Positions 1 through 61,915 are shown, counted from the stretch's first letter. The stretch is DNA of 61,915 bases from Candidatus Helicobacter avicola (GCA_019112865.1 DXIN01000019.1:1-61915); one strand, 5' to 3'. A program made the numbers and translations. Notes: generated by a model not told the origin, from the letters alone.

Positions 1-633
1 CAATTCAAGGTAGGGCAAACAATCCGTGCATTGCTCAAATTCGTGAGCATAGGGAGAAGTGGCATACGACTTGAGCTTAGTCGCACCGCACCAAAATTCC
101 TAGAGGAGCTACTCACACTAGAAGTCCCAGAGCTCAAAGACGAAGAGATTCATATACACAAAAGTGCGAGGATTCCCGGTGAGCGCGCTAAAATCGCGAT
201 TTTTACCAACAACGCTCGTATCGACCCCATAGGTTGTTGTGTAGGCGTAAAGGGTGTGCGTATCAATGCCGTAAGCAGTGAGCTAAATGGCGAAAACATC
301 GACTGCATAGAATATGTCCAAACGCCCGAAATATTCCTCGCCAAAGCCCTAGCACCTGCACAAGTGATGAGTGTCAAGCTCCAGCCTCAAGATGAGGGCA
401 GTGAGCAGAAATTTTCTCACAAAGCCATCGTGCAAATCCGCCCAGACCAAAAAAGCAAAGCCATCGGCAAAAATGGTATCAATATCCGCCTTGCGAGTAT
501 GCTCTGTGATTGTGAGATAGAGCTCATCGAAGTAGGAGCTGTGTCAAATGATGAGGCAACCACACAAGGCACAGCAGAATCTAAAGTCGAAAAAACCGGT
601 ATTGATGCCTTGCAATCACTCTTTAAAAATTAA
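1..633 (+). CDS. nusA: Transcription termination/antitermination factor NusA, C-terminal part
   Basis: NusA binds RNA polymerase and nascent RNA and modulates pausing, termination and antitermination. The frame is open from base 1, so the N-terminal RNAP-binding domain lies outside the window and about 210 residues remain. Visible are the end of the S1-like region (IRLELSRTAPKFLEELL), then two KH RNA-binding modules with GxxG loops, GVKG near residue 82 and GKNG near residue 156. The segment ARIPGERAKIAIFT followed by DPIGCCVG is typical of NusA. The protein ends in a short acidic tail, without the AR repeats of enterobacterial NusA. The next gene starts 15 bases downstream with a good ribosome-binding site, so co-transcription is likely. 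Confidence 0.95.
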   Translation, partial: QFKVGQTIRALLKFVSIGRSGIRLELSRTAPKFLEELLTLEVPELKDEEIHIHKSARIPGERAKIAIFTNNARIDPIGCCVGVKGVRINAVSSELNGENIDCIEYVQTPEIFLAKALAPAQVMSVKLQPQDEGSEQKFSHKAIVQIRPDQKSKAIGKNGINIRLASMLCDCEIELIEVGAVSNDEATTQGTAESKVEKTGIDALQSLFKN

Positions 634-648
634 AGCAAAGGAGCTAGT

Positions 649-1767
649 ATGTTACTTTTTACCCCCGGTCCAACCCCTGTGCTAGAATCTATCCGCAATG
701 CGATGAGTGAGCCTACACTTCACCATCGCACACCCGAGTTTGAAGCGATTTTCGCACGCGTGAGAGAGCAACTCAAAGCATTGCTAAACCTCCCTGAAGT
801 GCTGATGCTTGCTAGCAGTGGCAGTGGTGCTATGGAAGCGTGTGTGCGGACATTTACTAAAAACAAAGTGCTTGTGGTAAATAGCGGTAAGTTTGGGCAG
901 AGATTTGCCAAAATCGCACAAGCCTACGACATTCCCTACACGCAGATTGAGCACAGCTGGGATACGCCCGTGAGTGTAGAGGAGGTGCTAGAGGCATTTA
1001 GGGCTGATAGCACGCTAGATTGTCTATGTGTGCAGATGTGTGAATCTGCAGGGGGACTGCGCCACCCAGTCGAGCAAATCGCTAAGGAACTTAAAAATCT
1101 CAAGCCCAATGTGATGATTGTAGTAGATTCTATCACTGCTATGGGCGTAGAGCCTATCGACACCACGCACATTGACGCGCTTATCGGTGGTTCGCAAAAA
1201 GCCTTTATGCTTCCACCCGGACTAAGTATCATTGCCCTTTCACAAAATGCCATAGATATGGCAAATGAGCGCGATGTGGGATTTTATTTTAACCTCAAAA
1301 CCGAGCTAAAAAACCAAGTCAAAAATACGACTGCTTGGACTGCACCCACGACTATTATCCAAGGACTTGGTAAGTATTTCGAGCTCGTAGAGGAGCTAGG
1401 TGGGATTGATAGAATCTACGCGCAGACAAGAGCGCGTGCGCTAGCGAGCAATGAAGCAATGCGTGCTTTAGGGCTATACATCTACCCCAAAACCCCTGCA
1501 TTGGCGATGAGCACGATTTATGACGAGGCAAATGCCAGCACCCTGCGTAAGATTCTAAAAACTGATTTCGCGCTAAACGCTGCCGGTGGGCAGGACCACC
1601 TCAAAACAAGTATTATTCGATTTAATCATATGGGGCTTATTCCTGTGTATGAAAGCGCGTGGGTGCTTAATGCGCTTGAGCTCGCACTCCAAAAAGCTGG
1701 ATTGAGAGCCTTTGATGGCACGGGCAATGCAGTGTTTTTGCAAAAATACTATGAGTTACTGCAGTAG
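649..1767 (+). CDS. Class V PLP-dependent aminotransferase (serine-pyruvate/alanine-glyoxylate type)
   Basis: This 372-residue protein belongs to the fold-type I class V aminotransferases. The N-terminus LLFTPGPTPV and the HHRTPEF motif are hallmarks of the alanine-glyoxylate/serine-pyruvate branch, ASSGSGAMEA binds the PLP phosphate, VVDSITAMG supplies the cofactor Asp, and GGSQKAF carries the Schiff-base lysine near residue 184. Length is normal for the family. The start is supported by AAGGAG seven bases upstream. It lies between nusA and miaA, with 5 bases to miaA, which suggests one transcription unit. The family also contains phosphonate and methanogen enzymes, so the exact substrate cannot be read from sequence; a soluble cytosolic transaminase in serine/glycine metabolism is the best guess. 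Confidence 0.85.
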   Translation: MLLFTPGPTPVLESIRNAMSEPTLHHRTPEFEAIFARVREQLKALLNLPEVLMLASSGSGAMEACVRTFTKNKVLVVNSGKFGQRFAKIAQAYDIPYTQIEHSWDTPVSVEEVLEAFRADSTLDCLCVQMCESAGGLRHPVEQIAKELKNLKPNVMIVVDSITAMGVEPIDTTHIDALIGGSQKAFMLPPGLSIIALSQNAIDMANERDVGFYFNLKTELKNQVKNTTAWTAPTTIIQGLGKYFELVEELGGIDRIYAQTRARALASNEAMRALGLYIYPKTPALAMSTIYDEANASTLRKILKTDFALNAAGGQDHLKTSIIRFNHMGLIPVYESAWVLNALELALQKAGLRAFDGTGNAVFLQKYYELLQ

Positions 1768-1772
1768 ATTCT

Positions 1773-2684
1773 ATGCAGATTTTTGCACTCATCGGAGCAA
1801 GTGGGAGTGGCAAAAGCGCGCTAGGACTAGAGCTCGCCTCGCGTTATGATGGCGAGATTTTTTCGCTAGATTCACTAAGTATATACCGACATATCGACAT
1901 CGCCTCTGCCAAACCCAGCCAAGAGGAGCGCGCGCGTATCACGCATTATGGGATTGATGAGCTAGAGCCAAATGAGCCTTGTAATGCGATGACTTTTTGG
2001 CGAAGTTTAGAATCTGCCCTAACACAAGCACGCGCTAAGGGCAAAAAAACATTTTTTATCGTGGGGGGTTCGAGTTTTTATCTCAAAAGTATGATTGATG
2101 GGCTAAGTCCTATGCCCCAACTCTCGCAAGAGGCACTCCAAGCGATACAAAATCGTGTGCATAATATACAAAATCCCTATGAGTTTTTATGCCACATTGA
2201 CACACCCTATGCCAACACCCTAAAATCCACAGACACTTACAGAATCCACAAAGCCCTTGAGATATATTTCGCCACACACACCGCTCCAAGCGTGTATTTC
2301 GCCACACACCCCAAGCAAAGACTTGAATCTCTGCACAATATGCCTATCCTCGTGCTTGATGTGCCGCGAGAGGTTTTGCGTGAGAGGATAGTCGCGCGCA
2401 CAGATACAATGCTAGCACGGGGACTGCTTGATGAGGTGCGGTTTTTGCGTGATACTTATCCACCAAACTCTCAAAGTCTCAAAGCCATAGGCATCAAAGA
2501 GAGCCTAGAATTTCTCGCCACAGGTAGCAAGGATACCACCACGCTTTGTGAGCTTATCAGCATACATACCGCACAGCTTGCCAAGCGGCAAAGCACCTTT
2601 AACCGCACACAATTTCGCAATGCTCTTGTGCTAGATTCACACCAAATCCGCACATATATCGCATCACAAATAAATTCACTCTAA
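1773..2684 (+). CDS. miaA: tRNA dimethylallyltransferase MiaA
   Basis: MiaA transfers the dimethylallyl group to N6 of A37 in tRNAs that read UNN codons. The 303-residue protein has an N-terminal P-loop GASGSGKS (residues 8-15), the downstream SLDSLSIYRHIDIASAKPS segment matching the DSxQxYxxxxxGTAKP region of the family, and the GGSSFYLKSMIDGLS segment equivalent to the conserved GGTGLY region. Length is typical of epsilonproteobacterial MiaA. It follows the aminotransferase by 5 bases and probably shares its transcript. It ends in a short gap before the minus-strand sugar-acid genes, so it marks the edge of the accessory locus. Confidence 0.95.
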   Translation: MQIFALIGASGSGKSALGLELASRYDGEIFSLDSLSIYRHIDIASAKPSQEERARITHYGIDELEPNEPCNAMTFWRSLESALTQARAKGKKTFFIVGGSSFYLKSMIDGLSPMPQLSQEALQAIQNRVHNIQNPYEFLCHIDTPYANTLKSTDTYRIHKALEIYFATHTAPSVYFATHPKQRLESLHNMPILVLDVPREVLRERIVARTDTMLARGLLDEVRFLRDTYPPNSQSLKAIGIKESLEFLATGSKDTTTLCELISIHTAQLAKRQSTFNRTQFRNALVLDSHQIRTYIASQINSL

Positions 2685-2744
2685 TGAGAGCTGATAAGAC
2701 ATCTTGCGACATTGTGTGTAGCTCGCAGGATGGCAAATCCCCAC

Positions 2745-3131
2745 TCACTCCACCTCAATGCTTGTGTATCGCAAAACCATCGTATGTGCCATATCCAAAT
2801 CCTCTGGTGAATCTATATCAAGACTAGAAGTGCTATCCATCACATAGTAGCTTGTATGAGGTTGTAGGAAGCTTGGATTGTCCAAAAATGCGTGTGTCTG
2901 CACGATGTAAATCGCTCCATTGCTTTTATAAGTCTTTGGGAGTTTTTGGCGGGGCATAAAGGGATAGGTGTCATTGCAGATTCCGCGCAGATACCCTCTC
3001 TCATCAAGTACAAAGGCTTTGAGGATTGCATTATCGTATTCTGCTACACTAATGAGCGCATCACTACCCTCTTTGGAGAATCTCTCAAAGGCTTCATCAA
3101 TATGTCTAGCCCTCCTAAGTGGCGAGGTGGG
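2745..3131 (-). pseudogene. Decayed acylneuraminate cytidylyltransferase (C-terminal fragment)
   Basis: On the minus strand about 125 codons can be read from near 3131 to the stop at 2745. The fragment begins [17 protein letters not shown], which matches the TSPLR segment in the middle of NeuA/PseF/LegF-type cytidylyltransferases, continues through the conserved RQxLPKxYxxNGAIYI region and ends [13 protein letters not shown], the usual family C-terminus. The first 100 or so residues, including the nucleotide-binding loop, are missing. The break lies at the stop codon of the upstream gene (3139) in another frame, so recombination at this border is likely. The residual sequence has no internal stops, so the decay looks recent, or the piece may still be translated by read-through. 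Confidence 0.8.
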
Positions 3132-3138
3132 AGTGCAA

Positions 3139-4452
3139 TCAGAAGTCCCCTCTATTCGCTAATATTTCTTGTGTGTTTTTGTTGCTTAAAATGTCATTTG
3201 CTATATTTTTTTCATTACCAATTGTGGTGCTTACTTTTGTCAAAACCTCTTGTATATGAGACTCATAGATAACAACCATTGCACACTCATCAATAAATAT
3301 TAAATCACCCGGAGTAATGGTAACGCCTTCTATTACAACAGGCTTGTTTATAGAATCCAGTGTGGCTCTCCCACGCACATCTGCGGCATTGTAACTTTTG
3401 GCAAAGACAGGAAACCCAAGTTGTTTAGTAGCTGCTAAATCTCTTGTGGCTCCATTGATGATAGCTCCACACGCTCCGGCCCTAATCGCCATTCTTGCGT
3501 TGAGATCCCCAAAGTATGCAAATTCACTCATTTCATTTTCTACCACGATAATATCATTAGCACAAACTTGCTCATAAGATCCTAAGGCATTATAAATACC
3601 TCTGAAATCCTCATTGTCTTTTAAAGCCCTTAATCTCAAAGTGCTTGCGCGTCCCAAGAGTTTAATGTTGTCTATATTTTGAATCCACCCATTTAGAACT
3701 GCTCCGCATTCGCACCCATTCTGTTTTTTAAGATCATCTAAGCAGTCTGAAATCATAGGCGAGGTAATGAGGTGTTTTAGAAGTGTTAATTGCTTGTTTT
3801 CTTGTTCTTTTAGTCCTTGTGCGTAGGTTTGTGCAAAAGCTAAGTCTTGTGGATTGTTGATGTCTATAAGTTCCTCTAATTCACCAAAAATTAACAATGG
3901 ATTTTCCCCATAGCGTCTATTTGTGGATAATGCACTTTGTTTGGTGGAGATGTAAAGACCCATAGATTCTGTAAGAGTATAAGGCAAATCTCTGCTATTT
4001 GGAATGTGATTTTTATTGTAACTTGGCGAGTCGTTTTCCCAAAGATAAACTTTCTCTTTTTTCATTAAAATGGCACTATCGTAGTGCTTTTGTTTGATTT
4101 GCAAAATGGCATTATCAATTGTTTGGGGCTTAATAAAAGGAGAAGTGCAGAGTAATTGCACATAAATATCTGCCTGTGGAAATGACCTAACCTCATTCAT
4201 AAACAGCTGGTGTCCATCGGTTTGGTTATTTGCTAGAGATTTATTGCGTTTCATAAATTCGATGGGCAGATAATCTATAAGATTATACATTGCTTCAGAA
4301 TCTGTATCTAAAAATACTTTATCAATTTCTTTGCATTTTAGGAGTGTTTTTAAGGCTTTTACAAAAAGCCTCTCTCCTTGCAAAATTGACATATTTTTGT
4401 TTTGTATCCGTTGGCTTGTGCTTTTTGCCGGAACAAATGCATAGACAAGCAT
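3139..4452 (-). CDS. Fusion: NeuA-like cytidylyltransferase + RraA-like class II pyruvate aldolase domain
   Basis: This 437-residue two-domain protein is the first intact gene of the locus on the minus strand. Residues 1-220 are a CMP-sugar synthetase: [14 protein letters not shown] is the CTP-binding loop, CTSPF the central motif, [15 protein letters not shown] the substrate region and [12 protein letters not shown] the C-terminal metal-site motif. Residues 225-410 resemble the RraA / 4-hydroxy-4-methyl-2-oxoglutarate aldolase family, with [15 protein letters not shown] (the paired Arg-Asp near 337-338), LGFPVFA and [10 protein letters not shown]. In that family the Arg-Asp site works on pyruvate-yielding aldol reactions, though regulatory RraA proteins also exist. 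I prefer the ATG at 4452 because GGAGAG lies seven bases before it; an upstream in-frame ATG is at 4467. The gene is clearly more AT-rich than its neighbours, suggesting separate acquisition. Confidence 0.82.
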
Positions 4453-4483
4453 AGTAAGACTCTCCATATTGATGTTAGAAATT

Positions 4484-4513
4484 TATAAAAAGATTGAAAA
4501 TGGTAATTTTCAT
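4484..4513 (-). promoter_or_regulatory. Shared upstream element, copy C
   Basis: On the minus strand this stretch carries the core ATGAAAATTACCATTTTCAA, also present on the plus strand at 4636-4657 and 9561-9584. It lies just upstream of the cytidylyltransferase-RraA gene and is followed closely by TATAAAT, a plausible -10 box. Three separate transcription units of the locus therefore begin behind the same sequence. It may be a duplicated promoter or operator, or the remnant of a shared gene start, since each copy opens with ATG and reads M-K-I-T-I-(F/Y)-N-L. Confidence 0.5.
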
Positions 4514-4609
4514 ACAATCTTAAACTTGCTAATCCCCGTATTGTAGTGTTTTTTTCTTAAAAGTTATTTAAAAATTGTGCTACTTTTTGTAAATCATAAA
4601 ACAGCAAAT

Positions 4610-4629
4610 CCCTAAAAATAGGGGTTTTT
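4610..4629 (+). other. Small hairpin with T-run, weak terminator candidate
   Basis: CCCTA (4610-4614) and TAGGG (4619-4623) form a five-pair stem with an AAAA loop, followed by G and five Ts. It lies in the 240-base gap between the divergent cytidylyltransferase genes and directly precedes copy A of the shared upstream element. The short stem makes it a weak terminator at best; an attenuator-like role is possible. Confidence 0.25.
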
Positions 4630-4633
4630 ACAT

Positions 4634-4659
4634 TTATGAAAATTACCATTTACAATCTT
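4634..4659 (+). promoter_or_regulatory. Shared upstream element, copy A
   Basis: This is the plus-strand copy of the element found at 4484-4513 (minus) and 9561-9584 (plus), with one base changed in the core. It stands about 40 bases before the start of the cytidylyltransferase at 4697. TATGAAAT follows at 4675 or so as a possible -10 region. The copy also opens a 29-codon reading frame that ends inside the next gene, which could be a leader peptide or chance. Confidence 0.5.
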
Positions 4660-4696
4660 GCAAAATATGAAATAAAGCTTTTTGAAAGGGTAAGTG

Positions 4697-5383
4697 ATGT
4701 ATGTAGCAATTATCCCGGTGCGTGAAGGCTCACAGCGCGTAAAAAATAAAAATATCAAACCCTTTGCTAGCAGCTCTCTGCTTGAAATAAAGATACGCCA
4801 AATGCTACGTATCAAAGCACTTGGGTGTATTGATGAGGTTATTGTCAATTCGGATTCTAAGGCTATGCTAGAGCTAGCAGCCAAACTCGGAGCGACACCC
4901 ATAGAGCGCGAGAAATACTACGCAAGCAGCGAAGTGCCTATCAACGAAGCATTGCATAACTTCGCGAGTAATGCACAGGGCGAGTATATACTGCTGTGCA
5001 ATGCCACAAGTCCGCTCATCACAGACAAAAGCATTATCGCGTGCATACAGATATTTAAGAAAAATCTTTTAGCTTATGACTCACTTGCTACGACAAATCT
5101 CTGCAAAGAATTCCTCTATCTCAATGGCAAAGCTCTCAATTACGATCCCACACACAAGCCACGCTCACAAGATTTGCCAGATATTTTGGTGCTCAATAGC
5201 GCACTTTATATCATTTCGCGCTCACTTATGATTGCCAAACGCGATGTCGTGGGAGATAAGCCATATTTTTTTACCATTAGTCAGCTTGAGAGCGTGGATA
5301 TAGACAGCGAGCTAGACTTCCAAATCGCGGAATTTCTGTATAAGAATCATATAGGGGGGGGGCAGGAGATAAATGCTCGCTAA
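4697..5383 (+). CDS. Acylneuraminate-type cytidylyltransferase with 3' poly-G tract
   Basis: This roughly 228-residue protein is predicted to activate a 2-keto-3-deoxy sugar acid with CTP to the CMP-sugar. IIPVREGSQRVKNKNIKPF is the family's N-terminal nucleotide-binding loop, CNATSPL the central motif, PRSQDLPDILVLNSALYII the substrate region, and ESVDIDSELDF the Asp-containing C-terminal motif. The ATG at 4697 has GAAAGGG upstream; a GTG three bases earlier is in frame. The enzyme core ends just before nine Gs at 5354-5362. With nine Gs the protein ends ten residues later at 5383. With ten Gs the frame would run 44 codons further and stop at 5518-5520 (total 274 residues), overlapping the start of the next cytidylyltransferase. 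First gene of a plus-strand operon. Confidence 0.88.
   Translation: MYVAIIPVREGSQRVKNKNIKPFASSSLLEIKIRQMLRIKALGCIDEVIVNSDSKAMLELAAKLGATPIEREKYYASSEVPINEALHNFASNAQGEYILLCNATSPLITDKSIIACIQIFKKNLLAYDSLATTNLCKEFLYLNGKALNYDPTHKPRSQDLPDILVLNSALYIISRSLMIAKRDVVGDKPYFFTISQLESVDIDSELDFQIAEFLYKNHIGGGQEINAR
5354..5362 (+). repeat. Poly-G tract T1 (9 G), 3' end of cytidylyltransferase
   Basis: Nine consecutive Gs. As read, translation stops early at 5383. Ten Gs (or seven) put the frame into the joint, ending ...Q-E-V-A-stop on the ATG at 5517/5520. This is a slipped-strand contingency site that should affect the tail and translational coupling, not the catalytic core. Confidence 0.85.
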
Positions 5384-5516
5384 AGACTACGCAAATCTCA
5401 CAATCTGCTTGGGAATCTTGGCGGCTTACATTTGGAGATTGTATAGCAGCGCACACATTAGATTCTGTATTTGCCCCTATATCCTTAGATTCTACGCGAT
5501 TTGCGCAAGAGGTGGC

Positions 5517-6191
5517 ATGATGAAAGTGGTCGCCTTTGTCCCTATTAAACTTCATAACGAAAGAACACCCGGAAAGAATCTAAAAACATTCTATGATGGA
5601 ACTCCTCTTGTGCATTTTGTGCAAAAAACCCTACTTCAGTGCAAGGATATTGATGAGCGATATATCTTTTGCAGTAGCGAATCCATAAAACCCTACATAC
5701 TAGATGGTATAAAGTTTCTTAAGCGAAGTGAAAATCTCGATAGCAAGGAAACACTTTGTGGAGATTTGATACGAGCGTTTATAAATGCGGTAGATTCAGA
5801 TATTTACATTATGGCACACGCCACACTGCCATTTGTGAGAGTTGAAACTTATGAGAATTGTATCAAAGTAGTAAAAGATGGACTCTACACCTCATCAATG
5901 CCAGCACTTAAGATTCAAAATCTCATTTGGTTTAGAAATGCACCACTTAATTTCAAACTTGATAAGCCTCCTAGAACACAAGACTTAGAGCCCATCTTTT
6001 CCGAAGTAGCTTCACCTTGTGTATTTTATAAAGATGTATTTTTCAAATATGGCAACAGAAGTGGTGATAAGCATTTTTTCTATGAAGTCAATCACATAGA
6101 AGCTATAGATATTGACTATCCACAAGATTTCGAATTTGCAAACCTTGTCTATAAGAATCTTCTAAATGGGGGGGGGGCAGTAGATGTCTAG
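5517..6191 (+). CDS. Acylneuraminate-type cytidylyltransferase with 3' poly-G tract
   Basis: A CMP-sugar synthetase of about 224 residues. FVPIKLHNERTPGKNLKTF is the CTP loop (P-x-K variant instead of P-x-R), MAHATLPFV the middle motif, PRTQDLEPIFSEVASPCVFY the substrate region and IDIDYPQDFEFA the C-terminal metal motif. Two adjacent ATGs (5517, 5520) follow GTGGC, overlapping the TGA that the preceding gene reaches in its long phase. The open frame extends upstream to 5373, but that part is the preceding gene's joint in another frame and is not homologous to the family. Ten Gs at 6168-6177 follow the enzyme core; as read the protein ends at 6191. Eleven Gs would lead into a 24-codon joint ending at 6250. 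It is a close paralogue of the next gene. Confidence 0.86.
   Translation: MMKVVAFVPIKLHNERTPGKNLKTFYDGTPLVHFVQKTLLQCKDIDERYIFCSSESIKPYILDGIKFLKRSENLDSKETLCGDLIRAFINAVDSDIYIMAHATLPFVRVETYENCIKVVKDGLYTSSMPALKIQNLIWFRNAPLNFKLDKPPRTQDLEPIFSEVASPCVFYKDVFFKYGNRSGDKHFFYEVNHIEAIDIDYPQDFEFANLVYKNLLNGGGAVDV
6168..6177 (+). repeat. Poly-G tract T2 (10 G), 3' end of cytidylyltransferase
   Basis: Ten Gs. As read the gene stops at 6191. Eleven Gs give a 244-residue protein ending ...A-Q-E-V-A with its TGA at 6248-6250, inside the tandem ATGs at 6247/6250 of the next gene. Nine Gs stop immediately. Confidence 0.85.
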
Positions 6192-6246
6192 CATACTTTT
6201 TGCAATCCTCACATTGTATTTTGCCACATCGTGCGCAAGAGGTGGC

Positions 6247-6909
6247 ATGATGAAAGTAGTTGCCTATATCCCAATCAAGCTCAACAACGAGCGACTACCA
6301 AATAAAAATATCAAAACCTTTTTTGACAAAACACCACTCATACACTTTGTGCAAAAAACACTTTTGCAAATCCCTGATATTAGCCAAATCTATGTGTATT
6401 GCAGTGATGAAGCCATAAAGCCCTATCTGCTTGAAAGCGTGCAGTTTTTGCAACGCTCAAAGTCCCTAGACACTCAACAAACGCTATGCGGGGATATCAT
6501 AGATTCGTTTATCAATACAATCAAATCTGATATTTATGTCCTAGCACATGCTACTGCGCCATTTGTCAATGCACAAACCTACATCAAATGTATAGAATCT
6601 GTCAAGTCCGGTATGTTTGATTCTGCATTTGGAGCAAGAAAATACCAAAATTTTGTGTGGTATCGCAATAAGCCTCTAAATTTTTCTCTCGATAGGGCGT
6701 TACGCACACAGGATATGTCCCCCGTATATCACGAGGTTTCCTCGCCCTATGTCTTTACACAGCAAACCTTTGAAACATACCGAGGAAGGACAGGTGCAAA
6801 TCCCTATATATGTGAGTGTAGCGAGATTGAAAGCATAGACATTGATTACCCACAAGACTTTGAACTCGCAAATATGGTGTATCAAAATATTATCAAAGGA
6901 AAAAAATGA
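6247..6909 (+). CDS. Acylneuraminate-type cytidylyltransferase
   Basis: A 220-residue CMP-sugar synthetase closely related to the preceding gene. YIPIKLNNERLPNKNIKTF forms the CTP loop, LAHATAPFV the central motif, RTQDMSPVYHEVSSPYVFT the substrate region and IDIDYPQDFELA the C-terminal motif. The start is the ATG at 6247 (a second follows at 6250), matching the family N-terminus. This copy has no poly-G tract at its 3' end. Instead its TGA overlaps the ATG of the DRE-TIM aldolase gene (ATGA, 6906-6909), so synthesis of the activating enzyme and the aldolase is directly coupled. That constant linkage is the simplest version of the aldolase-cytidylyltransferase module seen elsewhere in the locus. 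Confidence 0.88.
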   Translation: MMKVVAYIPIKLNNERLPNKNIKTFFDKTPLIHFVQKTLLQIPDISQIYVYCSDEAIKPYLLESVQFLQRSKSLDTQQTLCGDIIDSFINTIKSDIYVLAHATAPFVNAQTYIKCIESVKSGMFDSAFGARKYQNFVWYRNKPLNFSLDRALRTQDMSPVYHEVSSPYVFTQQTFETYRGRTGANPYICECSEIESIDIDYPQDFELANMVYQNIIKGKK

Positions 6910-8537
6910 AACACACAAAAATACTTGACTGCACCCTAAGAGATGGAGCATATCTAGTCGATAAGACTTTTGGAGAAAACACACAACGAGGCATTATAAA
7001 CAACCTTATCAACGCAGGAATTGATATTGTTGAGCTTGGGTTTTTACAAAATGAGGGTTTTGGCGAGGGCAAAAGCGTCTTTAAGACTCCCAAAGAAGCT
7101 GCTAAATATATCCCTAAAGATACAAAATCTACAGAATTTGCACTGATGGCTGACTTTAGTCGCTATGATTTTGCAAACCTAGGAAACCATAATCCAAGTG
7201 ATAAAATTCAAAACATTCGACTTTGTTTTTTCAAACACGAGAGATTTGAGAGTCTAAAACTCATTCAAGAAATCCAAACAAAAGGCTACAAACTTTTTAT
7301 CCAACCCGTGGATATTTTAGGGTATAGCGATATGGAAATTTTGCAACTCATAGAAATTGTTAATAAAGCTATGCCATTTGCTTTTAGCATTGTGGATACT
7401 TTTGGCTCAATGTATATCGAGGACTTGCGCAGAATCTGGACGCTGATTAATCATAATCTACACAAAGACATACAAATAGGCTTCCATTCACACAATAACT
7501 TACAGCTTTCAAGTGCGCTTGCCCAAGAGTTTGTGCGTCTTAGTCAAAACAAACGCAGTGTCGTGATAGATGCTACACTCAATGGTATGGGGCGTGGAGC
7601 AGGGAATACCTGCACGGAACTTGTGGCTTTGTATATGAATGAAAAATTTACCTATGATTATGGCTTAGATAAAATCTTAGATTCTATTGATATTTATCTC
7701 AACCCTCTTAAAAAACAATGCACTTGGGGATATAGCATACCTTACTACATCACAGGTATGTGTAGCGCACATACAAATAATATCACCTATCTTTTGGAAA
7801 AAAACAATATCGCTTCAAAAGATCTTATGGCGATACTAGATAAGGTGGATTCACAGACAAGGAAGCGATACGATTATGATTTGTTAGAATCTACATATCT
7901 TGCATACATTACACAAGAGATTGATGATAGTGTCGCTTTTAGTGCGCTAGAAAATGTATTAACACACAAAAATGTTTTGATATTAGCACCGGGCAAATCG
8001 CTTTTTACACACAAGCAAAAAATACAAACCTTTATACAAGAAACCAAGAATCTCATCGTAATCAGTGTCAATTTTTATCATCAAGATTTTAGCAATGACT
8101 TTATGTTTTTAAGTAATGTAAAGCGGTATCAGTTTTGGCAAAACGATACGGGATTTGCGCAGATTCCTAAAATTTTGCTTTCAAATATTAAGCCTGATAC
8201 ATCGACAAATAACTATATCCTAAACCTAAAAAGAGTGATAAAAAAAGGCTGGGAGAATTTGGATAACTCTATGATTTTACTTTTGCGAATACTTGATAGC
8301 TTTGTTTTAGATTCTATCCATATCGCTGGATTTGATGGCTATGGGTTGATAGAGGAAAATTATTTTGATGAGGAGCTGGAGCGAAGTCTCACCCCAAGTG
8401 AAACAACGCATATCAACGCACAAATAGCCTCTATGCTAAAAGAATACATCAAAACACGCACGCATACCACCAAAATCACTTGTCTTACAGAATCTAGATT
8501 TGCAAAGTATTTGTCCGATGTATGCGATATGTTATAA
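6906..8537 (+). CDS. DRE-TIM aldolase (4-hydroxy-2-oxovalerate aldolase-like) with C-terminal extra domain
   Basis: A 543-residue protein. Residues 1-285 form a DRE-TIM metal-dependent aldolase barrel: DCTLRDG (residues 8-14) carries the metal-binding Asp, FHSHNN near residue 193 the two metal-binding His, and DATLNGMGRGAGN the conserved glycine-rich loop. The pattern is closest to 4-hydroxy-2-oxovalerate aldolase and related pyruvate aldolases. Residues from about 350 form a second domain starting VLILAPGKSL and later HIAGFDGYG, a Rossmann-like pattern that loosely recalls DUF115/GT42-type sugar-nucleotide proteins; this is tentative. The gene is translationally coupled to the upstream cytidylyltransferase. 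Inference: it makes a 2-keto-3-deoxy sugar acid from pyruvate that the neighbour activates. It is more AT-rich than its paralogue at 12411. Confidence 0.8.
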   Translation: MKHTKILDCTLRDGAYLVDKTFGENTQRGIINNLINAGIDIVELGFLQNEGFGEGKSVFKTPKEAAKYIPKDTKSTEFALMADFSRYDFANLGNHNPSDKIQNIRLCFFKHERFESLKLIQEIQTKGYKLFIQPVDILGYSDMEILQLIEIVNKAMPFAFSIVDTFGSMYIEDLRRIWTLINHNLHKDIQIGFHSHNNLQLSSALAQEFVRLSQNKRSVVIDATLNGMGRGAGNTCTELVALYMNEKFTYDYGLDKILDSIDIYLNPLKKQCTWGYSIPYYITGMCSAHTNNITYLLEKNNIASKDLMAILDKVDSQTRKRYDYDLLESTYLAYITQEIDDSVAFSALENVLTHKNVLILAPGKSLFTHKQKIQTFIQETKNLIVISVNFYHQDFSNDFMFLSNVKRYQFWQNDTGFAQIPKILLSNIKPDTSTNNYILNLKRVIKKGWENLDNSMILLLRILDSFVLDSIHIAGFDGYGLIEENYFDEELERSLTPSETTHINAQIASMLKEYIKTRTHTTKITCLTESRFAKYLSDVCDML

Positions 8538-8559
8538 TCTACAATTATGAAAGTATAAT
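8533..8559 (+). promoter_or_regulatory. Promoter region of methyltransferase gene
   Basis: Two TATAAT boxes stand at 8533-8538 and 8554-8559, the second 21 bases before the ATG at 8580. AAAAAGGAG follows as ribosome-binding site. This marks an independent transcription start within the locus. Confidence 0.5.
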
Positions 8560-8579
8560 AAAAACAAAAAGGAGAAGCG

Positions 8580-9470
8580 ATGAAATGCTATCTATGTGGG
8601 AGTGAAAATCACTTCAAAAGAGAAGGAAAGGTGCGAGAGGACCACAGCATAAATATCCTAGAATGCAAGGATTGTGGCTTGGTATTTTTGGATAAGCAAA
8701 ACACCGGCGATGTATTTTATGAAAACAACAATATGATTGATGAAAAGTTCTTTGAAACCACAAAACGAGGAGGTGAAAATCTCGATGCAAAAATGCGCGA
8801 ATTTTATATCCACAACGCTGTGTTTGTGCAAAAGCGATTTGAGCTAGTGAAGCAATCACTCGTAGGCAAGAATATTTTGGACTTTGGTAGCGGCAGGGCG
8901 CAATTCCTCATCAAAGCAAAAGAGTTGGCAAACCAAGTGGCAGGAGTGGAGCTAGAATCTCGTGTCAAAGATATTTATAGAGACAACAACATTCCTTTAT
9001 TTAGTCATTTAAACGAAATTGGGGGGGGGGTGAGATACGACCTCATCACTGCCTTTCATGTGATGGAGCATTTGGAGGATCCTATTGCGATTTTGCGACA
9101 GCTTGCCGAGTTGCTTAGAGACGATGGCAAGATAATCATCGAAGTGCCAAATGGCAACGAAGCACTTTTGAGTATTTATAAAAACAAAGCATATTCAGAA
9201 TTCATCTACACTAATGTGCATTTGTATTGTTTCACACCACATACCTTGAGACTTTTGGGAGAAAAAGCAGGGCTTAAGGTAGAATTTGTCAAATGTATCC
9301 AGCGCTACCCAATCTCAAATCATCTCTATTGGTTGGCTCACAACACGCCAAATGGGCAAAAACAATGGGGAAGTTTCATCGACAATCCGCTTTTGCAAAA
9401 TGCCTATGAGCAAACCCTCGCATCACTTGGTGCGACCGACACACTCATCGCACAATTTAGCAAACAATAA
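8580..9470 (+). CDS. Zn-ribbon SAM methyltransferase (C-methyltransferase-like), poly-G in frame, ON
   Basis: A 296-residue class I SAM-dependent methyltransferase. The N-terminus has a zinc-ribbon, CYLCGS then CKDCGLVFL, as in NDP-sugar C-methyltransferases. ILDFGSGRAQFL (near residue 100) is SAM motif I, YDLITAFHVMEHL the post-motif II segment, and IIIEVPN the next strand. Ten Gs at 9021-9030 encode Gly-Gly-Gly just before YDLITAF; the frame is intact as read, so the gene is ON, and loss or gain of one G would truncate the protein near residue 150 and remove half the fold. A paralogue at 23189 has its tract at the equivalent position. It probably methylates a sugar made in this locus; the acceptor is unknown. 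Confidence 0.85.
   Translation: MKCYLCGSENHFKREGKVREDHSINILECKDCGLVFLDKQNTGDVFYENNNMIDEKFFETTKRGGENLDAKMREFYIHNAVFVQKRFELVKQSLVGKNILDFGSGRAQFLIKAKELANQVAGVELESRVKDIYRDNNIPLFSHLNEIGGGVRYDLITAFHVMEHLEDPIAILRQLAELLRDDGKIIIEVPNGNEALLSIYKNKAYSEFIYTNVHLYCFTPHTLRLLGEKAGLKVEFVKCIQRYPISNHLYWLAHNTPNGQKQWGSFIDNPLLQNAYEQTLASLGATDTLIAQFSKQ
9021..9030 (+). repeat. Poly-G tract T3 (10 G), internal, gene ON
   Basis: Ten Gs in the middle of the methyltransferase gene, in frame as read. Changes not divisible by three would abolish the enzyme, so this is a true ON/OFF switch. Confidence 0.88.
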
Positions 9471-9560
9471 AATCACATAGGGCTATTCCCCCCTAGTGAT
9501 CCAAAAACTTGTATTTTATCTACTTTAAATCCCCTCTATAACTACACTAATTAAGTATTT

Positions 9561-9584
9561 ATGAAAATTACCATTTTCAATCTT
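9561..9584 (+). promoter_or_regulatory. Shared upstream element, copy B
   Basis: This is the third copy of the sequence at 4484-4513 (minus) and 4634-4659 (plus), with core ATGAAAATTACCATTTTCAA. It lies 37 bases before the ATG of the cytidylyltransferase at 9621, and GTATAAGG follows at about 9605 as a possible -10 region. The open reading frame that begins here runs into the next gene, but the family alignment starts only at 9621. The rest of the 9471-9620 gap shows nothing else. Confidence 0.5.
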
Positions 9585-9620
9585 TTTTGGCACTTAGATG
9601 TATTGTATAAGGAAGATTCT

Positions 9621-10523
9621 ATGGAGATAACGGCTGTTGTGGTAGCACGCAAGGGTTCAGTAAGGATAAAGTCCAAATCTATGCTAGAACTTGGTGGTCG
9701 AAGTCTCATAGAGCGCAAGATACTTCAACTAAAAGCTACTAGGCAGATTCATAGGGTGGTCTTTGGGTCAGATTGTGGGCAAATGCGCTCCATTGCACGA
9801 GCTGCAGGAGCAGAGGTCGTGGAACGCGGGGCGTATTTTTGTGATGAAAGTAGAGCGAGTGCCAATGAAATGATAGGGGAGATGATGTCTCTTATCCGCA
9901 CCGATGTCGTTGTGTGGGCGCATTGCACCAATCCTCTCATTAGCGCGCACACATACGATGCTGCTATCAGCGCGTTTTTGTCCAATATCCCAAGATACGA
10001 CAGCTTGTGCTCGGTAGTCGAGCTTAGAGAGCATCTCTGGTGTGGCGACAAACACACACCGCTAAATTACAATCCATACGCGTCCCGCCACACTCCAGCC
10101 AAAGCCCTGCCACCGCTATATATGCAAGATGGTGGGATTTTTATACAGTCTTATGCGCAAATGAAGGCGAATAGTTATTTTTTTGGCAAAAAGCCGTATT
10201 TGTTTGAAATACCAAAAGAGGAGTTTCTAGACATCAATGAAATGCGTGATTATCTCTTAGCAAGGGCGATTATAGAATCTTATGCCACCAGCGGTATGCA
10301 AGAGCGTGGCTCTCGTGATAATAGAATAGAATCTAGCGTTGCCAACGACATTATAGAATCCAAAAAATCCCAAAGTAATGACAAATCCACTTTCGGGGGG
10401 GGGGCAAATAGATATAGCTTATTTAGCCGCCTAAAAGAGATTTCCCCTACCAATTCTTGCTTTAAGACACATTCCACCTTGGGCGCGCTCGTCTTAGATG
10501 TCCCTACCAAAAGGGTGGCGTAA
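9621..10523 (+). CDS. Acylneuraminate-type cytidylyltransferase with joint tail (in phase)
   Basis: A 300-residue protein; residues 1-230 are the CMP-sugar synthetase. VVVARKGSVRIKSKSML is the CTP loop, AHCTNPL the middle motif, PLYMQDGGIFIQ the substrate region and EEFLDINEMRDY the C-terminal motif. The ATG at 9621 has AAGGAAG upstream. Residues beyond 235 are not part of the family: they are low-complexity, repeat-derived sequence (a degenerate AANDI-type repeat at 10276-10370), then ten Gs at 10395-10404 and a 40-residue joint ending T-K-R-V-A. The TAA at 10521-10523 shares its last A with the ATG of the next gene. In this copy the tract is in the phase that reaches the next start codon. 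Confidence 0.86.
   Translation: MEITAVVVARKGSVRIKSKSMLELGGRSLIERKILQLKATRQIHRVVFGSDCGQMRSIARAAGAEVVERGAYFCDESRASANEMIGEMMSLIRTDVVVWAHCTNPLISAHTYDAAISAFLSNIPRYDSLCSVVELREHLWCGDKHTPLNYNPYASRHTPAKALPPLYMQDGGIFIQSYAQMKANSYFFGKKPYLFEIPKEEFLDINEMRDYLLARAIIESYATSGMQERGSRDNRIESSVANDIIESKKSQSNDKSTFGGGANRYSLFSRLKEISPTNSCFKTHSTLGALVLDVPTKRVA
10395..10404 (+). repeat. Poly-G tract T4 (10 G), 3' part of cytidylyltransferase, joint phase
   Basis: Ten Gs preceded by TTTC. As read, the frame continues through the joint to a TAATG overlap with the fusion gene at 10523. Any one-base change would stop translation upstream and uncouple the next gene. Confidence 0.85.
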
Positions 10524-12298
10524 TGAAAATCGTGAGTGTTATGCCTATAAAAATACATAGCAAAAGACTTCCAAACAAGAATCTCCTAAAGCTTGGCGAC
10601 ACATTTTTGCTCAATCACAATCTCAAAACTCTCCTTTCTCTAGATATGCTAGATGATATTTATGTGTATTGCAGCCAAGAAAGCATTATGGAGTATGTCC
10701 CAAAGGGAGTGAAGTTTCTCCAAAGAGATGTGAGGCTGGATAGTGATGAGAGTAATTTCACTCAAATTTTTGAAGCTTTTAGTGCTGTGGTTTGCGCGGA
10801 TATTTATGTCTATACACATGCTACTGCGCCGTTTTTATCCCAAAAATCTCTGCAGGCGTGTATCAATAGTGTGCTCAAAGAGGGCTATGACTCGGCATTT
10901 AGCGCGACTAGGATTCAAGATTTTTTATGGACAAAGGACTTTGTGCCACTAAACTTTGATGCGCATAATGTCCCAAGAAGCCAGGATTTGGAAGTGATAT
11001 ATCGGGAAACATCGGGTGTGTATGTGTTTAAAAATGAGGTTTTTAGGGAGTTACGCAGGAGGATTGGCAACAATCCCAAAGCCATAGAAGTGAGCTTCAA
11101 GGAAGCAATCGACATTAATACCAAAGAAGATTTTGAACTCGCAGAGATTATCCAATCCCACGATAGATTCAATGTATGTGTGTCAGTATGTAATGATGGC
11201 GGAGTGAGGGTGGATTCACTCCACACGAGCGATACACAAGAACGAAGTTCTTGCATTGAAATAATAAAAGGAGACCAAATGCCAAAGATACTTGATTGCA
11301 CCTTGCGAGATGGAGGCTATGTAGTCGATTGGGAGTTTGGGGAGCAAAATATTATACAAATGATTGATGGGCTTTGTGCGGCGCATATAGACTTTATAGA
11401 ATGTGGGTATCTCAACTCCCAGATTCACGCACCCAATAAAAGCATATTTACTAGCATTGAACGCATTGCGGAGGTTTTGCCCACAGATAGAGGGGTAAGT
11501 AAGTTTTTGGCGATGGCTGATGTAACGCAATTTCGCCCTCAAGATATCACAAATCGTAGTGGCAAGTCGATTGATGGCTTAAGAATTGTGTTTTATAAGC
11601 ACCAGATACAAGAGGCGTTAGCACTTTGCCAACAAAGTATCCAATGCGGCTATGAGACTTTTATGCAACCAATGGTAACCATAGACTATACTTTGCAAGA
11701 ATACGAGAATCTAATCCAAGAGTTATGCAAGCTTGATATACAATGTATTTCGATTGTGGATAGTTTTGGCTATATGACTAAGCGAGATATTCGGCGGTAT
11801 TTTGATGTGATAGATTCTCTTGCGCCTAAGCAGATGATGATAGGTTTTCACTCGCACAACAATATGGATTTAGCCTTTAACTGCGCCCAAGATATTTTAG
11901 AATACGACACCAAAAGGACGCTTGTCATAGATGCTTCCTTAGAGGGTATGGGACGTGGTGCTGGCAACCTCTACACCGAGCTTATCACACAATACTACAA
12001 TGCGATGCTCACTCCAAAATATGATATTCAAAAAATCTTAGACTTGATAAGTGCCTACATTGAACCTATCAAAAAGCATAAACAATGGGGATATAGCCCA
12101 TATTTTTTCATCACAGCTTTGTATGGGTGCCACCCAAACTTTGCTACCTATCTGCTAGAGATAGAGCCTAGTATTAGTGTATCGGAGTTTAAGGAATTTG
12201 TGCGCCTCATACCCGCAGATATGAGAACAAAGTGCAAAAAGCCCTATGTGGAGGAGCTATATAGGATATTTAGCTCTCGGGGGGGGGGGGCAATTTAG
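10523..12298 (+). CDS. Fusion: cytidylyltransferase + DRE-TIM aldolase, linked through a repeat element
   Basis: A 591-residue fusion. Residues 1-212 are a CMP-sugar synthetase (VMPIKIHSKRLPNKNLL, THATAPFL, PRSQDLEVIYRETSGVYVF, AIDINTKEDFELA). Residues 213-252 are translated from a two-hairpin repeat element (11187-11275). Residues 253-585 are a DRE-TIM pyruvate-aldolase domain: DCTLRDGGY, GFHSHNNMDLAF and DASLEGMGRGAGN hold the metal and glycine-loop residues. The aldolase has its own ATG at 11279 preceded by AAGGAG five bases away, so a separate aldolase polypeptide is likely besides the fusion. Unlike its paralogues it lacks the C-terminal extra domain. Twelve Gs at 12279-12290 end the frame at 12298; ten or thirteen Gs would carry it through the joint to 12411 (629 residues with thirteen). 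The fusion supports a shared pathway for aldolase and cytidylyltransferase. Confidence 0.85.
   Translation: MKIVSVMPIKIHSKRLPNKNLLKLGDTFLLNHNLKTLLSLDMLDDIYVYCSQESIMEYVPKGVKFLQRDVRLDSDESNFTQIFEAFSAVVCADIYVYTHATAPFLSQKSLQACINSVLKEGYDSAFSATRIQDFLWTKDFVPLNFDAHNVPRSQDLEVIYRETSGVYVFKNEVFRELRRRIGNNPKAIEVSFKEAIDINTKEDFELAEIIQSHDRFNVCVSVCNDGGVRVDSLHTSDTQERSSCIEIIKGDQMPKILDCTLRDGGYVVDWEFGEQNIIQMIDGLCAAHIDFIECGYLNSQIHAPNKSIFTSIERIAEVLPTDRGVSKFLAMADVTQFRPQDITNRSGKSIDGLRIVFYKHQIQEALALCQQSIQCGYETFMQPMVTIDYTLQEYENLIQELCKLDIQCISIVDSFGYMTKRDIRRYFDVIDSLAPKQMMIGFHSHNNMDLAFNCAQDILEYDTKRTLVIDASLEGMGRGAGNLYTELITQYYNAMLTPKYDIQKILDLISAYIEPIKKHKQWGYSPYFFITALYGCHPNFATYLLEIEPSISVSEFKEFVRLIPADMRTKCKKPYVEELYRIFSSRGGGAI
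11187..11275 (+). repeat. Two-hairpin element E1 (fusion linker)
   Basis: Hairpin 1 is GTGGA-TTCAC-TCCAC at 11210-11224. Hairpin 2 is CAAGAAC-GAA-GTTCTTG at 11237-11253. The copy is translated in frame as the linker of the cytidylyltransferase-aldolase fusion, and its 3' end supplies AAAAGGAG for the internal ATG at 11279. Confidence 0.75.
12279..12290 (+). repeat. Poly-G tract T5 (12 G), 3' end of fusion gene
   Basis: This is the longest tract. As read the gene stops at 12296-12298. With thirteen or ten Gs the frame continues G-N-L-V-A-L-M-G-S-Y-G... to ...V-D-K-V-A, stopping at 12409-12411 on the ATG of the next aldolase. The same joint sequence follows tract T9 at 19673. The 12299-12410 stretch is otherwise noncoding joint. 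Confidence 0.85.
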
Positions 12299-12410
12299 TA
12301 GCCCTTATGGGCAGTTATGGAGCAGCAAAGCTCGCGCCTATAGAATCACAACTTTTGCGTGCGAGTCGCCTAATGCAAAAGTGCAGTATATGTGTGGATA
12401 AGGTCGCTTG

Positions 12411-14096
12411 ATGCGTATCGCACTTCTTGATTGCACCTTGCGCGATGGTGGGTATATCAACAAATGGGCGTTTAAAGAAAGCCATATCGCAAAAATTATT
12501 CATGCTTTGTTAGATTCCAAGGTAGAAATTATCGAGTGTGGGTATCTTAGCGATAAGGGCTTGGAGCGTGATAGCACACTTTTTAGAGACATCGCTACGA
12601 TAGATAGGCTGCTAGATTCTATAATTTCTAGCAATATTGCAGAATCTACAAATCCCCAACTTTTAAGTTTGGATACCCACACTCACACGTGCAGCGGAGC
12701 GAGTGGAGATTCACTCTCCACGAGTGATAGCAATTTGCCACAAGCAAATTGCGATAAACCAATGTTTGTCGCAATGATAAATCTTGGAGATTTTAATCTC
12801 TCGTATTTGAAGCCAGCAGAGGATTCTCACATTACAGGTTTGCGTTTGGCATTTCATAAGGAGCATATCTCCAAAGCACTTGCTCAAGCTAAGATTTTGC
12901 AAGATCTCGGCTACAAGGTGTTTTTCCAGCCTATGGTTACCAAGCGATATAGCGATATTGAGTTTCTCACTATGTTAGAGTCGCTCAATGCCCTGCGCCC
13001 ACACGCGTTTTATATCGTCGATAGCTTTGGGTCGATGACACTGCGTGAGTTTGGGCGATACTTACTGCTTAGTGATAGCAATCTGGATTCACAAATCGCA
13101 CTAGGCTATCACTCGCATAATAATATGCAGCTAGCCTTTGCCAATGCTATCAACCTCACCCAAAGCAATCTCAAGCGTGAGGTGATTTTGGACGCTAGTA
13201 TTTATGGCATAGGCAGGGGTGCGGGCAATCTCAATACCGAGCTTATTGCGGATTTTCTTAATAAAGAAATGGCAAAGCACTATCACATCACACCGCTACT
13301 TGAAGTGATAGATTCTCTGCTAGAATCTCTTATGGCAAGGCATTCATGGGGATTTTCTCCGGCACAATACCTCTCGGCATCGCTTGAGATTCACCCAAAT
13401 TATGCCAACTTCCTCACACGCAAAAACAACAACCACATCGCCACGATTCAAAAAGTCCTCCAAAAAATCCCAGAATCTAGTCGCTCAAATTTTGACAAGG
13501 AACTTATAGAAAAGCTCTACATCGACACACTTTTAGAATCTAAGCTTCCAGCACATGGTGCATTGCTAAGCGATAAAAAATTTTTGCTACTTGCTCCGGG
13601 TGCAAGCGTGCTAGAGTATAGCCAATGTATAGAATCTATGATAAAAACGCAAGATTACACAACCATAGCTATAAACCATAAATCAGAGCTTGCGTGCGAT
13701 TATTATTTTTTTGCCAACCAAAAGCGTTATGATGAGTTTGCATCCACCCTGCCTTGTGAGAAAATCATCATCACCAATAATATCAAAACCACCAAAACAC
13801 CGCCTATTGTCCTAGAGTATCGTGATTTGGTGTTTATTGATGGAGAGTTTTTCACCAATGCTGCGGTGCTTTTGCTACATTATCTCGCACAGCAGGGCGT
13901 GGAGAGTGTGGAAATCGCGGGGCTTGATGGCTACCGCGTGGGTGAGCAGAACTATGCGTATGATGAGTGTGATATACAAGCCTATGATGAGGCGATGAGA
14001 GAGCAAAATACCATTTTACAACGCGCCCTTGGGAGATTGAAAGATAGGATAGGCTTTAGGTTTCTGACACCAAGTATTTTTGAGGAGTGCGTATGA
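12411..14096 (+). CDS. DRE-TIM aldolase with C-terminal extra domain and in-frame repeat insertion
   Basis: A 561-residue paralogue of the protein at 6906. DCTLRDGGY at residues 7-15, GYHSHNNMQLAF and DASIYGIGRGAGN mark the metal-dependent pyruvate-aldolase barrel. Residues from about 385 carry the same second domain (LLLAPGASVL, VEIAGLDGYRVG), a Rossmann-like module of unknown role. Residues about 94-119 are translated from a two-hairpin repeat element (12690-12765) inserted between secondary-structure elements of the barrel; the frame is preserved. The ATG at 12411 overlaps the TGA that the upstream gene reaches in its long phase. The stop overlaps the next cytidylyltransferase start (ATGA at 14093), so aldolase and cytidylyltransferase are again coupled. 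Confidence 0.8.
   Translation: MRIALLDCTLRDGGYINKWAFKESHIAKIIHALLDSKVEIIECGYLSDKGLERDSTLFRDIATIDRLLDSIISSNIAESTNPQLLSLDTHTHTCSGASGDSLSTSDSNLPQANCDKPMFVAMINLGDFNLSYLKPAEDSHITGLRLAFHKEHISKALAQAKILQDLGYKVFFQPMVTKRYSDIEFLTMLESLNALRPHAFYIVDSFGSMTLREFGRYLLLSDSNLDSQIALGYHSHNNMQLAFANAINLTQSNLKREVILDASIYGIGRGAGNLNTELIADFLNKEMAKHYHITPLLEVIDSLLESLMARHSWGFSPAQYLSASLEIHPNYANFLTRKNNNHIATIQKVLQKIPESSRSNFDKELIEKLYIDTLLESKLPAHGALLSDKKFLLLAPGASVLEYSQCIESMIKTQDYTTIAINHKSELACDYYFFANQKRYDEFASTLPCEKIIITNNIKTTKTPPIVLEYRDLVFIDGEFFTNAAVLLLHYLAQQGVESVEIAGLDGYRVGEQNYAYDECDIQAYDEAMREQNTILQRALGRLKDRIGFRFLTPSIFEECV
12690..12765 (+). repeat. Two-hairpin element E2, inside aldolase gene
   Basis: Hairpin 1 is GTGGAGA-TTCAC-TCTCCAC at 12703-12721, with a seven-pair perfect stem. 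Hairpin 2 is GCAATTTGC-CACAA-GCAAATTGC at 12730-12752, with a nine-pair perfect stem. It is translated in frame as part of the aldolase, reading S-G-A-S-G-D-S-L-S-T-S-D. Confidence 0.78.
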
Positions 14097-15172
14097 GTAT
14101 AAATGTCTTTTTGCCTTGCAGGAAGGGTAGTGAGCGCGTGCCACGCAAAAATACTAAGCCTATTGGGAGATTTGCAAATGGGCTTTTAGAGCTTAAGCTC
14201 TCCCAGCTTTTGGACACGCGCGAGATTGATAGGATTTTTGTGAGCTCTAATGATGATGAGGTGCTAGGCTTTGCCCAAAGCCTCAAGAGTGCCAAAATCA
14301 TCACACACAAACGCGATGAGAATCTCTGTGCTAGCTCTACAAGCACAGATTCACTCATCGCTTATGCTCATGAGCTTGTGGGTGAGGGGGAGATCCTCTG
14401 GACACATGTAACTTCGCCGTTTTTTGGAAGTAAGCAATACAGCGAGGTTATAGCGCAATATCGTGCGTGCTTGGAGCAAGGATATGATTCACTTATGAGT
14501 GTCAATGCGCTTTATGGATTTTTGTGGGATAGTAGTAAGCCTTTAAATTATGATAGGGCTAAGGTCAAATGGCCCCAGACACAGAATCTCACGCCGATAT
14601 TTGAAGTCAATAGTGCGTGTTTTTTGGCAAATGCGCAAGTCTATCGCACACAAGAAGATAGGATAGGACAAAAGCCGTATTTGTATATCACAGACAAAAT
14701 CACGGGCTTTGATGTGGATTGGCAAGAGGATTTTGCCATCGCTCAAGCACTTTTAGAATCCACACAGAGCCAAAGAGCGAATGTGTTAGGTTTGTCATCT
14801 TTCGGGGGGGGGGTAATTGCCTATAAGAGAAATACACAATCCTTTCATTTATACCACACCAACACTCCAAAATCAAATAATCCATTGATACTAAACGACA
14901 CTTTAGATTCTAGAGAATCTATTGTATGTTCGCACAGCAGGAGCAATGGGGGCTTAGCTCACATTGCCGATAGCAATTTGCCACAGAATCTAGCGTATAG
15001 AAAAGATGTTTGCCTAGAACGCCTTGATGACGCTCCGACACCAAGCAGGGCTTTAGATTCTAAAAAATTTCTTGTATGCACGCGAAGCGGAGCGAGTGGC
15101 AATTCACTTGCCACGAGCGATAACAAGTTTGCAGAGCAAACTTGCAATAAAATAATGGAGTGTGTGGCGTGA
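14093..15172 (+). CDS. Acylneuraminate-type cytidylyltransferase with long joint tail (in phase)
   Basis: A 359-residue protein. Residues 1-230 form the CMP-sugar synthetase: FLPCRKGSERVPRKNTKPI (CTP loop), THVTSPFF, WPQTQNLTPIFEVNSACFL and GFDVDWQEDFAIA. The ATG at 14093 overlaps the preceding stop; the GTG six bases upstream is less likely. Ten Gs at 14804-14813 are followed by about 115 residues of joint sequence with no family similarity, built from two repeat copies (14930-14990 and 15085-15150) and ending N-K-I-M-E-C-V-A. The TGA at 15170-15172 overlaps the ATG of the next gene, and GGAG of the joint lies 11 bases before that ATG. The tract is in the joint phase. Confidence 0.86.
   Translation: MSINVFLPCRKGSERVPRKNTKPIGRFANGLLELKLSQLLDTREIDRIFVSSNDDEVLGFAQSLKSAKIITHKRDENLCASSTSTDSLIAYAHELVGEGEILWTHVTSPFFGSKQYSEVIAQYRACLEQGYDSLMSVNALYGFLWDSSKPLNYDRAKVKWPQTQNLTPIFEVNSACFLANAQVYRTQEDRIGQKPYLYITDKITGFDVDWQEDFAIAQALLESTQSQRANVLGLSSFGGGVIAYKRNTQSFHLYHTNTPKSNNPLILNDTLDSRESIVCSHSRSNGGLAHIADSNLPQNLAYRKDVCLERLDDAPTPSRALDSKKFLVCTRSGASGNSLATSDNKFAEQTCNKIMECVA
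14804..14813 (+). repeat. Poly-G tract T6 (10 G), joint phase
   Basis: Ten Gs preceded by TTTC. As read, translation continues about 115 codons to a TGATG overlap at 15170-15174. A shift of one base would end the frame near the tract. Confidence 0.85.
14930..14995 (+). repeat. Two-hairpin element E7, partial
   Basis: Hairpin 1 variant CAATGGGGGCTTAGCTCACATTG at 14944-14966 has a mismatched stem. The second hairpin begins GCAATTTG but is interrupted by the AATCTAGCGTATAG segment, exactly as at 16031-16050. A shared block follows (AAAAGAT then CCTAGAACG then CTTGATGACGC) that recurs at 16060-16100. Confidence 0.6.
15085..15150 (+). repeat. Two-hairpin element E3, joint
   Basis: Hairpin 1 is GTGGCAA-TTCAC-TTGCCAC at 15096-15114. 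Hairpin 2 is CAAGTTTGC-AGA-GCAAACTTG at 15124-15144. Both stems are perfect and differ from E2 by paired changes. It is followed by CAATAAAATAATGGAG and the stop/start overlap of two cytidylyltransferase genes. Confidence 0.78.
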
Positions 15173-16236
15173 TGAAAAATATAGTTTGTGTGATTCCTGC
15201 TAGGTATGCCTCTAGTAGATTCCCAGGCAAGCCTTTGGCGGATATTTGTGGGAAACCTATGGTATGGTGGGTGTATCAAGAAGCCAAGAAGCTTGCAGAT
15301 GTCTGTGGAGTGTATGTCGCTACCGAGAGTCCCTTGCTAATGCGTGAGTGTCAAGAAATGGGCTTAGATGTGATTCTCACTGCTGATACACACGCGAGTG
15401 GCACGGATAGGGTTGCTGAAGTTGCACGCAGACTTGATGCGGATTGGTATCTCGTGTGGATGGGAGATGAGCCACTTATCAAAGCCCAAGAGATTGCACA
15501 GCTTTTGTCTCAAGCGCGCACAAAGATAGGTTATGAAGCCTATATGCTTGCAAAAACTTTTGACAATCCCGTAGATGTAGTGAATCCCACGACTATCAAA
15601 CTTGCGCTCAACAAACATCAAGAGCTTGTGTTTATGTCGCGCTCTTGCATACCATTCCCCAAATCCGCATTGCATTATAACTACTACAAAAATATAGGTG
15701 CATACTTGATGAGTGCGGAGGTTTTGGAGTTTTTTGCACAGACAGAAGTTGGGGATTTGGAGCATATTGAGGAAATTGAACTTTTGCGACTTTTGGAAAA
15801 TCATAAAAAAATCTTTGTTTGCTTACTTGAGGATTCTCTATCTATGTCAGTGGATACGCCCAAAGATTTACAACGCGTTGTGCAGCTCATAGAATCTGGT
15901 GCTAATGGTGATGTTGCAGAATCTAAAGCGCGATGTAAGCATAAATTTTTATCTTTCGGGGGGGGGGTAAATAGATATACCCTTACAAGACAAAAGTTAG
16001 AATCTAAGGGAGATTCACTCTCCACGAGTGATAGCAATTTGCCAGAGAATCTAGCGTATAGAAAAGATATTTACCTAGAACGTCTTGATGACGCACTGAC
16101 ACCAAAGATTTTAGAATCTCGCAAAGATTGCAGTGTATGTGCGCGCAGCGGAGGCAATGGGGGCTTAGCTCCCATTGGTGATACCAAGTTTTGCTATCGC
16201 AAAACTTGCAATAAAGCAATGGAGCGTGTGGCATGA
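15172..16236 (+). CDS. KdsB-like cytidylyltransferase with joint tail (in phase)
   Basis: A 354-residue protein whose first 240 residues match the 3-deoxy-manno-octulosonate cytidylyltransferase (KdsB) family. CVIPARYASSRFPGKPLADI is the CTP loop, SGTDRVAEVA a KdsB signature, MGDEPLI the metal-site motif, and SVDTPKDLQRV the C-terminal motif. It may not be the housekeeping Kdo enzyme, because a second KdsB-like gene follows directly and both carry phase-variable tails. Ten Gs at 15958-15967 are followed by about 90 joint residues with two-hairpin repeats, ending N-K-A-M-E-R-V-A; the TGA overlaps the next ATG at 16233. The open frame upstream of 15172 belongs to the preceding joint. Confidence 0.87.
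   Translation: MKNIVCVIPARYASSRFPGKPLADICGKPMVWWVYQEAKKLADVCGVYVATESPLLMRECQEMGLDVILTADTHASGTDRVAEVARRLDADWYLVWMGDEPLIKAQEIAQLLSQARTKIGYEAYMLAKTFDNPVDVVNPTTIKLALNKHQELVFMSRSCIPFPKSALHYNYYKNIGAYLMSAEVLEFFAQTEVGDLEHIEEIELLRLLENHKKIFVCLLEDSLSMSVDTPKDLQRVVQLIESGANGDVAESKARCKHKFLSFGGGVNRYTLTRQKLESKGDSLSTSDSNLPENLAYRKDIYLERLDDALTPKILESRKDCSVCARSGGNGGLAPIGDTKFCYRKTCNKAMERVA
15958..15967 (+). repeat. Poly-G tract T7 (10 G), joint phase
   Basis: Ten Gs preceded by TTTC. As read, the frame runs through the joint to an ATGA overlap at 16233-16236. Confidence 0.85.
16005..16215 (+). repeat. Composite two-hairpin elements E4a/E4b, joint
   Basis: E4a has GGAGA-TTCAC-TCTCC at 16009-16023 and a broken second hairpin. 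E4b has a hairpin with CAATGGG and CCCATTG arms (16155-16177) and CAAGTTTTGC-TATC-GCAAAACTTG at 16185-16208, a ten-pair perfect stem. The block between them repeats the one at 14988-15050. The unit ends ATGGAGCGTGTGGCATGA, giving ribosome-binding site, stop and next start. Confidence 0.75.
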
Positions 16237-16997
16237 GAATAATAGGTGTCATTCCCGCACGCTTTGCTTCTAGTAGGTTTCCGGGCAAACCTTTAGCTCT
16301 TATCAATGGTGTGCCGATGATCAAGCACACTTATACCCAAGCTCTAGGTGCGAAATCGCTTGATACACTTATAGTCGCCACAGATAGCGAGGAGATTGAG
16401 TGCTATTGCCACTCCCAAGCCATACCAGTAATGATGACAAGCCCCACTCATCTCACGGGAACAGATAGAGTCGCAGAAGTTGCCACAAGGCTTCCAGCGG
16501 ATTTGTATATCAATATACAGGGCGATGAGCCACTGATACAGCCTCAAAGTATCGAGGAGGTCATAGCGGAGTTTGCAAGTTATGGGGATAGCTATATGGC
16601 GTATAATCTCTACAAAAGCGCAGATTCTAAAGAAGCCCAAAGCCCTCATACTATCAAAGTCATCACTAATACTCAAGATGAGCTTTTGTATATGTCTAGG
16701 ACACTTATCCCTCATAGTAAGCAGGGCAAAGAGGTGATGTATAAAAAGCAGGTGTGCGTATATGGCTTCAGTCCGCAAGCTCTTAAAATTTTTGCAAGGC
16801 ACAAAAAGACTTACAATGAGAGTTATGAAGATATTGAAATTTTGCGATTTTTGGAGCTGGGCTTTAAAGTCAAGATGAAAGAGACACAATATAGTTCTAT
16901 TTCTGTGGATACGCCAAGTGATGTAGCAAGGGTGAAGGAGGCTCTACGCACCGCAAGTAGCAAACCCAATTTCGGGGGGGGGGGTAATTGCCTATAA
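16233..16997 (+). CDS. KdsB-like cytidylyltransferase, tail out of joint phase
   Basis: A 254-residue KdsB-family CMP-sugar synthetase. GVIPARFASSRFPGKPLALI is the CTP loop, TGTDRVAEVA and IQGDEPLIQ the central motifs, and SVDTPSDVARV the C-terminal motif; its IQGDEPLIQ is closer to canonical KdsB than the WMGDEPLI of the preceding paralogue. Either could be the Kdo enzyme for lipid A, and I cannot decide which. Eleven Gs at 16974-16984 end the protein five codons later at 16997. With ten Gs the frame would stay open for about 190 more codons to 17565 (443 residues) and overlap the start of the HpcH/HpaI aldolase. Confidence 0.87.
   Translation: MRIIGVIPARFASSRFPGKPLALINGVPMIKHTYTQALGAKSLDTLIVATDSEEIECYCHSQAIPVMMTSPTHLTGTDRVAEVATRLPADLYINIQGDEPLIQPQSIEEVIAEFASYGDSYMAYNLYKSADSKEAQSPHTIKVITNTQDELLYMSRTLIPHSKQGKEVMYKKQVCVYGFSPQALKIFARHKKTYNESYEDIEILRFLELGFKVKMKETQYSSISVDTPSDVARVKEALRTASSKPNFGGGGNCL
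16974..16984 (+). repeat. Poly-G tract T8 (11 G), out of joint phase
   Basis: Eleven Gs preceded by TTTC. The gene stops at 16997 as read. With ten Gs the frame is open to 17565, ending M-E-R-V-A on the ATG at 17562. Confidence 0.85.
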
Positions 16998-17148
16998 GTC
17001 AAAATTAGAATCTAGTTTTAACAATTTAGATTCAAATTCAGAATCTAGCTCCTTAGATTCACATTCTCACGGATATTATTTGGTTTCACAAAATCGCTTG
17101 TTTTCGCAAAAGAAAAAGGGGTTTCCCCTCTCCCCGCTCTCCCCAGCC

Positions 17149-17182
17149 CCGAAAAAGATAAAGCGCCGCTTTTCTTTTTCGG
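17149..17182 (+). repeat. Palindrome with nested stem
   Basis: Arms CCGAAAAAGA (17149-17158) and TCTTTTTCGG (17173-17182) pair perfectly. Inside them AAGCG and CGCTT form a second stem. There is no T-run after the arms, so a terminator is unlikely; it resembles a palindromic repeat that keeps the cryptic frame open. Confidence 0.65.
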
Positions 17183-17217
17183 CAATCGGGGAAAGTGCCT
17201 CGCTACTTCCGCTTCTA

Positions 17218-17267
17218 GCGCAATCGTTGCGGAGGGCACTACTGCCTCCTTTTTCCAACGATTGCGC
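17218..17267 (+). repeat. Palindrome with 12-bp perfect stem
   Basis: GCGCAATCGTTG (17218-17229) is the exact reverse complement of CAACGATTGCGC (17256-17267). The enclosed bases contain GGAGGGCA and TGCCTCC, a second, imperfect stem. It is part of the cryptic tail behind tract T8. Confidence 0.7.
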
Positions 17268-17464
17268 ACCACGAAGCGGGCGAGGGGTGGTTGGTGCTAT
17301 CGCACCTACACATTGTAATGGGGCAAAGCCAAACGCGGAGTTTAGAGAAAACATAGAATCTCGTGTGGGCTTAGAATCAAGCTTGGTTTATAGAGAATCT
17401 GCCAGCCCAAATCGCGTTCCTGACGCGCTGACACCAAAGATTTTAGAATCTCGCAAAGATTGCA

Positions 17465-17561
17465 GTATATGTGCGCGCAGCGGAGCGAGGGTGGATTTAC
17501 TCCAGCCGAGTGATAGCAATTTGCCAGAGACAAATTGCATAAGCATAATGGAGCGTGTGGC
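17465..17561 (+). repeat. Two-hairpin element E5, joint
   Basis: Hairpin 1 is TGGA-TTTAC-TCCA near 17492-17504, with outer bases partly paired. Hairpin 2 is GCAATTTG-CCAGAGA-CAAATTGC at 17516-17538. The end ATGGAGCGTGTGGCATGATG supplies GGAG, stop and start for the HpcH/HpaI aldolase. Confidence 0.72.
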
Positions 17562-18338
17562 ATGATGTTTGGCACAGAAAAGCTCCTATACACCCAGCTA
17601 TGCAAGCTCAAAAATGAGTATGGACTGCAAGGCATCAAGGCTGAATTTGAGGCAGAAGGGGCGAGTTTTCGCGATATTATGCGACTTAGGCGACTTACTT
17701 CGAGTGCGGGTGTGAAGCTACATATAAAAATCGGTGGTGTAGAAGCCCTGCGGGATATAAAAGACGCGATAGAAATCGGCGTAGATGGTGTCATCGCACC
17801 TATGGTAGAGAGCGTGTTTGGTGCCAAAAAGTTTTATGAGGGTATTAAGAAATTTTATAAAGACACTCCTATCCACACCACACTCAATATCGAAACCAAA
17901 ACTGCCATAGATAATTTAAGCGAGATCTTGGCATATGCCAGCGGTAAATTTAGCAACATCAACATCGGGCGTTCGGATTTGAGTGCTTCGTTTTTAAAGC
18001 CAGAAATCACACCAGAGAGTGAGCAAATTTATACTATTCTCTCTGATGTGATTTGCCAAATGCGAGAGTATGCTCTCACACTTGGTATCGGCGGAGGCTT
18101 AAGCCGCACAAGTATTCAAAACCTAAACACCACCTATGCTTCTCTCAAGCCTCACATAAACCAGCTTGAAACGCGCAAGGTCATACTACCAACACAGAGT
18201 TTTTGTGAGAGAGTAGAGGCGATTAAAGAGGCTTTGAAGTTTGAGGAGCTCTATATCCTATCCAAAAAAGAATTTAGCGATTTGCATATAGATTCTGAAA
18301 TCGCGCGCTTACCAGAGTTAAAAAGGAGAATGTCATGA
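17562..18338 (+). CDS. HpcH/HpaI-type aldolase (citrate lyase beta family)
   Basis: A 258-residue TIM-barrel protein of the HpcH/HpaI aldolase/citrate lyase beta family. Visible are KIGGVEALRDIKDAIEIG, GVDGVIAPMVES (family signature), LNIETKTAIDN with the metal-ligand Glu, and NIGRSDLSASFL with the metal-ligand Asp. Known members condense or cleave pyruvate with aldehydes. Tandem ATGs at 17562/17565 overlap the TGA the upstream gene reaches in its ten-G phase; as read, upstream translation stops 560 bases earlier. It overlaps the next cytidylyltransferase (ATGA at 18335), making a third aldolase-cytidylyltransferase pair with a fold unrelated to the other two. The donor and acceptor are not predictable from sequence. 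Confidence 0.78.
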   Translation: MMFGTEKLLYTQLCKLKNEYGLQGIKAEFEAEGASFRDIMRLRRLTSSAGVKLHIKIGGVEALRDIKDAIEIGVDGVIAPMVESVFGAKKFYEGIKKFYKDTPIHTTLNIETKTAIDNLSEILAYASGKFSNINIGRSDLSASFLKPEITPESEQIYTILSDVICQMREYALTLGIGGGLSRTSIQNLNTTYASLKPHINQLETRKVILPTQSFCERVEAIKEALKFEELYILSKKEFSDLHIDSEIARLPELKRRMS

Positions 18339-18994
18339 GTTTTTGTGTGATTATCCCTGCTCAAGATTCCAATCGTTACCACAGAGATGGCGATCTCGCC
18401 CCATTTGGCGATACGACACTGCTAGAGTGGAAAATCGCTCAATGCAAAGAGTTCGCCCCAAAGTCTCAAATCTACATCAGCTCCCAAAGCTCAAAAATAC
18501 GCGATATAGCATTGCGCGAGGGTGTGGAGTTCGTGCCACGTGATGGCACAAAAAGCTATATGCAAAACATTCAAGAACTACTTGATTGTCTTAGGTTTGA
18601 GGATATTGTCTATACGCATTGCACCACGCCATTTATCAGTGCTAGTGTGTATCAAAGTATGTATGAGGAATTTGTGAGGGCAGGGCATAGTGCGCTTGTT
18701 TCGGTCAAAGAACTTCATGAATTTATTTTCTACCAAGGCAAGAGGCTCAATGTAGAAAATGCCTTTGCTTTGCGCACGCAAACCGAGCCGGTGCTGTTAG
18801 TAGTCAATGGGTGTTATATCTTTAAGCGCGCTAAGGCTAAGCAGACACAAAATTTTATCTTTGCAGATTCTACATTTTTTAAGCTTGAGAATCTCGCGAG
18901 TATCGAGATTAAAGACATAGAGGATTATACGATAGCCAGAGAGCTTATCACGATGTATTTTGCTAAGGAGGTTGGAAATGAGCATAGGCATTAG
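18335..18994 (+). CDS. Acylneuraminate-type cytidylyltransferase (divergent)
   Basis: A 219-residue CMP-sugar synthetase coupled to the HpcH/HpaI aldolase by an ATGA overlap. VIIPAQDSNRYHRDGDLAPF occupies the CTP-loop position but lacks the usual basic residues of the PxRxxSxR motif, so activity or substrate may differ. THCTTPFI, RTQTEPVLLVVNGCYIF and LASIEIKDIEDY match later family motifs. It overlaps the following cytidylyltransferase by 17 bases. It has no poly-G tract. The altered loop could mean loss of CTP binding or use of another nucleotide. Confidence 0.72.
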   Translation: MSFCVIIPAQDSNRYHRDGDLAPFGDTTLLEWKIAQCKEFAPKSQIYISSQSSKIRDIALREGVEFVPRDGTKSYMQNIQELLDCLRFEDIVYTHCTTPFISASVYQSMYEEFVRAGHSALVSVKELHEFIFYQGKRLNVENAFALRTQTEPVLLVVNGCYIFKRAKAKQTQNFIFADSTFFKLENLASIEIKDIEDYTIARELITMYFAKEVGNEHRH

Positions 18995-19748
18995 CGCGAT
19001 TATCCCTGTGCGAGAGGGTTCAAAGAGATTGAAGCACAAAAATATCTTACCCTTTGGGGATAGTAATCTCCTCATACACAAGATTCGTCAGCTTAAAAAA
19101 GTCGATGGGATAAGCGAGATTATCGTCTCATCAGATAGTAAGACAATGCTAGAAATGGCGCGTAGTGAGGGAGTAGCCACACACAAGCGAAAGAGAGAGT
19201 TTGCCGATGAACGCACCAAAAGTTTTAGTGAGCTTATCGAGCATTTAGCTAGTGATGTGGGGAGTGGAGAGCATATTTTATACGCGCCTTGTGTGTGTCC
19301 GCTGTGTGATGAAAAAGACTTGGCAAATGCCATAGAGGTGTATGGGCATAAGGTGATTGAATCTAGGGAGTTTGATAGTGTGATTTCTGTGCGGAGCTTT
19401 AAAGAATATCTTTGGGATAGTTTTAAACCCATAAACTACCGCACAGGCATACATCATACACCCTCACAGAATCTCCCAGAATACTTTGTGGTAGTCAATG
19501 GATTTTACCTTGCTGCGCGTGAGAATATGCGCAAATGGCGGTATTTTTTTGGCACACGACCCTATCAGGTGCATTTGCCACAAGCCCACGCTATAGACAT
19601 TGATACAGAGTTTGATTATATCTGTGCTAAAGCATGGTATGCGCAGACACAAGCTCATTCTCGGGGGGGGGGCAATTTAGTAGCCCTTATAGGCAGTTAT
19701 GGAGGACTAAGCCCACGATTGTCATCTTCACACGCGAGGGTAGCGTGA
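18978..19748 (+). CDS. Acylneuraminate-type cytidylyltransferase with joint tail (in phase)
   Basis: A 256-residue CMP-sugar synthetase. IIPVREGSKRLKHKNILPF is a textbook CTP loop, CVCPLCDEKD the central region, TPSQNLPEYFVVVNGFYLA the substrate region and AIDIDTEFDYICA the C-terminal motif. The ATG at 18978 follows AAGGAGG seven bases upstream, inside the end of the preceding gene. Ten Gs at 19663-19672 lead into a 25-residue joint with the same G-N-L-V-A-L-I-G-S-Y-G sequence that lies silent behind tract T5, ending H-A-R-V-A. The TGA overlaps the ATG of the epimerase at 19748. The N-terminus resembles the proteins at 4697 and 21508. Confidence 0.88.
   Translation: MSIGISAIIPVREGSKRLKHKNILPFGDSNLLIHKIRQLKKVDGISEIIVSSDSKTMLEMARSEGVATHKRKREFADERTKSFSELIEHLASDVGSGEHILYAPCVCPLCDEKDLANAIEVYGHKVIESREFDSVISVRSFKEYLWDSFKPINYRTGIHHTPSQNLPEYFVVVNGFYLAARENMRKWRYFFGTRPYQVHLPQAHAIDIDTEFDYICAKAWYAQTQAHSRGGGNLVALIGSYGGLSPRLSSSHARVA
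19663..19672 (+). repeat. Poly-G tract T9 (10 G), joint phase
   Basis: Ten Gs preceded by CTC. As read, the frame continues through CAATTTAGTAGCCCTTAT in the non-stop phase to a TGATG overlap with the epimerase gene. At T5 the same joint is read in the stop phase. Confidence 0.85.
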
Positions 19749-20659
19749 TGAAGATTCTTATCACTGGTGGAGCAGGGTTTATCGGCACGGCATTAGCGCG
19801 CAAGCTCACAGATTTAGCTTATGAAGTGAGTTTGCTTGATTTGCCCCAAAGGTTTAAGCCCTATCACAAAGAGTATGAATGCTATGAGGTGGATATACGA
19901 CAGAGTGAGGATTTCAAAGTATTAGAACACAAGCAATTTAGTCATATATTCCATTTGGCTGCTCAAACCTCCGGGGCTATCTCGCAAGAAAATCCGACCT
20001 TAGATGTTGATACCAATGTCAAAGGCACGCTCAATGTATGCAATTTCGCACGCGCTTGTGGGGCGCAAAAGATTATCTTTAGCTCCTCTATGGCGACATA
20101 TGGCAACCAAGAGGGCAATATCTCTGAATCTACCCCACTCACTCCTCTCTCAAACTATGGCGTCTCCAAGCTCTGTGGCGAAGCCTATATCAAAAGCTTT
20201 GGGCAATTTGATATACAATGGAGTATTTTTAGGCTTTTTAATGTTTATGGACCTGGGCAGGATATGCACAACCTTAAGCAAGGTATGGCAAGTATCTTTA
20301 TGGCGCAAGCCCTTACATCAGATTGTATTCGCGTAACCGGCTCACTGCAACGATATAGGGATTTTGTGTATATTGATGATGTGGTGCAAGCCTTGCTTTT
20401 GGGCTTAGAGGGTAGGACAGATTCACAGGTCTATAATGTCGGGAGTGCGCGTGCTACGCGTGTGAGAGAGCTTATAGAGTGTATTTTATCACTCTGCCAT
20501 AGAGAATCCCTTGAAGTGTGCAATGTCGGAGGGCATGAGGGCGATACATTTGGCTCACTTGCAGATATTACCAAACTCCAAAGCCTTGGCTGGAGTCCCA
20601 AAGTCTCGCTCACAGAGGGACTAAGTAAAATGTATGCTTATGCGCGAGGTGTGTTATGA
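19748..20659 (+). CDS. NAD-dependent epimerase/dehydratase (GalE-like extended SDR)
   Basis: A 303-residue extended short-chain dehydrogenase acting on nucleotide sugars. ILITGGAGFIG (residues 3-13) is the NAD-binding GxxGxxG, SSSMATYG supplies the Ser, and YGVSK the catalytic Tyr-x-x-x-Lys. RLFNVYGPGQ and RDFVYIDDV are typical of the UDP/dTDP-sugar epimerase-dehydratase group. The ATG at 19748 overlaps the preceding joint's TGA; the open frame upstream to 19634 includes the tract and is not homologous. It overlaps the next cytidylyltransferase (ATGA at 20656). The likely role is sugar-nucleotide precursor supply; 4-epimerisation versus dehydration is undecided. Confidence 0.87.
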   Translation: MKILITGGAGFIGTALARKLTDLAYEVSLLDLPQRFKPYHKEYECYEVDIRQSEDFKVLEHKQFSHIFHLAAQTSGAISQENPTLDVDTNVKGTLNVCNFARACGAQKIIFSSSMATYGNQEGNISESTPLTPLSNYGVSKLCGEAYIKSFGQFDIQWSIFRLFNVYGPGQDMHNLKQGMASIFMAQALTSDCIRVTGSLQRYRDFVYIDDVVQALLLGLEGRTDSQVYNVGSARATRVRELIECILSLCHRESLEVCNVGGHEGDTFGSLADITKLQSLGWSPKVSLTEGLSKMYAYARGVL

Positions 20660-21384
20660 AAGTCGCGGCATTACTCACAGGCAGGGGTAATAACACATTG
20701 CCAGATAAAAATATCCTCCCGCTTCTTGGTGCGCCACTCCTAAGCTATCCAGCGAGGGCGGCATTGGCAGTGGAGAGTATCGGTAGATTTTTTGTCAGCA
20801 GTGATGATGAGAAGATTCTGTGCATCGCACAGGATTTGGGCTTCACGCCGATTAAACGCCCACAGGAGCTAGCCTTGCCCACCTCCCAGCACATTGATGC
20901 GATTTTGCACGCACTTACTTATATGGATTCACATTTTGATTTTATGCCCGATGTGCTCGTGGTGCTACTCGCAAACTCTGCAACTATCAAAAGCGAGTGG
21001 ATAGCACAAGCTATTGCGATGATAGGACAAGATTCTAGCATTAGTGCAGTCGTGCCGGTGCAAAATGACCAAGACCACCACCCCTATCGTGCTAAGCGGC
21101 TAAATGCGCAGGGAAGCCTCGAGCCGTTTTTTGAGTTTGGCGATATGGAGGTCTCAACTAATCGGCAGGATTTAGAATCTTGCTATTTTTTGTGCCACAA
21201 CTTTTGGGTGCTCAATCTCGCAAAGTCTCTGTATGCCAAAGGTGGGCAAAAGCCTTGGGTATTTTTGGGTAATAATATCAAGCCTATTATCACACAAGGC
21301 TGTTTTGATGTGCATACGCTTGAGGACTTGGCTAAAAGTGAGGAGTGGCTAAGGGCTCAAATACGCTCTCGGGGGGGGGGGTAA
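20656..21384 (+). CDS. Acylneuraminate-type cytidylyltransferase, tail out of joint phase
   Basis: A 242-residue, somewhat divergent CMP-sugar synthetase. ALLTGRGNNTLPDKNILPLL is the nucleotide loop, VVLLANSATIKSEWI the middle motif and CFDVHTLEDLAKSEEWL the C-terminal motif; the central SAVVPVQNDQDHHPYRAKRL segment is characteristic of the NeuA family with a longer insert. Eleven Gs at 21371-21381 are followed directly by TAA. Twelve or nine Gs would open a 45-codon joint ending at 21515 and overlapping the next gene's start. That joint contains A-R-V-A followed by S-A-V-C-Y-A: the usual TGA after V-A has become TCG, so the stop moved downstream. Confidence 0.8.
   Translation: MKVAALLTGRGNNTLPDKNILPLLGAPLLSYPARAALAVESIGRFFVSSDDEKILCIAQDLGFTPIKRPQELALPTSQHIDAILHALTYMDSHFDFMPDVLVVLLANSATIKSEWIAQAIAMIGQDSSISAVVPVQNDQDHHPYRAKRLNAQGSLEPFFEFGDMEVSTNRQDLESCYFLCHNFWVLNLAKSLYAKGGQKPWVFLGNNIKPIITQGCFDVHTLEDLAKSEEWLRAQIRSRGGG
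21371..21381 (+). repeat. Poly-G tract T10 (11 G), out of joint phase
   Basis: Eleven Gs preceded by CTC, then TAA. Twelve Gs would give a 286-residue product whose TGA (21513-21515) overlaps the ATG at 21508. The 123-base stretch 21385-21507 is this silent joint. Confidence 0.85.
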
Positions 21385-21507
21385 ATAGATATTTCCCTAA
21401 AAGAAATTCGTCTTTGGCGCAATCTTTTAGAGATTCACAAACAAAATTCCTAGATTCTCACAAGATTTGCACTTTTAGCATAGCTAGAGTGGCATCGGCG
21501 GTGTGCT

Positions 21508-22185
21508 ATGCTTGAGGATTTGGCAGTGGTAATCCCCGTGCGTTTGGGGAGCTCTAGGATTAGGCACAAAGCCCTGCTACCTTTTGGCAATATGAATCTT
21601 TTGGAGTGGAAAATACATCAGATTCTAGAGATTATGCCACCAAGCAATGTGTTTGTAAGCACCGAGAGCGAGGAGCTATCAGCAATCGCCAAAAAATGTG
21701 GTGTGCGCGTGCATCGCAGGGATAGATACCTCGCCATAGGGCATAAGGCGAGCTTTAGTGAAGTGATAGTGGGGATAGTGAGAGATATAGAGTTTGCGCA
21801 TATCGCGTGGGTTACAGCCGTAGTGCCACTGATGAAGCCTAGAGAATACCAAGAGGCTTTTAGAATCTATGCCAAGTGTGTGGTGGGGGAGCAGCGATAC
21901 GATTCGCTTTTTAGCGCGAATTTGCTCAAAGAGTATTTTTGGGATAGCACCAAACCCATAAACTACCAAGCCAACAGACATCACACGATTAGCCAAGAGC
22001 TACCTGATATATTTCGTGTAACCAATGGGTTGTATATGAGAGATAGAGAATCTATCCTAAAAGATGGCTATTTTTTGGGCAAAAACCCTTATAGATTCTG
22101 TGTCTCAAAGCTCGCTGGAATTGACATCGATGAATATGAGGATTATGAAATAGCACGGACACTTCTAAGCTTGTATCGTGGCTAG
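21508..22185 (+). CDS. Acylneuraminate-type cytidylyltransferase
   Basis: A 225-residue CMP-sugar synthetase ending this operon. VVIPVRLGSSRIRHKALLPF is the CTP loop, TAVVPLM the middle motif, TISQELPDIFRVTNGLYM the substrate region and AGIDIDEYEDYEIA the C-terminal motif. It is closest in pattern to the gene at 18978 (KEYxWDSxKPINY segment in both). It has no poly-G tract and is followed by a palindrome and a new promoter, so the operon that began at 9621 may end here. Confidence 0.88.
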   Translation: MLEDLAVVIPVRLGSSRIRHKALLPFGNMNLLEWKIHQILEIMPPSNVFVSTESEELSAIAKKCGVRVHRRDRYLAIGHKASFSEVIVGIVRDIEFAHIAWVTAVVPLMKPREYQEAFRIYAKCVVGEQRYDSLFSANLLKEYFWDSTKPINYQANRHHTISQELPDIFRVTNGLYMRDRESILKDGYFLGKNPYRFCVSKLAGIDIDEYEDYEIARTLLSLYRG

Positions 22186-22191
22186 AGTCGC

Positions 22192-22230
22192 TATAATGGC
22201 GATTTAGAATCTAGAGCTAGATTCTATAAT
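22192..22230 (+). promoter_or_regulatory. Palindrome and TATAAT boxes before the O-methyltransferase gene
   Basis: TATAAT occurs near 22195 and again at 22224-22229. Between them TAGAATCTAG and CTAGATTCTA form a palindrome (22205-22226). The stretch may terminate the upstream operon and start the next gene at 22249, which has CTAAGGAG upstream. The palindrome is two copies of the over-represented AGAATCT word in opposite orientation. Confidence 0.4.
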
Positions 22231-22248
22231 TTTTCTAAGGAGCGCAAA

Positions 22249-23138
22249 ATGCGAAATATCATTATATTTGGTGCAGGTAGTAGTGCGAAAATCCTCGCGC
22301 AAGAGTTGCTAGGACAGGAGGATACTCTCATCTCGGGGGGGGGGGAAATATACTCTTCTTTGTAGATAATGATTCCAAAAAGTGGCATACACAATTAGAA
22401 TTTCGTGTAGCTAATCAATCCTTTACTTTCAGTGTGCAGCCCCCAGAACAGATTCTAAAAACCCAGTTTGATAAAATTATCCTTGCGACAATGGTAGGCT
22501 ATGACGATGTGCTAGCCCAGCTAAAATCCTATGGCGTGCCGATGGAGAAGATCGAGCATATTCATCTTAGGGTAAAATTAGAGGCGCGTATAAATTTCCT
22601 CAAAAGCTTTGCGAGGGAGTGCAAGGATAAGGGCATAGAGGGCGATGTGGCAGAGGTAGGCGTGTTTCAGGGGGATTTTGCCAAACATATGAATGCGTTG
22701 TTTGCTGATAAAACTCTCTATCTCTTTGATACCTTTGAAGGCTTTGATAAGCGGGATTTAGATTCTGAATCTCGTGATGTTACAGAATACTTTAGCGAGG
22801 GGCATTTGGGCGATACCTCAATAGAACTTGTGATGAGCAAAATGCCAAATCCAAGCAAAGTGATTATCAAAAAGGGGTATTTCCCAGAGACTGCAGCGGG
22901 GCTAGAGAATGAGCGATTTTGCTTTGTCAATCTCGATCCGGATTTGTATGAGCCCATTTTGGCAGGATTGGAGTTTTTTTATCCTAGACTTTCGCGTGGG
23001 GGTGTAATCCTCATACACGATTATTTTAACTCCGCGTATCCTGGCTCTAAAAGGGCAGTCGATGAGTTTTGCACCAAGCATAACATCTTTGCCATACCCA
23101 TAGGCGATGACATCAGTATCGCAGTTTGCAAGGCATAG
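22249..23138 (+). CDS. TylF-like O-methyltransferase, phase OFF by poly-G
   Basis: Read with one extra G, 22249-23138 gives 296 residues. The first 70 or so form a nucleotide-binding-like fold (MRNIIIFGAGSSAKILAQEL), and residues 100-296 match the TylF/MycF SAM-dependent O-methyltransferase family: DVAEVGVFQGDFAKHMN, LFDTFEGFD and GGVILIHDYF with a metal-binding Asp. With the eleven Gs present (22335-22345) the frame stops at 22363-22365 after 38 residues. Twelve or nine Gs restore it. CTAAGGAG lies before the ATG. A GTG at 22434 opens the remaining frame but has no ribosome-binding site and would cut the N-terminal domain. Likely a sugar O-methyltransferase currently switched off in this clone. 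Confidence 0.82.
22335..22345 (+). repeat. Poly-G tract T11 (11 G), near gene start, gene OFF
   Basis: Eleven Gs at codon 29 or so of the TylF-like gene. As read, TAG follows at 22363. Twelve Gs (or nine) restore 296 codons. Confidence 0.88.
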
Positions 23139-23152
23139 GTAGCTTGTTGTGG

Positions 23153-23158
23153 TATAAT
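23153..23158 (+). promoter_or_regulatory. Extended -10 promoter of second Zn-ribbon methyltransferase
   Basis: TGGTATAATGC is a good extended -10 box 30 bases before the ATG at 23189, with AAGGAG in between. Confidence 0.6.
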
Positions 23159-23188
23159 GCATAGATAAATTTACCACAAGGAGTTTGT

Positions 23189-24109
23189 ATGCAATGCTAT
23201 CTGTGCGGAAGTGAGAGGTATTTTAGACGTGAGGGTAAGGTGCGTGATAACCCTAGTATCGAGATTTTGGAGTGTGAAACTTGTGGCTTGGTGTTTTTGA
23301 GTGAGCAAAACACAAATGATGAGTTTTATACACAAGGTGGTATGCACAACCAGCAGCAAGTCTATGAGCTCACAGGACGCAGAGATCTCATCAATGATAT
23401 GTATAGATTCAATCGCTCAAGGCTAGAGTTTGTGCTAGATTCACTCATTGGCAAGGATATCGTGGATTTTGGTAGCGGGTATGGGGGATTTCTTATCCAG
23501 GCTAAACCTTTTGCCAAAAGTGTGCTAGGCATTGAGCTAGAATCTCAAGTGAGAGCGGTGTATGAGCAATATGACATACCACTAGCTTCTAGTTTAGAGC
23601 AAGCACTTGCGATTTCACAATCACTCACGACAAAAGCCACCTCCGACCAAAAACAGCTCTCGGGGGGGGGGAATTATGACCTTTTAACAGCCTTTCATGT
23701 AATCGAGCATTTGGCAGACCCTATCGGGATTTTGCGCCAGCTCGCCTCACTACTTAAAGACAACGGCAAGATGATTATCGAAGTGCCAAACGCCAATGAC
23801 GCGCTTTTGAGTATTTATAAAAACAAAGCTTTTAGCGAATTTACCTATTGGAGTCCGCATTTGTATCTCTACAATCCCCATACTTTGCGCAAGCTTGGTG
23901 AGAAGGCAGGGCTAGTAGTGGATTTTGTCAAATGTATCCAGCGATACCCGCTCTCAAACACTCTATATTGGCTTAGTAATGGCTTGCCAGCAGGGCAAAA
24001 GATATGGGGAGGATTTTTAGATTCTAAAATCCTGCAAGAATCCTATGAATCTGCTTTAGCCTCTGTGGGCGCGACTGACACACTCATCGCGCAGTTTAGG
24101 AAGCGATAA
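23189..24109 (+). CDS. Zn-ribbon SAM methyltransferase, paralogue of 8580, poly-G in frame, ON
   Basis: A 306-residue paralogue of the methyltransferase at 8580. It has the same zinc-ribbon (CYLCGS, CETCGLVFL), SAM motif I (IVDFGSGYGGFL), YDLLTAFHVIEHLADP and MIIEVPN, and near-identical C-terminal third (FVKCIQRYPLSN, ASVGATDTLIAQF). Ten Gs at 23662-23671 encode Gly-Gly-Gly just before YDLLTAF; the gene is ON. Relative to 8580 there is an extra segment of about 20 residues immediately upstream of the tract. It has its own promoter (23153) and probably methylates a related but different sugar. Confidence 0.85.
   Translation: MQCYLCGSERYFRREGKVRDNPSIEILECETCGLVFLSEQNTNDEFYTQGGMHNQQQVYELTGRRDLINDMYRFNRSRLEFVLDSLIGKDIVDFGSGYGGFLIQAKPFAKSVLGIELESQVRAVYEQYDIPLASSLEQALAISQSLTTKATSDQKQLSGGGNYDLLTAFHVIEHLADPIGILRQLASLLKDNGKMIIEVPNANDALLSIYKNKAFSEFTYWSPHLYLYNPHTLRKLGEKAGLVVDFVKCIQRYPLSNTLYWLSNGLPAGQKIWGGFLDSKILQESYESALASVGATDTLIAQFRKR
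23662..23671 (+). repeat. Poly-G tract T12 (10 G), internal, gene ON
   Basis: Ten Gs at the same structural position as tract T3 in the paralogous methyltransferase. In frame as read. Confidence 0.88.
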
Positions 24110-24203
24110 TAGGTTTTGGTGCTTTGGTTTAGAAACTTTAAGATTCTTTAAGGTTTTTTGGTTACAATCAGAGCCTTTTATTTTAGATTCTAAGGGGTTT
24201 GTG

Positions 24204-25596
24204 ATGCAGAGATTTAAGCCTAACTTCGGGGGGGGGGCAATTTAGTAAAAATCCTTCCCCTTATACACTTACTACCAAGCGACTTCCCACGCGTCGATCT
24301 GTTATCTGGCTCGGGCAGACTTGCAATCTTAGCTGTTATTTTTGTTACTTCGCTTCAAGGATTGCTGATAGGACACACCCAGAACACCCATTTTTCACAT
24401 TAGAAAAAGCCAAGGCAATGTGCAAGATTTTTGTAGAAGAATATGGGTGTAATAGTATCGATATTCAGGGTGGTGAGCCTACGATTTACCCGCATATTTT
24501 TGAGCTTATTGAGTATTGTGGGAGTATTGGGCTTAAACCCACGCTTATTACCAATCTCATCGCCCTAAGCAAGTTTGAGTATGCCAAAAAGTTCAAAGAA
24601 GCTGGGATTTATGATTTTTTGGTGTCTTTGCATGGTGTGGGAGAGAATTATGACAAGATAGTGGGCAAAAAGGGAGCTTTTGAAAAGCAAATGCAAGCTC
24701 TGCATAATCTCAAGGATTTAAGAGTCCCTATCCGCATAAACGCTGTGCTAAGTAATGAAGTGATTGAGGATTTGGAGGCTCTCACAGATATTGCCATAGA
24801 GTTTGGGGCTAGAGCGGTGAATTTCCTTGGCTACAACAACTCGGGTGATCAAAAGCGACTTCGTGATATGCACAAAATCCCTTATTATGACATCATCGCC
24901 CAAAGGCTTATGCCTTGTATCGATAGGCTGGAGGCAAATGGCATAGAAGTGAATCTGCGATTTTTGCCATTTTGTGTGGTTGATGAAAAATATCGCAAAA
25001 ACATCTACAATGGCTTGCAGAGTGTGTATGACATACACGAGTGGGAGCATAGTCTGCGATTATGGACAGATAGAGCAGCCCAAAGGCAGGCAAAAGCACA
25101 GATAGAGCCACGATCTACGCGTTACTACCTCACGCGTATCAAATTAGGACGCGCCTTTAGGCTTAAAAGCCTTATGTGGCTTCAAAGGGCGATTATGCCA
25201 TTTGTGAAATTCGCACCAAAATACGCACCCATCGAACATTACCAAGACAAGATTTTGCAAAAGATTAGATTTTACACGCCTTTTTGTGAGTTTGACCCAA
25301 ATCTAAGCAAACTAGAGCATTTTTATAAAGAACAACACAGGGTTTTTAGAGACCTCACACACGAAAAGATTCACACTAAAAAATGTCAAGAATGCAGTAT
25401 AAAGGCAATTTGTGATGGATTTCATTGTGATTTTATCGAGGAGTTTGGGAGCGCGAGCGTCAAGCCAATCAAGCTTGATATGGAGGTAAAAGATCCTAAA
25501 TTTTATTCCAAACACCAACTAAAAGTTATCGAATCACAGGAGTGGGAGTGGTATTTCACTCCTAAAGAGATTGAGGAGATAGAGAATCGGCAATGA
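24204..25596 (+). CDS. Radical SAM/SPASM-domain protein, phase OFF by poly-G
   Basis: With nine Gs (one fewer than present) 24204-25596 encodes 463 residues. TCNLSCYFCYF (Cys 40, 44, 47) is the CxxxCxxC cluster site of radical SAM enzymes, IDIQGGEPTIYP the SAM-binding GGEP motif, and CQECSIKAICDGFHC near the C-terminus looks like a SPASM-type auxiliary cluster site. With ten Gs at 24228-24237 translation ends at 24241-24243 after 13 residues, so the gene is OFF. AAGGGG lies before the ATG, and TTACAAT at about 24160 may be the -10 box. An ATG at 24418 lies downstream of the cluster cysteines and cannot give a functional product. Possible roles are sugar dehydration, epimerisation or peptide modification; it overlaps the glycosyltransferase (ATGA). 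Confidence 0.82.
24228..24237 (+). repeat. Poly-G tract T13 (10 G), near gene start, gene OFF
   Basis: Ten Gs preceded by TTC at codon 9 of the radical SAM gene, followed by CAATTTAG as at tracts T5 and T9. Nine or twelve Gs would turn the gene ON. Confidence 0.88.
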
Positions 25597-26711
25597 ATGC
25601 ACAACCGCAAGTAGAGGTCATCATCTCTTTATACAATTATCAAGATTATATTGTGCAGTGCGTGGATTCTGTCTTGAAGCAAAGCTATGCAAATATCATA
25701 ATAAGCATCATTGATGATGGGAGCAGTGATAAGAGCGTGGAGGTATTGGAGCGTGCATTCCCTCCCTCTCCGCGCCTAAGGCTTATCACCCAAGCTAATC
25801 AAGGACAGCTAGGCGCGTTTAACACAGGCTTTGAGAATCTTGATAGCAAGAGTGAGATTGTGCTATTTTTGGACGCTGATGATTATATGCAGCCCGAGTA
25901 TGTGGCGCACATCGTGGAGCAATTCCAAACACAACAATGCGATTATATCTTTTCTAATCCAAAGATTTTGTATATGGGCTTAGAATCTTATGCCGCCAAC
26001 GACATTACAGAATCTAAAGAATCTAAGCTACTAGATTCAGGAAGTGTATGTGCGCGAAGCGGAGTGAGGCTGGATTCACTCCAGCCGAGCGATAACCAAG
26101 AGCCTAGCTCTTGCAATAAAATAATAGAATCTTATGCCGCCAACGACATTACAGAATCTAAAGAACCCAAAGCCTTAGATTCAAAACTAGCCAATAGCTC
26201 TTGTGGTAAGGTAATACCCTCACGAGAGCCTGCAATGGGAAGTTTGTCGTTTGGGATTTTTCGCACCTATTATTTGCTCACATACTTTGGCACGAGCACC
26301 TCATGTATTGCTATCACGCGCGAGACTTTAGCCAAGATTTTGCCACTTAGGAGTATAGAATCTAAGTGGCGGATTCGGGCTGATGATTGTATCATCTATG
26401 GAGCCGCGCTGGTGGGGGCTAAGATGTATCATACTTCGTATGAGGGCATCGTGTATCGGGTGCATACAACTAACAACTATTGTGGCAGGAGTTTTAGCCC
26501 AAGCTATGAGTTTGGTAGGACTTTGGCTGTGCAGGAGCTTTTTGCCACGATTATGGAGAAAAATGGTATTTTACTCACATATAGGGTGTTTATGCAGGAG
26601 TTTCTCCTCGCACCCAAGTCTAAAAAACGTGATTATCTCAAGATTTTATGTTTGTGTGATTTCACACTAAGCCAAAAAATCTGGGCATTTTTTAAGATTG
26701 TGTTGCATTAG
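25593..26711 (+). CDS. Family 2 glycosyltransferase with in-frame repeat insertion
   Basis: A 372-residue GT-A fold glycosyltransferase. VEVIISLYNYQDYIVQCVDS is the family 2 start, IDDGSSDKS binds the nucleotide, and LFLDADDYM (near residue 94) is the DxD metal site. Residues about 131-213 are foreign: translated from repeat DNA with two copies of S-Y-A-A-N-D-I-T-E-S-K-E and a two-hairpin element between them. After this insert the fold resumes at GSLSFGIFRTYY; RADDCIIYGAAL and the C-terminal helices follow. The insert sits after the DxD strand, where a loop could tolerate it. The gene overlaps the radical SAM gene by four bases, so its expression may fall when that gene is OFF. It is the only clear glycosyltransferase in the locus. 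Confidence 0.85.
   Translation: MNAQPQVEVIISLYNYQDYIVQCVDSVLKQSYANIIISIIDDGSSDKSVEVLERAFPPSPRLRLITQANQGQLGAFNTGFENLDSKSEIVLFLDADDYMQPEYVAHIVEQFQTQQCDYIFSNPKILYMGLESYAANDITESKESKLLDSGSVCARSGVRLDSLQPSDNQEPSSCNKIIESYAANDITESKEPKALDSKLANSSCGKVIPSREPAMGSLSFGIFRTYYLLTYFGTSTSCIAITRETLAKILPLRSIESKWRIRADDCIIYGAALVGAKMYHTSYEGIVYRVHTTNNYCGRSFSPSYEFGRTLAVQELFATIMEKNGILLTYRVFMQEFLLAPKSKKRDYLKILCLCDFTLSQKIWAFFKIVLH
25982..26165 (+). repeat. 40-bp direct repeat enclosing two-hairpin element E6
   Basis: Bases 25982-26021 and 26126-26165 are identical over 40 bases, 144 bases apart (48 codons), so both copies are read in the same frame. Between them lies E6: hairpin 1 GGCTGGA-TTCAC-TCCAGCC (26068-26086) and hairpin 2 CAAGAGC-CTA-GCTCTTG (26097-26113). 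The repeat is followed by AGCCTTAGATTC-type sequence and a third, partial copy of the AANDI block occurs at 10340-10370. Confidence 0.85.
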
Positions 26712-27136
26712 TCTAAAGAAATATTGTATTTTTTGGCGTAATCTGTAATGTTGTTGTAGCCTTTTAGATCTTTTTTGATTTCCTCTTTAAAAGTTAGAAT
26801 ACACTTTTTAATAAAATCACGATTATCATCTGATAGTTCTTTATCCAAATGCCCTTTGACTACATACTTGCAATACAAGTCTAGTGTCACAAGAAATTGT
26901 ATTTTAGCGTTTTGTCGATATTTATCACTTGTATTATTATGCATTATGCTCATATACTCTTTATAGGCATTAAGAATAGAAATTTCTACTTGAAGAGTGG
27001 TTGTCTTTCGAAAAGATACTCTTGAGAGGCGGATACTTCCAATTGCTGCACATGCACTCACAGCTGCTATAAAGACAGCTATAAGAGATATAATAAATTC
27101 ACTATTTTGCAGTATTACTTGTGTTATTTCCGTCAT
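26708..27136 (-). CDS. Small membrane protein of unknown function
   Basis: I do not recognise this protein. Starting at the ATG at 27136 it has 142 residues: one hydrophobic segment (FIISLIAVFIAAVSACAAIG, about residues 15-34), then a basic, helical, soluble part ending K-Y-N-I-S-L-D. The open frame reaches 27289, but the upstream part overlaps the better-supported small gene at 27308, so I choose 27136. Its last bases overlap the end of the convergent glycosyltransferase gene. It probably forms a two-gene unit with the small upstream protein and could be a membrane toxin, holin-like or stress protein, but nothing in the sequence decides this. Confidence 0.5.
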   Translation of the reverse strand: MTEITQVILQNSEFIISLIAVFIAAVSACAAIGSIRLSRVSFRKTTTLQVEISILNAYKEYMSIMHNNTSDKYRQNAKIQFLVTLDLYCKYVVKGHLDKELSDDNRDFIKKCILTFKEEIKKDLKGYNNITDYAKKYNISLD

Positions 27137-27308
27137 TTTTTGCACTTTGTGCTTGGTTTTGTTTGGTTGCCAGCGTTTGTAGAGTTTTGAGTCCAGCGTT
27201 AAAACTACCAGTAAGCTTTTTTGGGGTTGCATTTGTTTTAGTATTGGCGGTCTTCTGTAGGGCAGGAAGTCCGGCACTAAAACTTTCATTTGAGAGCGTT
27301 TTATCCAT
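27102..27308 (-). CDS. Small repeat protein of unknown function (68 aa)
   Basis: A 68-residue protein with AAGGAG six bases before its ATG. It contains two imperfect copies of a 16-residue unit, SFSAGLPALQ and SFNAGLKTLQ, followed by a polar Asn/Lys/Gln-rich tail. It overlaps the start of the following membrane protein by 35 bases in another frame. The unit structure and lack of a signal sequence suggest a cytosolic helical partner. No family is recognised. Confidence 0.45.
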   Translation of the reverse strand: MDKTLSNESFSAGLPALQKTANTKTNATPKKLTGSFNAGLKTLQTLATKQNQAQSAKNDGNNTSNTAK

Positions 27309-27407
27309 AGCGAAACTCCTTAGCTATTAATCTTGACTGGATTGTAACTCAAGAAACTTAATCTAAATTTATGCTACTATTGTGGGATTTTTTCACAAAG
27401 GAGCATA

Positions 27408-28031
27408 ATGCCACGATGTATTATTTGGGATTTTGATGGCGTGATACTCGATAGTCTCGCGGTGCGGGATTATGGGTTTAGGGAGATTTTGCGCGGGTTT
27501 GATAGTGCGCACATAGAGGAGCTTATCGCCTATCATCAGCGCAATGGCGGACTTTCGCGGTTTCATAAAATCGCCTATTTTTTTGATGAAATCTTGCACC
27601 AACCTATCAGTAGTGATGAGGTAGCGCGCTATGCGGCGAGATTTAGCGAGATTATGCGCCATGAGCTTAGCAATCCAAAATATCTCATACACGATAGCTT
27701 AGAGTTTATCAAACAAAACCATAGAGCAATGCGCTTTTTTATCGCGTCAGGTTCGGAGCATAACGAACTAAATTTTTTGTGTCAAAATCTCGGTATAGCG
27801 CAGTATTTTCACTCCATATATGGCTCACCTACGCCCAAGACTGATTTGCTCGCGCAGATTCTCTCACAAAACTCCTATGAGCCTAGAGACTGCCTCCTTG
27901 TCGGCGATAGTATCAATGACTACGAGGCAGCGAGGGCTAATGCTATTGCGTTTTATGGGTATAATAACCCGTCATTGCGCGGTTTTGGCGCGGAGTATAT
28001 AGAGAGCTTTAGGGATTTTGTGCTGGGGTAA
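27408..28031 (+). CDS. HAD-superfamily phosphatase
   Basis: A 207-residue HAD hydrolase with an alpha-helical cap. DFDGVILDS (residues 8-16) holds the nucleophile and acid Asp, ASGS the Ser of motif II, PKTD the Lys of motif III, and GDSINDYEAA the metal-binding motif IV. AAAGGAG precedes the ATG. It resembles phosphoglycolate phosphatase and the small phosphatases of sugar-acid pathways such as acylneuraminate-9-phosphatase. At the edge of the CMP-sugar locus a role in dephosphorylating a 2-keto-3-deoxy sugar acid phosphate is attractive but unproven. Its own promoter region lies in 27309-27407. Confidence 0.8.
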   Translation: MPRCIIWDFDGVILDSLAVRDYGFREILRGFDSAHIEELIAYHQRNGGLSRFHKIAYFFDEILHQPISSDEVARYAARFSEIMRHELSNPKYLIHDSLEFIKQNHRAMRFFIASGSEHNELNFLCQNLGIAQYFHSIYGSPTPKTDLLAQILSQNSYEPRDCLLVGDSINDYEAARANAIAFYGYNNPSLRGFGAEYIESFRDFVLG

Positions 28032-28042
28032 GGAGTGAGAGC

Positions 28043-28750
28043 CTATGTGGTTTTATGGCTATAACTCCGCACGAAGTTTTCAAAATCCTCGCGTATGTCG
28101 AGGTTGCCATAGTAGCGAATCTGTGCAGGAGTGAGCATATCGGCAGGTAGCACCTCGATAATCCCACGCAAGCCGTCATTGCGCCGATAAGATTCTAAGC
28201 GCAAAAGCGCGCTGAAAGTCTCGCCAATGAGGTGGAGATCTTGCTTGCTCTGTGGGTGGAGATTGGGCAGATCAAAGGTCTGGGCGAATTTACAATCAAG
28301 ATTAAAAAGGTAGTATTTTATCGTGGTGTAGGAGTTTTGCGCGATAAACACATCATCGATATTAAGCCCAAACAAAAATTCCTTATCTTCGCCAAAATGC
28401 ACCGATTCTCGAAACTCTGTGAAGTTTTTCGCCTCGCCATCGCTGTGTTTGTGCTCAAGGTTTAGAAGCATATTAAGGAGTTCATCGATTTGTGTGCCAA
28501 AATGTTGTGCGTTAGATTCAATTTGTGCGATGAGCGTGTCTTTTTGTTTGATAGTCTGTAAGAGCGCGGCATTGCGGGATTCTAACTCATTGATATAGTT
28601 GCTTAGTGAGGTGAGTTCTAAATCTTTTTGTGTGAGATTTTGTGTAAGTGTCTCGATAGTCTTTTGGAGATTCTCACACTCTGTGCGCAAAGATTGAATC
28701 TCACCTTTTTGCTGCTGGGCGATTTGGGCGGCGAAGTCAAACTTATCCAT
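28043..28750 (-). CDS. Coiled-coil protein of unknown function
   Basis: A 235-residue protein. Residues 10-95 form a long predicted coiled coil with heptads of Leu, Ile and Gln (EIQSLRTECENLQKTIETL). The rest is a compact acidic domain without a motif I recognise. It overlaps the end of pdxA by eight bases and is the last gene of the ilv-pdx unit. No signal peptide or membrane segment is visible. Confidence 0.6.
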   Translation of the reverse strand: MDKFDFAAQIAQQQKGEIQSLRTECENLQKTIETLTQNLTQKDLELTSLSNYINELESRNAALLQTIKQKDTLIAQIESNAQHFGTQIDELLNMLLNLEHKHSDGEAKNFTEFRESVHFGEDKEFLFGLNIDDVFIAQNSYTTIKYYLFNLDCKFAQTFDLPNLHPQSKQDLHLIGETFSALLRLESYRRNDGLRGIIEVLPADMLTPAQIRYYGNLDIREDFENFVRSYSHKTT

Positions 28751-29699
28751 GCACGCTTACCAAATACTTCAATGCGTTGATATAGCTCTGTAGGTTAAGC
28801 TCCTTAGCCTTGTAGGCTTTGTCAAATGCCACGCCATGATCTACGGAAGCTCGCAATATGGGGAGATTGAGTGTTACATTGATACTTTCTTCAAAATACA
28901 GAGCCTTGAGTGGAGCTAGACCCACATCATGATACATACTCACATAGTGCTTAAAGCGCGCGCGATTGTGCGGGCTAAAGGCTGAATCTGGCGGTAATGC
29001 TCCAACAAAAGTTGCTTTACCCAAAGATTTGTTAGCCTCTGTAATGGCTTGTGTGATGAGGGCATCTTCCTCACCCATCAGCCCACCATCGCCACAATGG
29101 GGATTTAGTCCTAGCACCGCGCATTCATTCATCGTAGGTAGGCATCGCGCGAGGTTTAGCAAAAATTCTCTAAGTTTGTGCGTCTGGATATACGCACTGA
29201 CTTCTTTTAACGCGATATGATCACTAAAGAGCGCGACAAACAAAGATTCGCAGCCTAGCATCATAATCCCCTCACTCCCATAGCGACTTTTAAGCGCGTC
29301 TGTATGCCCTATGTGGGGGATACCGGCTTGTTTCCATGCGAGCTTGTGGATCGGGAGGGTGAGCACCCCCACGCATTCCCCACGATCTACCAAATCACAC
29401 GCGTGGGTAAAGCTCGCATGGCTATATGCCCCACTTAGCAAATCTAGCGCACCGGGCGTGATAGCAGGGATCTCGTGTGTGGGTGGAGGACAGAGGGAGT
29501 GTGCGGGCAATCTCGGCAGGGCTTGGGTAGATTCTGTGGTGTTAGATTCTAAAAGCGCGTAGGCTTGCGCCAGAATCTCATCATGCACGCAATATATCGG
29601 CGTGGCGTATTGGCTGATGTGCGCGTGTGCTCTGATGGCAATCTCTAAGCCTATGCCATTGACATCGCCGATACTTATCGCCACTTTCTTTTTTTGCAT
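28743..29699 (-). CDS. pdxA: 4-hydroxythreonine-4-phosphate dehydrogenase PdxA
   Basis: PdxA oxidises 4-phosphohydroxy-threonine in the DXP-dependent pyridoxal phosphate pathway. The 318-residue protein begins VAISIGDVNGIGLEIAIRA, the family signature, and has GHTDAL, NPHCGDGGLMGEED, the YVSMYHDVGLAPLKAL metal-binding His region and RASVDHGVAFDKA. Length is near the usual 310-330. It follows pdxJ by 18 bases; the pdxJ-pdxA pair is adjacent in other Helicobacter genomes. Its product is the substrate channelled, after spontaneous decarboxylation, to PdxJ. Confidence 0.96.
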   Translation of the reverse strand: MQKKKVAISIGDVNGIGLEIAIRAHAHISQYATPIYCVHDEILAQAYALLESNTTESTQALPRLPAHSLCPPPTHEIPAITPGALDLLSGAYSHASFTHACDLVDRGECVGVLTLPIHKLAWKQAGIPHIGHTDALKSRYGSEGIMMLGCESLFVALFSDHIALKEVSAYIQTHKLREFLLNLARCLPTMNECAVLGLNPHCGDGGLMGEEDALITQAITEANKSLGKATFVGALPPDSAFSPHNRARFKHYVSMYHDVGLAPLKALYFEESINVTLNLPILRASVDHGVAFDKAYKAKELNLQSYINALKYLVSVHG

Positions 29700-29717
29700 A
29701 TCAAATCCTATTGAGTG

Positions 29718-30506
29718 CTATGGTGTGCGTTTGCAGAGATCTAGCATATCGACTATAGCACGTTCTAGCCCCACAAATACCGCGCGTGCGATGATAGAAT
29801 GCCCGATATTAAGTTCGCTAATCTCATTGATAGCAAGGATAGGCGTGAGATTTTGGTAGTTTAGTCCATGCCCAGCAAAGCACTCTAGCTCCATATCGCG
29901 CGCATATTTCGCGCTTGTAGCAAGTAGGGTGAGTTCAGAATCTAGCAGAGATTCTAGCTCTTTGGCAGGTAGGGCAAACTCTTTGAGGCTGTGGTGAGTT
30001 TTGGGGAGATTGGTAGTGCGCATAAGATGGAGATTGGCGTATCTACCCGTGTGGAGTTCGACGCAGTGTGCGCCCAGATCCTTGGCAAGTGCGATGTTTT
30101 CGAGGGTTGGATCGATAAAGAGTGCGGTGTCGATGCCATGAGCGGTGTATCGCTCAATGGTGCGCGCGATAGAATCTTGGTGGGCTTTGAGGTCTAAGCC
30201 TCCTTCAGTCGTTACTTCTTGACGTTTTTCGGGCACGAGGGTTATGCGATGTGGGGCAAGATCGCAGAGAATCTCTGTGATAGATTCCATAAGGGCGCAT
30301 TCGACATTGACAGGTAGCGGGGATTGGGCGATGATGGAGCGCACATCACTATCGTGGATATGGCGTCTGTCCTCGCGCAGGTGGATTGTGATTTGGTGCG
30401 CACCAGCGTTTTTGGCGATGAATACCGCTTCTAGCGGGTTTGGGTCATTGATAGCACGTGCCTCACGCAAGGTCGCGATATGATCGATATTGACACCAAG
30501 TTTCAT
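29718..30506 (-). CDS. pdxJ: Pyridoxine 5'-phosphate synthase PdxJ
   Basis: PdxJ condenses 1-deoxyxylulose-5-phosphate with 3-amino-2-oxopropyl phosphate to pyridoxine 5'-phosphate. The 262-residue TIM-barrel protein has LGVNIDHIATLREAR at the N-terminus, HLREDRRHI, VTLVPEKRQEVTTEGG-like sequence (here LVPEKRQEVTTEGGLD) and AGHGLNYQNL. It lies between ilvH (4 bases upstream) and pdxA. Confidence 0.97.
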   Translation of the reverse strand: MKLGVNIDHIATLREARAINDPNPLEAVFIAKNAGAHQITIHLREDRRHIHDSDVRSIIAQSPLPVNVECALMESITEILCDLAPHRITLVPEKRQEVTTEGGLDLKAHQDSIARTIERYTAHGIDTALFIDPTLENIALAKDLGAHCVELHTGRYANLHLMRTTNLPKTHHSLKEFALPAKELESLLDSELTLLATSAKYARDMELECFAGHGLNYQNLTPILAINEISELNIGHSIIARAVFVGLERAIVDMLDLCKRTP

Positions 30507-30510
30507 CTAT

Positions 30511-30981
30511 CTAGCGCTCTATGGCGACGACGCCACTTCGGATAATTTCTTTGGGTTTGTATTGCTCTAGAGCAGAGAGAAAGCTATCAATGCGTGTGGG
30601 CTCATCTGTGGCAGTGATGATGATATGCTTATCGGTCGCATCGGCGATGAGTCCGTTGTAGGATTCACACAGGGCTTTAATGTCGGCGAGAGGCTGCTTG
30701 ATAGGGAGTTTGATAAGCACCATTTCTTTTTGCAAAAGCGTATCACTCTCCACGACACTAAGCACGGGTATGAGCTTGTGAAGCTGCTTGACGATCTGCT
30801 CAAATACCTTGTCATTGCCCTTGGTAGTGATGGTGATGTAGGAGAGATCGGTATTTGGCAGGGGCGCGACACACAGAGATTCTATATTGTATCCTCTGCC
30901 GGCAAAAAGCCCTGATATACGCGCTAGTACGCTATGTTCGTTGATGACTGTTACGCAAATTGTTCGTTTAGATTCCATCAT
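30511..30981 (-). CDS. ilvH: Acetolactate synthase small (regulatory) subunit
   Basis: The regulatory subunit of acetolactate synthase confers activity and valine feedback on IlvB. The 156-residue protein begins with an ACT domain (VTVINEHSVLARISGLFAGRGYNI), followed by the usual second domain with QLHKLIPVLSV and KEMVLIKL. It overlaps ilvB by four bases, so both subunits are made in step. Confidence 0.95.
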   Translation of the reverse strand: MMESKRTICVTVINEHSVLARISGLFAGRGYNIESLCVAPLPNTDLSYITITTKGNDKVFEQIVKQLHKLIPVLSVVESDTLLQKEMVLIKLPIKQPLADIKALCESYNGLIADATDKHIIITATDEPTRIDSFLSALEQYKPKEIIRSGVVAIER

Positions 30982-32690
30982 TTCGCCTTTTTAAACAAGA
31001 TCATTTCATTGAGTGCGCCACCCACAGGCACCATAGGGAGTACATCTTCGTATCTATCGATAATCACTTCCAAAAAGCACACTTTTTGAGAATCTATGCA
31101 ATCCTGCAGTGCTTTAGCAAAGTCGGCTTTGTCCTTGACAATCACGCCATAGCCACCAAAAGATTCGATGAGTTTGATAAAATCTGGTTGCAAGCTCAAA
31201 TCCGTATGTGAGAATCTATGGTCATAAAAAAAGCTCTGCCACTGGCGCACCATACCTAGGTAGTTGTTGTTCAAAATGATATTTATCACAGGGATTTTGG
31301 ATTCTACACAAGTCATAAGCTCTTGGATATTCATCAAAATACTGCCATCGCCGCTGATATTGAGAACATATTGAGGTGCGAGGTTTTTCTCACGCATAGC
31401 ACAATACGCGCCCATCGCTGCAGGCAACCCAAAGCCCATCGTCCCAAGCCCACCGCTTGTGAGGAATTGGCGCGGGAAACTGAAGGGGTAAAACTGCGCT
31501 ACCCACATCTGATGTTGTCCCACATCGGTGGCTATGATCGCCTTATCTCCTAGTATTTCGCCAAGCTTTTGGATAGCCCATTGGGGCTTGATCACTTCAT
31601 CACTATCTTCGTAGAGAAGTGGGTTTTCTTGCGCACAGAGGGCAAGTTTTTCCTTCCAAGATTCGATCTTGGTGGTATCATACGATTGCAAGGTGGCGAT
31701 GAGCTCCTCTAGGACATTTTTCACATCACCCACTATGGGGAAATCTACATCGACGATTTTGCCAATAGAGCTGGGATCTATATCGATATGCGCGATTTTA
31801 GCGTTTTTGGCAAAGGCACTAAGCCTACCTGTCACGCGGTCATCAAAACGCACACCGATACCAATGAGCAGGTCGCATTCACTCATCGCAATATTTGCTG
31901 CATATGTGCCATGCATTCCCACCATACCGAGCAAAAATGGATTATCATAGCCCAAAATCCCGCGTGCCATAAGGGTCTCTACCGATGGAATCTGAGTCTT
32001 AGCTACCAGCGTGCGCACAAGGCTGCTTGCATCGCTTAGCACCGCACCCCCGCCAAGGTAAAATAGTGGCTTTTTGGCGTTATGAATGGCTTGGACAAGC
32101 TTAGTGATTTGGCGTGCATTGCCTTTAGTCGTGGGCTTGTATGTGCGCAAAGTGATAGAATCTGGATAAACAAATTCCCCTAAGGTCCCACTAATGTCTT
32201 TAGGCAGATCGATAAGCACGGGTCCGGGACGCCCCGTGCGTGCGATGTAGAAAGCTTCTTTTAAGATTCTAGGGAGCTCTTTGATGTCTTTGACGAGGTA
32301 GTTGTGCTTGGTGCAGGGGCGCGAGATCCCAACGGCATCGATTTCTTGGAAGGCGTCTGTGCCAATTTGCGTAATGGGGACCTGTCCGCTGATGACTACT
32401 AAAGGGATAGAATCCATATAAGCCGTAGCAATGCCTGTGATGGCGTTGGTAAAGCCCGGACCGCTCGTGATGATTGCTACACCAACCTCACCGCTAGCGC
32501 GTGCATAGCCATCGGCGGCGTGGATAGCAGCTTGCTCGTGGCGTGTGAGGATATGGCGAAAATAGGTTTGCTTATAAATTTCATCATAGACATGGAGCAC
32601 CGCTCCGCCCGGATAGCCAAAAATCACCTTCACACCCTCAAGTGCCAAGGCTTCTATCAGCATTTGCGAACCTGTAAGTCTTTTGCTCAT
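30978..32690 (-). CDS. ilvB: Acetolactate synthase large subunit
   Basis: This 570-residue ThDP- and FAD-dependent enzyme makes acetolactate or acetohydroxybutyrate in branched-chain amino acid synthesis. GYPGGAVLHVYDE and the RHEQAAIHAADGYARA segment carry the catalytic Glu, GVRFDDRVTG is the family FAD-region motif, and SGDGSILMNIQELMTC(VE) with NNYLGMVRQWQ forms the ThDP-magnesium motif (GDGS...NN). It is first in the ilvB-ilvH-pdxJ-pdxA unit behind a clear promoter. Confidence 0.96.
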   Translation of the reverse strand: MSKRLTGSQMLIEALALEGVKVIFGYPGGAVLHVYDEIYKQTYFRHILTRHEQAAIHAADGYARASGEVGVAIITSGPGFTNAITGIATAYMDSIPLVVISGQVPITQIGTDAFQEIDAVGISRPCTKHNYLVKDIKELPRILKEAFYIARTGRPGPVLIDLPKDISGTLGEFVYPDSITLRTYKPTTKGNARQITKLVQAIHNAKKPLFYLGGGAVLSDASSLVRTLVAKTQIPSVETLMARGILGYDNPFLLGMVGMHGTYAANIAMSECDLLIGIGVRFDDRVTGRLSAFAKNAKIAHIDIDPSSIGKIVDVDFPIVGDVKNVLEELIATLQSYDTTKIESWKEKLALCAQENPLLYEDSDEVIKPQWAIQKLGEILGDKAIIATDVGQHQMWVAQFYPFSFPRQFLTSGGLGTMGFGLPAAMGAYCAMREKNLAPQYVLNISGDGSILMNIQELMTCVESKIPVINIILNNNYLGMVRQWQSFFYDHRFSHTDLSLQPDFIKLIESFGGYGVIVKDKADFAKALQDCIDSQKVCFLEVIIDRYEDVLPMVPVGGALNEMILFKKAK

Positions 32691-32727
32691 CGTGTTGATT
32701 CCTTGATTTGATTTGGTAGCACGCTAG

Positions 32728-32733
32728 ATTATA
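32728..32733 (-). promoter_or_regulatory. Extended -10 promoter of ilvB operon
   Basis: On the minus strand TTTGCTATAATC is an extended -10 box, 38 bases before the ilvB ATG. The rest of 32691-32907 is noncoding and contains four AGAATCT/AGATTCT words but no recognised structure. Confidence 0.65.
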
Positions 32734-32907
32734 GCAAAGATAGAGTAAATTTCTACTATTTTGTTGTCCCTCATCATCGAAGAAGGAGCAAAATTTAGAG
32801 AGGAGCTACACGGTAGATTCTCTATAAAGCCCACTTAGAATCTAGCAAGCAATCATAGAATCTAAAGCCACCAGCAGTATGAGAGAATCTAACGAATTTA
32901 ACAAGCC

Positions 32908-33618
32908 TCATTGTGGGATTCTATCTAGGTTTTGAAAAACCTCTATGATAAGGGGCAAATCTGTGTAGCCTTCAGACTCCATAAAATGTCCGCCTGTGGG
33001 TGTTTGGATAAACTCTGCATTGAGAGATTTGGCGAGCTTTTGACTTAATCTTGTAGGCACAAGAGTGTCGTTTTTGGCTGAAATCACTATACGATCTTTG
33101 ATGATACTTTGCAAGAGTTGGTAGTTTGGCTTTTTGTCCGTAAAGCTCCCAAAGATAGGCAAAACCTTTAGTTCCTCATCAAATGGGGCGACCAATACCA
33201 CCCCTCCGACTTGGAAATGTTGGTTTGTGGCAGTGCCTTTGCCTTTTGTGGATCGAGAATCCTTGTGAATCTTGTGTGTCGCAAATGTCGAACTCAAAAA
33301 ATGTAAAGTCGCCACACCACCTAATGAATGCGTGATAAAATATGTGTCGCTATCAATATGTGTGATGTCTTTTTGCATAGCTTCTAGCCACTCTTTAAGC
33401 GTGGGTTTATCTGCATTTGGGAGGTTTAGCACTACCACTTTGTGCCCTTGCTTTTTCAGATTTTCTGCCACGGAGTTAAACCACCCATATTTGCTATCGC
33501 TTTTGTAGCCATGAATGATATAAATGTCCTTGCCCCAGACACTCCCTGCCAAGACAAGCACGCACACTAACACCACACAGGATTTTTGTATCATAGTCCG
33601 TATTCCACTTACTATCAT
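32908..33618 (-). CDS. Exported alpha/beta hydrolase of the RBBP9/YdeN type
   Basis: A 236-residue protein with an N-terminal signal peptide (CVVLVCVLVLAGSVWG, about residues 14-29). The mature part is a small serine hydrolase: DIYIIHGYKSD, THSLGGVATL with the nucleophilic Ser, AKNDTLVP with the Asp, and TGGHF with the His. TAGGAG lies seven bases before the ATG at 33618; a second ATG is at 33594. About 30 residues of low complexity (IHKDSRSTKGKGTATNQ) interrupt the fold relative to YdeN. Periplasmic; substrate unknown. Confidence 0.75.
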   Translation of the reverse strand: MIVSGIRTMIQKSCVVLVCVLVLAGSVWGKDIYIIHGYKSDSKYGWFNSVAENLKKQGHKVVVLNLPNADKPTLKEWLEAMQKDITHIDSDTYFITHSLGGVATLHFLSSTFATHKIHKDSRSTKGKGTATNQHFQVGGVVLVAPFDEELKVLPIFGSFTDKKPNYQLLQSIIKDRIVISAKNDTLVPTRLSQKLAKSLNAEFIQTPTGGHFMESEGYTDLPLIIEVFQNLDRIPQ

Positions 33619-33701
33619 TTTTGCTCCTAAGTTTATCTTGTAGTTGGAATTTTACAATAAATTGCTAATGTATAGAACTTCTTTGGCAACCTATTTTTGT
33701 T

Positions 33702-34556
33702 TTATGATTCTAAAATGACTTTTGTATTTCCTCCTACTATTTCCTCCTCCACCCTTTGCTTTGCAGCTCTTAAAAGCTCCTTGCTTTTAGCTCTTAACTT
33801 AAAGCTTTTTTGTAAATGCCTTGCAATAGATTCTTGGGTGTTAGAATCTATTTTTGGGATAAGGATATTTTGCAATTCCTCTTTTGAAATGGCACTTAAG
33901 ATTGTTCCACTTGGAAATTTCTTTAAATACTCTTGAAAAAACCGACTTTTAAACAAAACAAGCAAAGTTTCGCTGTTGATATCCTTAGCTTTTAGGACAT
34001 AAAATCCTGTTGAGACAAGGCAAGAATCAAATTCTTTTGTTATCAAAGCACAAGAGTTTAAACTGCCCTCAATACTCGAAATTATCAAATCACCCTCTTT
34101 TACCATGCGTCTAGCCCTTGTGGGTAGATTCTTACCTAAATCTTGCGTAGGTGTGGAAATATTGCCATTACCGCCGATATTGGCAAGCTCTATATAGCGG
34201 TATTGTCTTTCTTGCTCTGGAGTGAAATTGCTATCTTTTATCTCTGTAAGCTCTAATCTCACATAGCCACCACGATAATTTTTAATGAAAATTTCTATAT
34301 CCTCATATTTTGCTTGATAGTATTCAGCATCAAGTCGCCCTGTTTTTAAGAAAGATTCTTTAAGGGTGGCTATGGTGTAGTTTGCTTGTATATGCTTTGT
34401 GTTTTGGATTGCTTCGGCTTCGTCTCGCAATAACAGAGTGGAGTCGTCATTGCGAGACTTGCCCTGCAAGTCGTGGCAATCTAGGAATTTGGATTCTAGG
34501 ATACAAGGATTTTTAGAATCTAACCCTAAAGATTCATTCTGATAGGTATTTAACAA
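33702..34556 (-). pseudogene. Remnant of type I restriction specificity subunit (HsdS C-terminal half)
   Basis: A 284-codon frame. From about residue 60 it matches the second half of HsdS: TLKESFLKTGRLDAEYYQAKY is the central conserved region start, followed by one target-recognition domain (ARRMVKEGDLIISSIEGSL, STGFYVL, TILSAISKEELQNILIPKI) and the distal conserved helix. The first target-recognition domain is missing and its place is taken by translated repeat DNA (34395-34500). No hsdM or hsdR is present, so this is probably a leftover of an older system, though still translatable. Confidence 0.7.
34395..34500. repeat. Dispersed intergenic-type repeat with inverted arms
   Basis: GATTGCTTCGG at one end and CGTGGCAATC at the other are inverted; inside are CGTCATTGCGAGAC and GTCTCGCAATAAC-type arms. 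It is read in frame at the start of the HsdS remnant, reading D-C-H-D-L-Q-G-K-S-R-N-D-D. Elements of this kind are common between genes of some epsilonproteobacteria. Confidence 0.55.
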
Positions 34557-34679
34557 AAAGCATGCTTAAATATAATCTTTATAATCACTGCCATTCATTG
34601 TGTCTCTAAAACTATCACAAGCTTTTAAAACCACTGTGTTTATAGTTGATTGTGTTGTTTTTTTGCATTAGTTCTCTCT

Positions 34680-34875
34680 TTTCAAAATATTTTGAAAAAT
34701 AGCTTTTATACAGGCTTTCACAGCTTGTTATAAAAACTCTTCGCACATTTTTCTTGGCAAAAATCTTTTGATTTTATTCTAAAATATGCCTTGCAATCGC
34801 CATAAGAACACACATAAACAATAGAATTGGCAAATATTCTTATTTTACCTGTGAGTTTTGCCAATTTTTGTATTT
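34680..34875 (-). pseudogene. Decayed copy of the Mrr-like nuclease gene at 42959
   Basis: Reading the minus strand gives K-N-W-Q, then stops, then NQKIFAKKNVRRVFITSCES. The intact gene at 42959-43465 has CKNWEYK and NQKIFAKKNVRRVFITSCEN. About 190 bases correspond, covering the last third of the gene, with at least two stops and frame changes. The rest of 34557-34886 shows nothing else. Confidence 0.78.
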
Positions 34876-34886
34876 AAAAAGTTACA

Positions 34887-37751
34887 TTAGCCCTCTACCT
34901 CATCAATAATTGCTTGTATACTGCTCTTTTTGTATCTCCCAAAGCCCTCGTGCCTTGTTTTATTATAATAAAAAAGATAGATTTCTATCTTTTTGCCTCT
35001 ATATGAAAAGCTCTTATCCTTAAAGATAGCCTCAAAGCCTTGTATCTTATCTCTAGCATTTGCCTCTCTTGTAAGCCCTTTTGGATCTATGAAAATGATT
35101 GTATATTCTTCATTTTCCTTGTCTTTTAGCCAAAAGATGAAGTCTGGATAAAATTTTCGCTCACTTTGTGCTTCATTATCAAAATACGGAATATAAATAC
35201 TATCGATATTTTCTACAAGCTTAGAAAAGCACCATTCATATTTCCTAAGCTCTTTAGAATCTAAAAAGTCCTCTAAGTCTTGTAAAAACTCCCTTTCACT
35301 CTCCTCATTTATTGCAAAATTTATCCTAGAATCTCTATCGCTTTTATTATACACAATAAGCGGATTGTAGTAATGCTCTCTTAGTTTTGTGCTGATTTCA
35401 TAAGAATCAACAACATCACTTTGTTTTTTAGCCTCATCTTTTAAAATAGCTTTTATATACTGCTCTGGCACACCCTCTTTTTGCAAATCCTCTCTTGTTT
35501 TTAAGGTTTTATGTGCATTGAGAGTTTTTATAATCCCATTTATCTCATTTGCGAAACTTTCTCCCAAAGTGGTTTTAAAACTTTGATAATGATTGATTTC
35601 ATCGCTTAAATCTACAAATTCTTTAAGCTCTTTGTTTCTAACATTTAAGATTCTATGAATATGGCTAAAAGTCTTATTTTTATCAAATTCTTGAAAATCC
35701 CCGTATTGGATAATTCTCTCGCTTTTATCGTCTAAAAAATCTTTAATTTCCCTTAGCGTGTCATAGCTACATTCTTTATGTATCACGCATTTGCTAAGAG
35801 TTAAGACATCTTCATCAAAGCTTTGCATATATGCCCTTAAGCTCTCTTCTTCTTTTTTACCAATTTTATATCTTCTCTCTTTAGATTCTGTATTTTTATA
35901 CTTTGGAGCAGGAAGAGGGCTTAAGATGTTTGTCTTTTTAAAGCCTTTTAGTGGATATTGAGTGATGAAGCTTTCAATCTCTTCTAAAATATATTTAATA
36001 GCCTCATTATCACTTGCTAGGATAAACAAAGTCTCTAGCCCACAAGCAAGAGGGCTTAGAATCTGCTTTGTGCTATACTCGTGTATATCACAATATCGCA
36101 TTCTCTTTCGCACATTAGCAAAAGGCTCGATTCTCACACCCCTACCGATAGTTTGCAAAACATATTTTTTCGCATTTTTGTTGCCAATGTTGATAAAATA
36201 GATAAGATTCACGCGGTTGCTATCCCAGCCTTCGCTAAAGACTTTACTTCCAAGCATAATATTAATGCTAGAATCATTATTATTAATGTTTTTAAAATAA
36301 CTCTTTTGCAAATCCTTAAAGCTCTCTACTCCAAGCTCTAATAAATGCTCTTTCTCCCATTTTTTAGCCTCTGCGATATTAAGTAGCATAAAAGGCTCAT
36401 TGGCATTCTTGCTTTTAAAAGCTAACTCTTTATCATTTGCTCTAAAGCACTCTAGGTGTGATGGCTCACTCGCATAAAAGATATTTTCTCGCACACTTTT
36501 AGAATCTGTATTTTTCACATATTCTAAAAACTCATCGCTTAGATTACTTTTGGCAAAATACAGCTCTTGATTTTTTAGTTTTTCATACAGATTTTTGGCT
36601 ATCTCTTGTATATCTTTATCTTCTTTTAGAATCTGCAATATCGCTTTAAAATACAGCTTTATCCCAGCATCTTGCGTATTGACCTTATCGGATACGGCGA
36701 TGATTAAAGGATTATGGTATTGTATATTTGAGATACCAAAGTCCCTAGCCTTACGCAATAACTCCTTTTTACTTTGCTTCATAGCACTAAAAAGTATAAA
36801 ACCCTCGATGATTCGTATTATCCTTTCACTCTCATCACTCTCTTTACTAAAAGATTTGAGATTGGAATCTAGCACAGCGATATTTTTGCCATATCCATCA
36901 TTGTTGAATTTTTCTAAATTATAATTAAAGGCACAAGTAAAAAAATCTAGCTCATCGCTAAAAGTCGCTGAAAAATTAAAAATAAAGCCCTTAGGGTATC
37001 CCTCATAGTCCTTAAGTCTATCCCCGCAAGCTATTTCATTGATATAGTATTTTCTAATAGATTCTTTGCTATCTCCCCTATGAGCTTCATCTAGCAAGAT
37101 ATACCAACCCTCATTATTGCAGTAATTTTTATAATCAAGTCTTTTGGCACTTTTATCTTTGCCCACATTTTGTGCGCAATCTAGCAAATCGCTCCTTGCG
37201 ATAAAAACAGTAGTCTCTCCAAACAAACCACCCTGTGTTGCACTCTCATATTCTCTAAGCTCTTTGAGGGTGATGAAATCTGTATTGTGATTATTGTATT
37301 TTGCTACATTGTCTTTAAATTGTGCTAAAATCGTATCATTTGGAGCAAGTAGCATTATGGGCTTATTTGGAATCTTTTTCTCTCTCACTGCCTTACCCAA
37401 GAGTGAAAGTAGCTTTATCATCACTATGCTTTTGCCACTGCCTGTCGCCATCCAAAAGGACGCACGGTTAATCTCCTCTTTTTCTAGCTTACAATCTTTG
37501 TATTGTTCTTTATAGATTCTATAAAGCTTTTCGCCTCTAGTTTTTATATAATCAGAATCTTTATAGCACATATATAAGTCTAAGGCTATAAGGGCATTTT
37601 GCAAACTTGCTATTTGATAATCTTGTAAGGAAATATCCGCACTAAAGCTTTTTAAATCATATTTTTCATAGCTTTCTTTATATTGCACTCTTTTGTTGTT
37701 GCATATTTCACTTAAAAGCAAATATTTTTTTATGCTTGTGTGCTTTGGCAT
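34887..37751 (-). CDS. res: Type III restriction enzyme, Res subunit
   Basis: A 954-residue ATP-dependent restriction subunit. WMATGSGKS (near residue 104) is Walker A, LLDEAHRG (near 220) Walker B, FNFSATF motif III, and QTIGRGVRIEPF motif VI of an SF2 helicase. Near residue 867, YPDFIFWLKD followed by IFIDPKG is the PD-(D/E)xK nuclease site. It works with Mod and cuts beside two inversely oriented sites. The gene is last in a five-gene operon (mod, SLATT, SMODS, rhuM, res), with its start overlapping the rhuM stop by one base. No frameshift or premature stop is seen, so the system may be active. Very AT-rich. Confidence 0.92.
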   Translation of the reverse strand: MPKHTSIKKYLLLSEICNNKRVQYKESYEKYDLKSFSADISLQDYQIASLQNALIALDLYMCYKDSDYIKTRGEKLYRIYKEQYKDCKLEKEEINRASFWMATGSGKSIVMIKLLSLLGKAVREKKIPNKPIMLLAPNDTILAQFKDNVAKYNNHNTDFITLKELREYESATQGGLFGETTVFIARSDLLDCAQNVGKDKSAKRLDYKNYCNNEGWYILLDEAHRGDSKESIRKYYINEIACGDRLKDYEGYPKGFIFNFSATFSDELDFFTCAFNYNLEKFNNDGYGKNIAVLDSNLKSFSKESDESERIIRIIEGFILFSAMKQSKKELLRKARDFGISNIQYHNPLIIAVSDKVNTQDAGIKLYFKAILQILKEDKDIQEIAKNLYEKLKNQELYFAKSNLSDEFLEYVKNTDSKSVRENIFYASEPSHLECFRANDKELAFKSKNANEPFMLLNIAEAKKWEKEHLLELGVESFKDLQKSYFKNINNNDSSINIMLGSKVFSEGWDSNRVNLIYFINIGNKNAKKYVLQTIGRGVRIEPFANVRKRMRYCDIHEYSTKQILSPLACGLETLFILASDNEAIKYILEEIESFITQYPLKGFKKTNILSPLPAPKYKNTESKERRYKIGKKEEESLRAYMQSFDEDVLTLSKCVIHKECSYDTLREIKDFLDDKSERIIQYGDFQEFDKNKTFSHIHRILNVRNKELKEFVDLSDEINHYQSFKTTLGESFANEINGIIKTLNAHKTLKTREDLQKEGVPEQYIKAILKDEAKKQSDVVDSYEISTKLREHYYNPLIVYNKSDRDSRINFAINEESEREFLQDLEDFLDSKELRKYEWCFSKLVENIDSIYIPYFDNEAQSERKFYPDFIFWLKDKENEEYTIIFIDPKGLTREANARDKIQGFEAIFKDKSFSYRGKKIEIYLFYYNKTRHEGFGRYKKSSIQAIIDEVEG

Positions 37752-38761
37752 TATCTATCCTTTAGGGCCTTGTAGGTTTTTTCTAGCATTTTTTCATCTT
37801 CTAAATCAGCTTTGATTCTTGTTTCTTCTTTTCTCTTTTTATCAAAGATTTCATATCTTTGCCTTACGACTTGCTCCATTTTTTCATTGGAAATGCCACC
37901 ATTGCCCTTTAATATATCCTTGCCTTGAAAGGTAAGCAAACTATCTACATTTTCTTTCCAAAAATCCATAGTCAAAACTTTATTGTCCCTTACTCTAAGC
38001 TCTGCTGATTCCAAAAAGACATTGACAAGCCTATTTAAATTATCTAACTCATCTTTAGAAAGATAGTTTTTAGCGATGATAATATCGTCTTTTCGCACCT
38101 TAGTCCCTTTCCAAGAAGTAAGCCCCATATTTAGCTTATTAGGATTAGCCCTATTGTAGATAATTTCAGCCGCAGTTTGTTTGGTAATGGCATATAAAAG
38201 CTTGTTTTGCGTGTTTGCAAAAAACATTTGTGTAGCCTTATCACTAGAATCATAATCTACACACAAAGCAAATAAATCTCTTATCTTTTGATAAAACCTT
38301 TTCTCACTAGCTCGTATATCTCGTATTTGCTCTAACAGCTCATCAAAATAATCCGTTCTGCCATTTGGATTTTTAAGCCTATCGCTATCTATTAAAAAGC
38401 CTTTTTGTAAATAGCTCTTTAAGTGTTCATTAGCCCAGATTCTAAACTGCACTCCCCTTTTGCTTCGCACTCTAAAGCCAATGGCTAAAATCATCTCTAA
38501 AGAATAAAATTTTACTTTATATCGTTTGTTATCTTTAGCAGTTGTCAAGTATTCCTTGACAACTGAATCTGCATTTAATTCGCCTTCTTTAAGGATATTT
38601 GCGATATGCAAACTTACATTTTGCTTTGAGGTGTCAAAAAGTTTTGCGATTAAATCCTGTGTGAGATACACGCTCTCGCCAAACTCATATAACTCAACTT
38701 TAATTTTTTTATCTTGCGTGGTGTAGAGGATTAGGTTATTTTGCATAGAATGCACACTCAC
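37751..38761 (-). CDS. rhuM: RhuM-family protein
   Basis: A 336-residue protein of the RhuM family (named for a Salmonella pathogenicity-island gene). The N-terminal part resembles a phage Bro/antirepressor-like DNA-binding domain: VYLTQDLIAKLFDTSKQNVS, then KFYSLEMILAIGFRVRSKRG and FRIWANEHLKSYLQKGF, the family signature. The GTG at 38761 overlaps the SMODS stop (GTGA) and is the likely coupled start; an ATG at 38746 is the alternative. The biochemical role is unknown. RhuM genes often sit in restriction-modification loci, as here, where regulation of the operon is a reasonable guess. Confidence 0.85.
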   Translation of the reverse strand: MSVHSMQNNLILYTTQDKKIKVELYEFGESVYLTQDLIAKLFDTSKQNVSLHIANILKEGELNADSVVKEYLTTAKDNKRYKVKFYSLEMILAIGFRVRSKRGVQFRIWANEHLKSYLQKGFLIDSDRLKNPNGRTDYFDELLEQIRDIRASEKRFYQKIRDLFALCVDYDSSDKATQMFFANTQNKLLYAITKQTAAEIIYNRANPNKLNMGLTSWKGTKVRKDDIIIAKNYLSKDELDNLNRLVNVFLESAELRVRDNKVLTMDFWKENVDSLLTFQGKDILKGNGGISNEKMEQVVRQRYEIFDKKRKEETRIKADLEDEKMLEKTYKALKDR

Positions 38762-39555
38762 TCAAATAAATCTTGTATAGTGGATTTATCATCGCTATAT
38801 TCTGCCCTTTTTGCAGAATCCTTTAATTTTTGTATTTTTCTTTGTTTATCTTGTGATAAGTTCCGATTAATGGGCAATAATTCACAGAATCTATAAAAAT
38901 GCTGTGCCAAATTTCCACAAAAAGAATTTTGCATTATCCATTTTTCTAATTCATAGGATTCATAGATATACCCTTGCTTTGCATTCCATATTTTCGCCAC
39001 TCTTACTAATCGTCTTAAGGTTTGATTGTTACTTAATGCTCCGTCTAAACCATTTGGATTTGTTGTAGTCCATTCATCAAATTGATAAAAATCATTTGAC
39101 TTTCTTTTTCTAGGAATCTTATAGGAATTCCAATCATCAATGATAGCAGGGACTAAATCAAATTTGATATGGTTAAGCTCTAGCACTATTGTAGGGAAGT
39201 CTTGGCGTCTTAAAGAGGTTGGATACTTGTTTTCTGCAAAGTCTTTAAGATAGTTAAGATAGGTTTTTGGGCTTTTAGGTTGTGTATTGCGTGGCTCAAA
39301 AGAGTAAAATCCCTCAAATTTTTTACCAAAAACAACCATAATATCCACATCTGAATTATCATCAAACTCCCTTGATAACATAGTCCTTCTTTTGTAAGAA
39401 CCAAAAATTAGAGTATCTCCAATTTGATATTTATTTTCATCATAGCTTTTTAGTCTTTGCGTTATTGTGTTTATTGACCTTTGTATGCCCTCTTTTTCAT
39501 CATCTCTCACAATAGCTCTTCGTGCTAAGTCATTTAAATAACTATTTACGATCAT
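38758..39555 (-). CDS. SMODS-type nucleotidyltransferase (CD-NTase, CBASS-like)
   Basis: A 265-residue protein of the pol-beta nucleotidyltransferase fold. FGSYKRRT (Gly52-Ser53) followed by SDVDIMVVF (Asp69, Asp71) and KFDLVPA (Asp133) gives the GS...DxD...D catalytic set of CD-NTases, which make cyclic oligonucleotide or similar second messengers after phage infection. The C-terminal helical part is shorter than in some relatives. It follows the SLATT gene by three bases and overlaps rhuM by four. The product nucleotide cannot be predicted. Pairing with a SLATT effector matches SMODS-SLATT defence modules. Confidence 0.84.
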   Translation of the reverse strand: MIVNSYLNDLARRAIVRDDEKEGIQRSINTITQRLKSYDENKYQIGDTLIFGSYKRRTMLSREFDDNSDVDIMVVFGKKFEGFYSFEPRNTQPKSPKTYLNYLKDFAENKYPTSLRRQDFPTIVLELNHIKFDLVPAIIDDWNSYKIPRKRKSNDFYQFDEWTTTNPNGLDGALSNNQTLRRLVRVAKIWNAKQGYIYESYELEKWIMQNSFCGNLAQHFYRFCELLPINRNLSQDKQRKIQKLKDSAKRAEYSDDKSTIQDLFE

Positions 39556-39558
39556 TTT

Positions 39559-40065
39559 TTATTCCTTATCTACTTTGTATTGTGTATTTTTATCAATTTC
39601 AATTTGCTTTTTTGCATTTTTATATGCACGCTCACTAATAGGCAAAGAAGTCTTATTAAGACTACTCCTCTTAGAATCTAGTTTTTTTATAGTCTGCATT
39701 TGTATTTCTATATTCATTGCTTTAGATTCTATTTCTAAAAAGATTCTTGTTTTATTCCTAAGAGTAAGGAATCTATTGCCACTATTATAATGTGAAAGAT
39801 ATTTTTCTTGAGGATTTAAAAAGACAAGTAACATTGTAGCAATCCCAGAGCTTATCGCTATAATTCCACTCCAAAATTTATCCAAATTACCATACACAAA
39901 AACCAAACTCCCACAAACAGAAACGATAGAGGCAATCATCAAAACATAATTACAATATCTCCAATGTTTCGCATTCTCAAAATGTCCTTTTGCTGAATAT
40001 TCGCAATCTTCTAGTATCTTTTCTGCTTCTTTTTTTATATTTATAGTTATTCTCTCACTTTCCAC
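39559..40065 (-). CDS. SLATT-domain two-TM effector protein
   Basis: A 168-residue protein with a short N-terminal helix, two membrane segments (YVLMIASIVSVCGSLVFVYG near 41-60 and IIAISSGIATMLLVFL near 68-83) and a helical C-terminal part beginning QEKYLSHYNSGNRFLTLRNK. This layout is that of SLATT proteins, predicted pore-forming effectors in nucleotide-second-messenger defence systems. The start is a GTG at 40065, three bases after the mod stop, with GAGAAG upstream. It is directly followed by the SMODS synthase. Confidence 0.75.
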   Translation of the reverse strand: MESERITINIKKEAEKILEDCEYSAKGHFENAKHWRYCNYVLMIASIVSVCGSLVFVYGNLDKFWSGIIAISSGIATMLLVFLNPQEKYLSHYNSGNRFLTLRNKTRIFLEIESKAMNIEIQMQTIKKLDSKRSSLNKTSLPISERAYKNAKKQIEIDKNTQYKVDKE

Positions 40066-40068
40066 TTC

Positions 40069-42639
40069 TCACTTCTCCCACCAAATAAGATTTGTTAGCT
40101 TTGGATATTTGCATAAATCTACATTATTACTAGAGACTCTATCGCCATTGTCAAATTCTACGCATTCTATGCCTTTAGAATCTAAAAAGAGTCTTTGTAT
40201 CTTTAGCCCTAAAACATTTGCCATAGTATGCAGTATATCAAAATTTTCTCTATACCCGCTCATATCTAGGCTTATAGTCTCGCCTTTTTTGATTCCTTTT
40301 ATGAGTTTTCTAGATTTGCGATAATCGATGATTGAATCTTTATCTAGCACATACTCGCAGTTACTTAAACTTTCCTCATAAGATTCTAACTCATAATATC
40401 TAAAAGCAATAGATATGGGATTTACTTGTTTAGCATTTTTTAACTCCCCATTTTTCCATTCACTACTAAAGGCTACTTTTTTAATGCGGGGAATAATCAC
40501 ATTATAAAAATGCTCTCCCATTTCTACAAGCACAAATTTGCGATTACTCCCCTCTCGGTTTAGCTCTAGCACAGCGTGGGCAGTCGTCCCACTCCCACCA
40601 AAAAAATCCAAGATAGTAGAATCCTCTTTACTTGCTAAGTAGATAGAATCTTTTACTGTATGAATAGACTTTGGATAATCAAAATTATTGTTGGGGAGAA
40701 TATTATTTAAAATCTGCACACCGTAATTATTGGCTGAATATTTGCTATCTGTCCAGCAGGTTTTAGGTCTAAAAAGGTTTTTATTTCGCTTAATATCCCA
40801 AATTCCACGATTTTTTACAAAACTAGCAAATAATTCATCTTGTATGGATTCTATACTTTGTCTTGCAAATCTCCATTTTCTTTCTATGCCTTGTGGGTCT
40901 ATTGGATAAACCTCAATCACGCCATCATCCCTTAGCACATTTACCTGTGGGTGAAAATCCTCTTTACATACCTCACCAAAACCAATGATTTTAGAATCTT
41001 TCACATAAATAGGATAAAAGCAATTTTTAGCCGCTGTTCTAACAGATTCTACCCCTGTAACATCTCTAAGATTTCTGACATCATTTTCATTTCTTGAGAT
41101 TTCATTCACAATATTTTTTATATTTGGATAGATAAAATAAGCATATTCGTGAGAATAAGAAAAATTATCGCCCTGTATGCCACTTGGATTATGCACGACA
41201 CTCACGCAAGTTTTCTCATACTCATAAAAAATATCGCTTAAAAGTAACCCTAGATTCTCCTGCTCATTTTCATCAATAGCACAGCTTAAAATTCCTCGTT
41301 CACTCAAAAATCCCTTTGCTAAGTCCAAACGATTTGCCATCATAGCAAGCCAAGTAGAATCTTTGAAATTATTTTTATAAATAATTTCACTTGCTGGGGC
41401 ATTATATGGTGGGTCGATATAGATTAAATCTACCTTGTTTTGATACTTTGGCAGCAAGGTATTGAGAGCTTGGAAATTATCGCTTTTTATCAGCTCACCA
41501 TTGAGGGTAGATTCTATATCCTTAAAAGAGCTTAGAATCTTGTATTTTGTTGTTTTACTAAAATGCTTGGTATCAAGGGGTAGAAATTTATACTTTTCAT
41601 CACTAATATTTTTGATTTCAAAATATTCCTCCACTAGCTTTAGCTCCTGCCATTCTTTGATTTGTGCCTTAAAACCCTCATCGTTGATGACAGAATCTAA
41701 TAAGGCAGAATCTATCCTATCAAGGCTAAAGACATACTCCACTTTCTTAGCAAACTTTGGCTTACACCAAATCGCTTTTAGCTCATCTTCAAAATCCGCT
41801 ATCAAGTCGATGATTGCAAAGGCTATTTTTTTGAGTTGATTTAGCTCATCAATCTTTTCTTTACTCCAATCTGTAATATCATCTACTACATATTTAAACA
41901 TCCATAGATTAAACTGATCTTGCAAAAAGGCTCTTGCGTTTTTGTGGATAAAAAAGTCAATTTCATTTTGCTTTTTGTAAGAGCTTAGAATCTTTTTTAT
42001 TTCTTCTTCTTTTATCTTTATTTCTGCATTTTTTAGAGCTTTGAGAAAATCATCGCTTAATTCAGCACTATTTTGCTTAAAGATATTAGGGAGATCTTGT
42101 AGCTCTTCTTTATTGTTTAGCACATAGATTCTTATATTTTCCTCTATTGTAAATTTAAAAATAGCCTTGTTTTTAGCATTATCGGCATTTGGGATAAAAT
42201 GGCTTGTGTCAAAGATGAAGGTATATTTGGAATCTTGGCTTGTAATCTCTGCATCGTGATAAAGTGTGTCGGATTTCACATAGTAGAGATTCTGTGTTTT
42301 ATAAAAAAGGCTTGTGTCTTTTGAATTAGTATAGACTTTGGCATAGATGTTTTTATGCATCGGTGTATCGTAGAAAAAGGGTGTGCCTGTCTCGTTGAGA
42401 TAGCTTGAAAAGAAATTATACAGCTTAGTATAGATTGAATGGTTTAGCTTTTCTTTCTCTAAAAGAGTTTTGATATGCTGAAAATATTTTGATTTCATTT
42501 GCAATAAATTGATAAAGCCACTCTTTTTGAGGGCTTCCTTTGATAGTGAATCTTGCGAGAACAAATCTTTTGAATCTTGTATCTGCACGCCAAGATAGCT
42601 ATTTTCTAGCTGTGATAAAAAGGCTTGTTTGTAGTCCAT
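40069..42639 (-). CDS. mod: Type III DNA methyltransferase, Mod subunit
   Basis: An 856-residue adenine-N6 methyltransferase. DLIYIDPPYN (near residue 407) is motif IV and ILDFFGGSGTTAHAVLELN (near 678) is motif I; this order is the beta class typical of type III Mod. The middle holds the target-recognition region. ATCTT-rich N-terminal 350 residues are helical and probably interact with Res. It starts the operon that also holds SLATT, SMODS, rhuM and res. No poly-G or tetranucleotide repeat is present, so unlike many Helicobacter mod genes it does not look phase-variable. Confidence 0.92.
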   Translation of the reverse strand: MDYKQAFLSQLENSYLGVQIQDSKDLFSQDSLSKEALKKSGFINLLQMKSKYFQHIKTLLEKEKLNHSIYTKLYNFFSSYLNETGTPFFYDTPMHKNIYAKVYTNSKDTSLFYKTQNLYYVKSDTLYHDAEITSQDSKYTFIFDTSHFIPNADNAKNKAIFKFTIEENIRIYVLNNKEELQDLPNIFKQNSAELSDDFLKALKNAEIKIKEEEIKKILSSYKKQNEIDFFIHKNARAFLQDQFNLWMFKYVVDDITDWSKEKIDELNQLKKIAFAIIDLIADFEDELKAIWCKPKFAKKVEYVFSLDRIDSALLDSVINDEGFKAQIKEWQELKLVEEYFEIKNISDEKYKFLPLDTKHFSKTTKYKILSSFKDIESTLNGELIKSDNFQALNTLLPKYQNKVDLIYIDPPYNAPASEIIYKNNFKDSTWLAMMANRLDLAKGFLSERGILSCAIDENEQENLGLLLSDIFYEYEKTCVSVVHNPSGIQGDNFSYSHEYAYFIYPNIKNIVNEISRNENDVRNLRDVTGVESVRTAAKNCFYPIYVKDSKIIGFGEVCKEDFHPQVNVLRDDGVIEVYPIDPQGIERKWRFARQSIESIQDELFASFVKNRGIWDIKRNKNLFRPKTCWTDSKYSANNYGVQILNNILPNNNFDYPKSIHTVKDSIYLASKEDSTILDFFGGSGTTAHAVLELNREGSNRKFVLVEMGEHFYNVIIPRIKKVAFSSEWKNGELKNAKQVNPISIAFRYYELESYEESLSNCEYVLDKDSIIDYRKSRKLIKGIKKGETISLDMSGYRENFDILHTMANVLGLKIQRLFLDSKGIECVEFDNGDRVSSNNVDLCKYPKLTNLIWWEK

Positions 42640-42958
42640 ATCCTTACTTCCTTAATAGTTTTGCTTACATTATTGTTTTTGCCTATGCAATTTTTACATT
42701 TTTTAGCTTTTTTTGCGCTTTTTTGCTAGATTCTAGATTCTGTAAATACGTCATATTGAGCGAAGCGAAATATCTAAGGATTCTAGAATCTCTAAAGAGT
42801 CTTCATATAGTCATTGCAAACTTTGCTATGTAAAGTTTAGAATCTCATTTCACTTCCTGCCGTCCTCTAGCACTTTAGAATCTCCATTAGAATCAACTAA
42901 ATATTATAACATAGGATAAATTTGCTATTTATTTTTTATACTCATTTAAATGTAGCAA
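42640..42958. other. Intergenic region with dispersed repeat and duplicated gene end
   Basis: No gene is seen. At 42751-42790 lies an ATTGAGCGAAGCGAAATATC element of a kind common between genes. At 42848-42894 lies a near-copy of the 3' end of the saccharopine dehydrogenase gene. The mod promoter should lie close to 42640-42700 on the minus strand; no clear box was identified. Confidence 0.6.
42848..42894. repeat. Direct repeat of the saccharopine dehydrogenase gene end
   Basis: About 47 bases match 43507-43553 with three or so mismatches (shared core CCGTCCTCTAGCACTTT and GAATCTCCATTAGAATC). The second copy is the real 3' end of the gene at 43509. The nuclease gene 42959-43465 lies between the two copies. 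Confidence 0.75.
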
Positions 42959-43465
42959 TTATGATATATAAGTGATGATTTTGTATTCCACATCATTTTC
43001 CTCTAAAAATTTCTTTACGCCATAGTCAAGATTCTCACAGCTTGTTATAAACACCCGCCTTACATTCTTTTTAGCAAATATTTTTTGGTTTTTTTCTAAA
43101 TACGCTGCACAATCGCCCATAAAGATTCGTAAATGCTCCTGCTTTACCTGTTTATACTCCCAATTTTTACATTGAATCAAAAGTGCCTCACTCCCCTTAT
43201 ATGCTACCAAATCAATACCACCATCAGCCTTTCCTTTTATGAATCCTTGTGGATAGACCTTATAGCCTTGTTTTTTATAATATCTTAGAATCTGCAGTTC
43301 GTATTTATCGCCTTTTTCTTTGTTGGTTTCCCATTCGCTTTGGAATGTGAGATTATGTTGTTTATTCTTTTTAATTTTTTGGTTTTTGTAGCGATAATAT
43401 TTGCGCCTCCAATACAGATACCTTAAGGCAACAAAAATCCCTATACTAAATAATATAAGCTCCAT
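42959..43465 (-). CDS. Membrane-anchored Mrr-like restriction endonuclease
   Basis: A 168-residue protein. Residues 2-17 are hydrophobic (ELILFSIGIFVALRYLY), followed by a basic stretch, so it is probably tethered to the inner membrane. Residues 55-168 form an Mrr-type PD-(D/E)xK nuclease: GDKYELQILRYYKKQGYKV, KADGGIDLVAYKG with the catalytic Asp, and LLIQCKNW with the QxK. Such proteins cut modified or foreign DNA. A decayed copy lies at 34680-34875 on the other side of the restriction operon. It stands between duplicated copies of the next gene's 3' end. Confidence 0.8.
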   Translation of the reverse strand: MELILFSIGIFVALRYLYWRRKYYRYKNQKIKKNKQHNLTFQSEWETNKEKGDKYELQILRYYKKQGYKVYPQGFIKGKADGGIDLVAYKGSEALLIQCKNWEYKQVKQEHLRIFMGDCAAYLEKNQKIFAKKNVRRVFITSCENLDYGVKKFLEENDVEYKIITYIS

Positions 43466-43508
43466 TGTAGGTGCCTCATTTCATTCTTGCCACTCATTTC
43501 TTGTTATT

Positions 43509-45302
43509 TCACTTTCTCCCGTCCTCTAGCACTTTGGAATCTCCATTAGAATCTATTTCAAGCACGACATAAGGCAAACCTTGCTTATTAAGTTCTTGCA
43601 TAAAAGGATCTGGGTCGTTTTGCTCCATATTCCACACACCACTTCCATTGTTAGAATCAATCCCTTGATACTCCCCACCTTGAGGCATATCGGCATTCAA
43701 GGCAAGTCGCTCTTGTGTGTAACTAGATTCTGCAAATTCCGTAAGAGATTGCTGTGTTTTAGAATCCACACCACTATTTTGGCATTCTAAGATTTTAGAT
43801 GAGAAATCGTTGTTATCAAGCGAGGGGTGCAGGGAGTTACCTTGAGGGTAATGACCAAGCCCCGAGCGTAGATTCAACGATTTATCGCTAAAAGCTGAAT
43901 GCCCCCCCAAAGACGAATTTTTAGACGCACCTACGCCCCACTTGCCCTCACATATCAGCTTCGCTCCTATCATCGCTGGCACTCCTGTGGTATAGCTAAC
44001 TCCTTGAGCACTCACTTCTTTAAAGCATTTTTCATGTTCGCAAATGTTATAAATATAAATAGTCCTTTCTTTGCCCTCTTTCACGCCCTTTATGTAGCAG
44101 CCTATGTGTGTTTGTCCTTTGGTGCGGGGCGCTAAAGAGGCTGGGTCTGGCAAAAGTGTCTTTAGCACTTGGATAGGCACGATTTTTTGTCCATTATGCT
44201 CCACCTCATCAACACGCAAAAGCCCGACATTTTCTAGGCATTTCATATGCGTTAAATAACTCTCACCAAAGGTCATAAAAAAGCGAATTCGCTTCAAGCC
44301 CTTGATATTGCGGATTAGGGATTCTAGCTCCTCGTGATATAAAAGATAGCTATTTTTCACGCCAACTTCAGGATACTCCCATTCTTTCATGAGGGCAAGA
44401 GGTGCGACATCTCGCCACTGCCCACCTACATAGTGCGTTGTCTTGTCGCGACTTTTGAGGGAGTCAGCACACTCAGCTTGGTCATTACCCTCAAGGTAAC
44501 TCCCTTCGCCTCGTGCTTGACAACCCTCAAAATTCATCGACAATCCTGCCGCACCACCTTTATCATCTGCTTTTACTAGTCTTGCTAATCTCTCTCTTTC
44601 TTTTTGTGCGACTTCCGCTTCCCAATGCTTTTCTTCACGCTCAAATTTGCGATAAATGGCGTCCTTTTTTAAGTCTTGATTTAATGCCAATTTATCATCT
44701 TTTGTCCAAAATCTTGCCTTTGAGCTAACTTCTCTCAAATTTATCTCTGGATTAAAATTCGTAGCAAAGGCATATCCGTGATCTCCCGCATTACAATCCA
44801 AAATATCGATAGTATGTATCTCATCAAAATAATGCTTTTGTGCATAGGCACAAAAGACATTGGTTACGCCCGGATCAAATCCGCTGCCAAGTAGTGCAAA
44901 AATACCCGCCTCTTTATAAGCCTTATCATAAGCCCACTGCTCTTTATACTCAAAATGCGCAGAATCTGGATGCTCGTAGTTTGCGGTATCAAGATAATGC
45001 GTCTTTGTCTCTAAGCAAGCTTGCATAATGCTTAAATCCTGATAAGGCAGGGCTACATTTATTACCAAAAAGGGTTTATACTTTTCTATCAAAGCTATTA
45101 TTTCATCGACATTATCCGCATCAACCCTATCTATCTCTATCTCGCCTAGCCCCTTAGAGCGGATAGAATCTGCTATCGCCGCACACTTAGCGATATTACG
45201 CGAAGCTAAAACAATGCGTGAAAACACCTCTTTATTCATAGCCATTTTGTGTGCCACCACACCGCCAACACCACCTGCACCGATTTGCAAAACACAAGCC
45301 AT
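43509..45302 (-). CDS. Saccharopine dehydrogenase family protein (carboxynorspermidine synthase-like) with two in-frame insertions
   Basis: A 597-residue protein; relatives have about 400. MACVLQIGAGGVGGVVAHK is the NAD(P)-binding start, LLGSGFDPGVTNVF the family motif, and GVWNMEQNDPDPFMQELNKQGLPYVV the C-terminal motif. In epsilonproteobacteria such enzymes serve as carboxynorspermidine dehydrogenase in spermidine synthesis. Two extra stretches, about residues 245-285 and 470-560, are low-complexity and repeat-derived; the second splits the conserved G-VWNMEQ region. They contain the two halves of a 30-bp perfect inverted repeat. The ATG at 45302 has AGGAGG upstream; the frame's earlier ATG at 45323 lies before that site. 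Whether the enzyme still works with the inserts is open. Confidence 0.82.
   Translation of the reverse strand: MACVLQIGAGGVGGVVAHKMAMNKEVFSRIVLASRNIAKCAAIADSIRSKGLGEIEIDRVDADNVDEIIALIEKYKPFLVINVALPYQDLSIMQACLETKTHYLDTANYEHPDSAHFEYKEQWAYDKAYKEAGIFALLGSGFDPGVTNVFCAYAQKHYFDEIHTIDILDCNAGDHGYAFATNFNPEINLREVSSKARFWTKDDKLALNQDLKKDAIYRKFEREEKHWEAEVAQKERERLARLVKADDKGGAAGLSMNFEGCQARGEGSYLEGNDQAECADSLKSRDKTTHYVGGQWRDVAPLALMKEWEYPEVGVKNSYLLYHEELESLIRNIKGLKRIRFFMTFGESYLTHMKCLENVGLLRVDEVEHNGQKIVPIQVLKTLLPDPASLAPRTKGQTHIGCYIKGVKEGKERTIYIYNICEHEKCFKEVSAQGVSYTTGVPAMIGAKLICEGKWGVGASKNSSLGGHSAFSDKSLNLRSGLGHYPQGNSLHPSLDNNDFSSKILECQNSGVDSKTQQSLTEFAESSYTQERLALNADMPQGGEYQGIDSNNGSGVWNMEQNDPDPFMQELNKQGLPYVVLEIDSNGDSKVLEDGRK
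43831..43860 (+). repeat. 30-bp inverted repeat, left copy
   Basis: This stretch is the exact reverse complement of 44476-44505. Both lie inside in-frame insertions of the saccharopine dehydrogenase gene, in opposite orientation. A run of seven Cs stands at 43902-43908 nearby. Confidence 0.85.
44476..44505 (-). repeat. 30-bp inverted repeat, right copy
   Basis: Exact reverse complement of 43831-43860, contained in the first insertion of the saccharopine dehydrogenase gene (coding G-S-Y-L-E-G-N-D-Q-A). Confidence 0.85.
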
Positions 45303-45473
45303 AAAGCCTCCTAAAATATTCAATTTGTTTTAATAATCTCTCTTTAGCACAATTCTTTGTTATCAAAACAAAGAGAGCTTGCGCACGATTCTATCATAAC
45401 AGAGTTGAGAATCCACAAAGGCAGTTTAAGAAATAAGGGCTTAGATTCTCTATTTGGAAGTCAGTCTATTTCC

Positions 45474-46346
45474 TTACTTTGCCCTTGTATTCAAAAACAC
45501 CGCAAAGAGGATAAGCACAAAGCCTGCAATATCAAGCCAAGAATACTTCGTGCCAAGCAAGACACAGGTCATCACCGCTGCTGCCACAGGCTCAATGCAG
45601 GCTATCATACTTGCTCGTAGCGCACCCACTCTCTCAAGCCCCTTTAAATAGAGACTAAAGGCAAGGATAGTGCCCACAAAGATAATACCAAGCATTGTGC
45701 CATAATCAATGAGATTAAAGGCATAGCTTGGAATCTCCCCGCCAACAAGCACCCACAGCACTCCGGTATCGACTAAAGAAGCCCACGCCAAGACAAAAAC
45801 CACGCCATATTTTTGGATAATCCCCCTTGCCCCCAAAGAATAATACACCACACCAAAAGCCCCAAGTATCCCCCAAAAAAAGCCCCAAAAATTAAGCTTC
45901 TCTAATGAAAACTCGCCTTTAAAAGCCAAGAAAAACAGCGCCACAACAAGCAAAATAAGGGCAAAAATATCAATCTTCCTAGGCAGGATTTTATTTCTTA
46001 CGCACAAAAAGAGCATAATAAAAAGTGGAGCGGAATACTGAATCATCGTAGCCGTCCCAGCATCAATATAAAATATGGCTTTGAAATATGCAAATTGCGC
46101 TAGAAGCAAACCAAAGACACTAAAGCATAACAAAGAGAAAAATTCTTTCATATTGGTAAAAAGCTGTATTTTCTTAGGAGAAAAGGACAAGAATGCGAGG
46201 AAAAGTCCGCTAAAAAGGAGGCGATAGAGATTGACCCACTCGACACTATAACTTTTTTTAAACAAAGATTCTGCCATAACACCAGAACTCGCCCAAGACA
46301 AAGCCCCCAAAACAACTAGTAAAACCCCAATGTTGTGGTCTTTCAT
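45474..46346 (-). CDS. EamA/DMT-superfamily transporter
   Basis: A 290-residue inner-membrane protein with ten hydrophobic segments and two EamA repeats (residues 7-135 and 150-285). LGALSWASSGVMAE starts the first repeat and ARASMIACIEPVAAAVMTCVLLG-like sequence (here LRASMIACIEPVAAAV) ends the second. Members export amino acids or metabolites; substrate unknown. AAAGG precedes the ATG. The 45324-45473 gap contains nothing else I recognise. Confidence 0.88.
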   Translation of the reverse strand: MKDHNIGVLLVVLGALSWASSGVMAESLFKKSYSVEWVNLYRLLFSGLFLAFLSFSPKKIQLFTNMKEFFSLLCFSVFGLLLAQFAYFKAIFYIDAGTATMIQYSAPLFIMLFLCVRNKILPRKIDIFALILLVVALFFLAFKGEFSLEKLNFWGFFWGILGAFGVVYYSLGARGIIQKYGVVFVLAWASLVDTGVLWVLVGGEIPSYAFNLIDYGTMLGIIFVGTILAFSLYLKGLERVGALRASMIACIEPVAAAVMTCVLLGTKYSWLDIAGFVLILFAVFLNTRAK

Positions 46347-46532
46347 TCCAAACCTTTTTAAGAGTTACGTTCCAAAATTACATCTATGATTAAAGCCACT
46401 ACCTAAAAGAGCGAAAATCCCTACTTCTTTGACATCGCGCGTTATTATAACAAAATTTGAGCGGGCAATGGGTGCTTTTGGCTTAACACTTAAAGCCCCC
46501 ACAAGCCCTATTGTTTTTAAGCATGTATGGTT

Positions 46533-46538
46533 TATAAT
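46533..46538 (+). promoter_or_regulatory. -10 promoter box of pyrG
   Basis: GGTTTATAATACG contains TATAAT 32 bases before the pyrG ATG, with TTGGAG in between as ribosome-binding site. Confidence 0.6.
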
Positions 46539-46569
46539 ACGCAAAATTTCGCGCTTGGAGTTAGGCATT

Positions 46570-48228
46570 ATGGAATCCACACACAAATCCACAAAAACCA
46601 AATACATCTTTGTAACCGGTGGCGTCTTAAGCTCCCTTGGCAAAGGTATCACTTCCTCTTCTATCGCCACGCTTTTGCAGCACAGCGGGTTTAATGTCAG
46701 TATCCTCAAAATCGACCCCTATATCAATGTCGATCCGGGCACGATGAGTCCGCTAGAGCATGGTGAGGTATTTGTAACAAGTGATGGTGCCGAGACAGAC
46801 CTCGACATCGGGCATTATGAGCGTTTTCTCAATAAAGATTTCCACAAAACAAACAACTTCACAACCGGGCAGATTTATCTCTCTGTCATTGACAAAGAGC
46901 GTAGGGGCGAGTATTTGGGTAAAACCATTCAGATTGTCCCCCATATCGTTGATGAAATCAAACACAGAATCCACCTTGCTAGCGCGCAGAGCGATTTTCT
47001 CATTGTCGAGCTTGGTGGCACGGTGGGCGATATGGAGGGTATGCCCTACTTGGAGGCTATGCGTCAGCTTAAGCACGAGTTAGGCTCTAAGCAAGTTATT
47101 AGCGTGCATGTTACACTTATCCCACTTATCCGCGCTGCAGGAGAGTTAAAGACCAAGCCAACCCAGCATAGTGTCCAAGAACTGCGCCGCATAGGGATTT
47201 CCCCACAGATTCTCGTGGCACGATGTGAGCGTATGCTTGATAAGGAGCTTAAGAAAAAGTTAGCATTAAGCTGTGATGTTGATGATGACAGCGTGATTGT
47301 GGCAAAAGATTCACAGAGTATCTACAAATGCCCTCTGGATTTTTTGCAAGAAGGGATCTTGGTGCCTATTGCGCGCCGCTTCGAGCTAGGTGAGCTAAGT
47401 CCCAATATGGACGAGTGGGATATGCTTGTCAAAAAAATTATCTCACCCAAGGATAATATCACCATTGGCTTTGTGGGCAAATATCTCTCACTCAAAGAAT
47501 CCTATAAATCCCTCACAGAAGCACTTATCCACGCTGGCGCGCATATCAACACACGCGTGGAGATTTTGTGGATAGATAGTGAGAGTCTTCAAGAGGGTGT
47601 GCAAGAGGAGGGCAGATGCGCGCTTGATGAGGTGGATTCAATCCTAATCCCGGGTGGATTTGGCGAGCGCGGGATTGAGGGCAAACTTCAAGCGATTAAA
47701 TATGCGCGCACAAAAAATATCCCATTGCTTGGAATCTGCCTTGGTATGCAACTAGCTATCATCGAGTATGCACGCAATGTCCTAGGTATAGTTGAGGCGA
47801 ACTCCACGGAGTTTGATAAAGATGCCAAAGAGCCTATCATCTATCTCATCGAGGATTTTATAGATTCACAAGGCAAAAAGCAGGTGCGCACGCACAGCTC
47901 CCCTATGGGTGGCACAATGCGTCTAGGAGAATACGCGTGTGCAATCAAAAAGGGTAGCAAGCTCTATGAAGCCTATAAGCAAGATTGCATCAAAGAGCGA
48001 CATCGTCATCGCTATGAGGTCAATCCCGCCTATAAGCAGAGATTGCAAGAGGGTGGTATGCTCATCAGTGGTGAATCTAATGGACTTATCGAAGCTATTG
48101 AGCTTGTCAGTCACCCATGGTTTGTCGCGGTGCAGTTTCACCCAGAATTTACCTCAAGGCTCAAAAACCCAAACCCCATTATCCTAGAATTTTTACGCCA
48201 AAGTTTAGCACACAAGAGGGTGCATTGA
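46570..48228 (+). CDS. pyrG: CTP synthase PyrG
   Basis: PyrG aminates UTP to CTP with glutamine. The 552-residue protein has [20 protein letters not shown] at the N-terminus, [20 protein letters not shown], the [15 protein letters not shown] motif, and a class I glutamine amidotransferase domain with [11 protein letters not shown] (catalytic Cys) and HPEF (His). I start at the ATG at 46570, where the family N-terminus begins; the open frame upstream is not conserved. CTP supplied by this enzyme would be the donor for all cytidylyltransferases of the locus. It overlaps recJ. Confidence 0.97.
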
Positions 48229-49784
48229 AATATCTTAGCAAATCCCAAATACGAGAGATTCTCTCAAAGCGCGATTTAGAGTGTGGCGTAGCGGGGTTAA
48301 AAGACTTGCCACTGCCTCATATGCTAAAAGGCGTGCCAGAGGCTGCAAAGCTCATCGCTGCACATATGCGACAAGATTCAAAGATCCTCATCGTGGGGGA
48401 TTATGATGCCGATGGTGTGAATGCAAGTGCGATTATGCAGGGGTTTTTTGAAGCCTTGGGGTATGAGCGTTTTGAGGTGGTTTTGCCCAATCGCTTTAGT
48501 GATGGCTATGGGCTTAGCACTAAGCTTTTGGAGCGACTTGAAGCCCCTAAGCACTACGCGCTTGTTATCACCGTGGATAATGGTGTGAGTGCCTTTGAGG
48601 CGGGAGAGTTTTGCAAAGCACACAATCTCGCGCTCATCATCACTGACCACCACACTCCCCAAGATTCATTGCCTATTTGTGATGTGCTTATTAATCCCAA
48701 GCAAGAGAGTTGTGGCTTTCCCTTTAAAGATATTTGTGGAGCAATGGTGGCGTGGTATCTGTGTGCTGGAGTGAAGCAAGAGTGCGATGCGCGCATTGAT
48801 ATGAGCGTGTTTTTGCCCTTTGTGGGTTTAGCGACACTTGGCGATGTGATGCCTCTAGTTGGGATTAATAGAATCATAGTCAAAAAAGCCCTGCAGATTC
48901 TGCGCACCACCGATGCGCCATTTGCACAGGTATTGCGTCAAAAGCTAGGAGTAATAAGCGCGCAAGCACTAAGTTTTAGTATCATTCCCTTGCTAAATTG
49001 TGCTGGGCGTGTGAGTGATGCGCGGATAGCATTTGAGTTTCTCACGCTCAAGAGCTTGCCACAAGCCTTGCAGATTTATGCGCAGCTGCAATCCCTAAAC
49101 AATGAGCGTAAATCTCTCCAAGCCCAAACCCTGCAAAAAGCCCAAGATTCACTCACACAAACTGATGTTTTTGTGTATGCCATAGGAGAGTGGCATATCG
49201 GTGTGGTGGGGATTGTGTGTGCCAAGCTCGCACAGACTTACCAAAAATCTGCCTTTGTGCTAAGTGATGAAGGTGATGGGGTGCTCAAAGGCTCGGGACG
49301 CGCTTATGATGGGGTAAATCTCATAAAGTCCCTGCAAAAAGCCCAAGAGTTAAAGCCACTTTTGCTTGAGTTTGGCGGACATCAGGGTGCGGTGGGACTG
49401 CAGATTCACAAAGACAATTTGAGTGAGTTTATGGAGATTCTAAGCAGTTGCGTGCAGAGAGAGACAGAGAGTGAATCTCGTGATGTGCTAGGCTATGTAA
49501 GTGCGCATGATATTGATATGGAGCTTTTTTCTATTTTAGAGGAGTTTGAGCCTTTTGGGGCGCACAACCCTCAACCTTGCTTTATATGTGATGATCTCAC
49601 ATTGATAGATTCAAAACCTATGGGTAAAAACAAAGAGCATTTGCGCCTAGATTTTTGCGCTCCTAGTGGCAAGAGGCTCTATGGTGTGGAGTTTTTTGCC
49701 AGTGAGGTTTCTCGGCAGGAGTGGCGGTTTGCCCTCACTTATGATAGGTATTTTAAACGCCTGTGTTTGCAGATAGAGGGCTAG
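48225..49784 (+). CDS. recJ: Single-stranded-DNA exonuclease RecJ
   Basis: RecJ degrades single-stranded DNA 5' to 3' in recombination and mismatch repair. The roughly 519-residue protein has the DHH motifs [17 protein letters not shown] and [12 protein letters not shown]...ITDHH, then the DHHA1 region with [13 protein letters not shown] and [11 protein letters not shown] choose a TTG at 48225 overlapping the pyrG stop; the upstream frame to 48117 lies inside pyrG and is not conserved. It is slightly shorter than enterobacterial RecJ, as usual in this group. Confidence 0.9.
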
Positions 49785-49787
49785 TGT

Positions 49788-50714
49788 ATGCCTTTTGTGC
49801 GTGAGGAATACACCATAGAGCAGCCGCTTAGAGCATTTGTGTTTTTGGTGCGCACATTGGGGCTTAGCCCAAATGCTGCCCAAAGACTCATTGATAAGGG
49901 TAGAATGACACAAAATGGCGTGAAAGTGGGCAAGGCAGAGGAGTTGCAGGGCAAGGTAGAAATCGCGCACTTTGTGCCGCAGGATTTGGGATTAAAACCG
50001 CTTTTTGTGCATAAGGATTTTTGCGTATATGACAAGCCACATCATCTTTTAACCCACCCAAAGGGCTTGTTTGCACATTTTAGCCTTAATGACGCGCTAA
50101 AAAGCACTTTTGGAGTGCAGGCAAATCCAGTCCATAGGCTAGATTCACTAACAAGCGGACTTGTGGTGTGTGCGCGCCACAGGCATAGTGAGCAAGCACT
50201 AAAAAGTCTTTTTTTGCACCAAAAGGTGCAAAAGACTTATACGGCGGTTGTGCGGGGGATTATGGAGGAAGAAGAGCGTGTTATTTGCGCACCGATTTTG
50301 GCACAAAACAATGGTAGAGACTTGAGCATACGGAGCGCAATCTCGCCTTTAGGTAAGGTTGCAAAGACACACATTAGGGTGCTAGATCGTGATTTTGCGC
50401 GCAAACTTACACTGATAGAGGCACGACCGCTCACGGGGCGCACACACCAAATCCGCGTGCATTTAGATTCTATCAAGCACCCTATTGTGGGAGATTGTCT
50501 CTATGGTGTGAGCGATGAAATCTCACGATTTTTTTTAGAATCTCACGCACAGCAGGAGGATTTCGTGCGACTTTTGGGTGTGCCACATCTGATGCTCAAT
50601 GCCTCAAGACTCGTCTTTAGCTACGATGGTAAGGAGTTTTGTGTGGATTCTGTGCTGCGAGAGCATTTGCTTACATTTTTTTATAATGCACCAAGTGAGA
50701 GCGTATGCCACTAA
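49788..50714 (+). CDS. RluA-family pseudouridine synthase
   Basis: A 308-residue rRNA/tRNA pseudouridine synthase. Residues 10-75 are an S4-like RNA-binding domain (RTLGLSPNAAQRLIDKGRM). HRLDSLTSGLVVCAR carries the catalytic Asp of the HRLDxxTSG motif, followed by YTAVVRG and PLTGRTHQIRVHL. Target uridines are not predictable. It starts four bases after recJ and overlaps the ATPase gene. Confidence 0.92.
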   Translation: MPFVREEYTIEQPLRAFVFLVRTLGLSPNAAQRLIDKGRMTQNGVKVGKAEELQGKVEIAHFVPQDLGLKPLFVHKDFCVYDKPHHLLTHPKGLFAHFSLNDALKSTFGVQANPVHRLDSLTSGLVVCARHRHSEQALKSLFLHQKVQKTYTAVVRGIMEEEERVICAPILAQNNGRDLSIRSAISPLGKVAKTHIRVLDRDFARKLTLIEARPLTGRTHQIRVHLDSIKHPIVGDCLYGVSDEISRFFLESHAQQEDFVRLLGVPHLMLNASRLVFSYDGKEFCVDSVLREHLLTFFYNAPSESVCH

Positions 50715-51730
50715 ATGCTTTATCGTTCCATACTCTAGAGCGCAAGATTCTCCCGCGTCGGTATGGTATCACTCCGGGCAAAAGCTTTTTGTATGGTCCG
50801 CCGCGTTCGGGCAAAACCTCTCTAGCCTTGCAGTTTGCGCTTGGATTCAAAAAGCCTATTTATATTGATTTAGCTCGGATACAGAGTGAGGAGGTGCAGG
50901 GCTATCTGCTCAAGATGCACTTAGAGAAAAATGTCGATGTGCTTGTGCTAGATAATTACCACAGCTCTATTGCGCTACCAAATATCCCAAATATCGTGCT
51001 TATAGGGGATAGGCAGCACTGCCCACCGGATTTTAGGAGCAAGCGCATTTTGCCGCTGTGCTTTGAGGAGTTTGTGAGCTTTGATACCAAAAATCTTTCG
51101 CTCAAAGCACTTTTTAACGCATTTCTTAAAAATGGCAATCTCCCAGAGATTCAGGAGTTTGGGGCGTATAAGCGGCTTGAGCGGCTCTATGAGGTCGTGT
51201 GTGTAGCCTTTGGTGGGGATAGAGAGATGTTTTTGGCACTCTTGGCGTTTCAATCCCAAAATGCCACGCCACATAGAATCTACACCCAGCTAAAGCACAC
51301 AATGAAGCTCTCAAAAGATAGAATCTACACTAAGCTCACACATTGGCAGGAGAATGGCGTGCTGTTTTTTCTCCCACACTGCCGCAAGCCTAATGCCAAA
51401 AAACTCTATTTCGCGGACTTTAGCCTCTCGCATTTGATTGATCACAGCCTTGCTGCACAGCTAGAAAATATGCTTTTTTTAGAGCTGCTAAAGCTTAGTG
51501 ATCGGAGCGGAGAATCTATCTCCTATGGCGATAGCGGGGAGCTGCTGTATCAAAATCGCGCGTTTGTGAGTATCCCGTTTGCCACGCAAGAGCTCATCAC
51601 GCATAAGATTCACAAGATCCAAAGCCAAGAGATTTCTATCATTACCCTAAGTTTTGAGGGAGAGGGTAGAGTAGGGCAAAAGCACTGGCGCGCGATGGAT
51701 TTTATTGATTTTGCGCTTGGGGAGGAGTGA
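50705..51730 (+). CDS. ATPase of the AAA/DUF4143-like type
   Basis: A 341-residue protein with Walker A GPPRSGKTSLALQ (near residue 30) and a Walker B-like VDVLVLDNYH. The C-terminal part has a winged-helix-like segment (IYTQLKHTMKLSKDRIYTKLTHW) and the FADFSLSHLI region seen in archaeal-type and DUF4143 ATPases. It overlaps the preceding synthase by ten bases. Function unknown; these ATPases are often linked to toxins or membrane proteins but nothing here decides it. Confidence 0.7.
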   Translation: MPLNALSFHTLERKILPRRYGITPGKSFLYGPPRSGKTSLALQFALGFKKPIYIDLARIQSEEVQGYLLKMHLEKNVDVLVLDNYHSSIALPNIPNIVLIGDRQHCPPDFRSKRILPLCFEEFVSFDTKNLSLKALFNAFLKNGNLPEIQEFGAYKRLERLYEVVCVAFGGDREMFLALLAFQSQNATPHRIYTQLKHTMKLSKDRIYTKLTHWQENGVLFFLPHCRKPNAKKLYFADFSLSHLIDHSLAAQLENMLFLELLKLSDRSGESISYGDSGELLYQNRAFVSIPFATQELITHKIHKIQSQEISIITLSFEGEGRVGQKHWRAMDFIDFALGEE

Positions 51731-51731
51731 G

Positions 51732-54142
51732 CTATCGGTATTTACCCTTGACACCAGCGAGGATTACTTTTACTTGCGGGTCAGAAAATGCCTGTGTTTG
51801 CATATTGCCTCGTGCATCACTTCCTTCATTCCAAGTCAGAAGTGGCAAATCCTCGCCATCTTTGAGGAATTTTTGTGCCTTGATAAACTCATAGAGATAA
51901 TAAGGGAAACTAATGGCATTTATGTGATCACTCTCAATAATGTGTTGGATATGCTCACGGATTTGTAGGGCTTTAGAATCCAAATCTGTCTTAGAATAAT
52001 ATGACACATAATAACTTGTGAAGAATCCTGCTTGCTTGAAAATGCCTAGTTGTTCGTAATTAGGACTTTCAATGATGAAGTTTGCTGGTGGATAGCCATA
52101 AGTTTTGGCGAGGTTTTGGAGTGTGTGCAGGGCATTGGTAGCATTGGTAGAATCTAGGTTTTTAAAATCAAGCCAGATTCTGCTCTGTATCCCTAAGTGA
52201 GAATCTCTGACACGGAGAATCTCTAGCATAGATTCTAGTGTGAGATGTATGCTATCCTTTGCCCCATCATGCCCAACATCAAAATACCAGCCCCTCTCAT
52301 CGCGCAAAAAATGCACATCAATTTCAAAATTTGCAAAGGTGGATAAAAAATCCTTAAGCTTTTGTGTATCATCAGTCCTATGGAGCCAGATTTTATCGGG
52401 TGTGTCGAATGGATAGGGAGTGCGCAATTCTTTGTCATAATCATAAGAACCATTTACAAGTCTTGTCCTTTGGGTGTTGAAATTTTTGTCAAATAGGCTT
52501 CTTTGTGGATTAGAATCTAATGTGGTAATACCTATAATATCTAAAAATGCGTGGATAAAGTCATCGCTCATAAATGGTAAATGCTGTGCTTTGCGGATTT
52601 TGTCAATCATATCTGGATCTTTTTGCGCAAGTTTTGGGCTTACAAAAATCATAAAGGGGATTTCAAGCATATATTTAGAAATCATACTTAAGCCATGCCC
52701 TGCAAAATCCCTCATCTCATAGACTTCTTCGCCATGATCACTTAGATAAAAGATGATTGCCTCATCATCAGCAAAGTATTCAATGATTTTTGAGACGATA
52801 AAATCGTTATATGCGATTGCGTTGAGGTATTGGGCGCGGATAGTGGATTGCTTGGATTCAAGTGGCGTGGAATCTTGCCTAGTGTTTTGGTGGGTGTGGG
52901 CAAGTGTTTGATGAGTAAAAATCTCAAAATTCTTTGGGTAGCGGTTATTGTAAGCAGAGTGTGTGCCCATAAGATGTAGGATATAAAAACTGGGATCTTG
53001 TGGTGATAGTGCCGCAAGAAGTGGGAAAATCTGCTCATCAAGAGTAAAGCCTGTGTAAGAATCTGTGATAGAGGTGTATTTCAAGACATCTGATCGCTGG
53101 GCGATGACCTGCGGGGCATTGCCATAGATAGAAATTGCCTCTTGATTGCTTACCCAATAAGTCTTGTATCCTGCCATTTTCATTATATCAAGAAGATTTG
53201 GTTGATAAAACCAAGGTGTTTGGGAGTTTTCATAATGGCTAAATGTGAGTAGTCTTGCCAACACACTATCGGTATAGGCATATGGTGCTATGACATCTGT
53301 GAAAACAAAGAGGTTTGTGTCTTGAGCAAGTGCCTCTAAGTGTGGTGTCGTTGGTAGTGGATACCCATAGAGACTCATATAATTTCTTTGGGTAGATTCG
53401 CCGATGATGAGGATAATCTTAGGAATCTCTTTATGCCCAGAGATTATATATTCCCCCCCCCCCTAATTGCCATCATTGTATTTTGTGTCTTTGCAAGAAT
53501 TGCGTTGAGTTCTTTGTATTGAGCGATCATATGAGATTGTCCAAGGATCGCGTTATAAAACACATCAAAGGTGCGCAAAAATTCGTTTTTGTTGGTAATA
53601 ACACTTAGTGAGTAATTGCTCGCACGATACACATACACACAGAGCGTCAATGCACTGCATAAGGCTAAGCCTATGGCAAATTTTGCATTAAGATAGAGAG
53701 ATTTTTTAACAACCACAAAGGCAATGCTACCAATGATAAAAACAAGAAGTGCTAGAAAAGTTTTGGTATCAAAATAAAACTGCATAAATTCTTTTGATTC
53801 GTTGATGTTGGTGCCAAGGATAATGCCTACTATGGCAGTATTGAGTAGGCTATTAAAGTGTATAAGCAAAAAAATAGACACACAACCTAGACATAAACCC
53901 ACAAAGACTAAGAGATTTTGTAAGCCTACAAGGAGTTTGTAGTGAATCTTGAGTGCTACAAAACAAAGGATATAAAAAAACGAAAAATTCAATGCGACTA
54001 AACCTATGATGGATTTAAATCCTTGGAAAGAGGGCATTTGATAGTGTATAGCGATGAGATAATAAAAAATGCTATTGACAAAGACGATGTAAAAAAACTT
54101 TGTGTTTAATACCAAGCTTTGATTGATTTGACGCATTACCAA
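51732..54142 (-). CDS. Phosphoethanolamine-transferase-like protein with C-terminal phosphodiesterase-like domain, phase OFF
   Basis: With one extra base in the tract, 54142-51732 encodes 803 residues. The N-terminal 200 have five membrane segments. The periplasmic sulfatase-fold domain begins ILIIGESTQRNYMSLYGY, where Glu and Thr are the metal ligand and nucleophile of EptA-like enzymes, with YLSDHGEEVYE further on. The last 200 residues (FDVGHDGAKDS, RIWLDFKN, GNMQTQAF) resemble a glycerophosphodiesterase-like/FAM151 barrel, an unusual addition. The minus-strand run of eleven Gs (53453-53463) stops the frame at 53444 after 232 residues, so the gene is OFF; twelve or nine would restore it. 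It probably modifies lipid A, core or another glycan. Confidence 0.84.
53453..53463 (-). repeat. Poly-G tract T14 (11 G on minus strand), gene OFF
   Basis: Eleven Cs on the plus strand. As read, the membrane part ends ...R-G-G-G-N-I-stop and the catalytic domain is out of frame. Twelve Gs join both parts into 803 codons. Confidence 0.9.
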
Positions 54143-54217
54143 CTCCTAGATTGTGAAAAATGTTTGTAAATTCTTAGGTTTTATAAGCCACTTCCCAAAG
54201 GGAGAGTGGGAAAAGAT

Positions 54218-55624
54218 TTAGGCGAGTTCTGCCTCAAGCTCTTTCTTGGCGTTTGAGAGCATAAGCTTGATACGATTTTCTTGATTTACCCTTGTTGCAC
54301 TTGGGTCGTAATCAATGGAGACAATGTTGCTTTGGGGGTTTTTTTCTTTGATGATTTTCATCATACCGCGTCCCACGATGTGATTTGGCAAACACCCAAA
54401 TGGCTGTGTGCAGACGACATTATTCACACCCTGCTCGATGAGTTCTAGCATTTCTGCAGTGAGTAGCCAGCCCTCACCCATATTCATCGCTTCACTCACA
54501 TAGCCATCAGCCAAGGTTTTGGTGTGCTTGAAAGGCGATGGTGCGCGGAATACGCCGTGTTTTTGGATCATTTTTATCATATCTTTTTGCTTTTTGCAGA
54601 AATATTCAAACACAAGCTTGTAGATGAGGCGCGTGCTTAGCTTGCCACCATACATTTTGTTTTCCACGATACTATCATTGATGCAATAGAGGCAAAAATC
54701 TAAAAAGCCTGGGATCACAACCTCGCAATTTTCGCTAAGCAAGAAATCCTCAAGGTTATTGTTGCCAAGCGGTGAAAACTTGATATAAATCTCACCCACA
54801 ATCCCTACCTGCACCTTTTTGTCGCGCTTCATCGGAATAGAGGCAAAATCCTTGAGAATCTCTACCATATCGCGTTTTTGAGCCTTATAGCTAGTGAGCC
54901 CAGCATTGCTACCCGGTGTGGTGATACGCTCCACCCATTTGCTGACCATCGCCTCCGTATCGCCCTTATTGAGCTCATAGGCTTTGCATTGGTTAGAAAT
55001 ATGCATAAGCAAATCACCATAAATGATTGCTGATAGGAAGTTTTGGAGCATTGGACGCGTAACGCTAAAGCCCTGCCCTGTCTCTAGCCCACTGAAGTTG
55101 AGCGAAATCACGGGGATCTCCCCAAACCCTGCCTTATTGAGGGCTTTACGCAAAAGATGAATGTAGTTGCTAGCCCTACACCCACCACCAGTCTGTGTGA
55201 TAAGCAATGCGACTTTGCTTAGGTCCCATTTGCCACTTTTGAGCGCGTCAATCATCTGCCCAATCACGAGCAATGCAGGATAGCAGGTATCATTATGCAC
55301 ATTGCGCAATCCTTCATTGACCACGCCTGCACCCTCATTGTGCAAAAGCTCTGCCTTATAGCCATGCAAATGCAAAATATTCACTAAGAAGCGGAAGTGT
55401 ATGGGCAGCATCATAGGCACTAAAATCGTGTGTGTGTCTTTCATCTCCTTTGTAAAAGGCACTTTGATAATCTCACGCTCACCTTTTAGCACCGCGTCAT
55501 TGCTACTAATACCCACATTCCATTTTTTCACATTTGGTAGATTAGAATCCCCCATACTCGGGCTTTTGAAATTCACAAACTCACCGCTAAATTCGCTTTT
55601 GGGCATAGAAATTTTTTGTGTCAT
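54218..55624 (-). CDS. 2-hydroxyacyl-CoA dehydratase-related protein (activase partner)
   Basis: A 468-residue protein related to the C-terminal part of large BcrAD/BadFG-type CoA activases and to HgdB-like dehydratase subunits. Cysteines in NDTCYPALL, GGGCRASNY and CTQPFGCLPNH could hold an iron-sulfur cluster; the last motif is typical of the family. In other bacteria this part is fused to the activase; here it is a separate gene 14 bases after it, with GGAGA upstream. The reaction is unknown; radical-type dehydration or reduction of an acyl-CoA is what the family suggests. Confidence 0.72.
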   Translation of the reverse strand: MTQKISMPKSEFSGEFVNFKSPSMGDSNLPNVKKWNVGISSNDAVLKGEREIIKVPFTKEMKDTHTILVPMMLPIHFRFLVNILHLHGYKAELLHNEGAGVVNEGLRNVHNDTCYPALLVIGQMIDALKSGKWDLSKVALLITQTGGGCRASNYIHLLRKALNKAGFGEIPVISLNFSGLETGQGFSVTRPMLQNFLSAIIYGDLLMHISNQCKAYELNKGDTEAMVSKWVERITTPGSNAGLTSYKAQKRDMVEILKDFASIPMKRDKKVQVGIVGEIYIKFSPLGNNNLEDFLLSENCEVVIPGFLDFCLYCINDSIVENKMYGGKLSTRLIYKLVFEYFCKKQKDMIKMIQKHGVFRAPSPFKHTKTLADGYVSEAMNMGEGWLLTAEMLELIEQGVNNVVCTQPFGCLPNHIVGRGMMKIIKEKNPQSNIVSIDYDPSATRVNQENRIKLMLSNAKKELEAELA

Positions 55625-55638
55625 TTTCTCTCCTTTGT

Positions 55639-58600
55639 TTAGTTAGTAAATGCCATCATTTTGCGCATTTCTCTTTGTGTGTTGTTGTAGAACAAAATGC
55701 TCGTGAGGGCATTGTGTTTCTTGCCAGATAGTTTCTCCTCCATAGCACCAAGCAATGAGCGGATTCGGATTTTGACCGCGCCTAGGTTGCTTATCTCATC
55801 AATTTTGATTTGTGTGTAGAATCTCCCTCTGGATTCTAAAATCGTGCGCACTTCATCGGTCGTGATAGAATCTATCCCACACCCAAAACTCACGAGTTGC
55901 ACAAGCTCAATGTTTGGATTCTCGCACACAAACTCTGCGGCGTTATACAGCCGTGAATGGTAGCTCCATTGATTGAGTATTTGCAAATCTTTTGCCTCCG
56001 CGAGATGCGAGACGCTATCCTCGCTCAACACCACAAGCCCTAGGGAATTAATCAGCTTATCAATCCCATGATTTATCTCTGGGTCTATGTGGTAAGGGCG
56101 CCCACTTAGCACGATGGCTTTGAGATTATTTTTCTTGATATGCTCTAGCACTTTTTCGCCCTCGCGCTGGATATCATCTAGCCACTGCTCCCTAAAGGCA
56201 TAGGCTCTCTCAAGTGCTTTGGCATAGTCTTTTTTAGATACTTTGAGCTCTTTGGTGAAAAAATCTAGCGATTTTTTATAAAACTCATCTTTTTTATGCA
56301 AACCCACATACGGATACAAAAACCGCACCTCACGCAATCTATCGACATTGGCATTGAGTAATTCCGGATAATACGCCACCACGGGGCAGTTGTAGTTATT
56401 TGTGCTAGTGTCTTTGTGCTTGTCATCGGACTGGAAGTTATAGCTCATACAAGGGTAGAAAATCATCTCCACGCCCTTGTCCATAAGATTCTCGATATGC
56501 CCGTGCTGGAGTTTTGCGGGGTAGCACACCGTATCACTAGGGATAGAATACTGCCCCTTGGCAAATGTTTTGCGCGTTGTCATATCCGAGACTACTACTT
56601 CATAGCCTAGCTCACTTAGGAGCGTGTGCCAAAAGGGTAGATTCTCATACATATTTAGCCCCAAAGGGATTCCGATCTTGCCCTTAGAGGAGAATTTCAC
56701 GACACTACCCTCTTTATCAAAGTCTTTATACGCAAATAAATCTTGGAGTTTTTGGAGCTTATAGTCATACATATTGGGCAAATGCACGATTTTTTTAAAC
56801 CCCAGGGGCTTATCACAGCGATTGCCAGAGATAAATTTTTTAGACCCATAGGTGTCGCTAAATCTATTGATTGTGAGATTGCAGTTATTACCACAGATTT
56901 TGCAAACGGTGGCTTTTGCGATGTGGTTGAAGTTTTGCAGTGCCTCTTTGGTGATGATTGCCGAGCTTTGCAGATTGAGCCCTTTAGCATAGAGTGCCGC
57001 ACCAAATGCCCCCATAAGCCCACTGATTTTAGGACGGATTACATTGCGTCCGATTTCTTTCTCAAAGCTTCTAAGCACTGCGTTATTGAGGAATGTCCCA
57101 CCCTGCACCACGATTTGTTTGCCTAAATCATCAGCATCACGCGCGCGGATAACCTTGTAGATAGCATTTTTAACCACGCTCATAGAAAGCCCCGCAGAAA
57201 TATCCTCGATACTCGCACCCTCTTTTTGCGCCTCTTTAACCGAGCTATTCATAAACACCGTGCAGCGACTACCAAGCTCCACAGGGTGCTTAGAATCTAA
57301 TCCAAATTGCGAGAATGTCTGCACATCATAGCCCATAGACCTAGCAAAAGTCTCGATAAAGCTCCCACACCCGCTTGAGCATGCTTCATTGAGCATAATA
57401 GAATCTATGGTTTTGTTTTTGATATAAAAACACTTCATATCCTGCCCACCAATATCGATGATAAAATCCACTTGTGGGTTGAAATGCTGTGCGGCTTTGA
57501 GGTGTGCGATAGTCTCTACAAGTCCAGCATCGAGGTTAAATCCAGCCTTGATGAGCTCCTCGCCATAGCCCGTTACTGCGCTGCCTTTGATGTGAATCTT
57601 ATCACCAAAATTCTCATAAATGTATTGGAGCTGCTCATGTATTACGCTTGCGGGATTGCCTTGGTTGGAGTTGTAGAATTGATAGAGGATTCTATTAAAC
57701 TCATCAATAATCACGAGCTTTGTCGTTGTCGAGCCACAATCCACACCAATAAATGCATCAATTTTGCGGAATCCATTGCGTTCAAAGGCTTCGTTTATAT
57801 CAATCTCATCGACTTTGGCATCATCATGGCGCGCGAGAAACTCTTGGTATTCTTCATCATTAGCAAAAAGTGGCTCGAGGTATTTGTTGCTTGAAGCGAC
57901 ATGTGTGGATTCTTCGAGTTTAGCAAGCAGCGAGTCGCAAGTGAAACTTCGGGAATTAAGCCTCGCACACAATGCCACGCCAATAGCCACCGAGTATTGC
58001 GCATATTCTGGGAATATCGCGTGTTCATCATCAAGCTTCAAGCTCTCTTGAAACCGCTTTTGCAAGCCTTTGTAAAAAAACAGCGGTCCGCCCAAAAACA
58101 TCACCTTGCCCTTTATCTTACGCCCTTGTGCCAAACCGCTGATAGTCTGATCTACGACAGCTTGGAAAATACTTGCGGTGATGTCCTCTTTATTCACACC
58201 TTGGTTGAGTAGAGGCTGCACATCGGTTTTGGCAAACACCCCACAGCGACTTGCCACAGGATAAATTTTGTTGTGCTTTAGTGAAATCTCATCAAAAGTC
58301 TTGGCGTCAATGGCAAGAAGTGTTACCATCTGATCGATAAATGCTCCCGTGCCACCAGCACACGAGCCATTCATACGCTCTTCCGTCCCACCGCTTAAAA
58401 ATAAAATTTTCGCATCTTCCCCACCAAGCTCAATCACCACATCAGTATCGGGTTCTAAAAATTTGATAGCTTCAGCCGTGGCAAACACTTCTTGGGCAAA
58501 ATCTATCCCCACTGCCTTGCAGATTCCAAACCCAGCCGATCCAGAAATAGAGACCTTAAACTCCCTATCGCCGATAATCTCTTTTAAGCTCTTAACAATC

Positions 58601-58725
58601 TCTATACTCTTTTCACGCACCTTTGAATAGTGCCGCTCATAATGGCGATAGATAATCTCATCATTTTCCATTAACGCAATTTTGGCAGTCGTGCTACCGA
58701 TGTCTATACCTAGTGTCAAACTCAT
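55639..58725 (-). CDS. Acyl-CoA dehydratase activase, BcrAD/BadFG/HgdC type, duplicated
   Basis: A 1028-residue protein with two ASKHA-fold ATPase domains. The first (1-260) has LGIDIGSTTAKIAL and GSCAGGTGAFID; the second (325-590) has IGVDCGSTTTKLVI, DIGGQDMKCF and EACSSGCGSFIE. The cysteines at these positions bridge a [4Fe-4S] cluster in known activases. Residues 640-1000 are a DUF2229-type domain with GNRCDKPLG and PCMSYNFQSD. It would energise electrons by ATP hydrolysis and pass them to the partner encoded next. Behind a promoter at 58806. Confidence 0.82.
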   Translation of the reverse strand: MSLTLGIDIGSTTAKIALMENDEIIYRHYERHYSKVREKSIEIVKSLKEIIGDREFKVSISGSAGFGICKAVGIDFAQEVFATAEAIKFLEPDTDVVIELGGEDAKILFLSGGTEERMNGSCAGGTGAFIDQMVTLLAIDAKTFDEISLKHNKIYPVASRCGVFAKTDVQPLLNQGVNKEDITASIFQAVVDQTISGLAQGRKIKGKVMFLGGPLFFYKGLQKRFQESLKLDDEHAIFPEYAQYSVAIGVALCARLNSRSFTCDSLLAKLEESTHVASSNKYLEPLFANDEEYQEFLARHDDAKVDEIDINEAFERNGFRKIDAFIGVDCGSTTTKLVIIDEFNRILYQFYNSNQGNPASVIHEQLQYIYENFGDKIHIKGSAVTGYGEELIKAGFNLDAGLVETIAHLKAAQHFNPQVDFIIDIGGQDMKCFYIKNKTIDSIMLNEACSSGCGSFIETFARSMGYDVQTFSQFGLDSKHPVELGSRCTVFMNSSVKEAQKEGASIEDISAGLSMSVVKNAIYKVIRARDADDLGKQIVVQGGTFLNNAVLRSFEKEIGRNVIRPKISGLMGAFGAALYAKGLNLQSSAIITKEALQNFNHIAKATVCKICGNNCNLTINRFSDTYGSKKFISGNRCDKPLGFKKIVHLPNMYDYKLQKLQDLFAYKDFDKEGSVVKFSSKGKIGIPLGLNMYENLPFWHTLLSELGYEVVVSDMTTRKTFAKGQYSIPSDTVCYPAKLQHGHIENLMDKGVEMIFYPCMSYNFQSDDKHKDTSTNNYNCPVVAYYPELLNANVDRLREVRFLYPYVGLHKKDEFYKKSLDFFTKELKVSKKDYAKALERAYAFREQWLDDIQREGEKVLEHIKKNNLKAIVLSGRPYHIDPEINHGIDKLINSLGLVVLSEDSVSHLAEAKDLQILNQWSYHSRLYNAAEFVCENPNIELVQLVSFGCGIDSITTDEVRTILESRGRFYTQIKIDEISNLGAVKIRIRSLLGAMEEKLSGKKHNALTSILFYNNTQREMRKMMAFTN

Positions 58726-58805
58726 TAGGAAACCCCCTCACAAAAGTCAATGTAGTCGTTGATTTGGTGCAATATAACGATATAGATTGTGAAAACTAAG
58801 CCTTG

Positions 58806-58811
58806 ATTATA
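58806..58811 (-). promoter_or_regulatory. Extended -10 promoter of activase operon
   Basis: On the minus strand a run of Ts is followed by TTGTATAATCAAG, an epsilonproteobacterial-type -10 box with the typical T-rich upstream stretch in place of a -35 box. The start codon is 80 bases further. Confidence 0.6.
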
Positions 58812-58876
58812 CAAAAAAAAATTAATGACATTATGTGTTTTTGTGAAATTCTAGGCAAGATTGTTTGCGTTTGTTT

Positions 58877-60406
58877 CTAATCACCATAATATCGCTTAAA
58901 CCCATAAAACACCCCAAACATTAGCAAAAGCCCCACGACATATCCCCACAATACAGAATCTAGCCCACCAGCCACGCCAAAACTCACTAGCGCGATTAAA
59001 GCCACCACACTCACATAGGGCAGCTGCGTGATAAAGTGGCTTTGCACCGAGCAGCCAGCCCCTGTGGCAGAGAGGATTGTCGTATCCGAGATAGGTGAGG
59101 CGTGGTCGCCATATACCGCTCCTGATAGCACTGCGGAGATGACAAGCACCAAATCTATGCCATTAGCCTGTGCGAGACTTGAAGCGATGGGTATCATAAT
59201 GGCAAAAGTCGCCCAGCTCGTCCCTGTGCAAAAAGCGATAAATCCAGAAATCCCAAAGCTCACTACCACGATAGTTATATGGGGATTTAGCGCACTAGAT
59301 TCTAAAAATTCCTTACTCAAATCCGCCAAATACACGCCCGTGCTTAAATCCTCTTTGATAATAGGTCCTATCGCCCACGCTAGCACGAGTATGAGGCACG
59401 CAGGCAGCATAGAGGCAATGCCTGTTTTTAGGATAGGCGCGTAGTTGGGTAGGGTGATATGACGCACAGAGAGGGCAAGGCTAAGTAGCAATGCGCCTAG
59501 TCCGCCAAAAAAGAGTGAAAACCCCGTGTCTGTGTGTCCAAGCATTCCTAAGAAGCTAAGCTCTCCGCTCTCTAAATACCCTGTATAAAAGATAAGCCCC
59601 GCCACAAAGCCAAGCAGAGCAAGTATGGGGATTATGAGAAGCCACACGCTAGCCCCCGTGTGTGGTGTGAGGTCTAGGTGCTCACTCACGCCGACATTTT
59701 GGTTTTGACGCATAGCAGGGAGGTTTATCTGCCACAAAATCGTAAAAAACACTGCCAGAAGCGCGAACCACGCATAGTAATTCCCCCAAATACTAGAAAA
59801 AAGCAGCACAAAGCTATCAGTCTCAAAGTTTTTGTTAAACTGCATAATGATATACGCACCCCAGCTAGAAATAGGCATCAAAATGCAAATAGGCGCGGAG
59901 GTAGAATCTATAATATAGGCTAGACGCTCACGCGTGGAGTGATTAGCATCATTGAGCGACTTGCTCACCTGCCCCACGGTGAGGGCATTGAAATAATCAT
60001 CGACAAAGACTACAATCCCAGCGATAAAGGCAAAAAACTCCGAGCCCCTCTGTGTGCGCACGCGTTTGCGCGCCCACTGCACAAACGCCGCGATCCCACC
60101 CGAGTAGCTCATAATCTGTGTGAGAATGCCTAGCATAAACAAAAAGCCAAAGACATAGAGGCTTTGAGCGTTTATCACCACACCACTTGAGGTGGATTCA
60201 TAAAACACCGAGGCTATGCGCTTATAGACATATATCAGGGCATCTAAGGGGTGCTGATAATGGAGCATAATGCTTGCTAGCACTATGCCTAAAAAGAGCG
60301 AAAGCACCACGCGGCGCGTGAAAAACACCAGCGCGATAGTAACCACCGGCACGACAAGACTAAGAGCAGAATGGGCATACATATCGGAATACATATTAGA
60401 ATCCAT
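58877..60406 (-). CDS. nhaC: NhaC-family Na+/H+ antiporter
   Basis: A roughly 509-residue inner-membrane protein with about 12 hydrophobic segments. FVDDYFNALTVGQ, TSAPICILMPISSWGAYI and GAVYGDHASPISDTTILSATGAGC are the conserved NhaC motifs, the last with Asp residues for ion binding. The family exchanges sodium for protons, or organic acids in the malate/lactate branch. I prefer the ATG at 60406; the open frame goes on to a TTG at 60457 without a good ribosome-binding site. The 72-base gap to 60530 contains nothing notable. Confidence 0.87.
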   Translation of the reverse strand: MDSNMYSDMYAHSALSLVVPVVTIALVFFTRRVVLSLFLGIVLASIMLHYQHPLDALIYVYKRIASVFYESTSSGVVINAQSLYVFGFLFMLGILTQIMSYSGGIAAFVQWARKRVRTQRGSEFFAFIAGIVVFVDDYFNALTVGQVSKSLNDANHSTRERLAYIIDSTSAPICILMPISSWGAYIIMQFNKNFETDSFVLLFSSIWGNYYAWFALLAVFFTILWQINLPAMRQNQNVGVSEHLDLTPHTGASVWLLIIPILALLGFVAGLIFYTGYLESGELSFLGMLGHTDTGFSLFFGGLGALLLSLALSVRHITLPNYAPILKTGIASMLPACLILVLAWAIGPIIKEDLSTGVYLADLSKEFLESSALNPHITIVVVSFGISGFIAFCTGTSWATFAIMIPIASSLAQANGIDLVLVISAVLSGAVYGDHASPISDTTILSATGAGCSVQSHFITQLPYVSVVALIALVSFGVAGGLDSVLWGYVVGLLLMFGVFYGFKRYYGD

Positions 60407-60529
60407 GGGGGATTGTAACCTTTGATGTGGAGTAAATTTGGGGGCAATTGTAGTCAAACTGCGCTTAAATTTTGGGCAAACACCTTGTAGAAACTATGGA
60501 TTCTTAATAATTTTATTGATGTGGTTGTG

Positions 60530-61555
60530 CTATGGATTGTGTTGTTCGCGTAAGGATTGCAGGTATGTGGTGATGTTGTCTTTGGTAAGTTCTATGCCAA
60601 AACCCACACTCACATCTTTGTTGCCAGAGTTATCATTAAAGATTCTAGCTAAGATGAGATTGCCCACCTTGGGCTTGAAATGCCACGCGTAGTCATCGAA
60701 ATTATCCCTATGGCGCGTGATAGAGTTATTCCCATAGAAGCTAAAGACACGCGCGTTGGTGTTTTTTACTAGAATCTCTATGGCGCGAAAATAGGGTTCT
60801 TGCACCCCATAGCGTGCAAAAAGCTCATAATAATACGCGTATTTGGGAAAAATGATAAAGATGTCTTTAGAATCCCCTAAACTTGCGAGTTCTAGGATTT
60901 TAGTTTCGTCAATATCATAGTGGGCAAAACGCGCACCCCTATACTCGGGATCTGGCTTGAGAAAATTTTTCTCTTCTATCTCCTTATGCGTGTTTGTCTC
61001 TCCTGCACGCAAATCCTCGTGTGTGAAATACCAATCATTTGGGCGTGTGAGAATCTTATTTTTGAACATACGCAAGAGTGCTTGTGTCGTGCGGGGATTG
61101 AGCGCAAAATCTATGGCATTAGTTTGTGAATCTTTGGAAAACTCCTCATACAATCGATTGGGCGATATGCGCGCGGTGCTTAGGGCAAAGGCATCAAATC
61201 CAGCGATGAAATGCCCACCATTGCTCTTAAGCGTGCGGAGCAGTAGTAGGCTCTCACTAAGGCTTTGGGACGCCATACCTACGCGTATGATATGCGCTTT
61301 GAGGTAGCGTGAGAGACGCGGTAGGCTAAGATACCAAGTGCGTGATGATCCTACGAGGTAGTAGGGGGCTTTTTGGGCGATTTTGGTGGGATACATATAG
61401 GAAAACTCGGCTTTGGAGAGATTGTAGAAATCCTTGCTCTCCACACTCCTAAGCCCAAATGGGTCAAAGTAGTGGTTTGTCAGTGCGAGTGAGATACTGC
61501 CCACAAAGGTAGCGAGAAAAAATCCTATGCTCCAAGCTTTTGGATTGTGTTTCAT
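60530..61555 (-). CDS. AlgJ/AlgX-like SGNH-type protein of an O-acetylation system
   Basis: A 341-residue protein with an N-terminal membrane anchor (IGFFLATFVGSISLAL, about residues 10-25). YLVGSSRTWYLSLPRL holds the Ser of an SGNH-like fold, and NFDDYAWHFKPKVG near the end the Asp-x-x-His. This matches periplasmic partners of MBOAT acyltransferases that O-acetylate glycans. AGGAGG lies five bases before the ATG at 61555; another ATG is at 61558. The gene directly upstream is the MBOAT protein, supporting the role. The target glycan is unknown. Confidence 0.72.
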   Translation of the reverse strand: MKHNPKAWSIGFFLATFVGSISLALTNHYFDPFGLRSVESKDFYNLSKAEFSYMYPTKIAQKAPYYLVGSSRTWYLSLPRLSRYLKAHIIRVGMASQSLSESLLLLRTLKSNGGHFIAGFDAFALSTARISPNRLYEEFSKDSQTNAIDFALNPRTTQALLRMFKNKILTRPNDWYFTHEDLRAGETNTHKEIEEKNFLKPDPEYRGARFAHYDIDETKILELASLGDSKDIFIIFPKYAYYYELFARYGVQEPYFRAIEILVKNTNARVFSFYGNNSITRHRDNFDDYAWHFKPKVGNLILARIFNDNSGNKDVSVGFGIELTKDNITTYLQSLREQHNP

Positions 61556-61577
61556 CATATCCTCCTATCGTGCAAGA

Positions 61578-61915
61578 TTAGAAATTGAAATACAAAAATT
61601 CGGTCGTAGTGTGCATACCGAGCGTAAAAAGTGCGGTATAAAAAAGTAGTATGCTAAAGATTAGGGTCATAAGCCTAGGTGTGAAAGTGCGTAAAACCTC
61701 TATGCTATTTTTGCACACAAGGCATAGCAGGAGCGCGCCAAGGACGCTGGGCATTACCACCATTGAGCTAGATTGTATCGCCTCCGCCCACTTCCCAAAA
61801 CTCACAGCCACACCATTTATCTGCGTCAAGCCTAAAAATCCTAGTTTAGATTCTAAAAAGCTAGGCAACACCACCGCTCCCCCAAACATTCCTTGTAAAA
61901 GATGGATTGCTCCTT
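61578..61915 (-). CDS. MBOAT O-acyltransferase (AlgI-like), C-terminal part
   Basis: The frame is open to the window edge, so the 5' part with the catalytic His lies outside; 112 codons remain. A-I-H-L-L-Q-G-M-F precedes two membrane segments (VVMPSVLGALLLCLVC, LIFSILLFYTALFTLG) and the ending EFLYFNF is typical of AlgI-like acyltransferases, which usually end in F-x-Y-F-x-F. It would carry acetyl groups across the membrane for the AlgJ-like partner 22 bases downstream. Confidence 0.78.
   Translation of the reverse strand, partial: GAIHLLQGMFGGAVVLPSFLESKLGFLGLTQINGVAVSFGKWAEAIQSSSMVVMPSVLGALLLCLVCKNSIEVLRTFTPRLMTLIFSILLFYTALFTLGMHTTTEFLYFNF

Follow-up and report, generated by a model that had tools for sequence, protein, structure and literature searches.

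Nine genes in a row of cytidylyltransferase genes of Candidatus Helicobacter avicola are followed by tracts of 9-12 Gs at their 3' ends, and at each of these joints one reading phase leads onto the start of the next gene. We regard phase-variable translational coupling, in which each phase still yields an intact enzyme, as the best explanation of this anatomy and a reasonably probable one. A wider proposal is that serial hypermutable joints make the coupling of each operon module switchable while the upstream enzyme is never inactivated, and that this combinatorial, stoichiometry-changing phase variation has been kept across Helicobacter species. We put this forward tentatively, as having slightly less than an even chance of being right. 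Both proposals are drawn from genome sequence.

The row occupies about 4.7-22.2 kb of the window (the whole stretch of 61,915 nt that was analysed, DXIN01000019.1 of GCA_019112865.1). Profile searches identify its genes as PseF-like and KdsB-like cytidylyltransferases, interspersed with HMGL-type and HpcH/HpaI-type aldolases, a SAM methyltransferase and an epimerase. The tract-bearing genes match no NCBIfam model above the cut-off, except for KdsB subfamily models in the two KdsB-like genes. The cluster is probably an operon of cytidylyltransferases and aldolases for CMP-activated acidic sugars of a surface glycan, in which the aldolases would provide 2-keto acids and the cytidylyltransferases would activate them with CMP. 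The genome is a draft from the Helicobacteraceae (1.76 Mb, 42 contigs, 99.8% complete), and its GTDB genus also contains H. equorum and H. sp. MIT 00-7814. Genome-wide, it has 89 homopolymeric G/C tracts of at least 9. No MutL was found in this genome, and for MutS1 there is only a weak MutS-family match under the cut-off, which fits unstable tracts. The features of the row, in window coordinates, are as follows.

4694..5383 (+): cytidylyltransferase 1 (PseF-like; Pfam CTP_transf_3), ending just beyond T1
5354-5362 (+): T1, G9
5363..5520 (+): T1 linker; +1 phase open for 51 codons, EVA-TGA end on the ATGATG of the next gene; as assembled, stop at 5383
5514..6191 (+): cytidylyltransferase 2 (profile), starts ATG ATG at 5517/5520, ending just beyond T2
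6168-6177 (+): T2, G10
6178..6250 (+): T2 linker; +1 phase with EVA-TGA end on the next start
9561..10523 (+): cytidylyltransferase 4 (profile) with T4 tail, coupling phase
10395-10404 (+): T4, G10
10405..10523 (+): T4 linker, in phase, RVA-TAATG
10523..12298 (+): cytidylyltransferase-HMGL aldolase fusion (CTP_transf_3 aa 11-183, HMGL-like aa 254-508), T5 at its end
12279-12290 (+): T5, G12
12291..12411 (+): T5 linker; +1 phase KVA-TGATG
14087..15172 (+): cytidylyltransferase 6 (profile) with T6 tail, coupling phase
14804-14813 (+): T6, G10
14814..15172 (+): T6 linker, in phase, 118 codons, holding a dispersed ORF-compatible repeat, CVA-TGATG
15160..16236 (+): KdsB-like cytidylyltransferase a (profile) with T7 tail, coupling phase; start at 15160 or, at the overlap, 15169/15172
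15958-15967 (+): T7, G10
15968..16236 (+): T7 linker, in phase, RVA-stop within an ATGA overlap
16233..16997 (+): KdsB-like cytidylyltransferase b (profile), ending beyond T8
16974-16984 (+): T8, G11
16985..17565 (+): T8 linker; -1 phase open for 192 codons, RVA-TGATG, with repeat copies inside
17535..18338 (+): HpcH/HpaI-type aldolase, start at the joint at 17562/17565
18960..19748 (+): cytidylyltransferase 8 (profile) with T9 tail, coupling phase
19663-19672 (+): T9, G10
19673..19748 (+): T9 linker, in phase, RVA-TGATG; +1 phase gives an in-frame epimerase fusion
19634..20659 (+): ORF containing an NAD-dependent epimerase, start at the joint at 19748
20656..21384 (+): cytidylyltransferase 9 (profile), T10 at its end
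21371-21381 (+): T10, G11
21382..21515 (+): T10 linker; +1 phase open for 43 codons, YA-TGA end eight bases into the next gene
21508..22185 (+): cytidylyltransferase 10 (profile)

To follow the phases, we translated each upstream gene with tract lengths of n-1, n and n+1. The three phases end at different points and exactly one of them stops on the start of the next gene (9/9 joints), after 23-192 codons. This single open phase ends in V-A-stop at eight joints, as the preliminary description had it; at T10 it ends in Y-A-stop. Stop and start share a TGATG, TAATG or ATGA overlap, and T10 has an 8-nt overlap instead. The assignment of T4, T6, T7 and T9 to the coupling phase and of T1, T2, T5, T8 and T10 to other phases also holds as assembled. 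These ON and OFF states are tract lengths from one draft assembly of 42 contigs, so the present states are uncertain; the joint architecture is nonetheless certain, because the single-contig congener G002 has the same one. Three details were revised. All nine tracts are at the positions first described, but not all follow a cytidylyltransferase domain: T5 follows an aldolase, since its upstream gene is the cytidylyltransferase-HMGL aldolase fusion. The distances from the early stops to the next start, first given as 87-560 nt, were recomputed as about 55-567 nt (about 55 at T2 and about 567 at T8). T9 has a second productive phase, +1, which fuses the cytidylyltransferase in frame with the epimerase (566 aa). 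At T1 and T2, a start codon lies just 3' of an off-phase stop and would yield an N-extended version of the next protein.

The tracts are located 3-65 codons beyond the catalytic domains. In each of the eight cytidylyltransferases, the match to the PseF or KdsB profile is complete but for a few terminal positions before the tract begins; in cytidylyltransferase 1, for example, aa 4-217 match positions 1-221 of the 222 in the PseF profile, and T1 starts after codon 220. In the T5 gene, the aldolase profile ends about 65 codons before the tract. The upstream enzyme should therefore be complete in every phase. These joints have the mark of C-terminal phase variation, a tract after the functional domain, and also that of contingency loci, a G/C tract of about 9 or longer whose change in length alters the product by frameshift.

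Most of the operon's junctions that lack a tract have overlaps like those of the joints, and at 6906, 14093, 18335 and 20656 these are ATGA. Accordingly, coupling appears to be the operon's default state, with the tract joints as those boundaries where this predicted coupling can be lost. In one phase, 9/9 joints here and 14/14 in congeners have the layout of coupled pairs, with an upstream stop overlapping or abutting the start and a Shine-Dalgarno sequence (SD) inside the upstream gene. In this read-through phase, terminating ribosomes would reinitiate at the next start, or hold it open, and translation of the next module would rise. In the other phases, 55-570 nt would stay untranslated and the next module would depend on weaker de novo initiation, possibly with Rho polarity in addition. 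Slippage of the tracts would cause each downstream enzyme to vary in level at random and in part independently of the others, leading to combinatorial variety in the population.

Three congeners show the same design wherever a tract lies at the 3' end of a cluster gene (14/14): there are five joints each in H. sp. MIT 00-7814 (G005) and in the single-contig genome G002, and four in H. equorum (G001). Their linker sequences are unlike those in the window, and their tails frequently end in RSVA, RGAA, RVA or GVA. Homologous joints of G005 and G002 have tracts of 13/12, 11/10 and 9/11 Gs and are therefore in different phases. At the H. equorum joint homologous to T9, one phase also enters the epimerase in frame. 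Outside the genus, two cytidylyltransferase genes (G078, G080) of another genus have the same design with G13 and G14, and the window's own genome contains four more joints in a glycosyltransferase cluster on contig C9.

The coupling frame contains no stop in 26/26 joints analysed. Compared to dinucleotide shuffles, the openness of the nine window linkers is significant (Fisher p = 2e-8), as is that of the congener linkers (5e-5). However, the T6-T8 linkers contain a dispersed repeat that is found at least 52 times in the genome, and where its copies fall within ORFs of more than about 170 codons they nearly all share one forward frame. This repeat is thus ORF-compatible, inflates openness and accounts in part for the length of these linkers. 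We therefore rejected the long open linkers of T6-T8 as the strongest evidence and left them out of the conservative test, in which the window gives p = 0.006, and p = 7e-6 when 11 non-redundant congener joints are included (redundant G002 joints dropped). The original argument, that silent phases would hardly stay open in the absence of selection, is upheld for the joints taken together, although in three of the longest cases the repeat is part of the reason.

Off-phase stops cluster within the 15 nt that directly follow the tract, where they make up 48/260 codons (18.5%) compared to 131/2247 (5.8%) farther on (p = 7e-11), and 40/52 off phases end at most 17 nt from the tract. Such early stops are not unique to the joints, since they are also frequent soon after the mid-gene tracts of this genome. 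That the open frame survives in three homologous linker pairs of G002 and G005 was rejected as proof of selection (neutral simulation, P = 0.33).

The same three pairs have a dN of.182 and a dS of.288 (omega 0.63), with differences of 16/11/11 over the codon positions and no third-position bias. On these grounds we rejected purifying selection on the tails as the main driver. Enzyme cores have an omega of 0.08-0.14; compared to them the tails are nearly neutral, which argues that what is kept is the open frame with its end and not the peptide. It had been proposed that the tracts alter the C-termini while leaving the catalytic core intact. The core is indeed complete before the tract, but the tails look incidental and their peptides nearly unconstrained.

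SD matches of at least 5 nt are found at the linker end in 10/23 joints compared to a 3.9% background (p = 6e-9). Because the conserved part is the stop on the next start together with the SD in the last codons, the recurrent V-A-stop is best read as a translated SD, spacer and overlap (AGG GTG GCR TGATG) and not as a peptide signal.

Nearly every downstream gene also has an SD of its own. Structure that hides the downstream SD is common in coupling, yet reinitiation at TGATG does not require it. We found no excess of such structure in the linkers (mean z -0.02 for opening energies of real vs shuffled linkers) and rejected coupling through a hidden SD, as opening energies at the joint starts are no higher than with shuffled linkers. 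The opening cost is higher for joint starts than for other nearby starts (p ~0.01). Given these downstream SDs and linkers without excess structure, the OFF state is more likely to be reduced than absent translation. We expect the coupling effect to be partial, and its dynamic range could be small. The suggestion that the tracts tune reinitiation at the next module is thus supported in part: it gains from the anatomy, for which switchable coupling is the best explanation (one open phase onto an overlap with SD, early stops in the other phases, a complete core, congeners that share the design but not the linkers), and loses from the downstream genes' own SDs and the lack of hiding structure; Rho polarity would also fit the same anatomy.

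Under such polarity, Rho would terminate transcription in the untranslated stretch, all later genes would drop together and local coupling would be minor. The 55-570 nt untranslated in the off phases would give room for this, but just 55-110 nt remain at T2, T9 and most congener joints, no C-richness is seen in the linkers examined, and a stop placed exactly on the next start is not something that polarity needs. We consider it unlikely. Somewhat less likely still is that the switched tail is what matters, through activity, stability or partners, and that the stop-start overlap is incidental. Tracts at the same position in H. canadensis have been interpreted in this way (PMC2823697), and ON tails of 23-192 residues change the protein substantially. 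Nevertheless, tails across joints and congeners are mostly unrelated, with the homologous ones nearly neutral; all of them end on the next start, and those of T6-T8 are largely generic dispersed repeat.

We also weighed a non-adaptive origin, in which tracts at 3' ends are tolerated as frameshifts there do little harm, and open linkers are recent frameshifts or ORF-compatible repeats. The T6-T8 repeat, which is open in the coupling frame, and the near-neutral tails speak for this account. It leaves aside that in four genomes the cluster joints all stop on the next start (23/23), where the SD is enriched, that off-phase stops are enriched, and that openness is significant without T6-T8, and we find it improbable. 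Long homopolymers are also capable of slipping during transcription. Transcriptional or ribosomal slippage on the G run would mix the phases in every cell at a fixed ratio and would not be a heritable switch; the congener tracts that differ in length at the same joint are consistent with slippage at the DNA level, and we give this last account very little credence.

Tracts at 3' ends have already been described and coupling has been anticipated by one Campylobacter pair; what appears to be new is a conserved serial array across species. In C. jejuni, the long frame of cj0045, which has a 3' tract, overlaps cj0044, and an effect on the next gene by coupling or interference has been proposed (Kim et al. 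2012, as reviewed in PMC8355987). The likeness to the window lies in the homopolymeric tract at the 3' end and in the stop of the non-truncated frame overlapping the next start; it is one pair with a suspected function, whereas the window has nine serial joints in one operon and a three-phase design conserved across species. In H. canadensis, eight genes have 3' poly-G tracts, all variable in length among reads, and the phenomenon was named C-terminal phase variation (Snyder et al. 2010, PMC2823697). As far as the consulted sections of the H. canadensis and Neisseria gonorrhoeae reports describe them, these tracts share with the window the 3' poly-G, three alternative tails and an occasional fusion to the next gene (as at T9), but there the tail is taken as the switched property and coupling is not brought up, whereas in the window it is the stop-start overlap that stays constant and the tail that seems free of constraint (PMC2823697, PMC5320596).

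Ordinary translational coupling through ATGA or TGATG uses the same overlaps, also at the tract-free junctions here, and the window adds a hypermutable tract that would make the coupling switchable. In hpuAB of Neisseria, a phase-variable poly-G tract in hpuA, the upstream gene of the operon, affects the downstream partner. There the OFF state destroys the upstream protein, whereas the window joints keep it. To our knowledge, most contingency tracts switch a single gene on or off. If phase-variable coupling is correct, cells would vary the relative amounts of many intact sugar-activating enzymes, with as many as hundreds of expression combinations available to a single operon. Tracts at 3' ends, for which a role in the tail or in the next gene is unsettled, would have to be read as possible next-gene switches, and catalogues of phase variation that consider just the gene carrying the tract would name the wrong target.

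Finally, certain off-phase stop motifs, for example (T/C)AAATAGATA, recur behind tracts of unlinked genes and in G005. This recurrence suggests joint copying of tract and flank.

Candidatus Helicobacter avicola carries 89 G tracts of length at least 9 in its own genome of 1.76 Mb. Its congeners have 28-116 such tracts per genome. Other families of the order mostly stay within 0-4, apart from two that have about 20-26.

At T1 and T2, two of the poly-G tracts at the 3′ ends of cluster genes, and at the joint of the same design in another genus (G078), one off phase has a stop adjoining an ATG in the frame of the next gene:

Window 5363-5384: off-phase stop and in-frame ATG, T1
Window 6178-6190: off-phase stop and in-frame ATG, T2
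L106 2180-2190: off-phase stop and in-frame ATG, G078 joint

With the stop abutting such an ATG, an N-extended form of the next protein would be possible at all three joints. At T1, the off-phase ATG is preceded by AGGAGA.

The cluster itself contains around 10 divergent PseF/KdsB-like cytidylyltransferases together with RraA-, HMGL- and HpcH-type aldolases:

Window 3139-22185: cytidylyltransferase/aldolase cluster

So many divergent cytidylyltransferases alongside three aldolase types in one cluster suggest that a wide range of CMP-activated keto-acid sugars may be made via this cluster.

Tract joints also flank, on either side, a glycosyltransferase ORF on another contig of the same genome:

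L058 1433-5267 (contig C9): glycosyltransferase ORF

This ORF fuses two stretches that resemble the C-half of one GT4 enzyme and the N-half of a second, as though recombination at the tracts had permuted parts, or as though they had been misassembled.

Two paralogous SAM methyltransferases have their tracts at about equal positions within the gene:

Window 9021-9030: G10 tract, mid-gene
Window 23662-23671: G10 tract, mid-gene

Such a placement is a classical on/off arrangement.

A further family of tracts in the genome shares common flanks, TTAAGCTTCTTATAA on the 5′ side and ATAGAAT on the 3′ side of G9/10, and at several loci looks like a promoter spacer tract:

L050 1547: TTAAGCTTCTTATAA-G9/10-ATAGAAT
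L051 1526: same
L061 6768: same
L072 103: same
L087 103: same

Contig ends lie close to some of these loci.

Finally, a dispersed palindromic repeat with a unit of about 90-130 nt is present in at least 52 copies across the whole genome, including in the window:

12682-12781: repeat
15030-15160: repeat
16057-16190: repeat
17389-17560: repeat
25977-26183: repeat

Almost without exception, copies within long ORFs are placed in a single common reading frame, closely resembling the palindromic elements of Rickettsia proteins.
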